A stretch of 64,000 nt of DNA from Thioclava sediminum (GTDB lineage Bacteria > Pseudomonadota > Alphaproteobacteria > Rhodobacterales > Rhodobacteraceae), in contig NZ_MPZV01000005.1 in NCBI RefSeq assembly GCF_002020355.1, positions 1-64,000 of the forward strand, in the 5' to 3' direction. The notes below the pieces were generated by a model. It saw only the letters and a list, made by a program, of their open reading frames with translations. It had not been told where the DNA came from and did no database searches. The position numbers and the translations under genes are program-made. Shown one piece after another: positions 1 to 64,000 of this stretch (its first letter is position 1; each line of letters begins with the position of its first letter).

Positions 1-487
1 GATATGCTCCGGTCCGCATCGATCATCGACCAAACCGCCCGCATATCTCTTCAGATATCTATCAATGTCAAAGAGCGTGAGGCCAAAAAGAACCGGAAGC
101 GCTTACTTTGTAGCGCAGCCCGCCCTCAAACCTCAGTAGTGTTCGTTGCCGTCCGTGTCAGCGTTGCTGGCCCTTCCGGCGCCCCGTTGCGGTGTGTGCC
201 GCTTCGGTGAGAGGCGTTCTACGCATAGCGACCGGGGTCCGCAACAGGTTTTTTCATCTGATCGTCACTTTTTTCTCGATACCCTTATTTTCTTGGTCAA
301 AAAAGCGGCGAAAAGCAAAGGGGATGGGCTTGGGGCCGATGGGCAGACACGGAATCGCTCGATACTGCCCCGGGGTCACCCGATTCCGTTTCGCGCAAAT
401 CACCCGAAATCGCCCTGATGACCGGGTGAATCGCCCCCTTCTTTTCGGTGAATCGCCTCCCCTGCCCTCACACCTCCCTGGAATCGC
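1..487. other. Non-coding region, GANTC-rich, no supported gene
   Basis: No open frame here has recognisable protein character. What is visible: a small hairpin at 43-58 (ATATCT, loop CTTC, AGATAT), a perfect 9-bp inverted repeat ACGGAATCG (349-357) / CGATTCCGT (381-389), and five GANTC sites at 352, 382, 428, 450 and 481. The region lies downstream of pssA, so its gene context is to the left of the window. No DnaA boxes or rRNA/tRNA sequence were recognised. Confidence 0.5.
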
Positions 488-488
488 A

Positions 489-514
489 AACGCCGCCCCC
501 GGAGGAGCGGCGTT
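489..514 (-). terminator. Putative terminator of psd-pssA
   Basis: Perfect 8-bp inverted repeat AACGCCGC / GCGGCGTT with a 10-base loop, 26 bp beyond the pssA stop codon on the minus strand. Only a short T run (TTTG) follows, so efficiency is uncertain. Confidence 0.55.
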
Positions 515-539
515 CGGCAGTGTTGAAGAGGGCGCGAGG

Positions 540-1286
540 TCAGGCGCGCAGAATTCTCCCGCGCGCTTTCCAGATCGCAGGGATCAGCATCACCGCGTAG
601 ATCGCAGCCAGGATCACCATCAGCAGCCAGATCCGCGTGAAGACCATCCCCACCGCGATGACCGTGCCGATCAGCAGCACACCCACCGCGCGGCGCGGAA
701 TGCGCATCGCTTTGGGCGAGAAGGTCTTGATCCGCGAGATCATCAGCAGACCGACAAAGCCCAGCCAGACCGCCACGACCACCGGCACCGCACGCGCATC
801 GCCGAGATCGGCGAAGCTGATGAACATCGGCAATAGCGCGAGCCCTGCCCCTGCGGGTGCGGGCACACCTGTGAAGTGGCGCATCGACTCGGGCTCGGCG
901 CGCATCACGTTGAACCGCGCAAGGCGCAGACAGGCAGCACCGGTATAGACCAGCACGAAGACCCAGCCGAAAGCGTGCGTCTCCCCCAGGGCGAAGCGAT
1001 AAAGCAGAAGCCCCGGCGCGACCCCGAAGCAGAGGAAGTCGGACAGGCTGTCGAGTTCCGCTCCGAAATCCGAGGACGCATTGAGTCGCCGCGCGAGCAA
1101 CCCGTCCATCCCGTCGATCAGCGCCGCGAGCAGGATCAGCACCACCGCGCTCTCGAACCGGTCATCCATCGCGAAACGGATCGAGGTCAGGCCCAGCCCC
1201 ATCCCGGCAATCGTGACGAGGTTCGGCACCAGCTGCAGAAACGGCAACCGATCCTTTTCATGCGGGTCGAGTTCGTGGTCTTTCAT
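540..1286 (-). CDS. pssA: CDP-diacylglycerol--serine O-phosphatidyltransferase
   Basis: 248 aa integral membrane enzyme that transfers the phosphatidyl group of CDP-diacylglycerol to L-serine, giving phosphatidylserine. The CDP-alcohol phosphotransferase signature D-x2-DG-x2-AR-x8-G-x3-D-x3-D is complete (D58, D61-G62, A65-R66, G75, D79, D83). Several hydrophobic segments span the rest. It lies 21 bp downstream of psd, so the two consecutive steps of phosphatidylethanolamine synthesis are made from one transcript. The order psd-pssA is common in alphaproteobacteria. The start ATG at 1284-1286 fits the family N-terminus. Confidence 0.95.
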   Translation of the reverse strand: MKDHELDPHEKDRLPFLQLVPNLVTIAGMGLGLTSIRFAMDDRFESAVVLILLAALIDGMDGLLARRLNASSDFGAELDSLSDFLCFGVAPGLLLYRFALGETHAFGWVFVLVYTGAACLRLARFNVMRAEPESMRHFTGVPAPAGAGLALLPMFISFADLGDARAVPVVVAVWLGFVGLLMISRIKTFSPKAMRIPRRAVGVLLIGTVIAVGMVFTRIWLLMVILAAIYAVMLIPAIWKARGRILRA

Positions 1287-1307
1287 CGCGCCCTCCTCGA
1301 GCCTCTC

Positions 1308-2006
1308 TTACCGAATGCCGCCGGAGCGCGCTTGTTCCGTGCTTTCGAGATCGGCGATCACGGTTTCGCCCGCGACCATGTTCTGGCCGATGCAGACGAG
1401 CGGGTTCACCCCTTCGGGCAGGTAGATGTCGAGACGCGAGCCGAACCGGATCAGACCGAAGCGCTCGCCGGTCATCAGGCTCTGGCCTTCCTTCGACCAG
1501 CACAGGATGCGCCGGGCCACCAGCCCTGCGATCTGCACCACCCCGTATTGGCGCCCGTCGGGCAGCGTCACGGCAAGCCCGTTGCGCTCATTGTCCGAGC
1601 TCGCTTTGTCGAGCGAGGCATTGAGGAATTTGCCGGGGCGATAGGCGACCTTCGAGATCCGGCCCGCGCAGGGCAGCCGGTTCACGTGGCAGTTAAAGAC
1701 CGACATGAAGACCGAGACGCGGGTCATCGGCTTGTCGCCAAGGCCCAGCTCCGCCGGCGGCACAGCCGGCTCCAGCAGAGAGACCACGCCATCGGCGGGC
1801 GAGACCATCAGCCCCTCGCGGGTGGGCGTCACCCGCGGCGGATCGCGAAAGAAGTAATAGCACCAGACGGTCAACCCGACCCCGATCCAGCCCAGAGGCT
1901 CCCAGATCAGGAACAGGATGAAAGTGATGCCCGCGAAGATGGCAACGAACTTGCGCCCTTCGGGATGCATCGGTTTGACGAAGGTGGAGAGCATGGAGAC
2001 GGACAT
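1308..2006 (-). CDS. psd: Phosphatidylserine decarboxylase (short, PSD-A type)
   Basis: 232 aa. It converts phosphatidylserine to phosphatidylethanolamine using a pyruvoyl group formed by self-cleavage. The cleavage site is the FGS motif (G189-S190) inside [14 protein letters not shown]. Two hydrophobic stretches near residues 20-50 anchor it to the inner membrane. The start at 2006 is preferred over an upstream in-frame ATG at 2141: it has an AAGAGG ribosome site, gives the normal length for this short class, and avoids a 45-residue extension running through the divergent bfd promoter region. First gene of the psd-pssA pair. Confidence 0.94.
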
Positions 2007-2108
2007 ACGGGCCTCTTGAACTGTTTGCCCGTGCTTACCCCAGTTGCGCGGCGATGGAAACGGGGCGGGAAACGGACGCCGGAGGGCGGCCCTATCTCCG
2101 ACTCTTTC

Positions 2109-2130
2109 TGTCGGATTGACATTTCCGACA
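2109..2130 (+). promoter_or_regulatory. Candidate operator/promoter of bfd-bfr
   Basis: Perfect inverted repeat TGTCGGA (2109-2115) / TCCGACA (2124-2130) separated by TTGACATT. The spacer contains a consensus -35 hexamer TTGACA (2116-2121). A weak -10 candidate CCTATA lies at 2141-2146 (spacing 19). A repressor bound here would cover the -35 box. Iron-responsive control is an inference from the downstream bfd-bfr genes; the regulator is not identified. Confidence 0.5.
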
Positions 2131-2188
2131 AAACTACTCACCTATAGGCGGACAGGAATCCCCCTCCCCGGAAACAGGGCGCACGACC

Positions 2189-2446
2189 ATGATCATCTGC
2201 CATTGTCAGACCATCACAGATCGCGACATCCACGCCGCCATCGACTGGATGCGAGCCTCGGACCCGAATACGATCATCACCCCGGGCAAGATCTATCACG
2301 CACTCGGGAAGCGGGCCGATTGCGGCGGATGCATGCCGCTCTTTCTTTCCACGATGCGCAAGAATACCAATTTGAAAGTGCCGGTCGAACTGACCGGGCT
2401 GAGACAGGCACCAATGGAAGGAAGACGACATGAAGGGCGACGCTAA
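2189..2446 (+). CDS. bfd: Bacterioferritin-associated ferredoxin
   Basis: 85 aa [2Fe-2S] protein of the BFD family. It delivers electrons to bacterioferritin to release stored iron. The cluster ligands appear as C4-x-C6 and C45-x2-C48 (motifs ICHC and CGGC). Residues after about 65 are non-conserved and run into the next gene. The coding end overlaps the bfr start by 17 bp in another frame, which suggests translational coupling. Confidence 0.93.
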
Positions 2447-2915
2447 GGTTATCGACTATCTCAACGCAGCTCTGCGCAGCGAATTGACGGCCGTTTCGCA
2501 ATACTGGCTGCACTTCCGGATGCAGGAGGATTGGGGCCTTGCCGCGATGGCGAAGAAATCGCGCGAGGAATCCATCGAGGAGATGCATCACGCCGACAAG
2601 CTGATCGCGCGCATCCTGTTCCTCGAAGGCCATCCGAACCTGCAAAAACTCGACCCGCTGCGCATCGGCGAAGGCCCGCGCGAGACGCTTGAATGCGACC
2701 TCGCAGGAGAGCATGACGCGCTGACCCTCTATCGCGAGGCGCGCGACCATTGCGAAAGCGTACGCGATTACGTCTCGAAGGATCTGTTCGAGGAACTGAT
2801 CGCGGATGAGGAAGGCCATGTCGATTTCCTCGAGACGCAGCTCGATCTCTACGACCGCGTGGGCGCGCAGAATTACGCCCTGCTCAACGCCGCCAAGATG
2901 GACGAGGCGGAGTAA
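2430..2915 (+). CDS. bfr: Bacterioferritin
   Basis: 161 aa, normal length for the haem-containing ferritin that forms 24-mer iron-storage shells. All key residues are at family positions: haem ligand M52, and ferroxidase ligands E18, E51, H54, E94, E127 and H130. It follows bfd with a 17-bp overlap. A clear terminator lies just downstream. Role: oxidation and mineral storage of Fe(II) in the cytoplasm, with Bfd as reductant for release. Confidence 0.97.
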
Positions 2916-2945
2916 ACCCTGCCCCTCGCAGGTCGAAGATGCTCG

Positions 2946-2978
2946 AAGGCGCTCCGAACGGGGCGCCTTCTTCTTTTT
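2946..2978 (+). terminator. Rho-independent terminator of bfd-bfr
   Basis: Stem AAGGCGC (2946-2952) / GCGCCTT (2963-2969) followed by CTTCTTTTTG, 30 bp after the bfr stop. Confidence 0.8.
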
Positions 2979-3021
2979 GCGGGCAAAAGATCGGGGGCGC
3001 CGGGGGCGGAGCCCCAAACGA

Positions 3022-3049
3022 AAAGCGGCCCCCGAATGGGAGCCGCTTT
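3022..3049 (-). terminator. Rho-independent terminator of rplM-rpsI
   Basis: Perfect 8-bp stem AAAGCGGC / GCCGCTTT. On the minus strand it is followed by TTTTCGTTT. It lies 21 bp beyond the rpsI stop. Confidence 0.75.
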
Positions 3050-3070
3050 CCAAATCGTATCTCGCGAAGT

Positions 3071-3571
3071 TTAGCGCTTCGAGAACTGGAAGCTACGACG
3101 GGCTTTCGCACGACCGTATTTCTTACGTTCCACAACGCGCGAGTCGCGGGTCAGGAAGCCTGCGGCTTTCAGAGCCGGACGCAGCGAGGGATCGTAGAGC
3201 TGCAGCGCTTTCGAGATGCCGTGCTTGACTGCACCGGCCTGGCCCGAGAGGCCGCCGCCTGCGACGGTCGCGTAGACGTCGAACTGGCCGTCCACGTTCG
3301 CCACGCCGAAGGGCTGGTTCACGATCAGCTGAAGCACGGGACGCGCGAAGTACTTGTCCATCGCCTTGCCGTTCACTTCGACCTTGCCGGTGCCCGGCTT
3401 GACCCAGACGCGGGCGACCGCGTCTTTACGCTTGCCGGTGGCATAGGAGCGGCCTTGCGCGTCGCGCACGGGCTCACGGGGCGTGGAGGTTTCGGTTTCG
3501 GTGGCGCCAGCGTTGTCCGAGCCGGTCACGACCGATTTCAGATCGTCGAGGGTCTTGATATCGTCGGCCAT
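3071..3571 (-). CDS. rpsI: 30S ribosomal protein S9
   Basis: 166 aa. The conserved S9 domain begins near residue 40 ([15 protein letters not shown]) and ends with the invariant basic tail [17 protein letters not shown], which reaches the P-site tRNA. The first ~38 residues are an acidic, Thr-rich extension typical of alphaproteobacterial S9. It is 2 bp downstream of rplM, the usual two-gene ribosomal operon. Confidence 0.97.
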
Positions 3572-3573
3572 GA

Positions 3574-4035
3574 TCAGCTCCGGGTGTTCTTCTTGTTCAT
3601 CGACTTGACGTCGAGAACTTCAGGCTGTTGCGCTTCGTGCGGATGCTCGGCACCAGCGTAGACACGCAGGTTCGCCATCTGTGCACGACCCAGACGGTTG
3701 CGCGAGATCATGCGCTCGACCGCCTTCATAACCACGCGCTCGGGATGCGCGCCCTCGAGGATCTGACGCGCGGTGCGCGACTTGATCCCACCGGGGTGGT
3801 TGGTGTGCCAGTAGTAGGTCTTGTCGTCACGCTTCTTGCCGGTCATCTGCACCTTGTCGGCGTTGATGACGATGACGTTGTCGCCCATGTCCATGTGCGG
3901 CGTGAAGGTGGCCTTGTGCTTGCCACGCAGACGCATTGCGACGATCGACGCGAGACGGCCCAGCACGACGCCTTCAGCGTCGATGATGACCCATTTCTTC
4001 TCGATCTCCGCGGGTTTTGCGGTGTAGGTTTTCAT
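3574..4035 (-). CDS. rplM: 50S ribosomal protein L13
   Basis: 153 aa. The start [15 protein letters not shown] is the classic L13 N-terminus. The internal GRLAS and [17 protein letters not shown] segments are also diagnostic. The ATG at 4033-4035 has an AAGGGCAG ribosome site; an in-frame ATG 35 codons upstream is not needed. Followed directly by rpsI. Confidence 0.97.
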
Positions 4036-4198
4036 CTGTGATCTGCCCTTGTGGGGTATTTCGAATTCTGATGCGGGCTTTTGCGCGATTCCGGACGCGT
4101 TTTCAAGTGCATCGTTTCGGAATTTTTCCAGCAAAAACAATACGGTAAAAATTAGGTATCAAAATACCCCATCTCTTGACGTGATGTTGGGCCGGGTT

Positions 4199-4257
4199 GG
4201 GGGCTCTGCCCCTGGCGCATTCGCGCCTCCCCCGGGATATTTAAACCAAGGCGAAAG
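4199..4257 (+). repeat. Intergenic hairpin repeat, copy 1
   Basis: First stem GGGGCtctGCCCC, second stem GGCGC-attc-GCGCC, then CCCCCGGGATATTT and CCAAG. It lies between the 3' end of the thioesterase gene and the start of rplM. Confidence 0.85.
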
Positions 4258-4276
4258 CGCATAGAGCGTAGCACCC

Positions 4277-4705
4277 CTACCCCATCGCCCGCGGCGGGAT
4301 CGAATAAGTCATGCTCGCGCGCGCAACGGGCCGGTCGTCGCCCTCCGAATAGATCAGCGCATCGCCTACCGCGAGCACGCGGCCCAGCTTGAGTACCCGG
4401 ATCTTCGCGATCAGGTCGGCCCCAGCGGCGGGCTTGCGCATGAAATCCATGCTCGCATTCGTCGTCACCGCCAGCGCCACGCGCCCGATCCGCGCGAGGA
4501 TCGCGATATAGATCCCGACATCGGCCAGCGCGAACATGTTCGGCCCCGAGACCGTGCCGCCGGGCCGCAAATGGCGCTCTTCCACCTTCAGGCGCACCAC
4601 GAGCTCGTCCTCATCGAGCGCGTCGATCGCGAAGTCGCCTTTCACCTGCGGAAACGCCTCGTCGAGAAATTCCGCGAGCTCGCCGCGATCCATTGCCAGC
4701 GCCAT
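4277..4705 (-). CDS. PaaI-family acyl-CoA thioesterase (hotdog fold)
   Basis: 142 aa single hotdog domain. The stretch RHLRPGGTVSGPNMFALADVGIYIA resembles the helix segment of PaaI/YbgC-type thioesterases, where a Gly-rich turn and an acidic residue (Asp of ADVG) form the active site. Expected reaction is hydrolysis of a CoA thioester; the substrate is unknown. It is divergent from the crotonase-fold gene at 4769, 63 bp away, suggesting linked acyl-CoA metabolism. Confidence 0.8.
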   Translation of the reverse strand: MALAMDRGELAEFLDEAFPQVKGDFAIDALDEDELVVRLKVEERHLRPGGTVSGPNMFALADVGIYIAILARIGRVALAVTTNASMDFMRKPAAGADLIAKIRVLKLGRVLAVGDALIYSEGDDRPVARASMTYSIPPRAMG

Positions 4706-4768
4706 GCGCCCTCCCCTTTTCTTGTCCCTCGCTCGCCCCTAGAGTTTCGCCAAAGAGGAGGAGTTTCA

Positions 4769-5557
4769 ATGACCGATCTGGTGATCCGCGAGGATAATGG
4801 CGCGGTGGCGCATCTGACGATGAACAGCCCCGGCAGCCTCAACGCGCTGTCCGATGCGATGCTGGCGGCGCTCAAGGCGCGGTTTTCCGAGCTGGCCGAG
4901 GATACCGGCGTGAAGGTCGTGGTGCTGCGCGGCGCGGGCAAAGCGTTTTGCGCGGGCCATGACCTCAAGGAGATGCAGCGCGGGCGCGAAGCCGAGGATC
5001 AGGGCCGCGCCTATTTCGCCGATCTCTTCTTCCGCTGCGCCGAGGTTATGCAGATGATCCCAGCCCTGCCGCAGCCGGTGATCGCCGAGGCGCATGGCAT
5101 CGCGACCGCCGCCGGCTGTCAGCTGGTCGCGTCCTGCGATCTCGCCGTGGCGGCCGAGGGCACGCGGTTCGGGGTGAACGGGGTGAATATCGGGCTGTTC
5201 TGCTCGACCCCGATGGTGGCGCTGTCGCGTAACGTGCCGCGCAAGGTGGCCTTCGAGATGCTCACCACCGGCGAGTTCATCGATGCCGCCCGCGCCCGCG
5301 AGGTCGGGTTGGTCAATCGCATCGCGCCGCATGAGGAGCTTGGCGCCGAGACCGAGAAGCTCGCGCAGACCATCGCAGGCAAGCTGGGCGCCGCCGTGAA
5401 GATCGGCAAGCGCGCCTTCTATGATCAGGCCAATATGGACCTCGCGCAGGCCTATGAGCACACGGCCGCGGTGATGGTCGAGAATATGCTCTGGCGTGAT
5501 ACGAAGGAAGGCGTGCAGGCCTTCATCGAGAAGCGCAAGCCGGACTGGGCCGAATGA
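4769..5557 (+). CDS. Enoyl-CoA hydratase/isomerase-family protein (ECHDC3-like)
   Basis: 262 aa crotonase fold. Oxyanion-hole elements are present (FCAGHDLKEM near residues 60-69, and AAGC near 114-117). Both general acid/base glutamates of classical hydratases are replaced: the first position is Q118 (AAGCQLVASCD) and the second is G138 (FGVNGVNIG). FCSTPMVALSRNV matches the ECHDC3-type branch. True hydratase activity is therefore doubtful; thioester binding or another acyl-CoA reaction is possible. Start chosen at 4769 because of the strong AAAGAGGAGGAG ribosome site; an upstream in-frame start at 4571 would run into the thioesterase gene. Confidence 0.88.
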   Translation: MTDLVIREDNGAVAHLTMNSPGSLNALSDAMLAALKARFSELAEDTGVKVVVLRGAGKAFCAGHDLKEMQRGREAEDQGRAYFADLFFRCAEVMQMIPALPQPVIAEAHGIATAAGCQLVASCDLAVAAEGTRFGVNGVNIGLFCSTPMVALSRNVPRKVAFEMLTTGEFIDAARAREVGLVNRIAPHEELGAETEKLAQTIAGKLGAAVKIGKRAFYDQANMDLAQAYEHTAAVMVENMLWRDTKEGVQAFIEKRKPDWAE

Positions 5558-5576
5558 GGGGGCGGAGTAAACCCGC

Positions 5577-7762
<2,186 letters not shown>

Positions 7763-7775
7763 TCAAGCGCCGCGT

Positions 7776-7824
7776 GGGGGCGCGGCCCCCACACCCCCGG
7801 GATATTTTCACCAAGAGGAAGGGG
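7776..7824 (+). repeat. Intergenic hairpin repeat, copy 2
   Basis: Stem GGGGGC-gcg-GCCCCC, then CCCCCGGGATATTTT and CCAAGAGGAAG (7811-7821). No second stem. It runs into the 3' end of the acetyltransferase gene and supplies its stop codon (7808-7810). Confidence 0.85.
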
Positions 7825-8323
7825 AATGCGGGTCGCGCGGCGGGGTCTCGCAGATCATGTCGAAGTGCCGGAGCTTGCGCCCCAGCGCCCGGTTTTCCTG
7901 AAGCGACTCGCCATTGGCGCGAAATCCGAGCTTTTCGAGCACCCCGCGCGACCGGTGATTGCCTTCGAAATACCCCGCCACTAGCGGCCGCGCGTCCGGG
8001 GCGTCGAAATGCACAGCGATGACGGCGCGGCCGGCCTCGGTGGCATAGCCATTGCCCCAATGATCCCGGCCCAACCAATAGCCGAATGCGCCGACCTTTC
8101 CGATCACTCCACAAAAATCGCCTTGTCGCGTGATTCCCCAGACTCGCCCGAAATTCTCGCGATTGGCGGCGACGAATGCCTCGGCATCGGTTCTGGTGTA
8201 GGGATACGGCATCTTCGCGAGCCAGCGCGCGACCTCGAAATCATTCGCGGCACGCGTGATCGCATCGACATCTTCCGAAGTCAGGGGACGCAAGACAAGG
8301 CGCGGCGTGTCGATCCGGTGCAT
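7808..8323 (-). CDS. GNAT-family N-acetyltransferase (RimJ/RimL type)
   Basis: 171 aa. TPRLVLRPLTSEDVDAI at the N-terminus and GYWLGRDHWGNGYATEAGRAVI in the middle are typical of RimJ/RimL-like acetyl-CoA-dependent acetyltransferases; the latter contains the pyrophosphate-binding loop. NHRSRGVLEKLGF is the usual late motif. The substrate is unknown. The gene is bracketed by two inward-facing copies of the intergenic repeat: the last residues and stop lie in one copy, and the start codon abuts the other, whose AAGAGGAAG end is the only visible ribosome-site-like sequence. Confidence 0.88.
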   Translation of the reverse strand: MHRIDTPRLVLRPLTSEDVDAITRAANDFEVARWLAKMPYPYTRTDAEAFVAANRENFGRVWGITRQGDFCGVIGKVGAFGYWLGRDHWGNGYATEAGRAVIAVHFDAPDARPLVAGYFEGNHRSRGVLEKLGFRANGESLQENRALGRKLRHFDMICETPPRDPHSPSSW

Positions 8324-8376
8324 CTTCCTCTTGGCCCAAATATCCCGGAAGGGTTCGGGAGGGCAGCGCCCTCCCG
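8324..8376 (-). repeat. Intergenic hairpin repeat, copy 3
   Basis: Reverse orientation. It begins with CTTCCTCTTGG (8324-8334) directly against the acetyltransferase start codon, then AAATATCCCGG, then a longer 8-bp stem GGGAGGGC / GCCCTCCC in which the usual G/C run is altered but still paired. Confidence 0.8.
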
Positions 8377-8395
8377 TCCACGCTCTCGGCCTGCG

Positions 8396-8932
8396 TTACA
8401 TCTTGCGCAGATAGGTCCAAGTCGGAACATGGCGACCGCGCGCGAGCGACCAGCTTTCTGCATCGCCCAGATACTCGAAGCCGCAATTGGTCAGGACACG
8501 GGCCGAGCCCGGATTGTCCTGAAACACCTCGGCGAAGAGAGTGCGGGACTTGTGCGGGTTCGCCTCGATGATGGCGGCGACCGCTTCGGAGGCGAGGCCC
8601 GTATTCCAGAACCCCGGTCCAACCCAATAGCCGATCTCGGACTGGTCGTCGTCGAGACGGGTCAGCGAGACGACACCCAGAAGCTCGCCCATGCCATGAC
8701 GCGAGCCATCGATCGCCCAGACGTCTTCGACGCGGTCTTCGGCCTGTGCGCGCGTTATGAAATTCTCGGCCGTGCCGGGCGGCAGCGGATGCGGGATCGC
8801 GCGAGTGCCTTCGGCGACACGTTTATCGCCGGAATACATCTCGATCAGACCGGCATCCGAACGCCGCAGCGGGCGCAGCACGAAGCGCTCCGTTTCGATC
8901 ACGGGTTGGGTGGAAATCGTCTCCTGGTACAT
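8396..8932 (-). CDS. GNAT-family N-acetyltransferase (RimJ/RimL type), second copy
   Basis: 178 aa. ETERFVLRPLRRSDAGLIEMY and EIGYWVGPGFWNTGLASEAVAAII mark the acetyl-CoA-binding fold; NPGSARVLTNCGFEYLG is the terminal motif. It is related in architecture to the neighbouring acetyltransferase but clearly divergent in sequence. Placed between rpmA and the first GNAT gene. Target unknown; protein N-terminal or antibiotic substrates are both possible for the family. Confidence 0.88.
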   Translation of the reverse strand: MYQETISTQPVIETERFVLRPLRRSDAGLIEMYSGDKRVAEGTRAIPHPLPPGTAENFITRAQAEDRVEDVWAIDGSRHGMGELLGVVSLTRLDDDQSEIGYWVGPGFWNTGLASEAVAAIIEANPHKSRTLFAEVFQDNPGSARVLTNCGFEYLGDAESWSLARGRHVPTWTYLRKM

Positions 8933-9087
8933 GGGCGCTCCTCCTCGAAACGCGGACGAACCGGCGGCTCCTCCTGCCGTGCGGTCCTAGTAAATAAATA
9001 GGACAGTAGGATGACGATACATCCCCCGACCCGGTAAATTTTCTCGCCGCGTTTGCAAACATTTGCGTGCTGCAGTGCAACGAGAAA

Positions 9088-9113
9088 GGGGACCGGCCTT
9101 TCAGCCGATCCCC
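9088..9113 (-). terminator. Putative terminator of rplU-rpmA
   Basis: Stem GGGGACCGGC / GCCGATCCCC with one mismatch and a 6-base loop; TTTCTCG follows on the minus strand. It lies 29 bp after the rpmA stop. Confidence 0.6.
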
Positions 9114-9141
9114 CGATTTTGTGACACTTTCGTCGGTCGGG

Positions 9142-9411
9142 TTACTCGGCGGCCTCCGCAGCCGGGAGGACCGATACGAAGGTGCGGCCCTTGAGGCCTT
9201 TATGGAAGGTGACGCGGCCTTCAGCCGTTGCAAAGATGGTGTGATCCTTGCCGAGGCCGACGCCCTCACCCGGCCACCACTTGGTGCCGCGCTGACGCAC
9301 GATGATGTTGCCCGGGATCGCAGCCTGACCGCCGAACAGTTTCACGCCAAGACGACGACCCGCAGAGTCGCGGCCGTTACGGGATGAACCGCCTGCTTTC
9401 TTGTGTGCCAT
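9142..9411 (-). CDS. rpmA: 50S ribosomal protein L27
   Basis: 89 aa. [24 protein letters not shown] is the invariant L27 N-terminus, which lies near the peptidyl-transferase centre; no leader for proteolytic removal is present. It follows rplU by 12 bp. Confidence 0.98.
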
Positions 9412-9423
9412 GGGTGTCTCTCC

Positions 9424-10056
9424 TTATTTCGCGAGCTCTTTGGCCTGCTCGACCCAGTCGGGCTTGACCTTGGTAGCTTCAAAGGTTTCGGGATCGACCG
9501 AAGCGAGCTGAGCGTAGGTGGTGATGCCAGCTTCGTTCAGCTTCTTCTCGGCCGCCGGGCCGAGACCGGTGATGACCTTCAGATCGTCCGCTTCCGCGAC
9601 GGCGGCATCAGCCTTCGGCGCGGCTTTCGGAGCAGCAGCGGCCTTGGCGGGCTTGTCCGGAGCGGCTTCGCCTTTGCCACCATGCGCTGCACGACGTGCG
9701 ATCGCGGTGCCGACGGCTTCCTTCACGCCCGACTTGTCGCCGCCGGTGGCGAGGACGTCGGTGACGCGCAGCAGGGTCAGCTGCTGACGGTGACCACGGG
9801 TACGCTGCGACGAGTGCTTACGACGACGCTTGTGGTAGGTGATCACCTTGTCGGCCTTGATGTTGTCGATGACTTCCGCCTGCACGGCCGCACCTTCGAC
9901 GAGCGGGGTGCCGAACTGGGGCTTGTCGCCGCCGACCATCAGAATCTCGTTGAACTGGACTTTATCGCCAGCTTCGGCTGCGAGCAGTTCCACGCGGAGC
10001 AGATCGCCCGCCTGAACCTTGTATTGCTTGCCGCCGGTCTTGAGGACCGCAAACAT
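9424..10056 (-). CDS. rplU: 50S ribosomal protein L21 with C-terminal helix-hairpin-helix extension
   Basis: 210 aa, about twice the usual length. Residues 1-103 are canonical L21 (MFAVLKTGGKQYKVQAGD, then KRRRKHSSQRTRGHRQ). Residues ~104-155 are an Ala/Lys/Pro linker. Residues ~156-210 hold a helix-hairpin-helix-like segment (DDLKVITGLGPAAEKKLNEAG). Such fused L21 proteins are, to my knowledge, known in Rhodobacteraceae; the role of the tail is not established. The start at 10056 is used because the protein begins exactly like L21; the upstream in-frame extension overlaps the terminator region. Confidence 0.96.
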   Translation of the reverse strand: MFAVLKTGGKQYKVQAGDLLRVELLAAEAGDKVQFNEILMVGGDKPQFGTPLVEGAAVQAEVIDNIKADKVITYHKRRRKHSSQRTRGHRQQLTLLRVTDVLATGGDKSGVKEAVGTAIARRAAHGGKGEAAPDKPAKAAAAPKAAPKADAAVAEADDLKVITGLGPAAEKKLNEAGITTYAQLASVDPETFEATKVKPDWVEQAKELAK

Positions 10057-10160
10057 GGGTCTTTCCTTTTCTTCATCCGCGCCCTGTGGCCCCTGATCGG
10101 AGTTCGTTGGACCTGTCGGCCCGCCGTCGGACTGCGCGCTCCTCATGGGAGCGAAGTTGC

Positions 10161-10198
10161 AAAAACGAGGCCCGGCGGAAAGAAGACTCTCCGCCGGG
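10161..10198 (-). terminator. Rho-independent terminator of the CaiB/BaiF-family gene
   Basis: Perfect 9-bp stem CCCGGCGGA (10171-10179) / TCCGCCGGG (10190-10198); on the minus strand it is followed by CCTCGTTTTTGC. It separates this gene from rplU. Confidence 0.75.
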
Positions 10199-10248
10199 TC
10201 GGGCCGATATCGGGGATCAGCCCCCATCTGTCAAGGAAAAACGAGGTT

Positions 10249-11367
10249 TTATCCGCAATCGCTCCAGCGGGCGAGCGCCTCCGCCGCAGAGAGCCTTCGC
10301 CCCTGCGCACCCGCCTGCCCCGGCGTCGCCGAGAGGCGCGGCGCGGGCGCAGGCTGGGCGATGCCGTCGAGGTCGACATACGCCTCCCGCGCGGCGTTCT
10401 GCGGATGCGCGATGGCCTCCGCGATCGACAGCACCGGCGTCGCGCAGGCATCGCTGCCCGCGAAGACCTCGGCCCAGTCATCCCGGCTGCGAGTCGCGAA
10501 GCGCTCAGCAAAAGCGTTACGCAAGGCTGGCCAATTCGCACGGGCTTCACGCTCAGGCAAGTCCTGGGGCGCGAATCCCAACCCCGCGATCAGTGCCGCG
10601 TAGAATTGCGGCTCGAGCGCGCCCACCGCCATATGCCCGCCGCAGGCACATTCGTAGACCGTGTAGAACGGCGCGGCCCCGTCGAGCAGATTCGCCTGCC
10701 GCCGATCCGTCCACGCCCCCTGCCCGGCCATCCCGGTGATCATCGCCATCAGATGCGCCACCCCGTCGGTGATCGCGCAATCGACGACCTGCCCCCGCCC
10801 GGTCTCTCGCGCGCGCCACAGCGCCGCCAGCATCCCGAAGGCCAGATAAATTCCGCCACCGCCGAAATCGCCCAGAAGATTGAGCGGGATCGCAGGTGCC
10901 TCTCCACCCATCGCATGCAGCGCCCCGGTCAGAGACAGGTAATTGATGTCATGCCCGGCTGTTTGCGCAAGCGGCCCCTCCTGCCCCCAACCGGTCATCC
11001 TTCCATAGACCAGCGCCGGATGATCGGGGAAATCGTTAGGCCCCAGCCCAAGCCGCTCCATCACGCCTGGCCGCATCCCTTCGATCACCCCATCGGCGCG
11101 GGCGATCAGCGTGCGCACCGCCTCGCGCCCGGCGTCGGATTTGAGATCCAGCTCCACCACGTCGCGGCCCCGGTCGAGCACGTCGACCTCCAACCCCAAC
11201 ACATGGTTCTCGGCCCCGCCCGAGCCGGGCCGCGCGATGCGGATCACCTCGGCCCCGAAATCGGCCAGACACATCGCCGCAAACGGCGTCGGCCCCAGCC
11301 CGGAAATCTCGACAATGCGCAGCCTGCTGAGCGGTCCCGTCCGCTTGGCCCCCGTTCGCTTGGTCAT
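10249..11367 (-). CDS. CaiB/BaiF CoA-transferase family (alpha-methylacyl-CoA racemase-like)
   Basis: 372 aa family III CoA-transferase fold. The start LRIVEISGLGPTPFAAMCLADFGAEVIRI is characteristic. The segment AGHDINYLSLTGAL carries the His-Asp pair used as acid/base in alpha-methylacyl-CoA racemases, which favours racemase over CoA transfer. Expected role: epimerising 2-methylacyl-CoA esters during branched-chain fatty acid breakdown. Strong AAGGAGGGG ribosome site at the chosen ATG (11367). Confidence 0.88.
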   Translation of the reverse strand: MTKRTGAKRTGPLSRLRIVEISGLGPTPFAAMCLADFGAEVIRIARPGSGGAENHVLGLEVDVLDRGRDVVELDLKSDAGREAVRTLIARADGVIEGMRPGVMERLGLGPNDFPDHPALVYGRMTGWGQEGPLAQTAGHDINYLSLTGALHAMGGEAPAIPLNLLGDFGGGGIYLAFGMLAALWRARETGRGQVVDCAITDGVAHLMAMITGMAGQGAWTDRRQANLLDGAAPFYTVYECACGGHMAVGALEPQFYAALIAGLGFAPQDLPEREARANWPALRNAFAERFATRSRDDWAEVFAGSDACATPVLSIAEAIAHPQNAAREAYVDLDGIAQPAPAPRLSATPGQAGAQGRRLSAAEALARWSDCG

Positions 11368-11393
11368 GCGCCCCTCCTTATTGCCCCGTCAGA

Positions 11394-11442
11394 GGGGCTC
11401 TGCCCCGCTGGCTCCGCCAGCCCCCGGGATATTTCTGCCAAT
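11394..11442 (+). repeat. Intergenic hairpin repeat, copy 4
   Basis: Stem GGGGC-tct-GCCCC, second stem GCTGGC-tcc-GCCAGC, then CCCCCGGGATATTT and CCAA. Faces copy 5 at 11466. Confidence 0.85.
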
Positions 11443-11465
11443 CCGAAAAAGAATGCCCTCCCCTT

Positions 11466-11498
11466 CGGCTTGGATCAAATATCCCCGCCGGAGGCATC
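11466..11498 (-). repeat. Intergenic hairpin repeat, copy 5 (short subtype)
   Basis: Reverse orientation: CTTGGATCAAATATCCCCGCCGG then AGGC. Shares the CCAAG and ATATTTG parts but has only a 3-bp remnant stem. Same subtype as copy 6. Confidence 0.7.
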
Positions 11499-11521
11499 CG
11501 ACCGCGCCGCGGGCGAAGGGT

Positions 11522-13351
11522 CTAGGCCTCTTGCGCCTTCTCTTCGAGCTCGAGCCATTCGACCTCGGCTGCGTCGAGCGCCGACTGGCGGTCGCTCAGC
11601 ATCTCGGTGGCCTTGACGAATTTCACAGGCTCGCGGGTGAAGAGATCGGGATCGGCGAGCAATTCGTTGATTTTCGAAATCTCGTGCTCGAGCTTCTCGA
11701 TCACGCCTGGCAGCTCCTCCAGCCGATGTTTCTCGGTAAAGCTGAGGCCGGATTTCTTCGGCGCAGCTTTTTGGGGCGCGGCGGGTTTCGCCTCTGCCTT
11801 GGGCGCATCCTTCTTCGGCGTGGGCTTGGCCTCCGGCGCGGACTCGGCCTTCTGCGCCTGATAATCCGACCAGCCGCCCGCATAGACGGTGGCCCGCCCG
11901 TCGCCTTCCATCGCGATGGTCGTGCTGGCGACGCGGTCGATGAAATCGCGGTCGTGGCTGACCAGCAGCACCGTGCCGTCATATTCGCCCAGCAGATCCT
12001 GCAGCAGATCGAGCGTCTCCACGTCGAGATCGTTGGTCGGTTCGTCGAGAATCAGCAGGTTCGACGGTTTCGCCATGATCCGCGCCAGCAGGAGCCGCGC
12101 GCGTTCACCACCCGAAAGCGACCGGATCGGGCCGCGCGCCTGTTGCTCGTCGAAGAGGAAGTCCTTCAGGTAGCCCACGACATGTTTCGGGGTGCCACGC
12201 ACCATCACCTGATCGGAGCGCCCCTTCACCGCCATGTCCGGGTCGTTCACCAGCCCGTCCCACAGCGTCTGCTCGGGATTGAGCGTGGCCCTCGCCTGAT
12301 CGAAGACGGCGATCTCGAGATTCGTGCCCAGCTTCACCGCGCCCTCATCGGGTGCGACCTCGCCGGTCAGCATCTTCAGAAGGGTCGTTTTGCCCACACC
12401 GTTGGGACCGACGAAAGCCACGCGATCCCCGCGCAGCACGCGCAGGTCGAAATCCTTCACGATCTGCTTGTCGCCATAGCGCTTGGACAGGCCCGTGGCC
12501 TCGATCACCCGCTTGCCCGACTGCTGGCCCGAGTCGAGCTCCATCGCGGCCACGCCCTGCCGCTTGATCTGGCCCGCGCGTTCGGCGCGCAGCGCCTGCA
12601 ATGCGCGCACGCGGCCCTGGTTGCGCTTGCGCCGGGCCGAGATACCCTCGACCGCCCAACGCGCCTCGGCCTTGATCTTGCGATTGAGTTTGTGGCGGGC
12701 GTCGTCTTCCTCCGCCCAAGCCTTTTCGCGCCATTCCTCGAAGGTTTCGAAGCCCTCTTCATTGCGGCGCACTTCTCCGCGGTCGATCCAGAGCGTGGCC
12801 CGGGTCAGCGCGCGCAGGAAGGCGCGGTCGTGCGAAATCAGCACAAAAGCCTTGCGGGTCTCCTTCAGCTGGTTTTCCAGCCAGGCGATCGCCTCGATAT
12901 CGAGATGGTTGGTGGGCTCGTCGAGCAGCATCAGCTCCGGCCCCTCGGCCAGAAGCTTGGCCAGCGCCGCGCGGCGACGCTCGCCGCCCGAGGCGGTCTC
13001 GACCAGGGTCTCGGGTTTGAACTTCAGCCCCTCTGCGACCATCTCGACCTTATAGGCCTCGGCGGGGTCCAGTTCGGAGGCGGCGAAATCGCCCAAAGTC
13101 GCGAAGCCCGACAGGTCAGGCTCCTGCTCCATATAGCCCACCGAAATGCCCGGCGGCACGACTCGCGTCCCCGAATCCGGCTCTATCAGCCCGGCCATCA
13201 CCTTCATCAAGGTGGATTTGCCCGAGCCGTTTCGGCCCACCAGCGCGACTCGGTCGCCTTGCTGGACGGTGAGGGAGAGCCCTTCGAAAACGGGATTGCC
13301 GCCGAAGGTGAGCGAGATGTCGGAAAGCTGTAAAAGCGGTGCACGTGCCAT
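11522..13351 (-). CDS. uup: ABC-F family ATPase, Uup-like
   Basis: 609 aa cytosolic protein with two fused ABC ATPase domains and no membrane segments. Walker A motifs are GRNGSGKST and GPNGVGKTT, signatures SGGERRRAAL and LSGGERARLLL, Walker B LMLLDEPTNHLD and LLILDEPTNDLD. A charged linker of about 60 residues separates the domains. The last ~100 residues (after an Ala/Pro/Lys stretch) form a coiled coil, which matches Uup rather than EttA. ABC-F proteins act on ribosomes; Uup has also been linked to DNA structures. Symbol assigned by architecture. Confidence 0.9.
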   Translation of the reverse strand: MARAPLLQLSDISLTFGGNPVFEGLSLTVQQGDRVALVGRNGSGKSTLMKVMAGLIEPDSGTRVVPPGISVGYMEQEPDLSGFATLGDFAASELDPAEAYKVEMVAEGLKFKPETLVETASGGERRRAALAKLLAEGPELMLLDEPTNHLDIEAIAWLENQLKETRKAFVLISHDRAFLRALTRATLWIDRGEVRRNEEGFETFEEWREKAWAEEDDARHKLNRKIKAEARWAVEGISARRKRNQGRVRALQALRAERAGQIKRQGVAAMELDSGQQSGKRVIEATGLSKRYGDKQIVKDFDLRVLRGDRVAFVGPNGVGKTTLLKMLTGEVAPDEGAVKLGTNLEIAVFDQARATLNPEQTLWDGLVNDPDMAVKGRSDQVMVRGTPKHVVGYLKDFLFDEQQARGPIRSLSGGERARLLLARIMAKPSNLLILDEPTNDLDVETLDLLQDLLGEYDGTVLLVSHDRDFIDRVASTTIAMEGDGRATVYAGGWSDYQAQKAESAPEAKPTPKKDAPKAEAKPAAPQKAAPKKSGLSFTEKHRLEELPGVIEKLEHEISKINELLADPDLFTREPVKFVKATEMLSDRQSALDAAEVEWLELEEKAQEA

Positions 13352-13426
13352 GCTCGCGAGCTAAGCGGGCCTTGGCGAAAGGTCAATGGGCCATGCGCGA
13401 TGCAGCCCTCATGGGCGCCCGCGCCC

Positions 13427-13461
13427 CCTTCCCCTTGGAACAAATATCCCCGCCGGAGGCC
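13427..13461 (-). repeat. Intergenic hairpin repeat, copy 6 (short subtype)
   Basis: Reverse orientation: CCTTGGAACAAATATCCCC then GCCGGAGGCC. Lies between uup and olsB. Confidence 0.7.
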
Positions 13462-13492
13462 TCCGCCCTCTCAAGCCGCCCTGCCGCCCGGC

Positions 13493-14209
13493 TTATTGCG
13501 CCAGCGCCCGCAAGCTACGTCGCCGCGCCTCAGGGATCGCGGCAATCTCCAGCGCGGTGAAGACGTGACAGGTGTCGAGGTCGCGGTCGATCACCGCGTG
13601 ATCCGACACCCAGCCGCCCATCCCGAGATAGGAACGTAGAAGCGGCGGCAGCGCGCTGACATCGCCGGCCTCCCCCGCCAGCGCCGCAGGATAGCCCACG
13701 CGTTCGGGCGCTTTGGGCCGGGGGCGCAAGGTAGCAGGGCCCAAAGCGCGGGATGCGAGATGGGCGAGCCCTGCGCGATGCGCCTGCCAGTCGCTGCCCG
13801 TGAACGAGGAACATCCGATCAGCAACCCGGCCCCGCTTTCCTCGGCAATCCGTGTGATCGCGGCCCAGCCCAGACGCAGCACGTCCGGGTCGCGCAGCCC
13901 CGGACGGGTGCAGAAGCGGCCTAGCTCGAGGATCGGTCCGGCCCATTGGGCGAGCGGCGCGAGATCGTAGAATTGTGCGCAATAGCCCTCGGGCAGCGCC
14001 GCCCCGTCCTCCAGCAGCAAAAGCCGCGCGGCAGCGGCGGGTCCGTGATCGTCGCAAATCAGGATGTGACGGCAGAGCGGGTCGAAGCGGTCTGCATCGG
14101 AAGCCCCGGCCCGAAACGCATCGGCGCGCAGGCGCAGCACCGCCTCGCGGTCATCCGGACTTTGGGCCTCGCGGACCTGATAGGCGCCTTTTGCGAAACT
14201 CAGGGACAT
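13493..14209 (-). CDS. olsB: L-ornithine N(alpha)-acyltransferase
   Basis: 238 aa. GNAT-like acyltransferase of the OlsB family, which transfers a 3-hydroxyacyl group from ACP to ornithine, giving lyso-ornithine lipid. Recognition is by ELGRFCTRPGLRDPDVLRLGW, GLLIGCSSFTGSDW and the C-terminal LLRSYLGMGGWVSDHAVIDRDLDTCHVF. No olsA (the second acyltransferase) is adjacent. It is 50 bp downstream of the bamE-like gene with a hairpin between. Confidence 0.85.
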   Translation of the reverse strand: MSLSFAKGAYQVREAQSPDDREAVLRLRADAFRAGASDADRFDPLCRHILICDDHGPAAAARLLLLEDGAALPEGYCAQFYDLAPLAQWAGPILELGRFCTRPGLRDPDVLRLGWAAITRIAEESGAGLLIGCSSFTGSDWQAHRAGLAHLASRALGPATLRPRPKAPERVGYPAALAGEAGDVSALPPLLRSYLGMGGWVSDHAVIDRDLDTCHVFTALEIAAIPEARRRSLRALAQ

Positions 14210-14229
14210 GCGACCTCGCGGGTCATGGC

Positions 14230-14250
14230 GGCGGCCGGCTACCGGCCGCC
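14230..14250 (-). terminator. GC hairpin between bamE-like gene and olsB
   Basis: Perfect 9-bp stem GGCGGCCGG / CCGGCCGCC with loop CTA, no T tract. Could attenuate read-through into olsB or be an mRNA-processing boundary. Confidence 0.45.
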
Positions 14251-14259
14251 CCGCCGCGA

Positions 14260-14712
14260 TCAGTTGTCGCCGAGAACCTGACCTGCATTGATGCGACCGA
14301 TCGAGCCCATCAGCTGACGCAGGAAGCCGATACCCTTGACCTTGCTCTCGGTCACACGGCGCGACAGCGTCACGACCTCACCCTTCTCGAGACCGAAGCG
14401 TTCGACATTGGTGACGACGCCATTGTCGTTGAACGACACGGCGACGACTTCCCGGCTGATTTCCTCAGGGGCGTGCCAGGTCACGGTTTTCCAGCGCGAA
14501 CCGACGTAATACCAGCCCGAGCCTTCCAGAAGCCCGGTCGAGCTGGGCCGCCCGATCGCGGCTGCGACATCGTCACGCGTGCTCTTGCCGACCTCGATCT
14601 GAGCGAGGTCTTGGTCAATCGGCACATAGCCGTGGTTACGGTAAATCGGAGAGCAGGCGCCCGCGAAAAGCACCACGCCGAACGCGATAAACAGCATGGC
14701 CTTGCGCATCAT
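14260..14712 (-). CDS. bamE: BamE/SmpA-type outer-membrane lipoprotein
   Basis: 150 aa. N-terminal signal MMRKAMLFIAFGVVLFAGACSP ends in a lipoprotein-like cysteine, though the -3 residue is Ala rather than Leu. The SmpA/OmlA domain follows (VPIDQDLAQIEVGKSTRDDVAAAIGRPSS). BamE supports the BAM complex that inserts beta-barrel proteins into the outer membrane. The ATG at 14712 is preferred to the upstream TTG at 14733. Divergent from yceD. Confidence 0.85.
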   Translation of the reverse strand: MMRKAMLFIAFGVVLFAGACSPIYRNHGYVPIDQDLAQIEVGKSTRDDVAAAIGRPSSTGLLEGSGWYYVGSRWKTVTWHAPEEISREVVAVSFNDNGVVTNVERFGLEKGEVVTLSRRVTESKVKGIGFLRQLMGSIGRINAGQVLGDN

Positions 14713-14882
14713 AGAACCGATCCCCACCTGCAACCCCCTATTGCCTCTGACACTTCGGACTTTTAGTGACGCTTACATCATGACTGCGCCGCCCTCAAGC
14801 GCTAGAGCGCGCCGATTGGGCACTCGGGCGCATGCAAAGGGTCGCAGGACAACACCGAGCGACCCAAAACAAGGAGCCGGAC

Positions 14883-15473
14883 ATGACACAGACCCCCGTC
14901 GATCCCGACCTGCCCGCCGCCCCCGAGACGATCTGGAGCGAGCCGATGCGGCTGGCCGATCTGCCCAGCCGCAAGCCCACGCGCTTCGACATCGAAGCCA
15001 AGGGAGAGCGGCTCAAGGCGATTGCCGACTGGGCAGATATTCGCGACGTCGAGGCGCTGCGCCTCAAGGGCGAGCTTGCGCCGAAGGGGCGCTCGGACTG
15101 GGAATTGCGCGCGACCCTCGAGGCCCGCGTGGTTCAGGATTGTGTGATCACCCTCGCCCCGGTCACGACCGATATTCGCGAAGAGGTCGTGCGGCGTTAT
15201 CTCGCCGATATGGAGATGCCGACCTCCGAAGAGGTCGAAATGCCCGAGGATGACACCGCCGAACCGCTGCCCACGACGGTGAATCTCGGCGTGGTCGCGC
15301 TCGAGGCGATGGAGCTGGCCCTGCCGCTTTATCCGCGTGCAGCAGACGCGGAGCTGGAAGGCGCGCAGGTCACCGAGCCGGGCGCCGAGCCGCTCAGCGA
15401 CGAGCAGATGAAGCCATTTGCCAATCTGCGCGACTTGCTTGCCAAGGGCGAAAACGGTAAGGGCGACGCATAG
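14883..15473 (+). CDS. yceD: YceD/DUF177-family protein
   Basis: 196 aa. Members of this family are encoded beside rpmF in most bacteria and are implicated in 23S rRNA accumulation. Visible core: DWELRATLEARVVQDCVITLAPVTTDIREEVVRRYL, then an acidic stretch, then VNLGVVALEAMELALPLYPR. The ATG at 14883 is preferred over an upstream in-frame start. First gene of the yceD-rpmF-plsX-fabH group. Confidence 0.88.
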   Translation: MTQTPVDPDLPAAPETIWSEPMRLADLPSRKPTRFDIEAKGERLKAIADWADIRDVEALRLKGELAPKGRSDWELRATLEARVVQDCVITLAPVTTDIREEVVRRYLADMEMPTSEEVEMPEDDTAEPLPTTVNLGVVALEAMELALPLYPRAADAELEGAQVTEPGAEPLSDEQMKPFANLRDLLAKGENGKGDA

Positions 15474-15530
15474 TGGCAGACGCGGTTTCGCACCGCCCGA
15501 AACCGCTTGAAAAATGGCCGGAAAAAAGGC

Positions 15531-15558
15531 TTGCACGGAAAAAGAATCCGAGTATGTT
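15531..15558 (+). promoter_or_regulatory. Candidate sigma-70-type promoter for rpmF-plsX-fabH
   Basis: TTGCAC (15531-15536) and TATGTT (15553-15558) with a 16-bp spacer, about 130 bp upstream of rpmF, in a locally A-rich stretch. Confidence 0.5.
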
Positions 15559-15689
15559 CCCGGCCTCATTCGACGTTTGGCTTCGCACCCCGAGAGACGC
15601 TTTCGGCCAAGTGACGAAACCACAAGGAAAATCAGGGCTGTAACGCCGCAAACACGGGCTACTGGCCCCCGAAACCCCGAGGTTGAGAC

Positions 15690-15896
15690 ATGGCTGTCCC
15701 TCAGAATAAAGTCACGCGTTCGCGCCGTAACATGCGCCGCGCCCACGACTCGCTTACCGCTGGCAACCCGGCGGAATGCCCCAGCTGCGGCGAACTCAAG
15801 CGCCCGCACCACGTCTGCCCGTCCTGCGGTCACTACGCCGACCGTGAGGTCGTCGCTCTGACCGAAGAGGTCGATCTGGACGACGACGCGGCGTAA
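15690..15896 (+). CDS. rpmF: 50S ribosomal protein L32
   Basis: 68 aa. [20 protein letters not shown] is the diagnostic L32 start. A zinc ribbon is formed by CPSC and CPSC pairs (residues ~30-47). Preceded by yceD and followed 24 bp later by plsX. Confidence 0.98.
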
Positions 15897-15920
15897 GCCC
15901 GTCGACCCGCGCCGCACGTC

Positions 15921-17096
15921 ATGCAAGATACGCAGGACCAGCCGCAGTCGGGATCGCAGATGAAGGCCGCAGAAATGCGAGCCGCCCAGAAGGGCAAAGC
16001 GCCGGCGAATGCCGGCGCTGTCGTTCTGTCCGTCGACGCGATGGGTGGTGATCTTGGCCCCGAAGCCACGATCGCCGGCGTCGCGAAGGCGCATCGCGCT
16101 CACCCCGATTTGCATTTCATCATCCACGGCCCGCGCGCGCAGCTCGAACCGCTGATCGCCAAGCACGATCTTGGCGACTGTGTCGATCTGCGCCACGCCG
16201 AGCGAACCGTCACGATGGAGGACAAGCCCGCGCAGGTTCTGCGCAACGGGCAGGACACCTCAATGTGGTCGGCCATCGAATCGGTGCGCGACAAGGAGGC
16301 CGATGTCGCGGTCTCCTGCGGGAATACCGGGGCGCTGATGCTGATCTCGATGATGCGGCTGCGCAAAATGCCGGGCGTGAACCGTCCGGCCATCGCCTCC
16401 TTCTGGCCCTCCCGGGGGCCTGCGGGCTGGAACGTCATGCTCGACATGGGCGCCGACGTGAAAGCCGATGCGGAGGATCTTCTGACCTACGCCCTGATGG
16501 GCACCTCCTACGCGCGCAACGCGCTGGGACTTGAGCGTCCGCGCATCGGCCTGCTGAATATCGGCACCGAAGAGCACAAAGGCCGCCCCGAGCTCAAAGA
16601 AGCCTATGAGCTGATCAGCAACGCCCAAGAGGCGGGGCAGTTCGACTTCGCGGGTTTCGTCGAGGGTAACGAGCTGGCCGGCGCACGCGCCGACGTAATC
16701 GTGACCGACGGTTTCACCGGCAATGTCGCGCTGAAAACCGGCGAGGGCACCGCGAAATTCGTGGCCGAGCTCCTGCGCGAGGCGCTGACCTCTTCGGTGA
16801 TGTCAAAGTTGGGCGCCCTCTTCGCGATGGGTGCGCTCAAGCGCCTGCGGCACAAGACAGATCCGCGCCGCGCCAATGGCGGCGTCTTCCTCGGCCTCAA
16901 CGGCACGGTCGTGAAATCGCACGGCTCGGCGGATGCCACCAGCTTCGCCGCCGCGATCGAACTGGCCGCCCGTCTGGCACGCTCGGGCTTCGGCGCGAAG
17001 CTTGCCGCACGGGTTGCCACCACCCTTCCCTCGGGGCAGGATGAGACCAAATCCGGCGCGCCATCAGCCGCCGAGAAAAGCGAGAGCAGCCAATGA
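15921..17096 (+). CDS. plsX: Phosphate acyltransferase PlsX
   Basis: 391 aa as drawn. It makes acyl-phosphate from acyl-ACP for phospholipid synthesis. VVLSVDAMGGDLGPEATIAG is the PlsX signature; SCGNTGALM and TDGFTGNVALKTGEG are further family motifs. The conserved domain begins near residue 33, so the true start may be one of several downstream Met codons (15960 or 15975). The coding end overlaps fabH by 4 bp (ATGA). Confidence 0.94.
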   Translation: MQDTQDQPQSGSQMKAAEMRAAQKGKAPANAGAVVLSVDAMGGDLGPEATIAGVAKAHRAHPDLHFIIHGPRAQLEPLIAKHDLGDCVDLRHAERTVTMEDKPAQVLRNGQDTSMWSAIESVRDKEADVAVSCGNTGALMLISMMRLRKMPGVNRPAIASFWPSRGPAGWNVMLDMGADVKADAEDLLTYALMGTSYARNALGLERPRIGLLNIGTEEHKGRPELKEAYELISNAQEAGQFDFAGFVEGNELAGARADVIVTDGFTGNVALKTGEGTAKFVAELLREALTSSVMSKLGALFAMGALKRLRHKTDPRRANGGVFLGLNGTVVKSHGSADATSFAAAIELAARLARSGFGAKLAARVATTLPSGQDETKSGAPSAAEKSESSQ

Positions 17097-18067
17097 CGAT
17101 CAGATCCGTGGTGCGCGGCGTAGGCCATTACCTGCCCGAGCGCGTTGTCGAGAACGCCGAGTTCGAGAAAACGCTCGATACCACGGATGAATGGATTCGC
17201 GGGCGTACCGGGATCGAGCGTCGCCACATCGCCGCCGAAGGGGAGTATACCTCCGATCTCGCGATCAAGGCCGCGGAGGCCGCGCTCGAAGACGCGAATA
17301 TGAGCGTCGACCAGATCGACGCGATCGTCGTCGCGACCTCCACGCCCGACAGTACCTTCCCCTCCGTCGCCACGATGGTTCAGGCGGGCTTGGGCTCGAC
17401 CACGGGCTTTGCCTATGACGTGCAGGCCGTCTGCGCGGGCTTCATCTTCGCACTGACCAATGCGAACGGGCTGATCCTGTCGGGTCAGGCAGAGCGCGTG
17501 CTGGTGATCGGCGCCGAAACCTTCTCGCGGATCATGGACTGGACCGACCGGGGCACCTGTGTGCTCTTTGGCGACGGCGCAGGCGCGCTGGTCCTCGAGG
17601 CCGCCGAAGGCACCGGCACGGCGAATGATCGCGGCATCCTGTCGTCTGATCTTCATTCCGACGGGCGCTACAAGGACCTGCTCTATGTCGATGGCGGGGT
17701 CTCCACCACCGGCACGGCGGGCCATCTGCGCATGCAGGGCAACGCGGTCTTCAAACACGCGGTCACCAAACTGGCCGAGACCGCGCACAAGGCGCTCGAT
17801 AAGGCCGGGCTCACGGGCGAGAACGTCGACTGGATCGTGCCGCATCAGGCGAACCTGCGTATCATCTCGGCCACGGCCGAGCGGATGCAGCTGCCGATGG
17901 ACCGCGTAATCGTCACGGTTCAGGACCACGGCAATACCTCCGCGGCCTCGATCCCGCTGGCCCTCTCGGTCGGCAAGCAACGCGGCCAGATCAAGGAAGG
18001 CCAGGTGCTGGTCACCGAGGCGATCGGCGGCGGTCTGGCATGGGGCTCGGTCGTCCTGCGCTGGTAA
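17093..18067 (+). CDS. fabH: 3-oxoacyl-ACP synthase III
   Basis: 324 aa. It condenses acetyl-CoA with malonyl-ACP to initiate fatty acid synthesis. The catalytic triad is visible: Cys in VQAVCAGFIFAL, His in PHQANLRI and Asn in HGNTSAASIPLA. It overlaps plsX by 4 bp, giving translational coupling of the start of fatty acid synthesis with its transfer to phospholipid. Confidence 0.97.
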   Translation: MTIRSVVRGVGHYLPERVVENAEFEKTLDTTDEWIRGRTGIERRHIAAEGEYTSDLAIKAAEAALEDANMSVDQIDAIVVATSTPDSTFPSVATMVQAGLGSTTGFAYDVQAVCAGFIFALTNANGLILSGQAERVLVIGAETFSRIMDWTDRGTCVLFGDGAGALVLEAAEGTGTANDRGILSSDLHSDGRYKDLLYVDGGVSTTGTAGHLRMQGNAVFKHAVTKLAETAHKALDKAGLTGENVDWIVPHQANLRIISATAERMQLPMDRVIVTVQDHGNTSAASIPLALSVGKQRGQIKEGQVLVTEAIGGGLAWGSVVLRW

Positions 18068-18212
18068 GCGCGGCCTCTCTGCATTCGTTTTACGCGATAC
18101 CCGCGCAAACGCGCGTGAGCCCGCGCATCAATCCCGTCCGCCAAGTGCTTGATATTGACTCGGGAATTACGGTCGGTCACTGTTAGCCAAACTCTTTATC
18201 CGGGGGGATAGG

Positions 18213-18512
18213 ATGTCGAAGACCCTGACGCGCATGGATCTGAGCGAAGCGGTGTTCCGCGAAGTTGGATTGTCGCGCAATGAATCGGCGCAGCTTGTCG
18301 AAAGCGTGCTGCAGCATATGTCCGACGCCCTCGTGGAGGGAGAGACGGTCAAGATCAGCTCGTTCGGCACCTTCTCGGTGCGCGAGAAAGCCAAGCGCAT
18401 GGGCCGCAATCCGAAGACCGGCGAAGAGGTTCCGATCTCTCCGCGTCGCGTGCTGTCCTTCCGTCCCTCGCATCTGATGAAGGACCGCGTGGCGGCGGGC
18501 AACTCGAAGTAA
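18213..18512 (+). CDS. ihfA: Integration host factor, alpha subunit
   Basis: 99 aa HU/IHF fold. [29 protein letters not shown] matches the IHF-alpha N-terminus, [25 protein letters not shown] is the beta-arm with the DNA-intercalating proline. It pairs with IhfB (not in window) to bend DNA. Followed by merR 27 bp later. Confidence 0.95.
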
Positions 18513-18539
18513 CCCGATAACAAATGACAGGTCCTGCCG

Positions 18540-19505
18540 ATGGGTAAATCCGCCGACGCGTTTCGGACGATCTCTGAGGTTTCAGACCTTCTCGACACGC
18601 CGACCCATGTTCTTCGGTTCTGGGAGAGCAAGTTCACGCAAGTGAAACCGGTGAAGCGTGCTGGCGGGCGGCGGTATTACCGGCCTGCCGATGTGGCGCT
18701 TCTGGGCGGCATCAAGCATCTCCTGCATGAAGAAGGCATGACCATCCGTGGCGTGCAGAAACTCCTGCGCGAGGAAGGCATCCGCGAAGTCGCTGCGCGT
18801 GGCGAGGTCAGCGTCGAGGATGAGCGCGAGACCATTGAGGCCACGCAAAGCGCCCCGGAGCCGATTGCCCCGGTTGCCGCGCCTCAGCACAGCCCGACCC
18901 CGCAAGAGGAGCCTCAGGCGCAGAACGCGACCCCGAGCGAGCCCACGCCCGAGTCGACCGAGGCAGCACTGGAAGAAATCGCGCCGCAGGAGGAAGCCCC
19001 GCAAGAGGCGGCCTCTCTCGAGGACAGCGCGCATGATACAGCTCAAGACGAGTCCCAGACCGAGGCGCTTCCTGAGCGCCCCGAGGAACTGCTCGATCTC
19101 AGCCCCGCCGAGGACGCCCCCATTGAGGCCCATCAGGGCGGCTCGGTGACACCCTTCCCTGCCCCGTCGCAGCCTTCCTTCTTCGACGAGTCGGAGACCG
19201 CCTCCAGCGAATCCCCGGAAGAAGAAGCGTGGGATGAAGACGCAGAGGCCCCGATGGCGCTCGATGTCGAACCCGAGCCGGAGCCGATGGCCCCTGTCGT
19301 GGCGATGACGATCGATCGCGGGCCGCAGGAACGCGCCGCGAAAATCGCCGCGCGGGCCGATCTCGCACGGCTGTTACATGGGCTGCGCACGCTCGATCCG
19401 GCGCGGCTGAGCCCCGCCGATCGGGGCGATCTGCGCATGTTGCGCCTGCGTGCGCAGGCCCTTCAGGTGCGGCTCGCACAGCATGGCTCCGCGCAGGCGG
19501 AATGA
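18540..19505 (+). CDS. MerR-family transcriptional regulator with long acidic linker
   Basis: 321 aa. The MerR-type winged-helix domain spans about residues 9-85 ([25 protein letters not shown] ... [33 protein letters not shown]). Then comes a ~150-residue Glu/Pro/Ala-rich disordered region, and a short C-terminal helical region ([26 protein letters not shown]). There is no obvious metal-binding cysteine cluster. Always next to ihfA in this group as far as I know; its target is not known to me. Confidence 0.85.
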
Positions 19506-19592
19506 GTGATCTTAACCCCGGACGAATTGGCGTGAAATTTCTCTCACTAACTGCTTGCACCCGCCGCCCGGTTCGCACTATATCCCCCTCGT

Positions 19593-19670
19593 CGGGCTGT
19601 GGCGCAGCCTGGTTAGCGCGTCCGTCTGGGGGACGGAAGGTCGTGAGTTCGAATCTCGCCAGCCCGACCA
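19593..19670 (+). tRNA. tRNA-Pro(GGG)
   Basis: Complete cloverleaf. Acceptor stem CGGGCTG (19593-19599) pairs with CAGCCCG (19660-19666), discriminator A, encoded CCA (19668-19670). The D-arm has GCGC on both sides. The anticodon stem is TCCGT / ACGGA with loop CTGGGGG, so the anticodon is GGG, reading CCC and CCU. The T-arm contains GTTCGAATC. The D-loop has one extra T compared with the usual proline tRNA. Confidence 0.96.
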
Positions 19671-19677
19671 ATTCGAC

Positions 19678-19708
19678 AAACGCCCACCTCTTCATCGGGG
19701 TGGGCGTT
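19678..19708 (+). terminator. Hairpin after tRNA-Pro
   Basis: Stem AACGCCCACC / GGTGGGCGTT (10 bp), 8 bp after the tRNA CCA end. No T tract; it may define the tRNA 3' processing boundary. The dcd ribosome site follows 10 bp later. Confidence 0.55.
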
Positions 19709-19731
19709 CGTGTATCCGGAGGAGGGATCGG

Positions 19732-20814
19732 ATGACCATCGGCGTGCTGCCTGACACGATGCTGCAAGACATGATCACGCGCGGTGAGATCGCCGCCGAG
19801 CCAGCCATCATCCCCGAACAGATTCAACCTGCGAGCCTCGATCTGCGGCTTGGCACCGTGGCGTACCGGCTGCGCGCCTCGTTCCTTGCAGGCAAGGGCC
19901 AGAAGGTTTCGCACCGCCTGCATGACTTCGAGATGCACCGCATGGCGCTGACCGATGACGGCGTGGTGCTCGAGAAAGGCTGCGTCTATCTCGTGCCGCT
20001 GATGGAGACCCTCGCGCTGCCAGAGGGCGTCACGGCGGTCGCCAATGCCAAAAGCTCCACCGGGCGGCTCGATCTGCTGACCCGCCTGATCACCGATGAC
20101 GGGACCGAGTTCGACCGAATCCCCGAAGGCTATAACGGCCCGCTCTATGCCGAGATCTGCCCGCGCAGTTTCTCGGTGCTGGTGCGACCCGGTATGCGGC
20201 TCAACCAGATCCGCTTCCGCGCCGGTCAGGCGGCGCTCAGCGATGCCGAGCTGAAGATCCTGCACCAGCAGGAGCCGCTCGTGGATGGCCCCGCGGTGAT
20301 CGACGAGGGTCTGGGTTTCTCGGTCGATCTGAAGCCCGCCGAGGGCGATCTGGTGGGCTACCGCGCCAAACCCCATACCGGCGTGATCGACATCGACAAG
20401 ATCGGCCATTACCCGGCCCGCGATTTCTGGGAAGAGGTGCGCGCCTCCGATGGCCGCATCATCCTCGATCCCGGCGCGTTCTATATTCTCGTGAGCCGAG
20501 AGGCCGTGACGATCCCGCCCGACCACGCCGCCGAAATGGCGCCCTATCTGGCGATGGTCGGCGAATTCCGCGTCCATTACGCGGGCTTCTTCGATCCCGG
20601 CTTCGGCCATGGCGCTGCCGGCGGCACCGGCTCGCGTGGGGTACTGGAAGTACGCTGCCACGAGGCACCCTTCGCGCTGGAGCATGGGCAGGTGGTGGGG
20701 CGCCTCGTCTATGAGCGCATGGCCGAGGAGCCGCGCCAGCTCTACGGCAAGGACATTGCCTCGAACTATCAGGGCCAGGGCCTGAAGCTCGCCAAGCATT
20801 TCCGGATGGGGTGA
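19732..20814 (+). CDS. dcd: 2'-deoxycytidine 5'-triphosphate deaminase, double-domain type
   Basis: 360 aa, about twice the length of canonical Dcd. It appears to be two dUTPase-fold domains in tandem: N-terminal half with SLDLRLG, NAKSSTGRLDLLTRL and LVRPGMRLNQIRF; C-terminal half with AGFFDPGFG and VLEVRCHEAPFALEHGQVVGRLVYE. The Glu of VLEVR corresponds to the catalytic Glu of canonical deaminases. Product is dUTP for thymidylate synthesis. Start at 19732 follows a GGAGGAGGG ribosome site; upstream in-frame ORF runs through the tRNA and is rejected. Confidence 0.9.
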   Translation: MTIGVLPDTMLQDMITRGEIAAEPAIIPEQIQPASLDLRLGTVAYRLRASFLAGKGQKVSHRLHDFEMHRMALTDDGVVLEKGCVYLVPLMETLALPEGVTAVANAKSSTGRLDLLTRLITDDGTEFDRIPEGYNGPLYAEICPRSFSVLVRPGMRLNQIRFRAGQAALSDAELKILHQQEPLVDGPAVIDEGLGFSVDLKPAEGDLVGYRAKPHTGVIDIDKIGHYPARDFWEEVRASDGRIILDPGAFYILVSREAVTIPPDHAAEMAPYLAMVGEFRVHYAGFFDPGFGHGAAGGTGSRGVLEVRCHEAPFALEHGQVVGRLVYERMAEEPRQLYGKDIASNYQGQGLKLAKHFRMG

Positions 20815-21078
20815 GCCGGGAAAAGCGGCCTTCCAGTGGAAGGACGCCCGGCGAACGCCCGAAGCGCAAGCGAAGGGCCGGGGCAGCGACTCTGTAGCGG
20901 CTGAGGGTCGCGCCCGAGCCTCGGGTTGGCGCTTTGCGCGCTTTGTGGCTCGGCACTTTATCTCGCAAGCCCGCAGGTCGGTCGTGCCCGTGCTGACATC
21001 GCCAATGCGCCCTCCCGTGGGGAGGGTCGGGCGCGGCCCGGGGCTGGTCGCCCCGCGCCAGAGCCCCGTTGAGACGCC

Positions 21079-22251
21079 CTACCCCGCCTGCTGCGTCACG
21101 TCATACCCGTAGATCCAGTCGAACCGCCCCACCAGCCGCTCCGGCGTGAACCGCGAGGCAGCACGCAGCGCGAGATGACCAAAGGTGCGCGGCGCCCCTG
21201 ACAGGTGATAGTTCCGCGCGTTCTTGTTCGCCGCCGTCACGATCTGATCGCAGCGATCCCAGCGCGCTTTCTGATAGGCGGCGAAGGCCACGTCGTCGGT
21301 CTCGTAATTGGCAAGCGCCTCGGCGAGAACCCAGGCATCCTCCATCGCCATCACGGCACCCTGCGCAAGGAAGGGCAGCGTCGGATGCGCGGCGTCGCCC
21401 AGAATCGCGACACCGGGCGCGAACCAGCGTTCGGCCACCGGGTGACGGAACAGACCCCAGAGGTTCACCTTCTCGACCTGATCGAGCCAACCGCGCACGG
21501 TCGGGCAGAAATCCTCGAAGGCGGTGCGCAGATTGATCGGATCATCCTCGAGCGCCCAGCTTTCCTCGACCCAGCGATGCCGCTCCTCGACGGCCACGAC
21601 ATTGCGCAGCCCCCGGCCCAGCGGATAGCTCACCAGATGCTTGCCCGCGCCCATGAAGACCTGCGCGATCTTCGGCTCGGAATCGTCGCACGGCACAAGC
21701 GCGCGCCACGCCACCTGATGGGTAAAGAACGGCGCCACCCGCCCGTTAAGCGCCTCGCGCGTCTTGGAATTGAGCCCGTCGGCCCCGATCAGCAGGTCGG
21801 TCTCGATCTCGGCGCCCTGCTTGGTGTGCAGCACCGGATGCGACCCGGACAGGTCCACCCGCTCGATCTGCTGCAACAGGCGGATTTTCACCCCCGCCTC
21901 GCGCGCCCCATCGGCCAGCAGCTCGATCAGCCGGGCGCGATGGACGAAGTGGTAATCCGCATCGGGACGCAGCCGCGCCATGTCGAGCTTGGCCACCTGG
22001 CTCCCGGTCTCTCCATCGACGAGCCGCACCGCCTCGGCACGCGGCCCCGCCGCCTCCAGCGCCTTGCCCAGCCCCAAGGCGCGCAGCACCGCGGCCCCGT
22101 TGGGCGAGACCTGCAGCCCGGCGCCCACTTCGCGGATCGCTTCGGCCTGTTCGAGCACCTCGACATCCGCGCCGCGCATCGCCAGAGCCCGCGCCACGGT
22201 CAGCCCCGCGATCCCTGCACCCAGAACCGTAACCTTGCGCCCGATCAGCAT
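21079..22251 (-). CDS. FAD-dependent monooxygenase (salicylate hydroxylase-like, class A)
   Basis: 390 aa. FAD-binding GAGIAGL near residues 9-15, DG motif in GADGLNSKTREAL, and GD motif in AILGDAAHPTLPFLAQGAVMAMEDAW. These three define single-component aromatic hydroxylases using NAD(P)H and O2. The best general match from memory is the salicylate or 3-hydroxybenzoate 6-hydroxylase group; the substrate is not determined and no ring-cleavage genes are adjacent. Start at 22251 has a near-perfect AAGGAGGT ribosome site. Confidence 0.85.
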   Translation of the reverse strand: MLIGRKVTVLGAGIAGLTVARALAMRGADVEVLEQAEAIREVGAGLQVSPNGAAVLRALGLGKALEAAGPRAEAVRLVDGETGSQVAKLDMARLRPDADYHFVHRARLIELLADGAREAGVKIRLLQQIERVDLSGSHPVLHTKQGAEIETDLLIGADGLNSKTREALNGRVAPFFTHQVAWRALVPCDDSEPKIAQVFMGAGKHLVSYPLGRGLRNVVAVEERHRWVEESWALEDDPINLRTAFEDFCPTVRGWLDQVEKVNLWGLFRHPVAERWFAPGVAILGDAAHPTLPFLAQGAVMAMEDAWVLAEALANYETDDVAFAAYQKARWDRCDQIVTAANKNARNYHLSGAPRTFGHLALRAASRFTPERLVGRFDWIYGYDVTQQAG

Positions 22252-22271
22252 GGGACCTCCTTCAAAAGCGA

Positions 22272-22298
22272 ACACCGGCACCTTGGCGGTGCCGGTGT
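22272..22298 (-). terminator. Rho-independent terminator of dksA
   Basis: Perfect 11-bp stem ACACCGGCACC / GGTGCCGGTGT with a 5-base loop; TCGCTTTT follows on the minus strand, just before the monooxygenase ribosome site. Confidence 0.75.
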
Positions 22299-22374
22299 CG
22301 AATTGTTTTGCGCGCCTTCCCGCCCGAAGGCAACGCGCGTTTTGTGCATCACCACACGCAGTGCGCGCAGGCGA

Positions 22375-22797
22375 TCAGTCGTCGCGATGCACCCGTTCGC
22401 GGCGCTCGTGCTTTTCCTGCGCTTCCAGCGTCATCGTCGCGATCGGACGCGCATCGAGACGCTTGAGCGAGATCGGCTCCCCGGTCTTCTCGCAATAGCC
22501 GTATTCGCCATTGTCGATGCGACGCAGCGCCGAGTCGATCTTGCTGACCAGCTTGCGCTGACGGTCGCGGGTGCGCAGTTCCAGCGCACGATCGGTTTCC
22601 TCGGAGGCGCGATCGGCGATATCGGGAACGTTGCGCGCGGATTCCGCGAGACCTTCCAGCGTTTCAGCGGATTGTTCGAGAAGTTCGGCCTTCCACGCCA
22701 GAAGCTTTCTGCGGAAATACTCCAGCTGCCGGTCATTCATGAAGGGTTCATTCTCGGCCGGACGATAGTCATCCGGAAGGAATACTTCAGCTCTCAT
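22375..22797 (-). CDS. dksA: RNA polymerase-binding transcription factor DksA
   Basis: 140 aa. Coiled-coil domain with the acidic tip D59-x2-D62-R-A64 that enters the RNA polymerase secondary channel, then RTRDRQRKLVSKI. The C-terminal zinc-finger region keeps only one cysteine (C102, GYCEKTGEPISLKRLDARP); the other three zinc ligands are absent. Such zinc-less DksA proteins are known in Rhodobacter-type bacteria. The start at 22797 matches the family N-terminus (MRAEVFLPDDYRPAENEPFMN); an upstream ATG at 22848 has the better ribosome site (GAGGAGAG) and would add 17 residues. Co-regulator of stringent response. Confidence 0.93.
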   Translation of the reverse strand: MRAEVFLPDDYRPAENEPFMNDRQLEYFRRKLLAWKAELLEQSAETLEGLAESARNVPDIADRASEETDRALELRTRDRQRKLVSKIDSALRRIDNGEYGYCEKTGEPISLKRLDARPIATMTLEAQEKHERRERVHRDD

Positions 22798-23035
22798 ACC
22801 TGCCCTCTCATACGTGCCGGGGGCGTCACCATGATCGTCATTCGCCATCGGCCAACTCTCCTCGGGCGAGGCAATACCCCAAGAACACAGTGTTGTCACG
22901 TCCGCATTCGCCCGGACTGCGTGTTTCCTCATCAATTCTTACGCCCGGGTTGCGGCAGCATTTTGGCGCAGATAGGTTGCAAACGATTTGCGCAAGATCA
23001 TTGCGCAGCGATCTCGAAACCGGAGCGTATTCCCC

Positions 23036-23878
23036 GTGCAATTTCAATCGACCGACAGCTATGTCGCCCCGCCCGATCTGACCGTCGCGGTCAACGCCGC
23101 CGTGGCGCTGGAGCGCCCCCTTCTGGTGAAGGGCGAGCCGGGCACCGGCAAGACGGAACTCGCGCGGCAGGTGGCGCAGAGCCTCGGGATGGAGATGGTC
23201 GAGTGGAACATCAAATCCACCACCAAGGCACAGCAGGGCCTTTACGAATATGACGCGGTTAGCCGCTTGCGCGACAGCCAGCTGGGCGACGAGCGCGTCA
23301 ACGACGTGAAGAACTACATCCGCAAGGGCAAGCTCTGGCAGGCCTTCGAGGCGGGCGAGAAAGTCGTGCTGCTGATCGACGAGGTCGACAAGGCCGATAT
23401 CGAGTTCCCGAACGACTTGCTGCAGGAACTCGATAAGATGGAGTTCCACGTCTATGAGACCGGCGAGACGATCCGGGCCAAACACCGCCCCGTCGTCATC
23501 ATCACCTCGAATAACGAAAAGGAACTGCCCGACGCCTTCCTGCGCCGCTGCTTCTTCCACTACATCCGCTTCCCCGAGCCGGAGGTGATGCGCGAAATCG
23601 TCGCCGTCCACTTCCCCGACATCAAGGACCGCTTGCTGACCGAGGCGCTGAGCCAGTTCTACGAGATCCGCGAGACCCCGGGCCTGAAGAAGAAACCCTC
23701 GACCTCCGAGGTGCTCGACTGGCTGAAACTGCTGCTGGCTGAGGATCTGAACCCCGAAGACCTCAAACGCGAAGGCGCGAGCCTGCTGCCGAAGCTGCAC
23801 GGCGCGCTTCTGAAGAACGAGCAGGACGTGCATCTGTTCGAGCGGCTGGCCTTCATGGCGCGACGTCAGGGGCGGTGA
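23036..23878 (+). CDS. MoxR-family AAA ATPase
   Basis: 280 aa from a GTG start (QFQSTDSYVAPPDLTVAVNAAV), with a CGGAG ribosome site. Walker A GEPGTGKT (33-40), Walker B VVLLIDEVDKAD, sensor region IITSNNEKELPDAFLRRC with arginine finger. MoxR ATPases work as chaperones for assembly of metalloenzymes or surface complexes, usually with a von Willebrand factor A protein encoded next to them. No such partner follows here; a MATE transporter does instead. Divergent from dksA. Confidence 0.88.
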   Translation: MQFQSTDSYVAPPDLTVAVNAAVALERPLLVKGEPGTGKTELARQVAQSLGMEMVEWNIKSTTKAQQGLYEYDAVSRLRDSQLGDERVNDVKNYIRKGKLWQAFEAGEKVVLLIDEVDKADIEFPNDLLQELDKMEFHVYETGETIRAKHRPVVIITSNNEKELPDAFLRRCFFHYIRFPEPEVMREIVAVHFPDIKDRLLTEALSQFYEIRETPGLKKKPSTSEVLDWLKLLLAEDLNPEDLKREGASLLPKLHGALLKNEQDVHLFERLAFMARRQGR

Positions 23879-24006
23879 GTCCGGATTGAGCCCATAGCTC
23901 CGGGTCTGGACTTTATAGCGTAACAATCATGCATCTCGGGGCGGCGCGGTCGCACGACCTTGCGTGGCCTATTGCGCTTGATGGGGTTCCCTCTTAAGAA
24001 GCCGGT

Positions 24007-24021
24007 AGGTGCCGGGCACCT
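24007..24021. promoter_or_regulatory. Palindrome in the moxR-MATE gap
   Basis: AGGTGCC-G-GGCACCT, a perfect 7-bp-arm palindrome, 125 bp upstream of the MATE start. It may be an operator or a hairpin ending moxR transcription. The rest of the 267-bp gap (23879-24145) has no recognised feature. Confidence 0.35.
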
Positions 24022-24145
24022 GCCGCCTGCGGACGCGAGTCACGGTGAAGCCCGGAACAAGACGACATCTCACCCTCGAAGCATTTCGCAGGTGGGCAAT
24101 GCAGGCTCCCTCCCGATCCGAAATGCCTCTCTGGAGGAGTGAGCC

Positions 24146-25540
24146 ATGTCCGCTGGACCTGCATCTACTGCAATTGAAAACCGTCTCCTGACACAGCCCG
24201 TCGGACGATTGTTCGTGTCGAATGCCCTGCCCATGGCGGTGGTCATGTCGATGGGTGGGCTGCTTAACGTCATAGACGGGATCTTCGTCGGGCGCTTCGT
24301 CGGAGCGCAGGCCCTGGCGTCGGTCAGCCTGGCCTTTCCGGTCGTCATGCTGCTCACGGCACTGACGACTTTGGCCGGTGGCGGCATGTCGAGCTTGCTC
24401 GCCCGCCATCTGGGCGCAGGCGCCCGCACACAGGCTGGAGCCGTCTTCGCAGGTGCCCACGGGCTGGCCCTCGCCATCAGCGCGGCGCTGATCGCAGGCG
24501 CTTTGTCGGTGGGGCCCGTCATCATCTCCGCACTCGCAGCCGGAAACGCTGCGGTCGCAGGTGGGGCGCAGAGCTACCTTCTGATCCTGATACTCGGCGC
24601 GCCAATCCAGTTCGCTTTGGGTCTGCACGCCGATGCCCTGCGCAACGAGGGACGTGCAGGGCAGATCGCCATGCTCTCGGTACTCGTGAATCTGCTGAAC
24701 ATCGGGGCGAACTACATCGCGATAGTGCTGTTTGGATTGGGGGTGGCGGGCTCTGCGATCGGCACCGTGGGCGCGCAGACCCTCGGCCTCGCGCTGCTGC
24801 TGGTCCTGCGGGAACGCGATCGCGACCTGTTGCCCCTTGGGGCGCTCCGCCGCCACAGCTGGCTGTCGGGGTGGCTGCAGATCTTCTCGCTCGGGCTCCC
24901 TTTGTGCCTGACCTTCATTGGGATGGCCTTGGTTTCAAGCGTGGTTCTCCTCGTCGTCGGCACCACCGCCACGAACCATGCAACCTTTATCGCGGCCTAC
25001 GGCGTGGTGACACGCATTCTCGGACTGGCCTTCCTGCCACAGATGGCGATCGCGCTGAGCACCCAGAGCATCACCGGCAACAACGCGGGCGCGGGCCGGC
25101 TGGATCGGGCGGGCGCAGCCTTGCGGCTTGCCATGGGAAGCGCGTTCCTGTGGTGCCTTGGTGTGACGCTCACCGGAGCCTTTCTGGGCGAGCCCTTGGG
25201 CGCGATGTTCTCGAACGACCGGGAGGTCGTCTCGGCAGTTGCCGCGATCCTGAGGCCGATGACGGCCCTCTACGTCGTCACCGGCCCCATCCTCGTCCTC
25301 GCCTTGCATTTTCAAGCGATGGGGTATCCGCTCCGGACCGCGGCACTCACATTGACCAAGCCGTGGCTGCTGACGCCCGCGCTGCTGCTTGTCCTGAATG
25401 CAGTGGCAGGGATCGACGGCCTGTGGTTCGCCTTCCCCATCGCCGATGCCGCGCTCTTTGTACTGGCCTTAACCCTTGTCGTCCGAAACCGCCTCACTGC
25501 GCCCATCTCCACAACGCCGCACGCGAAGGAAGCCGCATGA
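24146..25540 (+). CDS. MATE-family efflux transporter
   Basis: 464 aa with about 12 hydrophobic segments in two homologous halves. The opening GRLFVSNALPMAVVMSMGGLLNVIDGIFVGRFVG and later QMAIALSTQSITGNNAGAGRLDRA fit the MatE domain. It exports cationic drugs or metabolites using a Na+ or H+ gradient; the substrate is unknown. GGAGGAG ribosome site. The stop overlaps the next gene by 4 bp (ATGA). Confidence 0.88.
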   Translation: MSAGPASTAIENRLLTQPVGRLFVSNALPMAVVMSMGGLLNVIDGIFVGRFVGAQALASVSLAFPVVMLLTALTTLAGGGMSSLLARHLGAGARTQAGAVFAGAHGLALAISAALIAGALSVGPVIISALAAGNAAVAGGAQSYLLILILGAPIQFALGLHADALRNEGRAGQIAMLSVLVNLLNIGANYIAIVLFGLGVAGSAIGTVGAQTLGLALLLVLRERDRDLLPLGALRRHSWLSGWLQIFSLGLPLCLTFIGMALVSSVVLLVVGTTATNHATFIAAYGVVTRILGLAFLPQMAIALSTQSITGNNAGAGRLDRAGAALRLAMGSAFLWCLGVTLTGAFLGEPLGAMFSNDREVVSAVAAILRPMTALYVVTGPILVLALHFQAMGYPLRTAALTLTKPWLLTPALLLVLNAVAGIDGLWFAFPIADAALFVLALTLVVRNRLTAPISTTPHAKEAA

Positions 25541-25968
25541 CACAAGCATCCCTCGACACCGTCAAGATGCAGGCCAAGGCACTGCGTCAGGCCTTGCAGG
25601 CCCAAGGTATGACCGTCAGTCATGCCCAGGCTCTCGAACTCGTCGCCCGGCAACATGGGGCGCGGGACTGGAACACGCTTCACGCCCGTCTCAGTCAACG
25701 CAATGCGCCACCGGAACTTGCCCTGGGCGACCGGGTGACCGGACACTACCTCGGACAAGCCTTTAGCGGAAAGATCGTCGCCCTTTCGGGTCCCGCCGCG
25801 CATCGCCGGGTCGAAATCGCGCTGGATAAGCCGATCGACACGGTGCGGTTCGACAGCTTCTCGAATTGGCGGTCCCGCATTCGTGGCACTCTGCGCGAAG
25901 ATGGGTGCAGCCACAGCAGAACGTCGGATGGCACACCCCATCTTACCTTGGAGAAAGCGCCGTCCTGA
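25537..25968 (+). CDS. Small protein with glyoxalase-superfamily N-terminal motif
   Basis: 143 aa. The N-terminus (KMQAKALRQALQAQGMTVSHAQALELVARQHGARDWNTLHARL) matches a region common to proteins annotated as glyoxalase superfamily, but the vicinal-oxygen-chelate fold itself is not visible in this short protein. The second half (GDRVTGHYLGQAFSGKIVALS ... VEIALDKPIDTVRFDSFSNWRSRIR) looks like a compact beta-rich domain. Translationally coupled to the MATE gene. A function in detoxification alongside efflux is only a guess. Confidence 0.7.
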   Translation: MTQASLDTVKMQAKALRQALQAQGMTVSHAQALELVARQHGARDWNTLHARLSQRNAPPELALGDRVTGHYLGQAFSGKIVALSGPAAHRRVEIALDKPIDTVRFDSFSNWRSRIRGTLREDGCSHSRTSDGTPHLTLEKAPS

Positions 25969-25999
25969 TCTCACATTTCCTTTGAGCGGTAGCCCTTTG

Positions 26000-26022
26000 C
26001 CGGACCTCTTCGGGAGGTTCGG
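26000..26022 (+). terminator. Hairpin after the MATE operon
   Basis: Stem CCGGACCTC / GAGGTTCGG (one G-T pair) with loop TTCGG, 32 bp after the stop. No T run. Confidence 0.45.
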
Positions 26023-26083
26023 CCGTCGCAGCGAATGGCAACTTTGTCCGCAAAGCTGCCGCGTCGCGAGCTGCCGGAGCCCC

Positions 26084-26299
26084 TCACATGCGCCGCGTGA
26101 TCCGCGCCGCCTTGCGCGCCCGCTTGACCGCGTCGCGCGCGCCCTGCTGGGCTTTGCGCTCCTGCGCCGTCATCGGGCCCTGAGCTTTGCCCTTGCCGCC
26201 CCGCTTCGACGCCATACCGACGCCCTTGTTGATCCCCCAGTTGATCCCGCGGCGCAGGAACATCCGGATGACCATGTTGATGATCTGGTTGAAGTTCAT
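26084..26299 (-). CDS. Small basic conserved-looking protein
   Basis: 71 aa. The first 25 residues form an amphipathic helix (NFNQIINMVIRMFLRRGINWGIN); the remainder is strongly basic (AQERKAQQGARDAVKRARKAARITRRM). It begins 15 bp after the scpB stop and so probably belongs to the same transcript. An ATG in a good position (26299) is preceded by GGGGGATATCC. I know similar small basic proteins in this family of bacteria but no function. DNA or membrane association is inferred from composition only. Confidence 0.7.
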   Translation of the reverse strand: MNFNQIINMVIRMFLRRGINWGINKGVGMASKRGGKGKAQGPMTAQERKAQQGARDAVKRARKAARITRRM

Positions 26300-26313
26300 C
26301 GGATATCCCCCTG

Positions 26314-26979
26314 TCAATCCTCGAACAATTCGGACTGGCCGGTCTGGGCCTCGTCCTCCTCGCCCTCCTCGTCGTCGTCCGAGCCTGCACCCGGAAGCGG
26401 GCGCGAATCCAGCAGGCCTGCGGCGCGCAGCTCCTTGAGGCCCGGCAGGTCGCGGGCGCTCTCGAGGCTGAACTGGTCGAGGAATTCCTGCGTCACGACG
26501 AAAGTGACCGGACGGCCCGGCGTCATCCGGCGGCGGCCGAAGCGGATCCATTCCATCTCCAGCAACTGGTCGATCGTGCCGCGCGACACGGCGACGCCGC
26601 GGATCTCTTCAATCTCGGCGCGGGTGACGGGCTGGTGATAGGCGATGATCGCGAGCGTCTCGACGGCGGCGCGGGACAGCTTGCGCTCCTCCACCGTCTC
26701 TTTCTGCATCAGGAAGGCGAGATCAGGCGCGGTGCGCACGGCCCAGGCGTCGCCGACCTTCACGACGCGCACGCCGCGCCCCTCATAGCGTTTGCGCAGA
26801 TGCACGAGCGCCTCGGCGGGGTCGCAGCCATGCGGCATCCGCTCTTCCATCTCGCGCAGACGGACCGGTTCGGCAGAGGCGAAAAGGATCGCTTCGACCA
26901 TCCGCTCCTGCTCGGCGATGGGCGGCGCCGCGAAGAGGGTTTCTTCTTTTTCTTCAGTCTGTTCCGGCTCGTCGTTCAT
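26314..26979 (-). CDS. scpB: Segregation and condensation protein B
   Basis: 221 aa kleisin-interacting winged-helix protein of the SMC-ScpAB condensin. The core is VEAILFASAEPVRLREMEERM and LSRAAVETLAIIAYHQPVTRAEIEEIRGVAVSRGTIDQLLE. The acidic tail (SDDDEEGEEDEAQ) is non-conserved. It overlaps scpA by 4 bp. Confidence 0.95.
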   Translation of the reverse strand: MNDEPEQTEEKEETLFAAPPIAEQERMVEAILFASAEPVRLREMEERMPHGCDPAEALVHLRKRYEGRGVRVVKVGDAWAVRTAPDLAFLMQKETVEERKLSRAAVETLAIIAYHQPVTRAEIEEIRGVAVSRGTIDQLLEMEWIRFGRRRMTPGRPVTFVVTQEFLDQFSLESARDLPGLKELRAAGLLDSRPLPGAGSDDDEEGEEDEAQTGQSELFED

Positions 26980-27758
26980 GTCTTCTTCCGGATCGAAATG
27001 GGTTGGAACGTATCGCTCTGGCGCAGCTCGATCTGGCCCTGCTTGGCCATTTCAAGCGAGGCGGCGAAAGTCGCGGCGGTGGCCGAGCGTCGGCGTTTGG
27101 GATCGGCAGTCCAGCCGTCGGGCAGGAAGGTGGTCAGCTCCGACCAGCCGCCCGCGAAACCGATCAGCCCGCGCATCCGGTCCAGCGCCTCCTCCATCGT
27201 GAAGACATTGGTGCGATCGAACGCATAGGGGCGGAATTCATCGCGCGTGCGGATGCGCGCATAGGCCTGCATCAGGTCCATCAGCGAGGCCGAATAGGTG
27301 ACCTTGCGGACGCGCTCGACCTCTTCCGAGATGCCGCGCGCGAAGGTGTCGCGCCCCAGCCGGTCGCGCGCCATCAACTGCGCCGCCGCCTCGCGCATCG
27401 CCTGCAGGCGTTCCAGCTGGAAGGCCAGATGCTCGGCCAGATCTTCCGCCGAGGGGCCTTCTGCCTCCGGGTCGGGCGGCAGCAGAAGGCGCGATTTCAG
27501 GAAGGCGAGCCACGCCGCCATTACGAGGTAATCGGCGGCCAACTCGATGCGCAGCGCCTTCGCGCGGTCGACGAAGGCCAGATATTGCTCGGCCAGTTGC
27601 AGCACGGAGATCTTGCGCAGATCGACTTTCTGGCTGCGCGAAAGCGTCAGCAGAAGGTCGAGCGGGCCTTCGAACCCGTCGACATCGACGATCAGCGCCT
27701 CGGCCTGAAGCCGATCCGCTACCGTTTGCGAGTCGAACAGATTTTCGGTGTCACTCAT
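26976..27758 (-). CDS. scpA: Segregation and condensation protein A
   Basis: 260 aa kleisin that bridges SMC heads. VDGFEGPLDLLLTLSRSQKVDLRKISVLQLAEQYLAFV is the ScpA signature. It overlaps nagZ by 8 bp and scpB by 4 bp, so expression is coupled. Confidence 0.95.
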   Translation of the reverse strand: MSDTENLFDSQTVADRLQAEALIVDVDGFEGPLDLLLTLSRSQKVDLRKISVLQLAEQYLAFVDRAKALRIELAADYLVMAAWLAFLKSRLLLPPDPEAEGPSAEDLAEHLAFQLERLQAMREAAAQLMARDRLGRDTFARGISEEVERVRKVTYSASLMDLMQAYARIRTRDEFRPYAFDRTNVFTMEEALDRMRGLIGFAGGWSELTTFLPDGWTADPKRRRSATAATFAASLEMAKQGQIELRQSDTFQPISIRKKT

Positions 27759-28752
27759 CCATGCCGCCGCTCAAGAGTGCCTCAAGTTCGGCATCGAGCG
27801 CGGCCATGTCAACTGTCTCGGGCGGCAAGCGCCGGTCCAGCGCGGCCTCGGCGCGGGTCTTTGCCGCCTCGCTCATCGCCGGGGCGGCCATCGCCACTTC
27901 TTCCATCGCGGGCATGTCGCCCTTGCAATGGAGCACCAGATCGCAGCCAGCAGCCAGAGCGGCAGCCGTGCGCGTCCCGAAGCCACCCGCCAGCGCCTCC
28001 ATCCCGATATCGTCGCTCATCAGGAGTCCGCCGAAGCCGATCTCTTCGCGGATCATCTTGATGATCTTCGCGCTCTGCGTCGCGGGGGCCGCGTCGAGCG
28101 CGGTGAAGCGGATATGTGCGGTCATGCCCAGCGGCAAATCCGAGAGCGCCTTGAAGGGTGCGAAATCGCTCGCGATGAGGTCGGCCTTGGAGGCCTCGAC
28201 CACCGGCAAATCCTTGTGGCTGTCGGAAATCGCTCGGCCGTGGCCGGGGATATGCTTGATGACTGGGAGAACACCGCCCGCAAGCAGTCCGTCGGCGGTG
28301 GCGCGAGCATTGGCGATCACGGTGGCCGCATCCTTGCCCAGACAGCGGTTTTGCAGGAACGGATGCGTCAGAAGCCCCGCGATATCGCAGGTGGGCGCGC
28401 AGTTCACGTCGATGCCGACCGCACGCAGCTCCTCGGCCATGATCCGCGAGCGCAGCCAGAAGGAGCGCGGCGCCTGCGCCCCTGCCCGCTTCGCCTGCTC
28501 CAGCGGCGGCAGCCATTCGCGCCACTGGGGCCCGCGCATCCGTTGCACCCGGCCGCCTTCCTGATCGATCAGCACCGGCGCATCGCGCCCCACGGCCCCG
28601 CGCAGCGCATCGGTCAGCCGGGCGACCTGGTCGGGCGTGTCGATGTTGCGCGAGAACAGGATGAAGCCCCACGGGTCGGCCTCGCGGAAGAAATCGCGTT
28701 CACGCGCGGAGAGCTCGGTCCCCTCGCATCCGAAGATCGCGGCGACGCCCAT
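27751..28752 (-). CDS. nagZ: Beta-N-acetylhexosaminidase (cell-wall recycling)
   Basis: 333 aa glycoside hydrolase family 3. It removes GlcNAc from anhydro-muropeptides in the cytosol. The mobile-loop motif KHIPGHGRAISDSHKDLP contains the catalytic His, and LLMSDDIGMEAL contains the nucleophile Asp. IDQEGGRVQRM is also diagnostic. The start codon shares a base with the SPOR gene stop. Confidence 0.95.
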   Translation of the reverse strand: MGVAAIFGCEGTELSARERDFFREADPWGFILFSRNIDTPDQVARLTDALRGAVGRDAPVLIDQEGGRVQRMRGPQWREWLPPLEQAKRAGAQAPRSFWLRSRIMAEELRAVGIDVNCAPTCDIAGLLTHPFLQNRCLGKDAATVIANARATADGLLAGGVLPVIKHIPGHGRAISDSHKDLPVVEASKADLIASDFAPFKALSDLPLGMTAHIRFTALDAAPATQSAKIIKMIREEIGFGGLLMSDDIGMEALAGGFGTRTAAALAAGCDLVLHCKGDMPAMEEVAMAAPAMSEAAKTRAEAALDRRLPPETVDMAALDAELEALLSGGMDE

Positions 28753-29798
28753 CAGCGCGCCTGCGTCGGGATGCAGTTCTGCCGCTCGGCCACGAGTGCG
28801 GCGCAGAACTGGCGCGCTTCGGTCACATCGTCAAAGCCCGCGACGCGGAGGCGATAGAAATCGCGCCCGCCGGAGCTGGCCTTCTGAACTACGCGCTTCT
28901 TGCCGGACATCAGCGCGTCGAAGCGCTTGGCGATGCGGTCCCATTCGCCCTTGGCGGCGGACTCAGTGTCGAAGGCGCCAAGCTGCACGAGACGCGTGCC
29001 AGCGGACAGTTCCGACGGATCGAGATCGACGACACCTTTCTCGGCCTGTCCCGCCGACATCTGCTTCGTCACCGCCTGCTCCAGCGCCGCCGCCAGAAGC
29101 TGATCGCGCATCGGCTTGGTCTGCGGCCGCGGCGAGCGCGATACGCCCGGAACCGTAGCCGGGATCACGCCACTGACCGCTTCGCTCTCGGGTGTTGCCT
29201 CCTGCTCGACCGCGTCGGGGCGCGTCTCGGGCATCGCCGGGCTCATCAGCGCGGGCTTGACGGGAATGTCGGGCGCGTCCTTCACCTGAGAGGGATCGGC
29301 ATTGAGCGCAGCAGGCTCGAGCGCCGCGATCGCGGCCTCTACGGCCGGATTGGACGCAGCGTCGGCCTCATCGCCTGCCACCTTGGCCTCTGCCGCCAGC
29401 TCGCCCATCGGCTTGTCGTCGTCGGTGAAGCCTTCCGGGCTGGGCGCGAGCGTCACTTTCTCGGGCGCAGGCGCCGCCTGCCCCGTGCCAGCGACGTCGT
29501 TCACGGCAAGACCGGTATGGCGCGCAAGTTCGCCGCCCGGGTCCTCGGGCGCGATCCGGGCGGGCCCGTCCATCGCGCGGATCACCGGCACGCCGTTGAG
29601 ATCGCGCATCGCCAGCTTGTAGCCCCAGACCACCAGACCCGCGATCATCGCGACCGATGTCAGCGCGCCGGCCACATTGACCCATCGCGACACGACTCGT
29701 GGCGCACGTTCAGGAGCGGGATCTTCGGGATGCGCGTAATGGGGCTGCGGGTGTTCATGCCCGTAACCCCCACTCTCGCGGTAGTCGTAGGTCGTCAT
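28752..29798 (-). CDS. SPOR-domain membrane protein
   Basis: 348 aa. Short cytosolic N-terminus, one transmembrane helix (about residues 42-66), a long Ala/Pro/Glu-rich periplasmic linker, and a C-terminal SPOR domain (about 265-348: GTRLVQLGAFDTESAAKGEWDRIAKRF ... FYRLRVAGFDD) that binds denuded septal peptidoglycan. It lies in the argS-SPOR-nagZ-scpAB cluster, linking cell division, wall recycling and chromosome condensation. Confidence 0.9.
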   Translation of the reverse strand: MTTYDYRESGGYGHEHPQPHYAHPEDPAPERAPRVVSRWVNVAGALTSVAMIAGLVVWGYKLAMRDLNGVPVIRAMDGPARIAPEDPGGELARHTGLAVNDVAGTGQAAPAPEKVTLAPSPEGFTDDDKPMGELAAEAKVAGDEADAASNPAVEAAIAALEPAALNADPSQVKDAPDIPVKPALMSPAMPETRPDAVEQEATPESEAVSGVIPATVPGVSRSPRPQTKPMRDQLLAAALEQAVTKQMSAGQAEKGVVDLDPSELSAGTRLVQLGAFDTESAAKGEWDRIAKRFDALMSGKKRVVQKASSGGRDFYRLRVAGFDDVTEARQFCAALVAERQNCIPTQAR

Positions 29799-29872
29799 GC
29801 TCGTCGCCTCGCCGCCGGTTGCCCGGCCTTGCCCGGTTGACCCGGAATTTGCCTGTTCCCGGCGGCGTGCGT

Positions 29873-31618
29873 TTATCGCATCTCTTCAGCCGGGGTCACG
29901 CCAAGAATACCAAGACCGGCGGAAATGACAACGGCGCTGGCACGGGCAAGGGCGATTTTCGCCGCCGATGCGGCCTCATTGCCATCCTGCAGGAAGCGCA
30001 GGGCCGGCTCGTCATTGCCACGGTTCCACAGGCTGTGCAGGTCCGAGGCGAGATCGTAGAGGTAGAACGCCACCCGGTGCGGCTCGTTCGCGCGCGCCGC
30101 GATCTCCAGAAGACGCGGCCATTCGGCGATCTTCTTGACCAGTTCCAGCTCGGACGGATGCCAGTCGCCGGACAGGTCGACCTTGGCCAGACGCGCATCC
30201 GACATGTCCCAGCCAGCCTCCGCCGCCTTGCGCAGCACCGAGCAGACCCGGGCATGCGCATATTGGACGTAGAAGACCGGGTTGTCCTTGGACTGCTCCA
30301 GCACCTTGTCGAAATCGAAATCCAGCGGCGCGTCGTTCTTGCGGGTGAGCATGTGGAAGCGGGTCACATCCGCGCCCGCCTGCTCCACCACGTCGCGCAG
30401 CGTGACAAACGTGCCCGCGCGCTTCGACATCTTGAAGGGCTCGCCATTCTTGAACAGCTTCACCAGCTGGATCAACTTGATATCAAGCGTCACCTTGCGA
30501 TCCGACAGCGCCGCGACCGCTGCCTTCATCCGCTTCACATAGCCGCCATGGTCGGCGCCGAAGACGTCGATCAGAAGATCGTAGCCACGCTCGATCTTGG
30601 TCCAGTGATAGGCGATATCGGGCGCGAAATAGGTCCAGGAGCCATCCGACTTCTTCACCGGACGGTCCACGTCATCGCCATAGTCGGTCGAGCGGAACAG
30701 CGTCTGCTCGCGCTCTTCCCAATCCTCGGGCAGCTTGCCCTTCGGCGGGTCGAGCACGCCCTCGTAGATCAGCCCAAGATCCTCGAGCCGCTTCAGCGCC
30801 GCCTCGATCTGGCCGGTCCCGTAGAGCGATTTCTCGGAGGAGAACACATCCATCTTCACGCCGAGGCAGGCGAGATCCCCGCGGATCATCTCCATCATCT
30901 GCTCGGTCGCGAATTCGCGGATATCCTCGAGCCAGTCTTCCTCGGGCTTTTCGAGCAGGCTCTCGCCATACTTCGCCTTGATCGCCTCGCCGACCGGGAT
31001 CAGGTAATCGCCCGGGTAAAGCCCCTCGCGGATTTCCGGCTCGAGGCCACAGGCTTCGCGATAGCGTTCATAGGCGGAGCGGGCGAGCACATCGACCTGC
31101 GCACCGCCATCGTTGATGTAATATTCCCGCGTGACGTCGTAGCCCGCGAAGTCCAGCAGGCTCGCCAGCGCATCGCCGAACACGGCGCCACGCGTATGGC
31201 CGACATGCATCGGGCCGGTGGGGTTCGCGGAGACATATTCCACGTTGACCTTCACACCCTTGCCCAGATCGGAACGCCCGTAATCCGCGCCCTCTTTCAG
31301 CACGGCGTGGGTCACATCGGCCCAGACCTTCGGATCGAGGCGCAGGTTGATGAAGCCGGGACCGGCCACATCGGCGCTGACGATCCGGTCATCTGCGGCC
31401 AGCTTGCCCGCCAGCGTCTCGGCGATGTCGCGCGGTTTCGATTTGGCGGGCTTGGCCAGCACCATCGCGGCGTTGGTCGCCATGTCGCCATGCAGCGGAT
31501 CGCGCGGCGGCTCCACCGCGACGTTTGCGTAGTCCAGCCCCTCGGGCAGCGCGCCCTCGGAAACCATCTGATCGAGTGCCGCAATCACCGCGGCGCGGAT
31601 GTCGGAAAACAGGTGCAT
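29873..31618 (-). CDS. argS: Arginyl-tRNA synthetase
   Basis: 581 aa class I synthetase. The HIGH-type motif is in [21 protein letters not shown] and the KMSK motif in [15 protein letters not shown]-terminal Add-1 domain and C-terminal DALR anticodon-binding domain ([22 protein letters not shown]). The start at 31618 ([11 protein letters not shown]) is preferred to the ATG two codons upstream because AAGGA lies 8 bases before it. Confidence 0.97.
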
Positions 31619-31720
31619 TCTCATTGTCCTTATTTGCGCTCTCCCCTGCCAGAGCGCGCCGGGCGCGTCAATGGCCCGAGCGCGGGCAGAGCGGGGCCCA
31701 AGCGGGGGCAGAGACGACGC

Positions 31721-31751
31721 GGGCGGCCCGGCATCGCCTGCCGGGCCGCCC
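31721..31751 (-). terminator. Hairpin after glcB-glcG
   Basis: Perfect 12-bp stem GGGCGGCCCGGC / GCCGGGCCGCCC with a 7-base loop, 22 bp beyond the glcG stop. No T run. Confidence 0.55.
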
Positions 31752-31773
31752 GAAATCGAACCTTGCGAGAGGA

Positions 31774-32196
31774 TCAGTCCTCGGCAGTAAAGCCCGCAGC
31801 CTCGATCCCGGCCACGGCCACTTTCGCATCATTGTCCGAGGTGTCGCCGGTGACGCCCATCGCGCCGATCACCGCCCCGCTCTCGTCGCGGATCAGCACG
31901 CCGCCGGGCACCGGGCAGGTCTTGCCGTCATAGATGCCGTTCACCGCGGCCATGAAATAGGCCTGCGCTTCGGCCCGCGCCATCTGCGCCTTGCCGCCCA
32001 TGCCCAGCATCACCGCGCCGTAAGCCTTGGCGCGCGCGATCTCGAACCGACCCGGCGCGGCGCCATCGGCGCGCGCGAAAGCCAGCGGGTGGCCGCCCGC
32101 ATCCAGCACGATCGCCGAGAGCGGTTTCAGCCCATCTTCCACACCTTGCGCCAGCGCGGTCTCGATCATCTTCTGCGCTTTTTCGAGCGTGATCAT
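31774..32196 (-). CDS. glcG: GlcG/HbpS-family haem-binding-like protein
   Basis: 140 aa DUF336/GlcG fold. [39 protein letters not shown] and the Gly-rich [30 protein letters not shown] are typical. GlcG proteins are found in glycolate operons; biochemical role unclear, haem binding has been shown for relatives. It overlaps glcB by 4 bp and so is co-translated with malate synthase. Confidence 0.87.
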
Positions 32197-34358
32197 GCGC
32201 GTTCCTCCTTCACTTGCAGGCGGCGCTGATGCAGCACCGGTTCCGTATATCCCGAGGGCTGGACCGTACCCAGGAAGCACAGATCGCACGCCGCCTGGAA
32301 GGCGAATCCGTCATAGCCGGGCGCCATCGGGCGGTAGTTCGGGTCGCCCTCGTTCTGGCGGTCGACGACCTTGGCCATCTTGCGCAGCGCCTCCATCACC
32401 TGACCTTCGCTCACCAGCCCATGTTCGAGCCAGTTCGCGATCGCCTGGCTGGAAATCCGGCAGGTCGCGCGGTCTTCCATCAGGCCCACGTCGTGGATGT
32501 CGGGCACCTTCGAGCAGCCGACACCCTGATCGACCCAGCGCACGACATAGCCGAGGATGCCCTGCGCGTTGTTCTCGATCTCGGTGCGGATTTCCTCTTC
32601 CGAGTAGTTCTTGCCCCGTGCGAGCGGGATCGTCAGCAGATCGTCGAGCCGCGCCGGGCGGTTCATCGCGGCGATCTCCTGCTGGCGGCGCTTCACATCG
32701 ACCTTGTGGTAATGCGTGGCATGCAGCGTGGCCGCCGTCGGCGACGGCACCCAGGCGCAGTTCGCGCCCGCCAGCGGATGGTTGACCTTGGCCTCGAGCA
32801 TATCGGCCATCCGGTCGGGCATCGCCCACATGCCTTTGCCGATCTGCGCCTTGCCCGCCAGCCCGCACGCGAGCCCGATATCGACGTTGCGATCCTCATA
32901 GGCTTCGATCCACGGCTGGCCCTTCATCTCGCCCTTGGCGAGCATCGGCCCGGCCTGCATCGAGGTGTAGATCTCGTCGCCCGTGCGGTCGAGGAAGCCC
33001 GTGTTGATGAAGGCCACGCGGTTTTTCGCGGCGCGGATGCATTCCTTGAGATTGACCGAGGTGCGGCGCTCCTCGTCCATGATGCCCAGCTTCACGGTGT
33101 AGCGCGGCAGGCCCAGAACCTCTTCGACCTTGTCGAAGATCTCGGTCGCGAAGGCGACCTCTTCGGGGCCGTGCATCTTCGGCTTCACCACATAGACAGA
33201 GCCGGTGACCGAGTTGCGCGGACCTTCGGTCTTCTTCAGGTCATGCATCGCACAAAGCGTGGTGACCATCGCATCCATCAGCCCCTCGAAGGCCTCTTCG
33301 CCGTCGCGGGTCAGGATCGCGGGCGTGGTCATCAGGTGGCCGACATTGCGCACCAACATCAGCGAACGGCCCTTCAGCGTGATCTTCTCGCCACCGCCGC
33401 CGGTGAACTGGTAATCGCCTTCAAGCCGCCGGACCGTCTTCTCGCCGTTCTTCACGACGTTTTCGCGCAGATCGCCCTTCATCAGACCCAGCCAGTTACC
33501 ATAGGCCTGAACCTTGTCCTCGGCATCGACACAGGCAACCGAGTCCTCGCAATCCATGATCGTGCTGATCGCGGCCTCAAGAATGACATCGGCGATATCG
33601 GCAGGATCGGCCTGACCGACCTCGGTGGTCGGGTCGATCTCGATCACGAGATGCAGCCCGTTATTTTCCAGCAGAACCTCCGACAGCGCGCCCTCGTCGG
33701 AAATGTTGAACCCGAGGAACTGCGCCGGATCGGCCAGCCCCGTTTCGCCCACCGCGTTCTCGACGAAGAAGACGCCGTTCTCTACGCGCAGCGCGGTCAC
33801 GCCGGTCCAGCTGCCGCCTGCAAGCGGCACCGCCTCGTCGAGAAATGCCTTCGCGCGCTCGATCACGCGCGCGCCGCGCTCGGGGTCATAGCCCTTGCCC
33901 TGCGGCAGATCGCCAAGTGCGTCCGTGCCGTAAAGCGCATCGTAAAGGCTGCCCCAGCGCGCATTCGCCGCGTTGAGCGCATAGCGCGCATTGGTGATAG
34001 GCACGACGAGCTGCGGACCGCAGACGGTGGCGAATTCGGGATCGGTTTCCGGCGTCTCGATCTTGAAGTCGTCGCCTTCGGGCAGCAGGTAGCCGATCTC
34101 TTTGAGGAAGGATTTATAGTCTTCGAAATCAAAGCCTTCGGCGCGGTGATGCGCGTGCCAATCGTCGAGCTTGGACTGGATCGCCTCGCGCGTCTCCAGC
34201 AGCGCGCGGTTCTTCTGCCCCTGCGTATGCAGCAGGTCCGACAGCCCCTCCCAGAAGCGCTCCGGCGCGACGCCAGTTCCCGGCAAAGCCTGATCCTCGA
34301 TGAAGGCGGCCAGTTCGACCGCCACCTGCAGTTCGTTACGTGCGACCCGCTGTGCCAT
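32193..34358 (-). CDS. glcB: Malate synthase G
   Basis: 721 aa, usual length for isoform G. It condenses glyoxylate and acetyl-CoA to malate in glycolate/C2 metabolism. Family sequences: [37 protein letters not shown] (active-site Arg region), [49 protein letters not shown] ribosome site. Upstream is the foldable non-coding gap. glcDEF glycolate oxidase genes are not in view. Confidence 0.96.
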
Positions 34359-34870
34359 TAAGCCCTCCCGGTTTGCTTAGTCGCGTACTAGATGAAACCG
34401 CTGAGCGTGAATGTCCAGCGGATTGCCGGTCGCGGGCGGGAAGACGCTAAGACGGTGAAAGGGTGAGAAGAGGCTCTCCGATCGCCCAAGGGACAACGCT
34501 GCCACTCATTACCCGACCGAGCTCACTGCTGGATCGGGTCGGCTTCGGTCGCCGCGCCATTTCTTTCAGCAGTACCGACGCCGGTGGTCTCGGGCGCTTG
34601 CGTGGTGGACAGGCCCCCTTCACCTCAGGTGACGCAACCCACCCGCTTCAGGTTCACCCGGCCTGCCACCGCGTCTCTCCGAGCGGTCCGCGAAACCGCT
34701 TTGAAAACCCCGAGCGGGGCAGATACTGTTCCGCCAGCTGCGGGACAGCGAGGCCAGACCGGATCGCCCCCGCCCGAGACGGGAGGCGCACCTCACGCAA
34801 AGGCGAACTTGCCTTGGTAGGGATGCGCTCCACGTGACACGACCCGAAGTTAACGAGGAATATCGTAAGA
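34359..34870. other. Foldable non-coding gap between glcB and pepN (candidate structured RNA)
   Basis: 512 bp without a convincing ORF. The strongest element is a 14-pair stem, 34601-34615 with 34660-34673, with one bulged A (34609) and one G-T pair; inside it is CACC-tca-GGTG. Other hairpins: CCGACC (34513-34518) / GGTCGG (34537-34542), with the alternative GACCGA (34515-34520) / TCGGTC (34545-34550); AGCGGT (34682-34687) / ACCGCT (34695-34700); CCCC / GGGG (34708-34719). I compared by eye with RNase P, tmRNA, SRP, 6S, TPP, cobalamin and glycine riboswitch cores and saw no match. The strand is not determined. It is the 5' region of both flanking genes. Confidence 0.45.
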
Positions 34871-37441
34871 ATGTCCGCTGAACTGACGGCTGCCGACGCC
34901 CCTGCCAAGCGCCTGATCGACTACCGCCCCTACCCCTTCACCCTCGAGACCGTGCGGCTTGATTTCACGCTCGACCCGGACGCGACCGAAGTGCGCGCGG
35001 GTCTTTCCTTCTCGCCCCGGCAGGAGGCGGCCGCGCTGGAACTCGATGGCGAAGATCTGGAGCTGGTCTCGGTCGCAGTGGACGGGCGGGCGCTGACGCC
35101 TGACGACTATGAACTGACAAAGACGGGCCTGACGATCCCGGCGCATGTTCTGCCGCCTCAGGCCTTCACGCTGGAGACCGTCACCCGGATCGCGCCGTCG
35201 AAGAACACAGCGCTCGAAGGGCTCTACATGTCCAAAGGCATGTATTGCACGCAATGCGAGGCTGAGGGCTTCCGCAAGATCACCTTCTACCCGGACCGCC
35301 CCGACGTGATGGCGCGCTTCCACGTCACGATCACCGGCGACCAGCCGGTGCTGCTGGCGAATGGCGATCTCGTCGAGAGCCGCGAGGGCTATGCCGAATG
35401 GGTCGATCCGTGGCCCAAGCCCGCCTATCTCTTCGCGCTGGTCGCGGGCGACCTGCGCGCGCATTCGGGCACATTCACCACGATGTCGGGCCGCAAGGTC
35501 GCGACGAATATCTGGGTCCGTCCGGGCGACGAGGACCGCTGCGACTTCGCCCTGCAGGCGCTCCACCGCTCGATGCGCTGGGACGAAGAGGCCTATGGGC
35601 GCGAATACGACTTGGACATTTTCAACATCGTTGCCGTCGATGACTTCAATATGGGCGCGATGGAGAACAAGGGGTTGAACATTTTCAACTCCAAATGGGT
35701 TCTCGCCTCGCCCGAGACCGCGACAGACGCCGATTACGAGCGTATCGAGGGTATCATCGCCCATGAGTATTTCCACAACTGGACCGGCAACCGGATCACC
35801 TGTCGCGACTGGTTCCAGCTGTGCCTGAAAGAGGGGCTGACAGTCTATCGCGACCAGCAGTTCACCGGCGACATGCGCGGCCATGCGACGAAGCGGATCG
35901 ACGACGTCCTCTCGCTGCGCGGACGGCAATTCCGCGAGGATCGCGGCCCGCTCTCGCACCCGCCGCGCCCCGATCATTACCGCGAGATCAACAACTTCTA
36001 CACCGCGACCGTCTATGAGAAAGGCGCCGAGATCGTGGGGATGCTGCACCGCTTGCTGGGCGCAGATGGCTATCGCGCCGCGCTGGATCTCTATTTCGAG
36101 CGTCATGACGGGCAGGCCTGCACGATCGAGGACTGGCTGAAGGTCTTCGAGGACAGCTCGGGCCGCGATCTGAGCCAGTTCAAGCGCTGGTACACCGATG
36201 CGGGCACGCCGACCCTGCGGGTGCGCGACAGCTTCAAGGACGGCACATATACGCTTGAATTCGAACAGGAAACGCGCCCCACGCCCGGCCAGCCGGAGAA
36301 ACTTCCGCGCCATATTCCGATCGAAGTCGGTCTTCTGTCCGAGAATGGCGACGAGGTCGTGCCCTCCACCGTGCTGGAGATGACCGAGGCGAAGCAAAGC
36401 TTCACCTTCGACGGGCTCGCGACGCGCCCGGTGCCCTCGATCCTGCGCGACTTCTCCGCCCCCGTACGGCTGGAGCGCGACGCCGATACGTCCGAGCTGG
36501 CCTTCCTGCTGACCCACGACCGCGACCCGTTCAACCGCTGGGAGGCTGGCCGCGCGCTGGCCCAGAAAGTGCTGATCGGGCGGGTGCAAGGGCAGGCGAC
36601 CGACGCGTCCTTCTCCGATGCGATCGGGGCGCTGCTGCGCGACGAGACCGCCGATCCGGCCTTCCGTGCACTGTGCCTGAACCTGCCCTCCGAGGACAGC
36701 ATCGCGCAGGCGCTTTATGATCAGGGCGAGACGCCCGATCCAGCGGCGATCTACGCGGCGCGCGAAGGGCTCGCCCGCGATCTGGCGAGCGCGCATAAGA
36801 CGCTTCTGGCGGAAATCTTCACCAACACCGAAGCGACGGGGCCCTATAGCTCCGATCCCGAGCAGGCCGGTCCGCGGGCGCTGCGCCTTGCCGTTCTGCG
36901 GCTTTTGAACCGCATCGACGGCGGGGCACGGGCGGGGGCGCTTTTCGCCTCGGCCGAGAACATGACCGAAAGCCTCGGCGCGCTCGCCGCTCTGGTGCAG
37001 ACCGGGCAGGACGCCGCCGCCATGGCCGAATTCCGCGACCGCTGGCAGGGCGACCGGCTGGTGATGGACAAGTGGTTCCTCGTCCAGCTTGCCAATTGCC
37101 CGCCAGAGATGGCGCTGGAGCGCGCCGAGGCGCTGACCGGCGATCCGCTCTTCACTTGGAAGACGCCGAACCGCTTCCGCGCGCTGATGGCGGGGCTGTC
37201 GGGCAATCACGCGGGCTTCCACCGCGCGGACGGGGCGAGCTATCGCTTCTATGCCGACTGGCTCCTGAAGCTCGATCCGGTCAATCCGCAGGTCGCAGCC
37301 CGCATGTCCACCGCTTTCGAGACGTGGACGCGCTATGACGAAGGCCGGCGCGAGAAGATGCGCAGCGAGCTGGAGCGGATCGCCGCTCAGCCGGGCCTCA
37401 GCCGCGACCTGTCGGAGATGACGCAGCGTCTGTTGGGCTGA
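34871..37441 (+). CDS. pepN: Aminopeptidase N (M1 family)
   Basis: 856 aa zinc metallopeptidase. The GAMEN exopeptidase motif is in MGAMENKGLNIFN; the zinc site HEYFHNW with the downstream Glu (KEGLTVYRDQQF) is complete. The C-terminal ~400 residues form the helical domain of bacterial PepN. It releases N-terminal amino acids from peptides in the cytosol. GAGGA ribosome site 11 bases upstream. Confidence 0.96.
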   Translation: MSAELTAADAPAKRLIDYRPYPFTLETVRLDFTLDPDATEVRAGLSFSPRQEAAALELDGEDLELVSVAVDGRALTPDDYELTKTGLTIPAHVLPPQAFTLETVTRIAPSKNTALEGLYMSKGMYCTQCEAEGFRKITFYPDRPDVMARFHVTITGDQPVLLANGDLVESREGYAEWVDPWPKPAYLFALVAGDLRAHSGTFTTMSGRKVATNIWVRPGDEDRCDFALQALHRSMRWDEEAYGREYDLDIFNIVAVDDFNMGAMENKGLNIFNSKWVLASPETATDADYERIEGIIAHEYFHNWTGNRITCRDWFQLCLKEGLTVYRDQQFTGDMRGHATKRIDDVLSLRGRQFREDRGPLSHPPRPDHYREINNFYTATVYEKGAEIVGMLHRLLGADGYRAALDLYFERHDGQACTIEDWLKVFEDSSGRDLSQFKRWYTDAGTPTLRVRDSFKDGTYTLEFEQETRPTPGQPEKLPRHIPIEVGLLSENGDEVVPSTVLEMTEAKQSFTFDGLATRPVPSILRDFSAPVRLERDADTSELAFLLTHDRDPFNRWEAGRALAQKVLIGRVQGQATDASFSDAIGALLRDETADPAFRALCLNLPSEDSIAQALYDQGETPDPAAIYAAREGLARDLASAHKTLLAEIFTNTEATGPYSSDPEQAGPRALRLAVLRLLNRIDGGARAGALFASAENMTESLGALAALVQTGQDAAAMAEFRDRWQGDRLVMDKWFLVQLANCPPEMALERAEALTGDPLFTWKTPNRFRALMAGLSGNHAGFHRADGASYRFYADWLLKLDPVNPQVAARMSTAFETWTRYDEGRREKMRSELERIAAQPGLSRDLSEMTQRLLG

Positions 37442-37476
37442 TTTCCGCTCAGCGCCCGCAGGCGCGCCCATCTCAC

Positions 37477-37508
37477 CACGGATTGGCCGTATTTTCGGCC
37501 CATCCGTG
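37477..37508 (+). terminator. Putative pepN terminator hairpin
   Basis: Stem CACGGAT / ATCCGTG (7 bp), one T-C mismatch, then GGCCG / CGGCC (5 bp) with loop TATTTT. No T run after it. Confidence 0.5.
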
Positions 37509-37570
37509 CCGGGTTCTCGCGCTACGAAACGCGGACGCCCGCGCCTTGCGGGCGTTACGCAATTTCGCGG

Positions 37571-37996
37571 ATGGGCTCGACCATGGACGACAATGAATTT
37601 GAATACCGACACCAAGCCCGCCGGGCGGGAGGTTATCTCGCCCTCGCCTTCGGGATGGCGCTGCTTTACGGCGCAATGAAACTGACTGCGACGACCTGGA
37701 TTCACGTCGCCGCGTGGATCTATCTCGCCCTCACTTTGTACAAGCTGATGCGCAATCGCTCGGGGCTGCTGCGCATCACGCCTGCGCGAATGGAAGTCTA
37801 TCGCAACGGGCGGCAACTGGGCACGTTCCCGCTTGCGCAGATCGACTCGGCGCGGCTGCGGCGGCGCAAGCTTGCGGGCGACGAATGCATGGTCACGCTG
37901 CGCGACGGGCGCCGCGCCTACCTGCCACGAGAGGCCACGCCGCCGCTCGACCGGCTCAGCGCGATTTTCGAATCCTATGGGGTGCCGGTGGTCTGA
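37571..37996 (+). CDS. Small membrane protein with PH-like tail, unknown function
   Basis: 141 aa. Two adjacent hydrophobic helices (GYLALAFGMALLYGAMKLTA and WIHVAAWIYLALTLYKL), then a ~75-residue cytosolic region (ITPARMEVYRNGRQLGTFPLAQIDSARLRRR) that resembles small bacterial PH-like domains in layout. Start could also be the ATG at 37583; neither has a strong ribosome site. No family name recognised. Confidence 0.7.
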   Translation: MGSTMDDNEFEYRHQARRAGGYLALAFGMALLYGAMKLTATTWIHVAAWIYLALTLYKLMRNRSGLLRITPARMEVYRNGRQLGTFPLAQIDSARLRRRKLAGDECMVTLRDGRRAYLPREATPPLDRLSAIFESYGVPVV

Positions 37997-38082
37997 TCCC
38001 CAATCCGGGGCGGTCGCCCTCTTGCTCCCGCCCCTGCCCTGTCCTAGAAGCTTGCCCAAGCCTTTACTGACAGGATGTGGAC

Positions 38083-39600
38083 ATGCTCGACCATCTCGAA
38101 TTCCAAGCCCCCGAACCCAAGGTCATTGCCGGTGCCAAATCGGATTGGGAGCTGGTGATCGGGCTTGAAGTCCACGCGCAGGTGGCCTCGAAAGCCAAGC
38201 TGTTCTCGGGCGCCTCGACCAAGTTCGGCGCAGAGCCGAACTCCAACGTGGCCTTCGTCGACGCGGCGATGCCCGGCATGCTGCCGGTGATCAACGAGTT
38301 CTGCGTGGCGCAAGCCGTGCGCACCGGGCTGGGCCTCAAAGCCGATATCAACCTGCGCTCGGCCTTCGACCGGAAGAACTATTTCTACCCGGACCTGCCG
38401 CAAGGCTACCAGATTTCGCAGCTATACCACCCCATCGTGGGCGAGGGCGAAATCATCGTCGATATGGGCCCGGGCGTCGCCCGCAAGGTCCGGATCGAGC
38501 GTATCCACCTCGAGCAGGACGCGGGCAAGTCGATCCACGACATGGACCCGCATATGTCCTTCGTGGACCTCAACCGCACCGGCGTCGCGCTGATGGAAAT
38601 CGTCTCGCGCCCCGACATTCGCGGCCCCGAGGAAGCGGCCGCCTATGTCGGCAAGCTGCGCCAGATCCTGCGCTATCTGGGCACCTGCGACGGCAACATG
38701 CAGAACGGCAACCTGCGCGCCGACGTGAACGTCTCGATCTGCAAACCGGGCGCTTACGAGAAATATCAGGAAACGCAGGATTTCAGCCATCTCGGCACGC
38801 GCTGCGAGATCAAGAACATGAACTCGATGCGCTTCATCCAACAGGCCATCGAATACGAGGCCCGTCGCCAGATCGCCATCGTCGAAGACGGCGGCGAAGT
38901 GGTGCAGGAAACCCGCCTCTACGATCCCGACAAGGGCGAGACGCGCTCGATGCGTTCGAAGGAAGAAGCGCATGATTACCGCTACTTCCCCTGCCCCGAT
39001 CTGCTGCCGCTGGAAATCGAGCAGGCCTGGGTCGACGATATCGGCGCGTCCATGCCGGAGCTGCCCGACGAGAAGAAGGCGCGCTTCGTCAAGGAGCTGG
39101 GCCTGTCGGAGTATGACGCCTCGGTGTTGACCGCAGAGGTCGAGAACGCGGATTACTTCGAGGCCGTGGTGGCCGAGGCCGGTGACGGCAAGCTCGCCGC
39201 GAACTGGGTCATCAACGAGCTGTTCGGCCGCCTGAAGAAGGAAGATCACGACATCTCGTCGAGCCCGGTCGATGCCGCGCAGCTTGGCGCGATCATCCGG
39301 CTGATCAAGTCCGACAAGATCTCGGGCAAGATCGCAAAGGACCTCTTCGAGATCGTCTATACCGAAGGCGGCGACCCCGAGAAGATCGTGGAAGAGCGCG
39401 GCATGATTCAGGTCACCGATACCGGCGCCATCGAGGCCGCCGTGGACGAGGTGATCGCCGCGAACCCCGAGCAGGTCGAGAAGGCAAAGGCCAATCCGAA
39501 GCTCGCTGGCTGGTTCGTCGGTCAGGTCATCAAGGCCTCGGGCGGCAAGGCCAACCCCAAGGCGGTCAACCAGATCGTCGCGCAGAAGCTGGGGCTGTAA
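38083..39600 (+). CDS. gatB: Aspartyl/glutamyl-tRNA amidotransferase subunit B
   Basis: 505 aa. The tRNA-binding and kinase subunit of GatCAB, which converts Glu-tRNA(Gln) and Asp-tRNA(Asn). [24 protein letters not shown] and [19 protein letters not shown] are diagnostic; the C-terminal YqeY-like tail ends QIVAQKLGL. The start ATG at 38083 has CAGGA seven bases upstream; an in-frame GTG at 38077 is less likely. gatC and gatA are not adjacent. Confidence 0.96.
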
Positions 39601-39622
39601 GCCTCGCGAACAATTCCGATCA

Positions 39623-39644
39623 AGGCGCCTTCGGGCGCCTTTTT
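39623..39644 (+). terminator. Rho-independent terminator of gatB
   Basis: Perfect stem AGGCGCC-ttcg-GGCGCCT followed by TTTT, 22 bp after the stop. UUCG tetraloop. Confidence 0.9.
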
Positions 39645-39743
39645 CACGTCCGCCCGGAAAGAATTCGGGAACAAGTCTTCGCGCTTGTGGCTTGGGGAGA
39701 CGCGCCCTAGGCTCACGCGGGCGTGATTGGGAAAGGGTTTGCG

Positions 39744-40715
39744 ATGAGTGGCTTGCTGGCATTGCTGGATGACGTGGCGGGGATCGCCAAGGTGGCGGCG
39801 ACCTCGATCGACGATGCGGCAGGTCAGGCGGCCAAGGCGGGCTCTAAGGCGGCTGGCGCGCTGATCGACGATGCGGCGGTGACACCGAAATATGTCCACG
39901 GCTTCAAGCCCGCCCGCGAATTGCCGATCGTGGGGAAAATCGCGCTCGGCTCGATCAAGAACAAGCTGATTTTCCTGCTGCCAGCCGCGCTGCTGCTCTC
40001 TGCCTTCGCGCCGTGGCTGATCACGCCCTTGCTGATGCTGGGCGGCTCTTACCTGTGTTTTGAGGGCGCAGAGAAGGTCTATCACCTGTTCAAACCGCAT
40101 GAGCCCGATGCAGAGGGCCATGTTGCCGCAGAAACCGCTGACCATCTCGAGGAAAAGCGCGTCAAAGCCGCGGTAAAGACCGATTTCATCCTCTCCGCCG
40201 AGATCATGACCATCGGCCTCGCCGCCCTGCCCTCGGGCCAGCCGATCTGGATGGAGGCGATTGCGCTCGCGATCATCGGGATCGGCGTGACCGTGGTGGT
40301 TTATGGCTCCGTCGCGCTGATCGTGAAGGCCGATGATGCGGGGCTCTGGCTGGCCGAGAACGCGAACCTTGCTGCGACCCGAGCCTTCGGGCGCGGCATG
40401 GTGAAAGTCATGCCATGGCTGATGAAGACCCTGATGATCGTGGGCACCGCCGCGATGATCTGGGTCGGCGGCAATATCGTGCTGCACGGTCTGGCAGAGC
40501 TTGGCTGGCACGCGCCCTATGACTGGATCCACCATCAGGCCGAGGCCGCAGCCCATGCGGCTGGCACGGCGGAGGGCTTCGTCAGCTGGGCCGTCACCGC
40601 GTTCTTCGACGGCATCTTCGGGCTGATCTACGGTCTGGTCCTGATCCCGGTCGTCACCCGGATCATCCAGCCGATCTACCGCGCCGTCACCGGCAAGGAA
40701 AAGCCCGCGCACTGA
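39744..40715 (+). CDS. DUF808 family membrane protein (YedI-like)
   Basis: 323 aa. The N-terminus MSGLLALLDDVAGIAKVAATSIDDAA is the DUF808 hallmark. At least five hydrophobic segments (e.g. LIFLLPAALLLSAFAPWLITPLLMLGG). The family has no established function. Start at 39744 with a GAAAGGG ribosome site; the upstream GTG at 39723 is less likely. Confidence 0.87.
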   Translation: MSGLLALLDDVAGIAKVAATSIDDAAGQAAKAGSKAAGALIDDAAVTPKYVHGFKPARELPIVGKIALGSIKNKLIFLLPAALLLSAFAPWLITPLLMLGGSYLCFEGAEKVYHLFKPHEPDAEGHVAAETADHLEEKRVKAAVKTDFILSAEIMTIGLAALPSGQPIWMEAIALAIIGIGVTVVVYGSVALIVKADDAGLWLAENANLAATRAFGRGMVKVMPWLMKTLMIVGTAAMIWVGGNIVLHGLAELGWHAPYDWIHHQAEAAAHAAGTAEGFVSWAVTAFFDGIFGLIYGLVLIPVVTRIIQPIYRAVTGKEKPAH

Positions 40716-40787
40716 GCACAAGCGGACAGGTTGAGGCCACCCGCGCCGCCCGATAGGCTGGGCACGAACAGATCGCAGGGAGCGCAG

Positions 40788-41531
40788 ATGACCGAGTATT
40801 TCGAGACCCAAGAAGGCCGCCGCATCGCCTATAACCTGACGCCGGGCAAAGGGCCGGGCGTGGTGTTCCTCGGCGGGTTCAAATCCGACATGGAAGGCAC
40901 GAAGGCGCTCGCGCTCGAGGACTGGGCCAAGCGCGAAGGCCAGGCCTTCCTGCGCTTCGACTATTCCGGCCACGGCGTCTCGGACGGCGCATTCGAGGAC
41001 GGAGCCATCGGCGACTGGTTCGAGGATGCGCGCGACGTGATCATGGCCAAGACCGAAGGCCCGCAGATCCTCGTGGGCTCTTCGATGGGCGGGTGGATCT
41101 CGCTTTTGATGTCACGCGAACATCCCGAGAAAGTCGCAGGCCTCGTCACCATCGCCGCCGCTCCCGATTTCACCGAGGACGGCTATTGGGCGAGTTTCGA
41201 CAAGGAAACACGGCACAAGCTGGAGAGCGAAGGCTCCATCGCCATTCCGTCGGATTACGGCGAGCCCTATGTCATCACGCGCCGCCTGATCAACGAGGGC
41301 CGCGAGCGGCTGGTGCTGCGCAGCCCGCTGGCGCTGCCCTTCCCCACGCGTTTCCTGCAAGGCACCGCCGACGAGGCCGTCAGCACCGAGACCGCGATCC
41401 GGCTGCTGGAGCATGCCGAGGGCGAGGACATGCGCCTGACCCTGGTCAAAGGCGCCGATCACCGTTTCTCGGACCCGGACTGCCTCGCGCTGATCGAGAC
41501 CGCGCTGGCGGAGGTACTGGCCCGGCTGTGA
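40788..41531 (+). CDS. Alpha/beta hydrolase (ABHD10-like)
   Basis: 247 aa. Oxyanion segment FLGGFKSDM, nucleophile elbow G97-S-S99-M-G, acidic residue near GTADEAV and catalytic His in GADHRF, so the triad is complete. The pattern resembles ABHD10-type depalmitoylase/mycophenolic glucuronide esterases. Substrate unknown. The start ATG at 40788 has a CAGGGAG ribosome site. Confidence 0.87.
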   Translation: MTEYFETQEGRRIAYNLTPGKGPGVVFLGGFKSDMEGTKALALEDWAKREGQAFLRFDYSGHGVSDGAFEDGAIGDWFEDARDVIMAKTEGPQILVGSSMGGWISLLMSREHPEKVAGLVTIAAAPDFTEDGYWASFDKETRHKLESEGSIAIPSDYGEPYVITRRLINEGRERLVLRSPLALPFPTRFLQGTADEAVSTETAIRLLEHAEGEDMRLTLVKGADHRFSDPDCLALIETALAEVLARL

Positions 41532-41628
41532 TCTGCTGCTTGCGGCATTTCGATTTGCTTGGCCTCGGCCCTTGCGGCACACTCGACGCGAGAAGCGCGA
41601 AAACGCGCCGCGATTGAGGTTTCGAGCG

Positions 41629-42339
41629 ATGCCAAGCGACCCGCTGGTCTTTCTTCCCGGTTTCATGTGCGACGCACGGCTGTTCTGGCACCCGCTGCAG
41701 GAACTGTCCTCCGAGCGCTCGGTGATGGTGGCGCGGCTGCGCGGCGCGACGATCGAGGAGATGGCGCAGACCGTGCTGGACGAGGCCCCGCCGCAATTCG
41801 CGCTGGTCGGGCATTGGCTGGGCGCGGTCGTCGCAATCGAGATCCTGCGCCGCGCCCCCGACCGCGTGAGCCAGGTCGCGCTGCTCGACGTCTCCCCCCT
41901 GCCCGAGATGCCGCAGATCGCCGCCGCGCGCGAGACCCGGATCGTGAAGGCGCTCACCGGGCGGCTCGACGAGATGATGCTGGAAGAGATCCCCGCCGAA
42001 AGCCTCGCCCCCGATCCCGGTCGTGCGGAAATTCAGGCGATGATGCTGGAGATGGCGGCAGGCTTGGGCGCCGACACGTTCGAAGCGCAATCGCGCGCCC
42101 TGATGCGCCGCCCCGACTTGCAACGCACGCTGCGCGCCACGAAAACCCGCGCACTGCTTATGTGCGGCGAATACGACAAGATCTGCCCACCCCGCCGCCA
42201 CGAATTCCTCGCAGAGCTGATGCCCCACGCCGAATTCCGCCTGATCCTCGGCGCAGGCCATCTGAGCCCGCTGGAGCAGCCCGAGAAGATCACCCAAGGC
42301 CTGCGCGACTGGCTGGAGGCGCCGTTATTGTTGGCGTGA
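41629..42339 (+). CDS. Alpha/beta hydrolase with tryptophan at the nucleophile position
   Basis: 236 aa alpha/beta hydrolase fold. LVFLPGFMCDARLFWHPL is the usual oxyanion region; GEYDKICPP and GAGHLSPLEQP supply the Asp and His. The nucleophile elbow, normally G-H-S-x-G, reads G61-H-W63-L-G: codon TGG replaces a serine codon such as TCG. The protein should lack serine-hydrolase activity, or this is a sequencing error or recent mutation. Otherwise intact and in frame. Start at 41629; an in-frame start at 41572 overlaps no better ribosome site. Confidence 0.85.
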   Translation: MPSDPLVFLPGFMCDARLFWHPLQELSSERSVMVARLRGATIEEMAQTVLDEAPPQFALVGHWLGAVVAIEILRRAPDRVSQVALLDVSPLPEMPQIAAARETRIVKALTGRLDEMMLEEIPAESLAPDPGRAEIQAMMLEMAAGLGADTFEAQSRALMRRPDLQRTLRATKTRALLMCGEYDKICPPRRHEFLAELMPHAEFRLILGAGHLSPLEQPEKITQGLRDWLEAPLLLA

Positions 42340-42450
42340 CGGAGCGTTTTGCGGACGAAGGTGCCATTCTACAGAATGATAGAGCTGTCTGCTTCTGTTC
42401 CATTTGATACATTAGTTATGCTTGCTTAGTGTCAGGGTTTAAGTCTCGGG

Positions 42451-43266
42451 TTGGCTGGATTGAGTAGGTTGAAGAAACACGAAACTGGCGTTTGCAAGCT
42501 GACAGGGAGGCAGGGAAAATACGTTAAATCCCATGTCATTCCAAAGGCGTTGACACCAAAAGATGTTCCGGGAGGCCCGATGATTCAGTCGGACGGGCTT
42601 GCACGTCCTAAAAGGCGCTTTGACAGTTGGTATGACCAACGGCTCGTAATTCGCAAAGGCGAAGATATGCTCGCGTCGATAGACGACGATGCAATAAAAG
42701 AGATTCAGCGACTGAAACTTGCATGGAGGTATTGGGGGGATGCGTCGGAACTTCAGATGTAGCCGTTCAGAGCCGGGGCTGCAATTGGCCTAAGGACACT
42801 TGACGATGCCAATCACGTTACGTTGGCAAAGTTCGCAATTAGTGTGCTCTAGCGCGCAGGAGTTTCCGATATGATGGATTTGAAGAGCTTTCAGGTTTCG
42901 GAGACGCTACTCGAACGAGCTAGACAAGTAATCCTTGGGCACTGCGAATTCGATCCGAAGATCTTTCCAATCAAGCTTTTTCAGTATGCTACAAAGGGAC
43001 CCTTGCACAACCTTACACCCATGAATCACGAAATGCTCCGTCCCGACGGCGCACAGGAAAGTTTCTTTAGGATCTTTGCGAACGGCTTCTTCTTTCACAT
43101 TACCGACACTACAGCGTCTCAACCTTATGATCTTGGAAAGGCGACTTGGTATCTCGGCAACTCTGACAAGCTCGGCGTGATCTGCATGGATTTTGCAAAG
43201 TCCGCCCAGAGTGAGTTTGTCACTTCAGTTTTTCACCACTTCGTGGGAGAACAGTGGCGTCAATAG
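42451..43266 (+). pseudogene. Broken HNH-like protein gene with two in-frame amber codons
   Basis: One reading frame of 272 codons from a TTG start at 42451 to the stop at 43266 is interrupted by TAG at 42760-42762 and 42850-42852. N-terminal part: CKLTGRQGKYVKSHVIPKALT (HNH-like, with a Cys and SHxIP), RPKRRFDSWYD, AIKEIQRLKLAWRYWG. The middle, between the stops, reads as plausible protein (AAIGLRTLDDANHVTLAKFAISVL). The second TAG stands where Trp would fit (VL-*-RAGVSD). C-terminal part from 42871: SFQVSETLLERARQVILG ... IFPIKLFQYATKGPLHNLTPMNHEML. Base composition is visibly lower in G+C than its neighbours, suggesting transfer. A good ribosome site (AGGAG, 42858-42862) precedes the ATG at 42871, so the last 131 codons could still be translated. 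Confidence 0.65.
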
Positions 43267-43368
43267 TGCATTGTGTAGAACAGCGAACCATAGCGGACAT
43301 TGGTGCTGCGCGCAGCATCCGGGTCTATGGGCTCGAAGAGGCCAAACGCTGCGATCCACATCGAACGA

Positions 43369-43398
43369 AAAACGCCGCCCGTTTCGGAGCGGCGTTTT
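43369..43398 (-). terminator. Bidirectional terminator downstream of phaZ
   Basis: Perfect 10-bp stem AAAACGCCGC / GCGGCGTTTT with a 10-base loop and T runs on either strand. It lies 22 bp beyond the phaZ stop. Confidence 0.85.
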
Positions 43399-43419
43399 CA
43401 ATTCCAAATGGCGGTCAAA

Positions 43420-44730
43420 TCACCCCGCCTCGGCCGTCTTCACCTTCTTCTTGCGGATCGGCGTGACCGTCGCGGGTTTCCCCTTCCCGGGCGCCGGGTT
43501 GTCGGCGTTCTCGTCGATGAAATCGAGGACCAGCGGGCGGATGTTGTTGCGCCAGTGCGACCCTGCGAAGATGCCGTAATGGCCTGCGCCGGGCTCGAGG
43601 TGCTGTTGCTTCATCGAATCCGGTACGCCCGAGCACAGGTCGAGCGCGGCGACGCATTGGCCGGGGGCGGAGATGTCGTCCTTCTCGCCCTCCACGGTCT
43701 TCACCGCGACCTTGGTGATTTTCGAGATATCGACCATCTTGCCGCCGACCTCGAAGCGGTTCTGGGCGATCTCGAGACCCTTGAAGATGCGCTCCACCGT
43801 CGAGAGGTAGAACTCCGCCGTCATGTCCATCACCGCGAGATATTCGTCATAGAAGCGATAATGCTTGTCATGCTCGGAGCCTTCGCCCTGCGCCTCGCTC
43901 CAGATCTTCTCCTGGAAGGCCTGCGCGTGCTTGTCCATGTTCATCGAAATGAACGAGGCGAGCTGCATCAGGCCCGGATAGACCAGACGGCCCGCGCCCT
44001 TGTATTTGAAGCCGACGCGCTGGATCACCATCTGCTCGAGCTGGCCCATCGTGACGCGGCGCCCGAAATCGGTAACCTCGGTCGCCTTCGCGTCGGGATC
44101 GATCGGCCCGCCGATCAGGGTCAGCGTGCGCGGCTGCGCAGCCGGGTCTTCAGCTGCCAGATAGGCAGTGGCGGCCAGCGCGAGCGGTGCCGGCTGACAC
44201 ACGGCGATCACGTTGCAGTCAGGGCCCATCTTCTTCATGAAATCGACAAGGTAGAGGGTGTAGTCCTCGATATCGAACTTGCCTTCGGAAACGGGGATGT
44301 CGCGCGCATTATGCCAATCGGTCACCCAGACATCCGCATCGGGCAGCAGCGAGGCCACGGTCGAGCGCAGCAGCGTCGCGTAATGGCCCGACATCGGCGC
44401 CACCAGCAGAATGCGCCGTTCCATCGGCTCGCGGCCATGGACGTTGAAATGCACGAGGCTGCCGAAGGGCTTGTCGAGCACGGTCTCGACCTCAACGAGG
44501 TGATCGCGCCCGTCCTCCGCCGCGATCGAATGGATGCCCCAATCGGGCTTGATCACCATCCGTGCGAACGAACGCTCCGTCACCCGGCCCCAGGCCGACA
44601 TGATCTTGAACATCGGATGCGGGGCGAGACCCCAGACCGGGTAGGACGCCATGGCGCGCGCCGAGGCGCCCATCCACTCGTTCGTGTTCCTGAAGGTCTC
44701 CATCAGGTCGTAGGACATGATCGTTTTCAT
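43420..44730 (-). CDS. phaZ: Intracellular polyhydroxyalkanoate depolymerase
   Basis: 436 aa. It mobilises stored PHB. The segment RILLVAPMSGHYATLLRSTVASLLPDADVWVTDWHNARDIP is typical of intracellular PhaZ, and the nucleophile is a cysteine in VIAVCQPAPLALAA rather than serine. The catalytic His is in PGAGHYGIFAGSHWRNNI. The start at 44730 has GAGGAG six bases upstream; an upstream in-frame ATG at 44838 would overlap phaC. Divergent from phaC. Confidence 0.94.
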   Translation of the reverse strand: MKTIMSYDLMETFRNTNEWMGASARAMASYPVWGLAPHPMFKIMSAWGRVTERSFARMVIKPDWGIHSIAAEDGRDHLVEVETVLDKPFGSLVHFNVHGREPMERRILLVAPMSGHYATLLRSTVASLLPDADVWVTDWHNARDIPVSEGKFDIEDYTLYLVDFMKKMGPDCNVIAVCQPAPLALAATAYLAAEDPAAQPRTLTLIGGPIDPDAKATEVTDFGRRVTMGQLEQMVIQRVGFKYKGAGRLVYPGLMQLASFISMNMDKHAQAFQEKIWSEAQGEGSEHDKHYRFYDEYLAVMDMTAEFYLSTVERIFKGLEIAQNRFEVGGKMVDISKITKVAVKTVEGEKDDISAPGQCVAALDLCSGVPDSMKQQHLEPGAGHYGIFAGSHWRNNIRPLVLDFIDENADNPAPGKGKPATVTPIRKKKVKTAEAG

Positions 44731-44840
44731 ATACAACTCCTCGGGGCGGGCCACGCACTCACTCGGCAATGGAAACGCCGCTTTACCCCAAGACTGCGGC
44801 GATATTATGCTGGTGCAGAGGATAGGGAGGAATATCATTT

Positions 44841-46634
44841 ATGACAACCGAGGAGACGGACAAAATTGCTGCGTCGCAGAAAATGCAGGACAATCTGGCG
44901 CGCATCGAAGAGCTGACCGAGCGCATGGTCGACGCGATCGCGCATAAGCGACCGATGAACCCGGCCCTCGAAGGCCCCGGCGCCGATCTCTACATGACGT
45001 CCTCTGCCGCCATGATGAACGAGTGGCTCGAAAAGCCGTCGAAAATCCTCGAAGCCCAGGTGAATTACTGGGGTCAGGCGATGAAGCATTACCTCGAAGC
45101 GCAGGAGGCGCTCGCCAAGGGCGCGTTCCGCCCACCGGAAGATCCCGGCCCGTCCGACCCGCGCTTCGCCAATCCGCTCTGGGACAGCCACCCCTATTTC
45201 AACTACATCAAACAGCAGTATCTGATCGCGGCCAAAGGCGTGAAAGAGGCGGTCGACAAGCTCGACGATCTCGATCCGGTGGACCGTCAGCGACTGAACT
45301 ACTTCTCGCGCCAGATCATCGACCTGATGGCGCCGACCAATTTCCTCGCCACCAACCCGGACGCGCTGGAGAAGGCGATCGAGACCGAGGGCGAGAGCCT
45401 CGTGAAAGGGCTCGAGAACCTCGTGCGCGACATCGAAGCGAACCGCGGCGACCTGCTGGTGACGCTGGCCGACAAGGACGCCTTCACCGTGGGCGAGAAT
45501 ATCGGCACCGCCGAGGGCGCGGTGGTCTATCGCAACCGCCTGTTCGAGCTGATCCAGTACACGCCGACCACCGAGAAGGTTCACAAGACCCCGCTGGTGA
45601 TCTTCCCGCCCTGGATCAACCGCTTCTACATCATGGACCTGAAGCCGCAGAACTCGCTGATCCGCTGGATCGTCGATCAGGGCTTCACCCTCTTCGTGGT
45701 CAGCTGGAAGAACCCCGATCAGAGCTATGCCGATGTCGGCATGGATGACTACGTGCAGGAGGGCTATCTGACCGCGATCGACGAGGTGAAGAAGATCACC
45801 GGCGAGAAGAAGGTCAACGCGGTCGGCTATTGCATCGCGGGCACCACGCTCTCGCTGACGCTGGGCCTGCTGAACAAGCGCAAGGACAAGTCGATCAACT
45901 CGGCCACCTTCTTCACCACGCTCACCGACTTCTCGGATCAGGGCGAATTCGCGGTCTTCCTGCAGGACGATTTCGTCGACGGGATCGAGCGGCAATGCAA
46001 GGCCGACGGCGTGCTCGACAGCTACTTCATGTCGCGCACCTTCTCCTACCTGCGCTCGAACGATCTGATCTACCGACCCGCGATCCGCAGCTACATGATG
46101 GGGGAATCCCCGCCCGCCTTCGATCTGCTGTTCTGGAACGGCGACTCGACGAACCTGCCGGGCAAGATGGCGGTCGAGTATCTGCGCGGGCTCTGCCAGA
46201 AGGACCGCTTCGCGCGCGACGGCTTCGAGGTGCTGGGAGAGACGGTCAAGGTCTCGGACGTGAACGTGCCGCTGATGGCGATCGCCTGCGAGACCGACCA
46301 CATCGCGCCCTGGGTCGCCTCGTTCAACGGCGTCGCGAAGATGGGATCGAAGGACAAGACCTTCATCCTGTCGCAATCGGGCCATATCGCCGGGATCGTC
46401 AATCCGCCCAGCAAGAAGAAATACGGCCACTACACCTCCGAAGCCCCGGTCGCGAATCCCAACGAGTGGAAAGCGCAGGCGGAGTTCCACGAGGGAAGCT
46501 GGTGGCCGCGCTGGGGCGAATGGCTGGCCAAGAAGTCCGGCGCGATGGTGCCCGCACGCCAGCCCGGCGATGCAGATCACCCGGTTTTGGCTGATGCGCC
46601 CGGCACTTATGTAAAAGAAATAGTTAAGATATAA
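44841..46634 (+). CDS. phaC: Class I poly(3-hydroxyalkanoate) synthase
   Basis: 597 aa. It polymerises (R)-3-hydroxyacyl-CoA on granule surfaces. The lipase-like box is GYCIAGTT with catalytic Cys near residue 331; the His is in SQSGHIAGIVNPP. WINRFYIMDLKPQNSLIRWIVDQGFTLFVVSWKNPD is a family hallmark. GGGAGG ribosome site 11 bases upstream. First gene of phaC-phaP-phaR. Confidence 0.97.
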   Translation: MTTEETDKIAASQKMQDNLARIEELTERMVDAIAHKRPMNPALEGPGADLYMTSSAAMMNEWLEKPSKILEAQVNYWGQAMKHYLEAQEALAKGAFRPPEDPGPSDPRFANPLWDSHPYFNYIKQQYLIAAKGVKEAVDKLDDLDPVDRQRLNYFSRQIIDLMAPTNFLATNPDALEKAIETEGESLVKGLENLVRDIEANRGDLLVTLADKDAFTVGENIGTAEGAVVYRNRLFELIQYTPTTEKVHKTPLVIFPPWINRFYIMDLKPQNSLIRWIVDQGFTLFVVSWKNPDQSYADVGMDDYVQEGYLTAIDEVKKITGEKKVNAVGYCIAGTTLSLTLGLLNKRKDKSINSATFFTTLTDFSDQGEFAVFLQDDFVDGIERQCKADGVLDSYFMSRTFSYLRSNDLIYRPAIRSYMMGESPPAFDLLFWNGDSTNLPGKMAVEYLRGLCQKDRFARDGFEVLGETVKVSDVNVPLMAIACETDHIAPWVASFNGVAKMGSKDKTFILSQSGHIAGIVNPPSKKKYGHYTSEAPVANPNEWKAQAEFHEGSWWPRWGEWLAKKSGAMVPARQPGDADHPVLADAPGTYVKEIVKI

Positions 46635-46653
46635 CTTTCCCGTTTGGGTTGAA

Positions 46654-46674
46654 AATTTCTGCGGCGCAGCAATT
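46654..46674 (+). promoter_or_regulatory. Candidate PhaR operator, upstream site
   Basis: AATTTCTGC-ggc-GCAGCAATT: CTGC-N3-GCAG core with arms matching at 8 of 9 positions. It lies just upstream of the phasin -35 box. The core agrees with the TGC-rich, CTGC/GCAG sites described for PhaR of Paracoccus and Rhodobacter. Confidence 0.6.
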
Positions 46675-46680
46675 CTCCTC

Positions 46681-46709
46681 TTGAAATGCTGCGCCGCAGC
46701 ATGTATATA
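46681..46709 (+). promoter_or_regulatory. Phasin gene promoter
   Basis: -35 TTGAAA (46681-46686) and -10 TATATA (46704-46709) with an optimal 17-bp spacer, about 70 bp upstream of phaP. Confidence 0.75.
46686..46702 (+). promoter_or_regulatory. Candidate PhaR operator filling the phaP promoter spacer
   Basis: Perfect palindrome ATGCTGC-gcc-GCAGCAT lying exactly between the -35 and -10 boxes. Bound repressor would block RNA polymerase directly. PhaR is encoded two genes on. Confidence 0.75.
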
Positions 46710-46776
46710 CGTTGCGTAACCCAAAGGGCCCCGCCAACGTTCCAGACCACGGGCCCCAACCCAACGGAGCACTCAC

Positions 46777-47226
46777 ATGGCTAAGACCCAAGACTACACC
46801 AAGATCATGCAGGACATGATGGCGTCCTTCCCCGTCGACACCTCGAAATTCCAAGACGCTTTCAAATCGCAAGCGGCTCTGGGCGAGAAGATGTCGCAGG
46901 TGGCGCTTGAAGCTGCCGGCAAGTCGACCGAAATCTCGACCAAATGGACCAAGGGCACCATCGACAAGATGGGAGACCTGACCAAAACCAAGGAAGAGCC
47001 CGCCGATTACGCCAAGGCGATGAGCGACTTCGCGTCGGCTTCGGCCGAGATGGCTGCCGAAAACATGGCCGCTTTCGCTGAAATCGCGAAAAAGGTTCAG
47101 ATGGACACCGTCGAACTGATGATGGCTGCCGGCAAGGACATGTCGGAAGAAGCCTCCGCAAACGTCAAGAAGGCGACCGCCGACATGACCGCTGCGACGA
47201 AGAAAGCCACGGCGGCTGCGAAGTAA
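46777..47226 (+). CDS. phaP: Phasin (PHB granule-coating protein)
   Basis: 149 aa, helical, Ala/Lys/Met-rich with no cysteines, typical of alphaproteobacterial phasins (SQVALEAAGKSTEISTKWTKGTIDKMGDLTKTKEEPADYAKAMSDF). It coats PHB granules and controls their number and size. Its own promoter carries two PhaR-type sites, and a strong terminator follows. Confidence 0.9.
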   Translation: MAKTQDYTKIMQDMMASFPVDTSKFQDAFKSQAALGEKMSQVALEAAGKSTEISTKWTKGTIDKMGDLTKTKEEPADYAKAMSDFASASAEMAAENMAAFAEIAKKVQMDTVELMMAAGKDMSEEASANVKKATADMTAATKKATAAAK

Positions 47227-47277
47227 GAATTCACCGCGGGCACCGGCTTCCTCCTCCCAGTCGGCCTCGCGTATCTC

Positions 47278-47310
47278 GGGCGCGCCCTCGTGGCGCGCCC
47301 TTTTTCTTTT
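47278..47310 (+). terminator. Rho-independent terminator of phaP
   Basis: Perfect 9-bp stem GGGCGCGCC / GGCGCGCCC with a 5-base loop, followed by TTTTTCTTTT. Confidence 0.92.
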
Positions 47311-47311
47311 A

Positions 47312-47340
47312 TTGCTTTTGGCAGCGCGGCGTCACACAAT
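47312..47340 (+). promoter_or_regulatory. Candidate phaR promoter
   Basis: TTGCTT (47312-47317) and CACAAT (47335-47340) with a 17-bp spacer, just after the phaP terminator. GCAGCG and GCTGCA half-sites nearby could allow autoregulation. Confidence 0.4.
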
Positions 47341-47376
47341 CGCTGCACAAGCACAATCCGGGGAGGATCGCATCAC

Positions 47377-47925
47377 ATGGCCGAAGACGAAAAGCCCTTG
47401 CTGATCAAGCGTTACGCCAGCCGCCGTCTCTACAACACCGAGACCAGCGATTACGTGACGCTCGAAGACATCGCGAAATTCATCCGCGACGGGCGCGAGG
47501 TGCAGATTGTCGATCTGAAATCGGGCGACGACCTGACGCGGCAATATCTGCTGCAGATCGTGGCCGAGCACGAAAGCCGCGGCGAGAATGTCCTGCCGGT
47601 CGACGTGCTGACCGATCTGGTGCGCTCCTATACGGGGGCTGCGCAATCGGTGGTGCCACAATTCCTCGCAGCCAGCTTCGAGATGCTGCGCGAGGGGCAC
47701 TCGCATATGCTCGAGAACATGAACAAGATGCCGAACCCCATGGCCTCGATGCCGGGCTTCGAGGCGCTGCAGGCGCAGCAACAGGCCTTCTTGCAGAACA
47801 TGATGGCCGGCTGGGGCACGGCAGGCTCGTCCGGCCCCGCGCCCGATGACGGCGATGATCGCGGCGAGTTGGACTCGATCAAGAAGCAGCTCGCCGATCT
47901 GCAGAGCAAGCTCAACAAGATGTAA
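47377..47925 (+). CDS. phaR: PHB synthesis repressor PhaR
   Basis: 182 aa. The N-terminal DNA-binding domain (LLIKRYASRRLYNTETSDYVTLEDIAKFIRDGREVQIVDLKSGDDLTRQYLLQIVAEHE) and the PHB-accumulation region that follows are typical. PhaR senses PHB by binding the polymer and releases phasin promoters. The Met/Gln-rich middle and C-terminal coiled coil (ELDSIKKQLADLQSKLNKM) complete it. Start at 47377 after GGGGAGGA; the longer in-frame start at 47290 lies in the terminator. Confidence 0.96.
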   Translation: MAEDEKPLLIKRYASRRLYNTETSDYVTLEDIAKFIRDGREVQIVDLKSGDDLTRQYLLQIVAEHESRGENVLPVDVLTDLVRSYTGAAQSVVPQFLAASFEMLREGHSHMLENMNKMPNPMASMPGFEALQAQQQAFLQNMMAGWGTAGSSGPAPDDGDDRGELDSIKKQLADLQSKLNKM

Positions 47926-47930
47926 GTGAG

Positions 47931-47953
47931 AGGCGCCCGCGCGGCGCCTTTTT
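47931..47953 (+). terminator. Rho-independent terminator of phaR
   Basis: Perfect stem AGGCGCC / GGCGCCT, 5-base loop CGCGC, then TTTT. Confidence 0.9.
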
Positions 47954-47969
47954 CTTGGCTCATGGCCAT

Positions 47970-48023
47970 GGGGGCTCTGCCCCCTCGGTGCTGCGCACCT
48001 CACCCCCGGGATATTTTTGCCAA
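47970..48023 (+). repeat. Intergenic hairpin repeat, copy 7
   Basis: Stem GGGGGC-tct-GCCCCC, second stem GGTGC-tgc-GCACC, then CACCCCCGGGATATTTTTG and CCAA. Faces copy 8. The rest of the 298-bp phaR-thrS gap holds no gene. Confidence 0.88.
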
Positions 48024-48045
48024 CACGAACGCGCACGAGGCTTTC

Positions 48046-48103
48046 AGCTTCGGCTTGGCCGAAATATCCCGGGGGAGCGCGTCAGCGCGGGGGCAGCGCC
48101 CCC
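48046..48103 (-). repeat. Intergenic hairpin repeat, copy 8
   Basis: Reverse orientation: CGGCTTGG, AAATATCCCGGGGG, second stem GCGC-gtca-GCGC, and GGGGC-a-GCGCCCC. Inverted relative to copy 7, 22 bp apart. Confidence 0.88.
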
Positions 48104-48223
48104 TGCGACACCTCCCCCAGCCCCAAGCCATTGACAGCCGCGCGCGAGCCGCGCAAAAGGCTCGGGAAGCATATATCCCGCAACCGGGCGTTCCGTGGGC
48201 GCCAAACCGACGAGGAGGACGAC

Positions 48224-50173
48224 ATGTCCCAGATCTCCCTCACCTTTCCCGATGGCAATTCGCGCGACTACGACGCGGGCGTGACGCCGGCCGAAGTGGC
48301 CGCCTCGATCGCACCGTCGCTGGCGAAGAAAGCGATCTCCGCGCAGGTGAACGGCGCGCATTGGGATCTGCAATGGCCGATCCAGGAAGATGCGCAGATC
48401 GCCATCAACACGATGCAGGATGACGGCCCCGCGCTGGAGCTGATCCGCCACGACCTCGCCCATATCATGGCCCGCGCCGTGCAGGAGCTCTATCCCGGCG
48501 TGAAGGTCACGATCGGCCCGGTCCGCGACAATGGCTGGTTTTACGACTTCGACCGCGAAGAGCCCTTCACGCCCGAAGACCTCGGCGCGATCGAGAAGAA
48601 GATGCGCGAGATCATCAACGCGCGCGACGCCATCAAGACCGAGGTCTGGAGCCGCAAACACGCGATCGACCATTATCTGGCGACGGAAGAGCCCTACAAG
48701 GTCGAGCTGATCAACCGGATCCCGCAAGGTGAAGACATCCGGATGTATTGGCATGGCAACTGGCAGGATCTCTGCCGTGGCCCGCACCTGCAGCATACCG
48801 GTCAGGTTCCGGCGGATGCGTTCAAGCTGACCCATGTCGCGGGCGCCTACTGGCTGGGCGATTCCAGCCGTCCGATGCTGCAGCGCATCTATGGCGTGGC
48901 CTTCAAGACCAAGAAGGATCTCAACGCCTGGGTCACGATGATGGAGGAGGCCGCCAAGCGCGACCACCGCAAGCTCGGCCGCGAGATGGACCTGTTCCAC
49001 ATGCAGGAAGAGGCGCCGGGCCAGATCTTCTGGCACCCGAACGGCTGGACCATCTACACCGCGTTGCAGGACTACATGCGCCGCAAGCAGCGCGATGACG
49101 GCTATGTCGAAGTGAACACGCCGCAGGTGGTGAACCGCAAGCTCTGGGAAGCCTCGGGCCACTGGGAGAACTATCAGGAGAACATGTTCATCGTCGAAGT
49201 CGACGAGGATCATGCACGCGAGAAGACGGTCAACGCGCTCAAGCCGATGAACTGCCCCTGCCACGTGCAGATCTTCAATCAGGGCGTCAAATCCTATCGC
49301 GACCTGCCGCTCCGCATGGCCGAGTTCGGCTCCTGCGCACGCTACGAGCCCTCGGGGGCGCTGCACGGCATCATGCGCGTGCGCGGCTTTACGCAGGACG
49401 ACGCGCATATCTTCTGCACCGAGGATCAGATCGAGGCGGAAACCGAGAAGTTCATCAAGTTCCTCTCGGGGATCTATGACGATCTCGGCTTCACCGACTG
49501 GCGCATCAAGCTGTCGACGCGCCCCGAAAAACGCATCGGTAGCGATGAGAGCTGGGATTACACCGAAGCCGCGCTCGGCAATGCATGCAAGGCCGCCGGT
49601 TACGATTACGAGATCTTCGAAGGCGAAGGCGCGTTCTACGGGCCGAAGCTGGAATTCGTGCTGACCGACGCGATCGGGCGCGACTGGCAATGCGGCACGC
49701 TGCAGGTCGACACCAACCTGCCCGAGCGGCTGGATGCGGAATTCGTGGGCTCGGATGGCGAGCGCCACCGCCCCGTGATGCTGCACCGCGCGGTGCTGGG
49801 CTCGTTCGAGCGCTTCATCGGCATGCTGATCGAGAACTTCGCCGGCAAGATGCCGCTCTGGCTCGCGCCGCGTCAGGTGGTCGTGGCGTCGATCGTCTCG
49901 GATGCCGACGACTACGTGCTGGAAGTGACGTCGAAGCTGCGCGCCGCGGGCATCCGCGCCGAGGCCGACACCCGCAACGAGAAGATCAACTACAAGGTCC
50001 GCGAGCACTCGCTCGGCAAGGTCCCCTATATCTTCGCGATCGGGATGAAAGAGGTCGAGGAACGCACCGTGTCGGTCCGCAAACTCGGCGATACCCGCAC
50101 CTCCACGGTGGCAATCGACGAGATCGTCGAGCAGTTGACCACCGAATCGACGCCGCCCGATTTGCGCGGATAA
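48224..50173 (+). CDS. thrS: Threonyl-tRNA synthetase
   Basis: 649 aa class II synthetase. N-terminal TGS domain ([26 protein letters not shown]), second additional domain with the HxxxH region ([25 protein letters not shown]), catalytic core with NCPCH zinc/substrate region and [36 protein letters not shown]-terminal anticodon-binding domain. ATG at 48224 with GAGGAGGAC; longer in-frame start lies in the repeats. Confidence 0.97.
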
Positions 50174-50213
50174 TTGCCGCAAATTCAGGCTGATCCGGAA
50201 TTTTCACAGACCT

Positions 50214-50235
50214 GTGAGGGGCTTGCGCCCCTCAC
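50214..50235 (+). terminator. Hairpin after thrS
   Basis: Perfect 9-bp stem GTGAGGGGC / GCCCCTCAC with loop TTGC, 40 bp after the stop. No T run. Confidence 0.6.
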
Positions 50236-50402
50236 GGAATGTCATTGCATTTTTGCAATTCTCGGAGAGACTTGAATATGCGTGTGTTACAGACTTTCCT
50301 ACCGCCTCGCTTCTGAAAAAGGCAGCCGGAAGACCCGAAAGAGACTGGCTGCACGGCCCGGACGCAATATCGCGCCGGGAGACTACGAAGGAGAAGACGG
50401 TA

Positions 50403-50609
50403 ATGGCCACTGGCACCGTGAAATGGTTCAATTCCACCAAGGGTTACGGCTTCATCGCGCCTGACGAAGGCGGCAAGGACGTGTTCGTGCACATCTCTGC
50501 TGTCGAACGTGCGGGTCTCAAGGGGCTCGATGACAATCAGAAGATCCAATATGAGCTGCAGTCGGGTCGTGACGGCCGCTCCTCGGCATCGGATCTGGTC
50601 CTGCTCTGA
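50403..50609 (+). CDS. Cold-shock domain protein (CspA family)
   Basis: 68 aa single cold-shock domain. RNP1 KGYGFIAP and RNP2 VFVHISAVE are intact, binding single-stranded RNA/DNA. A 167-bp leader between the thrS hairpin and the ATG is consistent with the long 5' leaders of csp genes. AAGGAG ribosome site. Confidence 0.95.
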
Positions 50610-50635
50610 TCTTAGGATCGGACGGTAAGGATTTG

Positions 50636-50667
50636 AAACGGCGCGCATCGCGGGATGCGCGCCGTTT
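50636..50667 (+). terminator. Rho-independent terminator of the csp gene
   Basis: 14-bp stem AAACGGCGCGCATC / GATGCGCGCCGTTT with a 4-base loop, followed by TCTTG. Confidence 0.92.
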
Positions 50668-50700
50668 TCTTGTCTCAGCCTATGACGAAGGGGTGTCCGG

Positions 50701-51024
50701 TCAGAGCCACTCGGCCTGCGTGGCCTTCGCCCAGCCCAGCGTGAGCTTGTCGCCCTCGCGGATCACCGGGCGCTTCATCAGCGCGGGATGTTCGCCCAGA
50801 AGATCGGCGACAGGCTTCTCGCGCTCGCCTTCGGGCAGATTGCGCCAAGTCGTGGAGGCGCGGTTGACGATCTTGTCGCCGAAAGCCGCCTCGAACTCCG
50901 CGACCTCAGCCCCGGTCAAAGGCTCAGCCCGCACGTCGCGAAACTCCACATCGCGCCCGGCCGCTTCCAGCGCTTTGCGCGCCTTTCGCACCGTGTCGCA
51001 GGTCGGAATCCCGTAAACGATCAT
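50701..51024 (-). CDS. ArsC/Spx-family protein (YffB-like)
   Basis: 107 aa thioredoxin-like fold. MIVYGIPTCDTVRKARKALEAAGRDVEFRDVR has the family's catalytic-type Cys (C9) without a second Cys; MKRPVIREGDKLTLGW is the usual cis-Pro/arginine region. Possibly a glutathione-dependent oxidoreductase or arsenate-reductase relative; function not certain. It overlaps lolD by 4 bp. Confidence 0.83.
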   Translation of the reverse strand: MIVYGIPTCDTVRKARKALEAAGRDVEFRDVRAEPLTGAEVAEFEAAFGDKIVNRASTTWRNLPEGEREKPVADLLGEHPALMKRPVIREGDKLTLGWAKATQAEWL

Positions 51025-51704
51025 ATCCCCTCCTCCAGCGCGCCGTTATCCAGATGCAACACGCGGTCCATCTTGGCGGCGAGCTCCATGTTATGCGTCG
51101 CGATCAGCGCCGACAGGCCCGTCTCGCGTACCAGCCCCATCAGCACGTCGAACACGGTGTCAGACGTGGCGGGGTCGAGATTGCCGGTGGGCTCGTCGGC
51201 CAGCAACAGGCTCGGCCCGTTCGCGAGCGCCCGGCAGAACGCCACGCGCTGCTGCTCACCCCCCGACAGCGCCGAGGGGCGGTGATCCATCCGGCCCGCC
51301 ATACCGACGCGGCTCAGCAAGTCCTTGGCCCGCTCTTCCGCGGCCTTGCGACTGACGCCATTGGCCAGCTGCGGCAGCACGATATTCTCGACCGCCGAGA
51401 ACTCCGGCAGCAGGTGGTGGAACTGATAGACGAAGCCCAGCTTCTCGCGCCGCGCCGCCGTGCGTTTGCCATCGCGCGCACCGGTCAGGTCCTCGCCATC
51501 GATCAGAACCCGACCGGAATCGGGCGTGTCCAGCAGCCCCGCGATATGCAGAAGCGTCGATTTCCCCGCCCCCGAGGGTGCGACCAGCGCCACGACCTGC
51601 CCTTTCGGAATGGTCAGATCGAGACCTTTGAGCACCGTGATCTCGTTCGGCTTGCCCCGGTTGTAGCACTTTTCCAACTGTTCGCAGATCAGCACGTCAT
51701 TCAT
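51021..51704 (-). CDS. lolD: Lipoprotein-releasing system ATP-binding protein
   Basis: 227 aa ABC ATPase. Walker A APSGAGKST, signature LSGGEQQRVAFCRAL, Walker B LLLADEPTGNLDP. It powers release of outer-membrane lipoproteins from the inner membrane to LolA. It overlaps the permease gene by 8 bp. Confidence 0.95.
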   Translation of the reverse strand: MNDVLICEQLEKCYNRGKPNEITVLKGLDLTIPKGQVVALVAPSGAGKSTLLHIAGLLDTPDSGRVLIDGEDLTGARDGKRTAARREKLGFVYQFHHLLPEFSAVENIVLPQLANGVSRKAAEERAKDLLSRVGMAGRMDHRPSALSGGEQQRVAFCRALANGPSLLLADEPTGNLDPATSDTVFDVLMGLVRETGLSALIATHNMELAAKMDRVLHLDNGALEEGI

Positions 51705-52989
51705 AGCGCAGCGCCTCCACCGGGTTCATGCGCGCAGCACGGCGTGCCGGGAAGATGGTCACGATAAAGCTCAGCGTCAGCGACAGCGCCACCGCCTTGG
51801 TCACGTCCCAGGGCTGCAATTTCGCGGGCAGATGATAGATGCCGCGGATCGACGGATCCCAGGCATCGCCGCCATTGAGCCAGTTCACGAAGCCCATGAC
51901 GTGGTCGATATTCACCGCAAACAGCACCCCGATCGCCAGCCCGGCCAGCGTCCCGATCACCCCGGTGAAGGCCCCACACAGGAAGAAGACCCGCAGGATC
52001 GAGCCCTCGCTGAGCCCCATCGTGCGCAGGATGCCGATGTCGCGGCCCTTGTTCTTCACCAGCATGATCAGCCCCGAGGTGATATTCATCGAGGCGATCA
52101 GCACGAGGATCGAGAGGATGATGAACATCACGTTATCCTCGACCGAGAGCGCGCGCAGGAAGCTCGAGGACGCGTCCTTCCATGTCCACAAAAGCGTGCC
52201 CTTGCCGCTCGCATCCATGATCGCGGGCTCCCAATCGGCGATGCCTTCGGGATCGGCCACGTCGACATCGATCTCATCCACCCCGCCCTCGCGGTTGAAG
52301 AAGCCCTGGGCCTCCTTGAACGGCATATAAAGCCGCGTCTGGTCGATGTCGTAACGCCCGGCCGAGAAGACATACGAGACCTTGTAGGCGTTCACCCGCG
52401 GGCTCGTGCCCGACGGCGTCTTGGCCCCATTGGGCGAGATCACCTTGACCGTGTCGCCCACCGTCACGCCCAGATCGCGCGCCATCCCGATGCCGATCGC
52501 GATGCCTTCACCGTAATTGTCGATATCGCCCTGCGCGTCGTCGGAATGCGCGATATTGGGGATGTTCTTCAGGTCCGACAGCGCGAGCCCGTAGACATCC
52601 GCCACGTTGGAGCGGTCGCCGAAGCTGACCATAGCCTGACCGCGCACCGCCGGCGCGGCGCTGACCACGCCGGGGATCGCCTTGATCCGCTCGGTGCGCT
52701 CGGCATAGTCGCGGATCAGCTTGGAATAGACGCCCGAGCCCTCGGCCACCTCCATCGGCGCGGAATAGACGGTGATCTGCGGGTTCGATCCCACGATGGT
52801 CGAGACGAACTCGGCGCGGAAGCCCGCGCGCACCGCGAGCGTCGCGATCAGGGCGGCGACGCCAAGCGCGATGCCGATCAAGGAAATCCATGTCATGACC
52901 GAGACGCCACCTTCGGCGCGGCGCGCGCGCAGATAGCGCCATGCGATCATGAACTCGAAACGGGAAAACGGGGCAGTGCGTGCGGCCAT
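51697..52989 (-). CDS. lolC: Lipoprotein-releasing system permease (LolC/LolE type)
   Basis: 430 aa. One TM near the N-terminus (WISLIGIALGVAALIATLAV), a large periplasmic MacB-like domain, and three TMs at the C-terminus with the FtsX-like fold (NVMFIILSILVLIASMNITSGLIMLVKNKGRDIGILRTMG). Only one permease gene is present, so the complex may be LolF-type (a LolC/E hybrid). The ATG at 52989 has GGAG five bases upstream; ATG at 52998 is an alternative. Confidence 0.92.
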   Translation of the reverse strand: MAARTAPFSRFEFMIAWRYLRARRAEGGVSVMTWISLIGIALGVAALIATLAVRAGFRAEFVSTIVGSNPQITVYSAPMEVAEGSGVYSKLIRDYAERTERIKAIPGVVSAAPAVRGQAMVSFGDRSNVADVYGLALSDLKNIPNIAHSDDAQGDIDNYGEGIAIGIGMARDLGVTVGDTVKVISPNGAKTPSGTSPRVNAYKVSYVFSAGRYDIDQTRLYMPFKEAQGFFNREGGVDEIDVDVADPEGIADWEPAIMDASGKGTLLWTWKDASSSFLRALSVEDNVMFIILSILVLIASMNITSGLIMLVKNKGRDIGILRTMGLSEGSILRVFFLCGAFTGVIGTLAGLAIGVLFAVNIDHVMGFVNWLNGGDAWDPSIRGIYHLPAKLQPWDVTKAVALSLTLSFIVTIFPARRAARMNPVEALRYE

Positions 52990-53079
52990 CGGCTCCATCC
53001 ACGAAAATTCGGCGCAAGCTGGCGCGGCGGGGTCGAAAGGTCAAGCCTGCGTCCGGTCATAGCGGCGAGAGCGCGCCTG

Positions 53080-53138
53080 TTTCGGCTTGGTCGAAATATC
53101 CCGGGGGAGCCCGGAACGGGCGGGGGCAGAGCCCCCTA
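53080..53138 (-). repeat. Intergenic hairpin repeat, copy 9
   Basis: Reverse orientation: CGGCTTGG, AAATATCCCGGGGG, second stem GCCCG-gaa-CGGGC, stem GGGGGC-aga-GCCCCC. It overlaps the stop codon (53136-53138) of the secreted-protein gene. Confidence 0.88.
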
Positions 53139-53654
53139 TTTGCAGCCCAACGTGCCGGGCACATCGGCCAGAAGCGGCGCCATGCCCTCGGCCAGAGCGG
53201 CGGGGTAATCGGTCTGGACGGAGGCCAGCACCGCCCGACCCGCGCAATCGAGCCGCTGGGTCTTGCGCAGCGTCACCTTGCCGAACGTGTCCTTGGAGCG
53301 GATTTCAAACCCGTCCTCGGTCGCATCGTCCGACAGCACGGTATCGCCATCGAGCAGGATCGTGTGCAGCAGTTGATCATGCGCAGCCGCCAGATCAGAC
53401 CCCTGATCGGCATGGGCGCGCAGCGCGACATGGGCGGTCTTGTGCGGATCGATATCGGGGGCGGAGAACAGGATCCCACCCCCCGGCATCTCATCCGACG
53501 TCCAGCCCTGCGGCACCTTGGCCGCAATGCCAAGCGCGTCGCTCGACCAAGCGACGAGGCCCTGCCGGGCGCCCTGCCCCGTGCCTTCGGCCATAGCGGG
53601 CCCGGCGAGCAGGCCCGCCGCGACCGCAGCAATGATCAGATCAAAGCCCCGCAT
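53136..53654 (-). CDS. Secreted protein of unknown function
   Basis: 172 aa. N-terminal signal peptide ([19 protein letters not shown], cleavage likely after AMA). The mature part ([32 protein letters not shown]) has no family I recognise; two cysteines could form a disulfide. It overlaps the proS end by 14 bp and sits between proS and the lol genes, a common arrangement in this group. Confidence 0.75.
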
Positions 53655-54978
53655 AGATGCTCACGATCTTCTCGACCGCCTCTTCCGCCGGCATCTCCTC
53701 GCTCTCGCCGGTGCGGCGGCAGGTAAGTTCCACCTTGTTGGCCGCGATCCCGCGCGGACCGACGGTGATGCGCCACGGCAGACCGATCAGGTCCATGGTG
53801 GCGAATTTCGCGCCCGCGCGCTCTTCGCGGTCGTCATAGAGCGGGTCGAGCCCGTGATCGAGGAACGCGCGGTAGAGCGCTTCGCAGGCGCTGTCACAGC
53901 TGACATCCCCCTGCTTGAGATTGACGATACCGACATGGAACGGCGTCACGCCCTCGGGCCAGATGATGCCCTTGTCGTCGTGGTTCGCCTCGATCAGCGC
54001 GCCGACGAGACGGCTAACGCCGATCCCGTGCGAGCCCATATGAACCGGGACTTTCGAACCGTCCGGGGTCTGGACACTCGCGCCCAGCGCCTCGGAATAT
54101 TGCGTGCCGAAATAGAAGATCTGACCGACCTCGATGCCGCGCGCGACGCGGCGACGCTCTTCAGGAACCTCGTTGAAGGCCGCCTCGTCATGGGTCTCGT
54201 CGGTGCGGGCGTAGCGCGAGGTGAACTCTTCCAGCACGCTCTGGCACTGCGCCACGTCGTCGTAATCGATCTCGCGGTCGCCGAAGGTCAGATCGGTGAT
54301 CTCGCTGTCGTAGAACACTTCCGACTCGCCCGTTTCCGCCAGCACTAGGAATTCATGGGTGTAATCGCCGCCGATCGGGCCGCTATCGGCGCGCATCGGG
54401 ATCGCCTGCAGGCCCATACGCTCATAGGTGCGCAGGTAGCTGACGAGGTGGCGGTTATATGCGTGCAGCGCGTCTTCCTTGCTGAGGTCGAAGTTATAGC
54501 CGTCCTTCATCAGGAATTCGCGGCCCCGCATCACACCGAAGCGCGGGCGGATCTCGTCGCGGAATTTCCACTGGATCTGATAGAGCGTCAGCGGCAGCTG
54601 CTTGTAGCTCGACACATGCGCGCGGAAGATGTCGGTGACCATCTCCTCGGCGGTGGGCGAATACAGCATATCGCGCCCCTGACGGTCGGTGATCCGCAGC
54701 ATTTCCTCGCCATAGCCGTCATAGCGGCCCGACTCGCGCCACAGATCGGCCGATTGCAGCGTCGGCATCTGGATCGCGAGATGGCCCGCGCGCGCCTGCT
54801 CTTCGTGTACGATCTGCTCGATCCGGCGCAGCACCTTGAAGCCCATCGGCAGCCAGGAATAGATCCCGGCCTGCTGCTGCTTGATCATGCCCGCACGCAG
54901 CATCAGCCGATGCGAGGCGATCTGCGCCTCGGCGGGGGTTTCCTTGAGAACGGGAAGAAAATAGCGGGACAGGCGCAT
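53641..54978 (-). CDS. proS: Prolyl-tRNA synthetase (short type without editing insertion)
   Basis: 445 aa class II synthetase. [46 protein letters not shown] is the bacterial ProS start. The length and the absence of an inserted ~180-residue editing domain between motifs 2 and 3 show the alphaproteobacterial short type. Start at 54978 chosen by family; the longer in-frame start lies in a repeat. Confidence 0.96.
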
Positions 54979-55078
54979 GAGCGGTCCTTCGAGGGTTGGT
55001 GTCAGACGTTGCGTTTGGCCTAGAGGAAACGGGGGCGTTGGGCAAGATGGTGGCGCAGGTTGCGGGTGTCGCCTATGA

Positions 55079-55139
55079 GGGGGCTCCGCCCCCGGCGCAT
55101 CCGCGCCTCCCCCGGGATATTTCCGCCAAGAGGAAGGGG
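55079..55139 (+). repeat. Intergenic hairpin repeat, copy 10
   Basis: Stem GGGGGC-tcc-GCCCCC, second stem GGCGC-atcc-GCGCC, then TCCCCCGGGATATTT and CCAAGAGGAAG. Lies between divergent proS and perM, the only copy in a divergent gap. Confidence 0.9.
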
Positions 55140-55214
55140 CGCGTGCGCCCGCACTTGATTTCCCACCGCATTTCGCCACGTTAAAGCGAACGCATCACTG
55201 ACGAAGGACCGCGC

Positions 55215-56357
55215 ATGGCCCTGCCTGCCCGCCAGCAAGTCACCTATTGGTCCGTCGCCGCCTTGGTGCTGATCCTGTCGCTGTGGTGGCTGGGCAATGT
55301 CATCCTGCCCTTCATCATGGGTGGCGCGATAGCCTATTTCCTCGACCCGCTCGCAGACCGGCTGGAGAAACTTGGCCTGAGCCGCGCGGCTTCGACCGCG
55401 ATCATCGGGCTGGCGACGGTGCTGATTTTCGTCATCCTCGCGCTCGCCGTGGTGCCGATGCTGGCGCGGCAGCTGGCGCAGTTGGTCGCCCTCGCCCCCG
55501 ATCTGCTCTCCTCGTTGCAGACCTTCCTGAACGAGCGTTTCCCCAATCTCCTGCAAAACTCGGTCGTGAACGACACGCTCAATACGCTCGGCACCGCGAT
55601 CAAGGCGCGGGGGGGTGAATTGGCCGCGACCCTGCTGAGTTCGGCGATGACGCTGGTGAACGTCATCATCTTCATCGTCGTGGTGCCGGTCGTGGCCTTC
55701 TACATGTTGCTCGACTGGGATCGGATGGTGGCGAAGGTCGATGGCTGGCTGCCGCGCGATCACGTCCATACGATCCGCACCATCGCCCGCGATATCGACC
55801 GGGTGCTCTCGGGCTTCGTGCGCGGTCAGGTCACGGTCTGCCTCGTGCTCGGCGGCTTCTACGCGATCGCACTGATGGCGGCGGGGCTCGATTTCGGGCT
55901 GCTTGTGGGCTCGGTCGCAGGCGCGCTGACCTTCATCCCCTATATCGGGGCGATCATCGGCGGCGCGCTCGCCATCGGCCTTGCGCTGTTCCAGTTCTGG
56001 GGCGAGTGGTTCAATATCGGCATCGTCGCGGGCATCTTCGTGCTCGGTCAGTTTCTCGAAGGCAATTTCGTCACCCCGAAACTCGTGGGCGATTCGGTCG
56101 GGCTCCATCCGCTCTGGCTGATCTTCGCGCTGTCCGCTTTCGGCACTTTGTTCGGTTTTGTTGGCATGTTGGTCGCCGTTCCCGTCGCTGCGGTGATCGG
56201 AGTGGTTGCGCGCTTCTTCATCGACCAATATCTGCAAGGGGCGCTTTACCGAGGGCAAACGGAGCGCGAGCCGACAGCCCATTCGCCGATCTCTCTCATC
56301 AACGAGGAGACCGGGGAAGTGACGGGCGAGACCGAGACGACCGAACACGAGAGCTGA
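55215..56357 (+). CDS. AI-2E transporter family (PerM-like) membrane protein
   Basis: 380 aa with about eight hydrophobic segments. The motifs YFLDPLADRLEKLGLSRAASTAIIG, DRVLSGFVRGQVTVCLVLGGFYAIALMAAGLDFGLLVGSVAGALTFIPYIGAIIGG and GNFVTPKLVGDSVGLHPLWLIFAL are family features. Transport substrate is not established. Two bp before hdaA, so co-transcribed. Confidence 0.88.
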   Translation: MALPARQQVTYWSVAALVLILSLWWLGNVILPFIMGGAIAYFLDPLADRLEKLGLSRAASTAIIGLATVLIFVILALAVVPMLARQLAQLVALAPDLLSSLQTFLNERFPNLLQNSVVNDTLNTLGTAIKARGGELAATLLSSAMTLVNVIIFIVVVPVVAFYMLLDWDRMVAKVDGWLPRDHVHTIRTIARDIDRVLSGFVRGQVTVCLVLGGFYAIALMAAGLDFGLLVGSVAGALTFIPYIGAIIGGALAIGLALFQFWGEWFNIGIVAGIFVLGQFLEGNFVTPKLVGDSVGLHPLWLIFALSAFGTLFGFVGMLVAVPVAAVIGVVARFFIDQYLQGALYRGQTEREPTAHSPISLINEETGEVTGETETTEHES

Positions 56358-56359
56358 GA

Positions 56360-57034
56360 ATGGCCGAGCAGTTGACCTTCCCGCTGCACCTGCGTTCCGC
56401 GCAGGGGCGTGAAGACTTCTTCATCTCGCCAGCCAATGCGCTGGCGGTGACGACCCTCGATGCGCCCGAAACATGGCCGCTGGGCCGGATGATCCTGATC
56501 GGGCCGGAAGGGGCGGGCAAGACGCATCTCGCGACGATCTGGGCCGATGAACAGGGTGCCGATATTCTGCCCGCGCGCGATCTGACCGAAGAGATGGCCC
56601 CTGCCCTCGTCGCGAAAGGGGCCGCCGTGATCGAACGCGCCGAGAGGATCGGCGCGGATGAGGCGGGCCAGCGCGCGCTGTTTCACCTTCACAATCTGAT
56701 GCAGGCCGAGGGCGGGCGGCTTTTGCTGACCGCGCGCACGCCGCCGCGCGACTGGGGAATGACCCTGCCCGATCTGATCAGCCGGATGGAGGCGACCGCG
56801 ACGGTGCGGATCACGCCCCCTGATGACGCGCTGCTGGCGGCCGTGCTGGTGAAGCTGTTCTCCGACCGGCAACTGACCGTGCCGCCCAACCTGATCGGCT
56901 GGCTGGTCACGCGGATGGACCGCTCTCTCGCGACCGCGCGCAAACTGGTCGCGGCGCTCGATCGGCAGGCGCTCGCACAACGCCGTGCGATCACCCAAAG
57001 ACTGGCGGCGGAGGTTCTGGACAGTCTCGACTGA
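56360..57034 (+). CDS. hdaA: DnaA regulatory inactivator HdaA
   Basis: 224 aa DnaA-like AAA+ ATPase without the DnaA DNA-binding domain. P-loop GPEGAGKTHLA near residues 47-57; LLLTARTPPRDWGMTLPDLISRM is the sensor region. A short N-terminal beta-clamp-like motif (EQLTFPL) precedes the AAA+ domain. With the clamp it stimulates DnaA-ATP hydrolysis after initiation, preventing over-replication. Next to perM, as usual in alphaproteobacteria. Confidence 0.9.
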   Translation: MAEQLTFPLHLRSAQGREDFFISPANALAVTTLDAPETWPLGRMILIGPEGAGKTHLATIWADEQGADILPARDLTEEMAPALVAKGAAVIERAERIGADEAGQRALFHLHNLMQAEGGRLLLTARTPPRDWGMTLPDLISRMEATATVRITPPDDALLAAVLVKLFSDRQLTVPPNLIGWLVTRMDRSLATARKLVAALDRQALAQRRAITQRLAAEVLDSLD

Positions 57035-57084
57035 GCCGCGCAAACTGTCACGGAGCCATTACAAAATCCAACGATAAGCGCGCC

Positions 57085-59250
57085 ATGACCCAAGCAGATT
57101 TCCTCAAGACCCCCTTCCCCACGCCAATCGCGCTGCCCGAGTCGGAGATCAGCGGACCGGGCCGATTTTTCAACCGGGAACTGAGCTGGCTGGCCTTCAA
57201 CTGGCGGGTTCTGGAAGAGTCGCGCAATCCGCGTGTGCCGCTCCTGGAACGCGTGCGCTTCCTGTCGATCTCGGCCACCAACCTCGACGAATTCTACACC
57301 GTGCGCGTGGCGGGCCTGATGGAGCTTGTGCGCGAAAGCAACGTGAACGCCTCCGATGACGGGCTCACCCCGGCCGAGCAGCTGGAGAAGATCAACGCCA
57401 ACGCACGGCGACTGATGGACACCCAGCAGGCGACGTGGTCGGCGCTCAAGCGCGAGATGGAGCGCGAGGGCATCCATGTCGTGAGCCGCTCGCGGCTGAC
57501 CAAGCGCGATCTCGATTTCCTCTCGGATCACTTCCTCAACAACGTCTTCCCGGTGCTCTCGCCGCTGGCGATCGACCCCGCGCACCCCTTCCCCTTCATC
57601 CCGAATACCGGCTTCTGCCTCGCGCTGGAGCTGGAGCGGGAAAGCGATCAGCGCCGGTTGCAGGCGCTCTTGCCGATCCCGGCGCAGATCGACCGTTTCG
57701 TGCGCCTTCCGGGCGAGGCGCGGTTCCTGCCGCTCGAACAGCTTCTGATGCTGCATCTGAGCTCGCTCTTCCCGGGCTACAAGGATGTGGGCTCGTGCTC
57801 GTTCCGGGTGCTGCGCGACAGCGATCTGGAAGTCGAGGACGAGGCCGAAGATCTCGTGCGCGAGTTCGAGACCGCGCTGAAGCGCCGTCGCCGCGGGCAG
57901 GTTATCCGGATGTCGGTCTCTCCCGGCGCACCCGAGGACCTGCAGGCGCTGGTGATGCGAGAACTGCATGTCGATCCCGACGAGGTCGTCGAAGAAAAGG
58001 GTCTCGTCGGCATTGCCGACGTGAAGGAACTCATCCTGAACGAGCGGCCCGATCTGCTCTGGCCGACCTTCACCCCGCGCGTGCCCGAACGCGTGCAGGA
58101 CCACGAGGGCGACATGTTCGCCGCAATCAAGCAGAAGGACATCCTGCTGCACCACCCCTACGAGACCTTCGATCTGGTGGTGCGCTTCATCGACCAGGCG
58201 GCGAACGATCCCAACGTACTGGCGATCAAGCAGACGCTCTATCGGACGTCGAAAGACAGCCCAGTCGTCTCGTCGCTGTGTGAGGCGGCGGAGAACGGCA
58301 AATCCGTGACCGCGCTCGTGGAGCTGAAAGCCCGCTTCGACGAGGCCGCAAATATCCGCCAGTCGCGCCGTCTGGAGCGCGCGGGCGCCCATGTCGTCTA
58401 CGGGTTCATCAACTACAAGACCCACGCCAAGATCTCGACCGTCGTGCGCCGCGAGGGCGACCATCTCGTGACCTACACCCATTACGGCACGGGCAATTAC
58501 CACCCGATCACGGCGAAGATTTACACCGATCTGAGCTTCTTCACCTGCGACGCGGCACTGGGGCGCGATGCGACGAAGGTCTTCAACTACCTCTCGGGCT
58601 ATGTGCAGCCCGAGGGTCTGGAGAACCTCGCCATCTCGCCGATCACGCTGAAGCCGCGCCTGCTCGACCTGATCGACCGCGAGATCGAACACGCCAAGGC
58701 GGGCAAACCCGCGGCGATCTGGGCGAAGATGAATTCGCTGATCGAATCCGACGTGATCGACGCGCTCTACCGGGCGTCGCAGGCGGGGGTGAAAATCTCG
58801 CTCGTGATCCGCGGCATCTGCGGTATCCGCCCCGGCATCAAGGGCCTGTCCGAGAATATCCGCGTCAAATCCATCGTCGGACGGTTCTTGGAGCATTCGC
58901 GCATCGTGTGCTTCGGCAACGGCCATGCTCTGCCCTCCAACGACGCGCGGGTGTTCTTCTCCTCCGCCGACTGGATGGGGCGCAACCTCAACCGCCGGGT
59001 CGAGACGCTGGTGGAGGCCAAGAACCCCACGGTGAAGGCGCAGATCGTCAGCCAGATCATGGCGGCGAACATGGCCGACGAGGCGCAGAGCTGGATTTTG
59101 CAGCCCGACGGCAAGTTCATCCGCCACCTGCCCGACGACCGCGAGGACCTGTTCTCCTGCCACCGGTTCTTCATGGAATACCCCTCGCTCTCGGGCCGGG
59201 GTTCCGCTGGGGCAAGCGACGTTCCCGAACTTGCCCATAGCTTCGACTAG
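57085..59250 (+). CDS. ppk: Polyphosphate kinase 1
   Basis: 721 aa. It makes polyphosphate from ATP through a phosphohistidine. RFFNRELSWLAFNWRVLEES is the N-terminal domain start. The phospholipase-D-like C-terminal domains carry the phosphohistidine region THYGTGNYHPITAKIYTDL and RVFFSSADWMGRNLNRRVE. Followed 39 bp later by ppx, so one operon handles polyphosphate synthesis and breakdown. Confidence 0.97.
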   Translation: MTQADFLKTPFPTPIALPESEISGPGRFFNRELSWLAFNWRVLEESRNPRVPLLERVRFLSISATNLDEFYTVRVAGLMELVRESNVNASDDGLTPAEQLEKINANARRLMDTQQATWSALKREMEREGIHVVSRSRLTKRDLDFLSDHFLNNVFPVLSPLAIDPAHPFPFIPNTGFCLALELERESDQRRLQALLPIPAQIDRFVRLPGEARFLPLEQLLMLHLSSLFPGYKDVGSCSFRVLRDSDLEVEDEAEDLVREFETALKRRRRGQVIRMSVSPGAPEDLQALVMRELHVDPDEVVEEKGLVGIADVKELILNERPDLLWPTFTPRVPERVQDHEGDMFAAIKQKDILLHHPYETFDLVVRFIDQAANDPNVLAIKQTLYRTSKDSPVVSSLCEAAENGKSVTALVELKARFDEAANIRQSRRLERAGAHVVYGFINYKTHAKISTVVRREGDHLVTYTHYGTGNYHPITAKIYTDLSFFTCDAALGRDATKVFNYLSGYVQPEGLENLAISPITLKPRLLDLIDREIEHAKAGKPAAIWAKMNSLIESDVIDALYRASQAGVKISLVIRGICGIRPGIKGLSENIRVKSIVGRFLEHSRIVCFGNGHALPSNDARVFFSSADWMGRNLNRRVETLVEAKNPTVKAQIVSQIMAANMADEAQSWILQPDGKFIRHLPDDREDLFSCHRFFMEYPSLSGRGSAGASDVPELAHSFD

Positions 59251-59289
59251 CCCTAGCTTTGGGTGCGAACGACTCGAACGGACGGGCAG

Positions 59290-60840
59290 ATGAGCAAAGA
59301 CAAAGCGGCGCCGGCAGTTGATGACAGCGACGATTGGGATCCGTTCGGCCAGCCTCTCTTCGATGACCCGTCCGTGCGCGCGCTCTCGCGCGTCGGGGTC
59401 GTCGATATCGGCTCCAACTCGATCCGGATGGTCGTCTTCGACGGCGCGGCGCGCAGCCCCGCCTATTTCTTCAACGAGAAGGTCATGGCGGGCCTCGGCC
59501 AAGGTCTGGCGGAGACCGGCAGGCTCAATCCCGAGGGCCGCGAACGCGGGCTGACCGCGCTCAAACGCTTCGCCGCGCTCGCCGAGGGGATGGACATCGG
59601 CCCGCTCACCTGCGTCGCCACCGCTGCGATGCGCGATGCCGAGGACGGCCCCGAGTTTCACCGCAAGATCGAGAAAGACACCGGGCTGAAGGTCCATATC
59701 GTCGACGGTCTCGAAGAGGCGCGCCTCTCGGCACAAGGGGTGCTCCTAGGCTGGCCCGAGGCAGAGGGCCTCGTCTGCGATATCGGCGGCAACTCGATGG
59801 AGCTGGCCGAGATTCGCGGCGGCAAGGTCTGGCGTCGCGCCACCTCACAGCTTGGCCCCTTCCGTCTGCAGCAGATCCCGGGCGGCAAGAAGGCCATCAC
59901 CGCCCATATTCAGGCGACAATGCAGGAGCTGGCCGAGAAGGTCGGCACCGGACACGAACGCATCTACCTCGTCGGCGGCTCGTGGCGCGCCATCGCACGT
60001 CTCGACATGGAGCGGCGCGACTACCCGCTGCTGGTGCAGCACGAATACCGGATGAAGCCCGACGAGCTGGGCGAGACGATCGAGTGGATCGGCAAATCGG
60101 ACATGGAGAAGCTGCGCTCCAAGACCGGCACCTCTGCCGCGCGGATGGAACTCGTCCCGTTGGCAAGTCAGGTGCTGCGCGAGTTGATCGCCACCTTCCA
60201 GCCCAAGGAGATCGACGTCTCTGCATACGGCATCCGCGAAGGGCTGCTTTATGAGCAGATGCCCGAACGGCTGCGCCGCCGCGATCCGCTGGTGGAAGCC
60301 GCGCGCCATACCGAGCGCGTGATGAGCCGGATGCCCGGCTTCGGCAAGAAGCTCCACGCTTTCATCGAGCCGATCTTCGGGCCCCTTCCGCCCGAGAAAT
60401 TCCGCCTCGTGCGCGCGGCCTGCCTGCTGCATGACACGACGTGGCGCACCCATCCCGATTACCGCGCCGAGGCCTGTTTCGAGAACGTCACCCGCGCGAA
60501 TTATTCAGCCATGTCCCACCCCGAGCGGATCTGGCTCGGCGTGGCGCTGCTGCACCGCTACAAGAATTCGCGCGGCGGCTCGCGGCTGGAGCCGTTCCTG
60601 CCGCTGCTGACGGAAGAGCAGATTCAGGAGGCCGAGGTTCTGGGCAAGGCGATGCGCTTCGGTTCGATGTTCGCGACCCACAGCCCTGCCGATGCGGGCG
60701 AGCTGAAATATTCGGCCAAGAAGGGCGAGTTGGAACTGAAACTGACCAAGCGCGGCAAGGCGCTGATGGGCGAGGTTGCCGAGTCGCGCTTCCGCTCGCT
60801 TGCGAATGCGCTGAAGGCCGAGCCGATCATCACCGATTAA
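59290..60840 (+). CDS. ppx: Exopolyphosphatase / GppA family
   Basis: 516 aa. The ASKHA ATPase-like fold begins VGVVDIGSNSIRMVVFDG, with AMRDAEDGPEF, VCDIGGNSMELAEI and YLVGGSWRAIARLDM as phosphate-loop and catalytic regions. An HD-like helical C-terminal domain (RLVRAACLLHDTTWRTHPDYRAEACFENVT) follows. It removes terminal phosphates from polyphosphate and possibly pppGpp. Start at 59290; the in-frame start at 59263 is weaker. Confidence 0.94.
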   Translation: MSKDKAAPAVDDSDDWDPFGQPLFDDPSVRALSRVGVVDIGSNSIRMVVFDGAARSPAYFFNEKVMAGLGQGLAETGRLNPEGRERGLTALKRFAALAEGMDIGPLTCVATAAMRDAEDGPEFHRKIEKDTGLKVHIVDGLEEARLSAQGVLLGWPEAEGLVCDIGGNSMELAEIRGGKVWRRATSQLGPFRLQQIPGGKKAITAHIQATMQELAEKVGTGHERIYLVGGSWRAIARLDMERRDYPLLVQHEYRMKPDELGETIEWIGKSDMEKLRSKTGTSAARMELVPLASQVLRELIATFQPKEIDVSAYGIREGLLYEQMPERLRRRDPLVEAARHTERVMSRMPGFGKKLHAFIEPIFGPLPPEKFRLVRAACLLHDTTWRTHPDYRAEACFENVTRANYSAMSHPERIWLGVALLHRYKNSRGGSRLEPFLPLLTEEQIQEAEVLGKAMRFGSMFATHSPADAGELKYSAKKGELELKLTKRGKALMGEVAESRFRSLANALKAEPIITD

Positions 60841-61262
60841 AGCTCGATGCCGCCCTCCGGGATCTCGATGGGCCCGCCCTGGTTCGGCGCGTCCTTTTGC
60901 GGCGCATCCTCCGGCGGCTCGGTCATCAAAGGCGGCGGCGGCGCGTCCGCGTTGCGCCGCATGATGATATCGCCATTTGGCAGCCGCTCGGGCGCGCCGT
61001 AATTCGACATGTCGTCAACCAGCGCGAGGAACTGGCGCAGCTTCGGCCCCAACTGGGCTGCGGCCTCCCCCAAGCCTTTCTGCATCTCGTCGAGCTGCGG
61101 CTTCATTTCGCCCATGAGCCCCCGAAACAGCGACTGCGCCCCTTCCTGCAGCAACGAGAGCCCGCGATCGACATCGCCGCCAGCGTCGCCGCCCTCCTCC
61201 TGCGCGGAGACGGGCGTTGCCAGAAGGGCGAGCGAGAGAGCGATGACGAGCGGCTGTTTCAT
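60837..61262 (-). CDS. Small secreted protein of unknown function
   Basis: 141 aa. Signal peptide (PLVIALSLALLATPVSAQE, cleavage after VSA), helical middle (LSLLQEGAQSLFRGLMGEMKPQLDEMQKGLGEAAAQLGPKLRQFLALVDD), then a Pro-rich tail. Its coding end overlaps the ppx stop by 4 bp, convergently. Similar proteins lie at this site in relatives to my knowledge, without a known role. Confidence 0.75.
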   Translation of the reverse strand: MKQPLVIALSLALLATPVSAQEEGGDAGGDVDRGLSLLQEGAQSLFRGLMGEMKPQLDEMQKGLGEAAAQLGPKLRQFLALVDDMSNYGAPERLPNGDIIMRRNADAPPPPLMTEPPEDAPQKDAPNQGGPIEIPEGGIEL

Positions 61263-61306
61263 AGCTCCGATCCTACGCTGAAGCGGCGCGAAAATCACGC
61301 CCCCGA

Positions 61307-62314
61307 TCAGTCGATATCGACCGAGACGGGAAAATGATCCGAGGCCTGCAAAAGCGCCTCGCGCAATTCGGGCACGCGGTAGATATGCGGATCGTCGAAC
61401 GGGTGCCAGATACGCCACTTCCTCGCCCGGGCTGCCAGATCGGGCGAGAGCATCACATAATCCAGCATGGCCGAGAAATACTGCTTCTGATCGACGAGGT
61501 AGAACCGCGCGGAACTGGGGGCTGCGGCCGTATGATGCGCTTTCGACAGCCGCGCATGGGGATCGTGCAGCCGTTCCGCTTCCGGGCCACCCTCGCCCGC
61601 GACGATCTCCACGCCCGAGCGTCCGAACAGCTTCTCGTATTCATCAAGCCCCGGACCGTCGTTGAAATCGCCCAGCACGATCAGACTGTCTCCCGCCGCG
61701 AGATGCTCCTCCACGCGGCCCCGGATCCAGATCGACTGCGCCAATTGCTTGCGCCGGTTCTCGATCGCCATGCGGGTGGCTGTCTCGAGGCTCGTCGCGC
61801 CATGCGGGGCTTTCGACTTCACATGCACGCCGATCAGCCGAAGCACTTCCCCGCTCTGCGTTCCCAGCGTGACTTCGAGCGGTGGCTTGGAAAAGGTGAC
61901 CGTATCCATCCGCGCATCGATATCGAGGTCGATCCGCAGGCTGCCATCGAAGCGCGGCCACGCCTCCGAACTTTGCGGATCATGCCGCGCCGTTACGACA
62001 TCGGGGTCGTAGAGCAGCGCCAGTTCCTGCTGGGTATCGTTGGAAAAGCCCAGAAGCGCGCGACGCTGGCGCAGCCCGAACCGCTCCGCGAAGCCTTCGA
62101 GCATATCCACCGTCTTGTGGCGATGATTGTCGTCGGGCGCCTCGACAACCAGAAGCACATCGGCCTCCAGCGCGCTCATCACGATCGCGATCGCCCCGGT
62201 CTGCTGGCTGCGCGTCACGTTGTAGCGCGCCGACCATTCACTATCGTCGAGAAGCGTCCCGTTACGCGCGAAAAGGCTGTTGAACCACTCGATATTCCAG
62301 GTGGCGATCCGCAT
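61307..62314 (-). CDS. Endonuclease/exonuclease/phosphatase family protein
   Basis: 335 aa EEP fold. RIATWNIEWFN, VVEAPDDN, LGDFNDGPG and SDHFPVSV are the conserved metal/catalytic motifs. Substrate may be nucleic acid or a phosphoester. No signal peptide is visible. ATG at 62314 shares its first base with the preceding gene's stop (TGATG overlap), so coupled. Confidence 0.86.
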   Translation of the reverse strand: MRIATWNIEWFNSLFARNGTLLDDSEWSARYNVTRSQQTGAIAIVMSALEADVLLVVEAPDDNHRHKTVDMLEGFAERFGLRQRRALLGFSNDTQQELALLYDPDVVTARHDPQSSEAWPRFDGSLRIDLDIDARMDTVTFSKPPLEVTLGTQSGEVLRLIGVHVKSKAPHGATSLETATRMAIENRRKQLAQSIWIRGRVEEHLAAGDSLIVLGDFNDGPGLDEYEKLFGRSGVEIVAGEGGPEAERLHDPHARLSKAHHTAAAPSSARFYLVDQKQYFSAMLDYVMLSPDLAARARKWRIWHPFDDPHIYRVPELREALLQASDHFPVSVDID

Positions 62315-63012
62315 CACGCCTCCGCATGGCTGGCGCGGATTTCCTCCCAGGCCTTGTTGAGCGCGATCACCCGCGCCTCGGAGAGCTGCACAGCCTCCTC
62401 AGGCAGACCACGGGCAATCGCCCGGTCGGGATGCGCCTCGCGCACCTTGTTGCGCCAGACCTTGCGCACCTCGGGAAGCGGTGTGCCGGGCTCGACCTCC
62501 AGCACGGTCCACGGATCGGGATCGGCATCCTCCACGAAGGCCGAACGCATCGCGCGGAAACAGCATTCCTCGAGCCCGAAGATCCGCGCGACCTCCAGCA
62601 GGAAGGCATCCTCGCCCTCGTGGTAATCGCCATCGGCCAGCGCGATGAAGAACAGGCCTTCGAGCACGTCCTTCAGCACATCCGCGCCGGGGCCGAACAT
62701 GTTGGCGATCTTGCGGGCATAGGCGTCGAAGCCCGCCACATCGGTGCGCGCCATGTTGAAGACGCGCGCGGCATTGGCTTCCTCTTCCGGCGGGATCTGG
62801 AAAATCCGCCGGAACGCCGCCACCTCGTCGCGCGTGACCTGCCCGTCCGCCTTCGCCATCTTCGCCCCCAGCGCAATCACCGCGATGGTGAAAGCAACCG
62901 AGCGTTCCGGCGGCTGGCGCAGATTGTCGAAGACCGTCGACAGCGCCTCCCCCCGCCCGAGAGCGGAGAGCGCCTGCGCGATACGCGACCAAAGGGAGAT
63001 GGGCTTGTCCAT
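62314..63012 (-). CDS. TerB-like and J-domain protein (DjlA-like)
   Basis: 232 aa. Residues ~40-140 form a TerB helical domain (FTIAVIALGAKMAKADGQVTRDEVAAFRRIF ... FFIALADGDYHEGEDAFLLEVARIFGL). Residues ~165-230 form a J domain with the HPD motif (REAHPDRAI), recruiting DnaK. It lacks the N-terminal membrane helix of E. coli DjlA, so is probably soluble. Precedes the EEP gene. Confidence 0.88.
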   Translation of the reverse strand: MDKPISLWSRIAQALSALGRGEALSTVFDNLRQPPERSVAFTIAVIALGAKMAKADGQVTRDEVAAFRRIFQIPPEEEANAARVFNMARTDVAGFDAYARKIANMFGPGADVLKDVLEGLFFIALADGDYHEGEDAFLLEVARIFGLEECCFRAMRSAFVEDADPDPWTVLEVEPGTPLPEVRKVWRNKVREAHPDRAIARGLPEEAVQLSEARVIALNKAWEEIRASHAEA

Positions 63013-63150
63013 GGTTCAAGTCTAGCCGCGCTGCGGCGGAAATGCACCCGCGCAAATCCGCCCTGTGATTAAATCGTTGTAATGTTTTGAAATGACTGGC
63101 GGCGCGCAGAGTTCCCCCGCGCGCCGCCCAAATTCAAAGCAAAGCCCGAA

Positions 63151-63206
63151 CTTCGCCTTGGTCAAAATATCCCGGGGGGCGCGTCAGCGCGGGGGCAGAG
63201 CCCCCT
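63151..63206 (-). repeat. Intergenic hairpin repeat, copy 11
   Basis: Reverse orientation: CTTCGCCTTGG, AAAATATCCCGGGGG, second stem GCGC-gtca-GCGC, stem GGGGGC-aga-GCCCCC. Nearly identical to copies 8 and 9. Confidence 0.9.
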
Positions 63207-63226
63207 CGCCCGTGCCACCTCTCCCG

Positions 63227-63268
63227 CGCCCTCAGGCCCTCGCCCTCAGGCCCGCGCCCTCAGGCCCG
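63227..63268. repeat. 14-bp tandem repeat, three units
   Basis: CGCCCTCAGGCCC plus T or G, at 63227, 63241 and 63255. The third unit contains the stop codon of the mutase gene (63260-63262). Likely slippage product. Confidence 0.8.
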
Positions 63269-64000
63269 CGCCTGACGCACGATGTCGAGGATCTCGCGCG
63301 CGGCCAGCGGGATGTTCGTCCCCGGCCCGAAGATCGCCTTCACGCCCGCCTTCTTGAGATAGTCGTAATCCTGCTGCGGGATCACGCCGCCGCAGATCAC
63401 GATGATATCCTCGGCGCCCTTCTCTTTGAGCGCCTCGATCAGCTTCGGAGCCAGCGTCTTGTGACCGGCCGCCTGCGACGAAATCCCGACCACATGCACG
63501 TCGTTGTCGATCGCGTCCTGCGCTGCTTCTTCCGGCGTCTGGAACAGCGGGCCCACATCGACGTCGAAGCCGATATCGGCAAAGGCGGTCGCGATCACCT
63601 TGGCGCCGCGGTCGTGGCCGTCCTGACCCATCTTCACCACCAGCATCCGCGGGCGGCGTCCCTCTTCCTCGGCGAAGGTCTCGACGTCCTTCTGGATCTG
63701 CGCGAAGCCCTCATCGCCGTCATAGGCCGCGCCATAAACACCAGCCAAAGTCTTCACCTCGGCGCGGTGACGTCCGAACACCTTTTCCATCGCCATCGAA
63801 ATCTCTCCCACAGAAGCCCGGGCGCGTGCAGCTTCCACCGCCGCTTCGAGCAGGTTGCCACCCTCGGAGGCGCGGCGCGTCAGTTCCGTCAGCGCCGCCT
63901 CGCAGGCCGCCTCATCGCGGCTCGCCCGCATCTTCTCGAGCCGCGCGATCTGGTTGTCGCGCACCTTCGCATTGTCGATGTCGAGGATATCCAGCTCGTC
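63260..64000 (-). CDS. Methylmalonyl-CoA mutase, C-terminal part (truncated by window edge)
   Basis: At least 246 aa, open to the window edge. The B12-binding domain has the DxHxxG motif in [12 protein letters not shown], then [39 protein letters not shown] and [28 protein letters not shown]. The Gln/Glu-rich stretch before it ([18 protein letters not shown]) links to the catalytic barrel, which lies outside. It converts methylmalonyl-CoA to succinyl-CoA. The mutase may also be a related ethylmalonyl-type enzyme; the catalytic half is needed to tell. Confidence 0.93.

Follow-up and report, generated by a model that had tools for sequence, protein, structure and literature searches.

The first 64,000 nucleotides of a Thioclava sediminum contig (this whole stretch is the window in the following) contain eleven copies of a short hairpin repeat, which raises the question whether the repeat acts as a folded RNA at the end of transcripts or as an element of the DNA itself. 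The hairpin repeat looks like a DNA-level site for a putative protein and not like an RNA switch. All eleven places listed in the initial annotation carry the core CCGGGATATTTNNNCCAA, nine without a mismatch and two (11466 and 13427) with one, and the stems quoted there are present in the sequence (Table 1). At up to three mismatches to the core the window yielded 12 matches, compared with a mean of 0.83 and a largest value of 3 in 100 shuffles; the twelfth match, at 8052, has three mismatches and lies within the gene 7808-8323. Both stems were found in seven copies (4199, 11394, 47970, 48046, 53080, 55079 and 63151) and a single stem in two (7776 and 8324), and the two others (11466 and 13427) belong to a short type with CCTCCGGCG immediately 5' of the tail. 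Rfam at the gathering score returned no curated family for the repeat in the window, the sole match being a tRNA at 19593-19667.

Table 1. Copies of the repeat in the window and a neighbouring terminator-like hairpin.
Feature	Position	Strand	Description
Copy 1	4195..4256	+	two stems and tail; flanking genes divergent (our gene calls)
Copy 2	7774..7821	+	one stem and tail; co-directional flanking genes on the other strand
Copy 3	8324..8376	-	one stem, GGGAGGGC/GCCCTCCC, and tail
Copy 4	11391..11448	+	two stems and tail; left member of a tail-to-tail pair with copy 5
Copy 5	11463..11498	-	short type, GATGCCTCCGGCG 5' of the tail; right member of the pair with copy 4
Copy 6	13428..13463	-	short type
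Copy 7	47966..48030	+	two stems and tail; left member of a tail-to-tail pair past the phaR terminator
Copy 8	48048..48106	-	two stems and tail; right member of the pair with copy 7
Copy 9	53080..53140	-	two stems and tail; immediately 3' of the TAG stop of gene 53136-53654
Copy 10	55076..55136	+	two stems and tail; between proS and gene 55215-56357, whose starts diverge
Copy 11	63151..63208	-	two stems and tail
Terminator-like hairpin 3' of phaR	47931..47954	+	GGCGCC...GGCGCCTTTTTC; outside the element, ends before copies 7 and 8; sequence read directly

In the T. sediminum genome the repeat consists of one or two GC-rich hairpins followed by an unpaired tail, GGGATATTT NNR CCAAG NS GAAG. This 23-base tail, and not the stems, is the most conserved part and its letters are sharply fixed: GAA at positions 20-22 is fixed in 99-100% of the copies and played no part in picking them, which was done by the first 16 tail positions. 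The 59 long copies, chosen by the presence of GGGATATTT, have a C-run, GGG and ATATTT in succession behind stem 2, apart from single substitutions. These copies contain 29 different versions of stem 2 and the pairing is nearly always kept, with a mean of 4.83 Watson-Crick pairs vs 2.93 when the halves were swapped among copies (maximum 3.27 in 200 trials). The proposal of the initial annotation that folded RNA or DNA is selected therefore stands with respect to pairing, which was not lost in the larger set; as to the choice between the two, the evidence points more to DNA than to RNA, and what is best conserved is the part that does not pair.

RNAalifold on a MAFFT alignment recovered only stem 1. 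Stem 2 was missed because it occurs in two registers that MAFFT left unaligned, and it was therefore tested copy by copy with shuffled and half-swapped controls. The same program found two-sided changes in only one of eight pairs (covariation term -0.17); a 2-bp helix that it offered inside the tail is not regarded as real. Single copies fold only weakly better than their shuffles (z -0.6 to -1.9), and strong folding was obtained for a tail-to-tail pair (z -6.5 for DNA and -8.2 for RNA). The orthologous site at window position 48008 has GGTGC/GCACC here vs GGCGC/GCGCC in the relative L304. Exchange among copies, and not step-by-step compensation, may account for much of their variation, so that covariation among paralogous copies alone is no proof of a selected fold.

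The repeat is located at gene ends in either orientation and favours convergent genes, with a density of 0.81 copies per kb in convergent, 0.27 in co-directional and 0.09 in divergent gaps; inside called genes we found 3 of the 48 copies on contig C1. Ten co-directional copies and one divergent copy had initially been counted in the window. Most are indeed co-directional, but according to our gene calls the numbers are nine (six on the strand of the genes and three opposite) and two (4199 and 55079). It also holds that no copy lies in the middle of a gene, yet the copy at 7776 reaches with its tail into the GNAT gene 7808-8323, where it covers the final 14 bases. Along C1, which matching positions in G014 would place on one replichore, 25 copies on the plus and 23 on the minus strand reveal no bias.

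Copies are found close behind stop codons and the first hairpin often begins at the stop, as would be expected for a 3'-UTR RNA element in which exonuclease-blocking hairpins precede AU-rich bases (AUAUUU) at which transcription terminates or RNase E cuts. In line with this, the covariance model also detected U-rich bases after the C-run in other genera (ATATTT, GTATTT, GTTTAT and GTTTTT; a separate list had required such letters), and the two C-runs of most parsed copies both equal the G-run of stem 1, so that two alternative folds would be possible. A copy at C1:449469, outside the 59 long copies, even forms a near-classical terminator. The orientation in co-directional gaps tilts toward the strand of the gene (32 copies vs 22 opposite), but not significantly (p 0.22). 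Wobble pairs, moreover, are absent from stem 2 (0 of 285 pairs), unlike terminators of the same genome (25 G-T among 758 pairs in 83 terminators), although with our scoring a wobble pair is harder to detect in a stem of 5 bp than in the long stem of a terminator, and the absence could stem from templated repair of palindromes. Because of the lack of a significant orientation preference, the lack of wobble, and the copies beyond the phaR terminator (7 and 8) or amid divergent genes (10), DNA is favoured over RNA, and we consider an RNA element rather unlikely. The presence of terminators also speaks against it: using a simple hairpin plus T-run finder on gene ends with 90 or more bases of space downstream, terminators were neither enriched nor depleted where copies are present (10 of 43 gene ends with a copy vs 90 of 417 without). 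For the same reason the repeat as a substitute for terminators was rejected. Like intrinsic terminators the repeat combines a GC-rich hairpin at gene ends with AU-rich bases 3' of it, but here a C-run and purines part the two, both strands are used without clear preference and 14 more bases with fixed letters follow. None of the 59 long copies has a hairpin directly followed by a U-run. For R. sphaeroides, PMC7866481 reports that a motif was not seen upstream of PNPase-affected RNA 3' ends, which does not amount to a test of the repeat.

The 4.13 Mb genome contains 122 core matches vs 0 for the reversed control, which corresponds to about one copy per 34 kb. With the covariance model the family was detected in 15 of 16 Thioclava genomes. 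It was also present in 154 of the 198 genera sampled from the Rhodobacteraceae in the wide sense, 44 genera being without matches; outside the family, 114 further genomes from the class were scanned, and 3 of them had a single weak match each. The repeat is thus not confined to the window, and the statement in the initial annotation that other Rhodobacteraceae have similar sequences proved correct. Tail sequences vary genus by genus and can be regarded as dialects. The repeat was not found in the open-access literature searched, among the matches listed.

Close relatives have sites in common with T. sediminum. A comparison of these orthologous sites gave differences at 5 of 153 GAA positions vs 39 of 204 spacer positions (p 3e-6; 51 mutually non-independent comparisons at 22 sites). 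One comparison per site, with the relative G009 only, gave 2 of 60 vs 11 of 80 (p 0.04), and comparing relatives only with relatives gave 21 of 243 for GAA, 116 of 324 for the spacers and 193 of 1053 for the core. On the side of this genome 50 of 663 were changed at positions 1-9 and 13-16, where core-based picking lowers the apparent change, so that only the GAA and relative-to-relative counts are fair. At positions 17 and 23, which are mostly G, the rate of change is close to that of the spacers. Short gene conversion could account for part of the slower change of the tail, since the fixed letters are the same in all donor copies. Several copies in relatives are decayed and the element is missing from about half of the genus at two sites examined, which indicates that not every copy is needed.

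Dispersed, palindromic and paired copies with recurring stem types and genome-specific dialects would also fit a selfish, functionless miniature element (REP or MITE) that is still moving and mobilised in trans. The CGTC REPs of Alphaproteobacteria, described in 2013 as being without a dedicated transposase, would provide a precedent (PMC3733652). Against such an element stands the slow change of GAA, and the RAYT-type Y1 transposase (PF01797) has no match in the T. sediminum genome and matches in 3 of 16 Thioclava genomes. No clean empty site was seen over 400 kb compared with one relative, G009. On the side of G009, 10 of 15 core matches correspond to a C1 site that also carries the element, and an eleventh to one with its remains; of the other four, one is coding in both genomes and three are unaligned at an inversion. 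On the side of C1, 16 of 17 copies (C1:398676 included) align to the element or its remains, and the one left, at 536088, lies at the inversion. The counterpart on C1 of the G009 copy S9:42405 holds just the second half of the tail; this could be a gain in G009, as a moving element would predict, or a loss here. A precise empty site was not found in the divergent proS region, the middle of which is unalignable in more distant species. Furthermore, two long stretches of C1 with accessory-type genes carry no copies, which fits with age as well as with function. Taken as a still mobile parasite, the repeat is therefore improbable to us.

REP/BIME elements with RAYT (GTAG superfamily; E. coli and Pseudomonas) are likewise short, palindromic, present in more than 100 copies per genome, almost only extragenic, often in inverted pairs and of lineage-specific types (PMC3733652 for some of these features). 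The repeat resembles them in its high copy number, extragenic position, palindromes and frequent inverted dimers: 13 close pairs occur among 101 copies, all of them tail to tail with a gap of 5-17 nt. It differs in that neither the 59-copy alignment nor the tail logo has a GTAG consensus, the genome is without a Y1 transposase match, up to two independent stems are present and the conserved part is the unpaired tail and not the palindrome. Having no tag and no RAYT, it breaks with the usual REP definition. The CGTC REPs are also alphaproteobacterial, palindromic, paired and without a known dedicated transposase, but compared by eye with their description in section 6 of PMC3733652, our alignment lacks the CGTC/TGTC/CCTC tag, the single 8-9 bp stem and the CCA-like tail; Rhodobacter, Paracoccus and Ruegeria are not named in its main text.

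We lean slightly toward a REP-like palindromic DNA element of the Rhodobacteraceae (wide sense) that marks gene ends and whose tail is a putative protein-recognition site. The 23-bp tail would be recognized by a putative conserved protein, with the GC-rich palindromes beside it forming a hairpin or cruciform arm. The copies would be old, and inherited at fixed sites chiefly downstream of core genes. Exchange between copies, together with selection on the tail, would keep them alike, and each lineage would in consequence drift toward its own dialect. The likeliest role would be a protein-bound mark that insulates adjacent transcription units or relieves supercoiling and would be most useful between convergent genes; insulation or supercoiling relief at gene ends is also the role proposed for E. 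coli REP/BIME elements. A repeat with about 100 sites in this genome spans most sampled genera of a major marine and soil bacterial family. Its non-palindromic tail is under selection-like constraint and has genus-specific dialects. Whether REP-like elements should be seen as parasites or as functional, bound sites has long been asked, and a repeat without tag and RAYT, yet with such a tail, makes the question testable in tractable hosts such as Paracoccus, where the tail would be a defined bait for the putative binding protein.

More tentatively, and with some doubt, the tail might be the cognate site of a putative DNA-binding system that is sequence-specific, is shared across the family and acts as a chromosome organiser, an insulator of gene ends or a transfer signal. 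Its specificity would drift between genera, and the palindromes might be DNA cruciform arms read or made by a protein, not RNA hairpins. If so, about 100 sites per genome would switch dialect together, some while staying in place.

Genus dialects, the lack of a clear orientation preference, copies concentrated outside the two accessory-type stretches and fixed letters that change more slowly than the spacers would also suit a DNA-uptake or packaging signal, maintained by biased gene transfer, either through natural transformation or through gene transfer agents (GTA). The range of the Rhodobacterales gene transfer agent resembles that of the repeat, and one copy of the repeat lies in a GTA cluster. 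DNA uptake sequences of Neisseriaceae and Pasteurellaceae likewise occur as inverted pairs at gene ends, with genus dialects and a bias to the core genome. They are found about once per 1-2 kb, within genes too, however, so that the repeat is about 20 times sparser; it is nearly absent from coding sequence, and it has structured palindromes, whereas no paired stem is known from uptake sequences. This makes such a signal very improbable. Among viral contigs the GGCAAGATGAAG dialect of the tail had no match, and the exact tail pattern matched once, namely in the GTA cluster, where the copy lies between the terminase gene and the portal gene.

The core of the repeat, CCGGGATATTTNNNCCAA, is carried exactly by nine of the 11 copies in the window and with one mismatch by two, and a search with up to three mismatches returned 12 matches compared with a shuffle mean of 0.83, the twelfth lying within a gene. 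At one mismatch or fewer, the 4.13-Mb genome of T. sediminum (G000) contains 122 core matches, 61 per strand, and none to the pattern read backwards; the window corresponds to C5:1-64000 of this genome. For the anatomy we used 101 copies selected for matching GGGATATTTNNNCCAA with one mismatch or none: 48 from C1, a 1.6-Mb contig of this genome read up to its last 2.9 kb, the 11 of the window and the rest from 20 more stretches chosen for holding copies. Their tail has the consensus GGGATATTT NNR CCAAG NS GAAG with free spacers. The GAA at tail positions 20-22, which played no part in picking, is fixed in 99-100% of the copies, and matches to TATTTN4CAAN3GAA on C1 are confined to picked copies. 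Upstream of the tail stand different GC-rich modules. Stem 1 (e.g. GGGGGC-NNN-GCCCCC) could be parsed in 68 copies, and in 59 of them the middle segment also has room for a stem 2. Among the remaining 33 are a short type (CCTCCGGCG or CGCTCCGCG), a CCTTCCACNGGAAGG type and copies whose stem 1 is altered. In the majority of the 68 parsed copies, the G-run of stem 1 has the same length as both C-runs (4-4-4 in 10, 5-5-5 in 24, 6-6-6 in three), and in the 15 copies of type 5-5-6 the additional C is mostly the final base of stem 2. In six copies a second module replaces both stems in front of the same tail (see table), and the hairpin modules are therefore exchangeable.

The 59 copies contain 29 different stem 2 sequences, with a mean of 4.83 Watson-Crick pairs per copy versus 2.75 after shuffling and 2.93 (maximum 3.27) with halves swapped among copies; the weakest has three. 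The initial annotation had taken such compensatory change to suggest selection on folded RNA or DNA. With G-T and A-C scored equally, all 285 pairs of stem 2 are Watson-Crick and none is a wobble; 83 terminators of C1, by contrast, have 721 Watson-Crick, 25 G-T, 6 A-C and 6 other pairs (Fisher p 4e-4 for the wobble difference), with the proviso that stem 2 counts are not independent, as stem types are common to several copies, and that wobble near the ends can hide in short stems. Under an alternative scoring the count was 287 Watson-Crick pairs plus a single T-C among 288. Thus, the G-T excess expected of RNA is present in the terminators and absent in stem 2. RNAalifold on a MAFFT alignment found hardly any covariation (one of eight pairs) because stem 2 is unaligned there.

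The fixed letters of the tail change more slowly than the spacers. Across 51 comparisons at 22 sites, which comprise several relatives per site, decayed copies and two double-counted comparisons with G009, another genome of the genus, differences amount to 5/153 in GAA, 50/663 in the picking core, 39/204 in the spacers and 38/153 at the partly fixed positions 12, 17 and 23. GAA is the fair figure because picking by core lowers core differences. One G009 comparison per site gives 2/60 for GAA, 14/260 for the core and 11/80 for the spacers (p 0.04 and 0.02), and comparisons between relatives with G000 omitted give 21/243, 193/1053 and 116/324, respectively; the flanks diverge by 18% downstream and 22% upstream. 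The constraint holds for tail positions without a role in picking.

Our own gene finder places 18 of the 48 copies on C1 at convergent junctions, 11 at co-directional junctions on the genes' strand, 11 at such junctions on the opposite strand, four at divergent junctions, three within called genes and one at the contig edge. Per kb of intergenic DNA this corresponds to 0.81 copies at convergent, 0.27 at co-directional and 0.09 at divergent junctions (chi-square p 2e-6). Co-directional copies among the 101 show 32 on the genes' strand versus 22 opposite (p 0.22), and all 13 pairs less than 120 bp apart are arranged tail to tail with 5-17 nt separating the tails. A classical terminator is found at 10 of 43 copy-bearing gene ends of C1, restricted to ends with enough downstream space, versus 90 of 417 ends without a copy. 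The two copy-free stretches of C1 have convergent junctions like the remainder of the contig, and comparable gaps exist in G014, a further genome of the genus, one of them interrupted by a single exact-core copy among the first 100 of its 117 places. A sample of 20 proteins, drawn only from the C1 stretches, looks accessory (for example transporters, dehydrogenases and a GmrSD restriction protein, with no family at threshold for five), and the window copies are located among rplM, obgE, thrS, proS and a lolC/E gene, so copies seem to be tied to core-type DNA.

Most likely, the repeat belongs to REP-like DNA elements, with a tail that would be read by a putative protein. By analogy with the BIMEs of E. 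coli, its likeliest role would be to insulate or to relieve supercoiling. It was not classed as a GTAG- or CGTC-type REP because the tags searched were absent, with CGTC features as described in PMC3733652, and because a search of G000 for a Y1 transposase found none. No description of the repeat appeared among the titles and abstracts listed by searches of one open-access collection, limited to the first 12-15 entries for long lists; many subscription papers lie outside that scope, so a description elsewhere is possible.

Coordinates of copies, sites and neighboring features
Sequence	Position	Feature
Window	47966..48106	Copies 7 and 8, tail to tail between phaR and thrS, past the phaR terminator
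Window	48178-48223	Last 46 bases before thrS (CCGCAACCGGGCGTTCCGTGGGCGCCAAACCGACGAGGAGGA...)
Window	53136-53654	Gene with a copy behind it
Window	55076..55136	Copy 10, flanked by proS and a divergent gene
C1	0.3-337 kb; 876-1,314 kb	Copy-free stretches
C1	337815/337858 (L047:17815-17875)	Pair with inverted sequence between tails in G009
C1	398676	Copy aligned to element or remains in G009
C1	520534; 579497	Examples opposite decayed G009 copies
C1	about 523-536 kb (L057)	Inversion of ~12.7 kb against G009 (L349)
C1	536088	Copy at an inversion
C1	1396195; 1541099	Second module CCTTCCACNGGAAGGC...CACCCC
L143, L154, L155, L157		Second module CCTTCCACNGGAAGGC...CACCCC
S9 (G009)	42405	Core match; remains only on C1
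L300	758-900	Inverted repeat TGCTGCGCCGCAGCA
L344	12500-12548	Exact tail match, viral collection

Copies are shared at the same sites between genomes. A 400-kb stretch of G009 (~93% identical) spans 17 copies of C1, and for 16 of these the element, or what remains of it, aligns at the corresponding place in G009, some of them decayed there; the remaining one lies at an inversion. In the reverse direction, 10 of 15 G009 core matches have the element at the same C1 site, one has remains only, one is coding and three were left unaligned by the script owing to the inversion. Copies of the element mark the breakpoints of the ~12.7-kb inversion, and in G009 one pair has the short sequence between its tails in reverse orientation, as though a hairpin loop had flipped.

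Behind the gene at 53136-53654 the same copy is kept in five genomes (G000, G012, G014, G006, G009), while G003 and G001 carry at this spot a copy with different stem 2 and different tail, G013 has a copy with mutated core nearby, G015 has remains at most, and no element is visible in G008, G002, G005, G010, G007 and G011. That stem and tail can differ between genomes at a single spot indicates that copies exchange sequence or that the site is used again. G000, G012, G014, G006, G009 and G013 all have the phaR-thrS pair; it is decayed in G015, and the other genus genomes inspected show none at thrS. The last 46 bases before thrS hardly vary among the genus genomes inspected, even where identity of the matched thrS stretch falls to 77%, and might act as a leader regulating thrS. 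Ahead of a phasin-like gene upstream of phaR lies an inverted repeat, similar in the relatives inspected, which resembles a PhaR operator.

A covariance model (R1) built from the 59 long copies, with stem 1 as its only stem, matched 15 of 16 genus genomes with 27 to 139 matches each (132 in G000, none in G011; 150 candidates scored per genome), among them G007 and G010, which lack the exact core. Across the family, with one genome per genus and at most 27 candidates scored in each, 154 of 198 genomes were matched and 44 missed, and in a class-wide draw of 115 genomes G000 was matched and, with a single weak match each, so were three of the 114 others. Named loci around proS (n=80) gave 21 R1 matches within 15 loci from Thioclava, Loktanella, Salipiger, Paracoccus, Defluviimonas, Marivivens, Shimia, Pseudosulfitobacter, Ascidiaceihabitans and one further lineage, with tails that form dialects (e.g. 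GGGATATTTAAGGCAAGATGAAG, GGGATATTTGTGCCAGAATGAAAG, AGAGTTTTTCTGGCAAGATGAAG). L160, a contig of Thioclava sp. JE_KL1, carries a ProRS identical to that of G000. A plasmid search with one copy as query returned 10 records (Paracoccus, Salipiger, Leisingera, Ruegeria, Tritonibacter); the matches lie between listed genes in both annotated regions inspected, and two others are unannotated there. In the viral collection the tail has a single exact match, which falls in a gene transfer agent (GTA) cluster with the terminase gene on one side and the portal gene on the other; Pfam identifies GTA_TIM, portal, capsid, protease and terminase there, and because of these genes the "viral" contig looks like a GTA locus.
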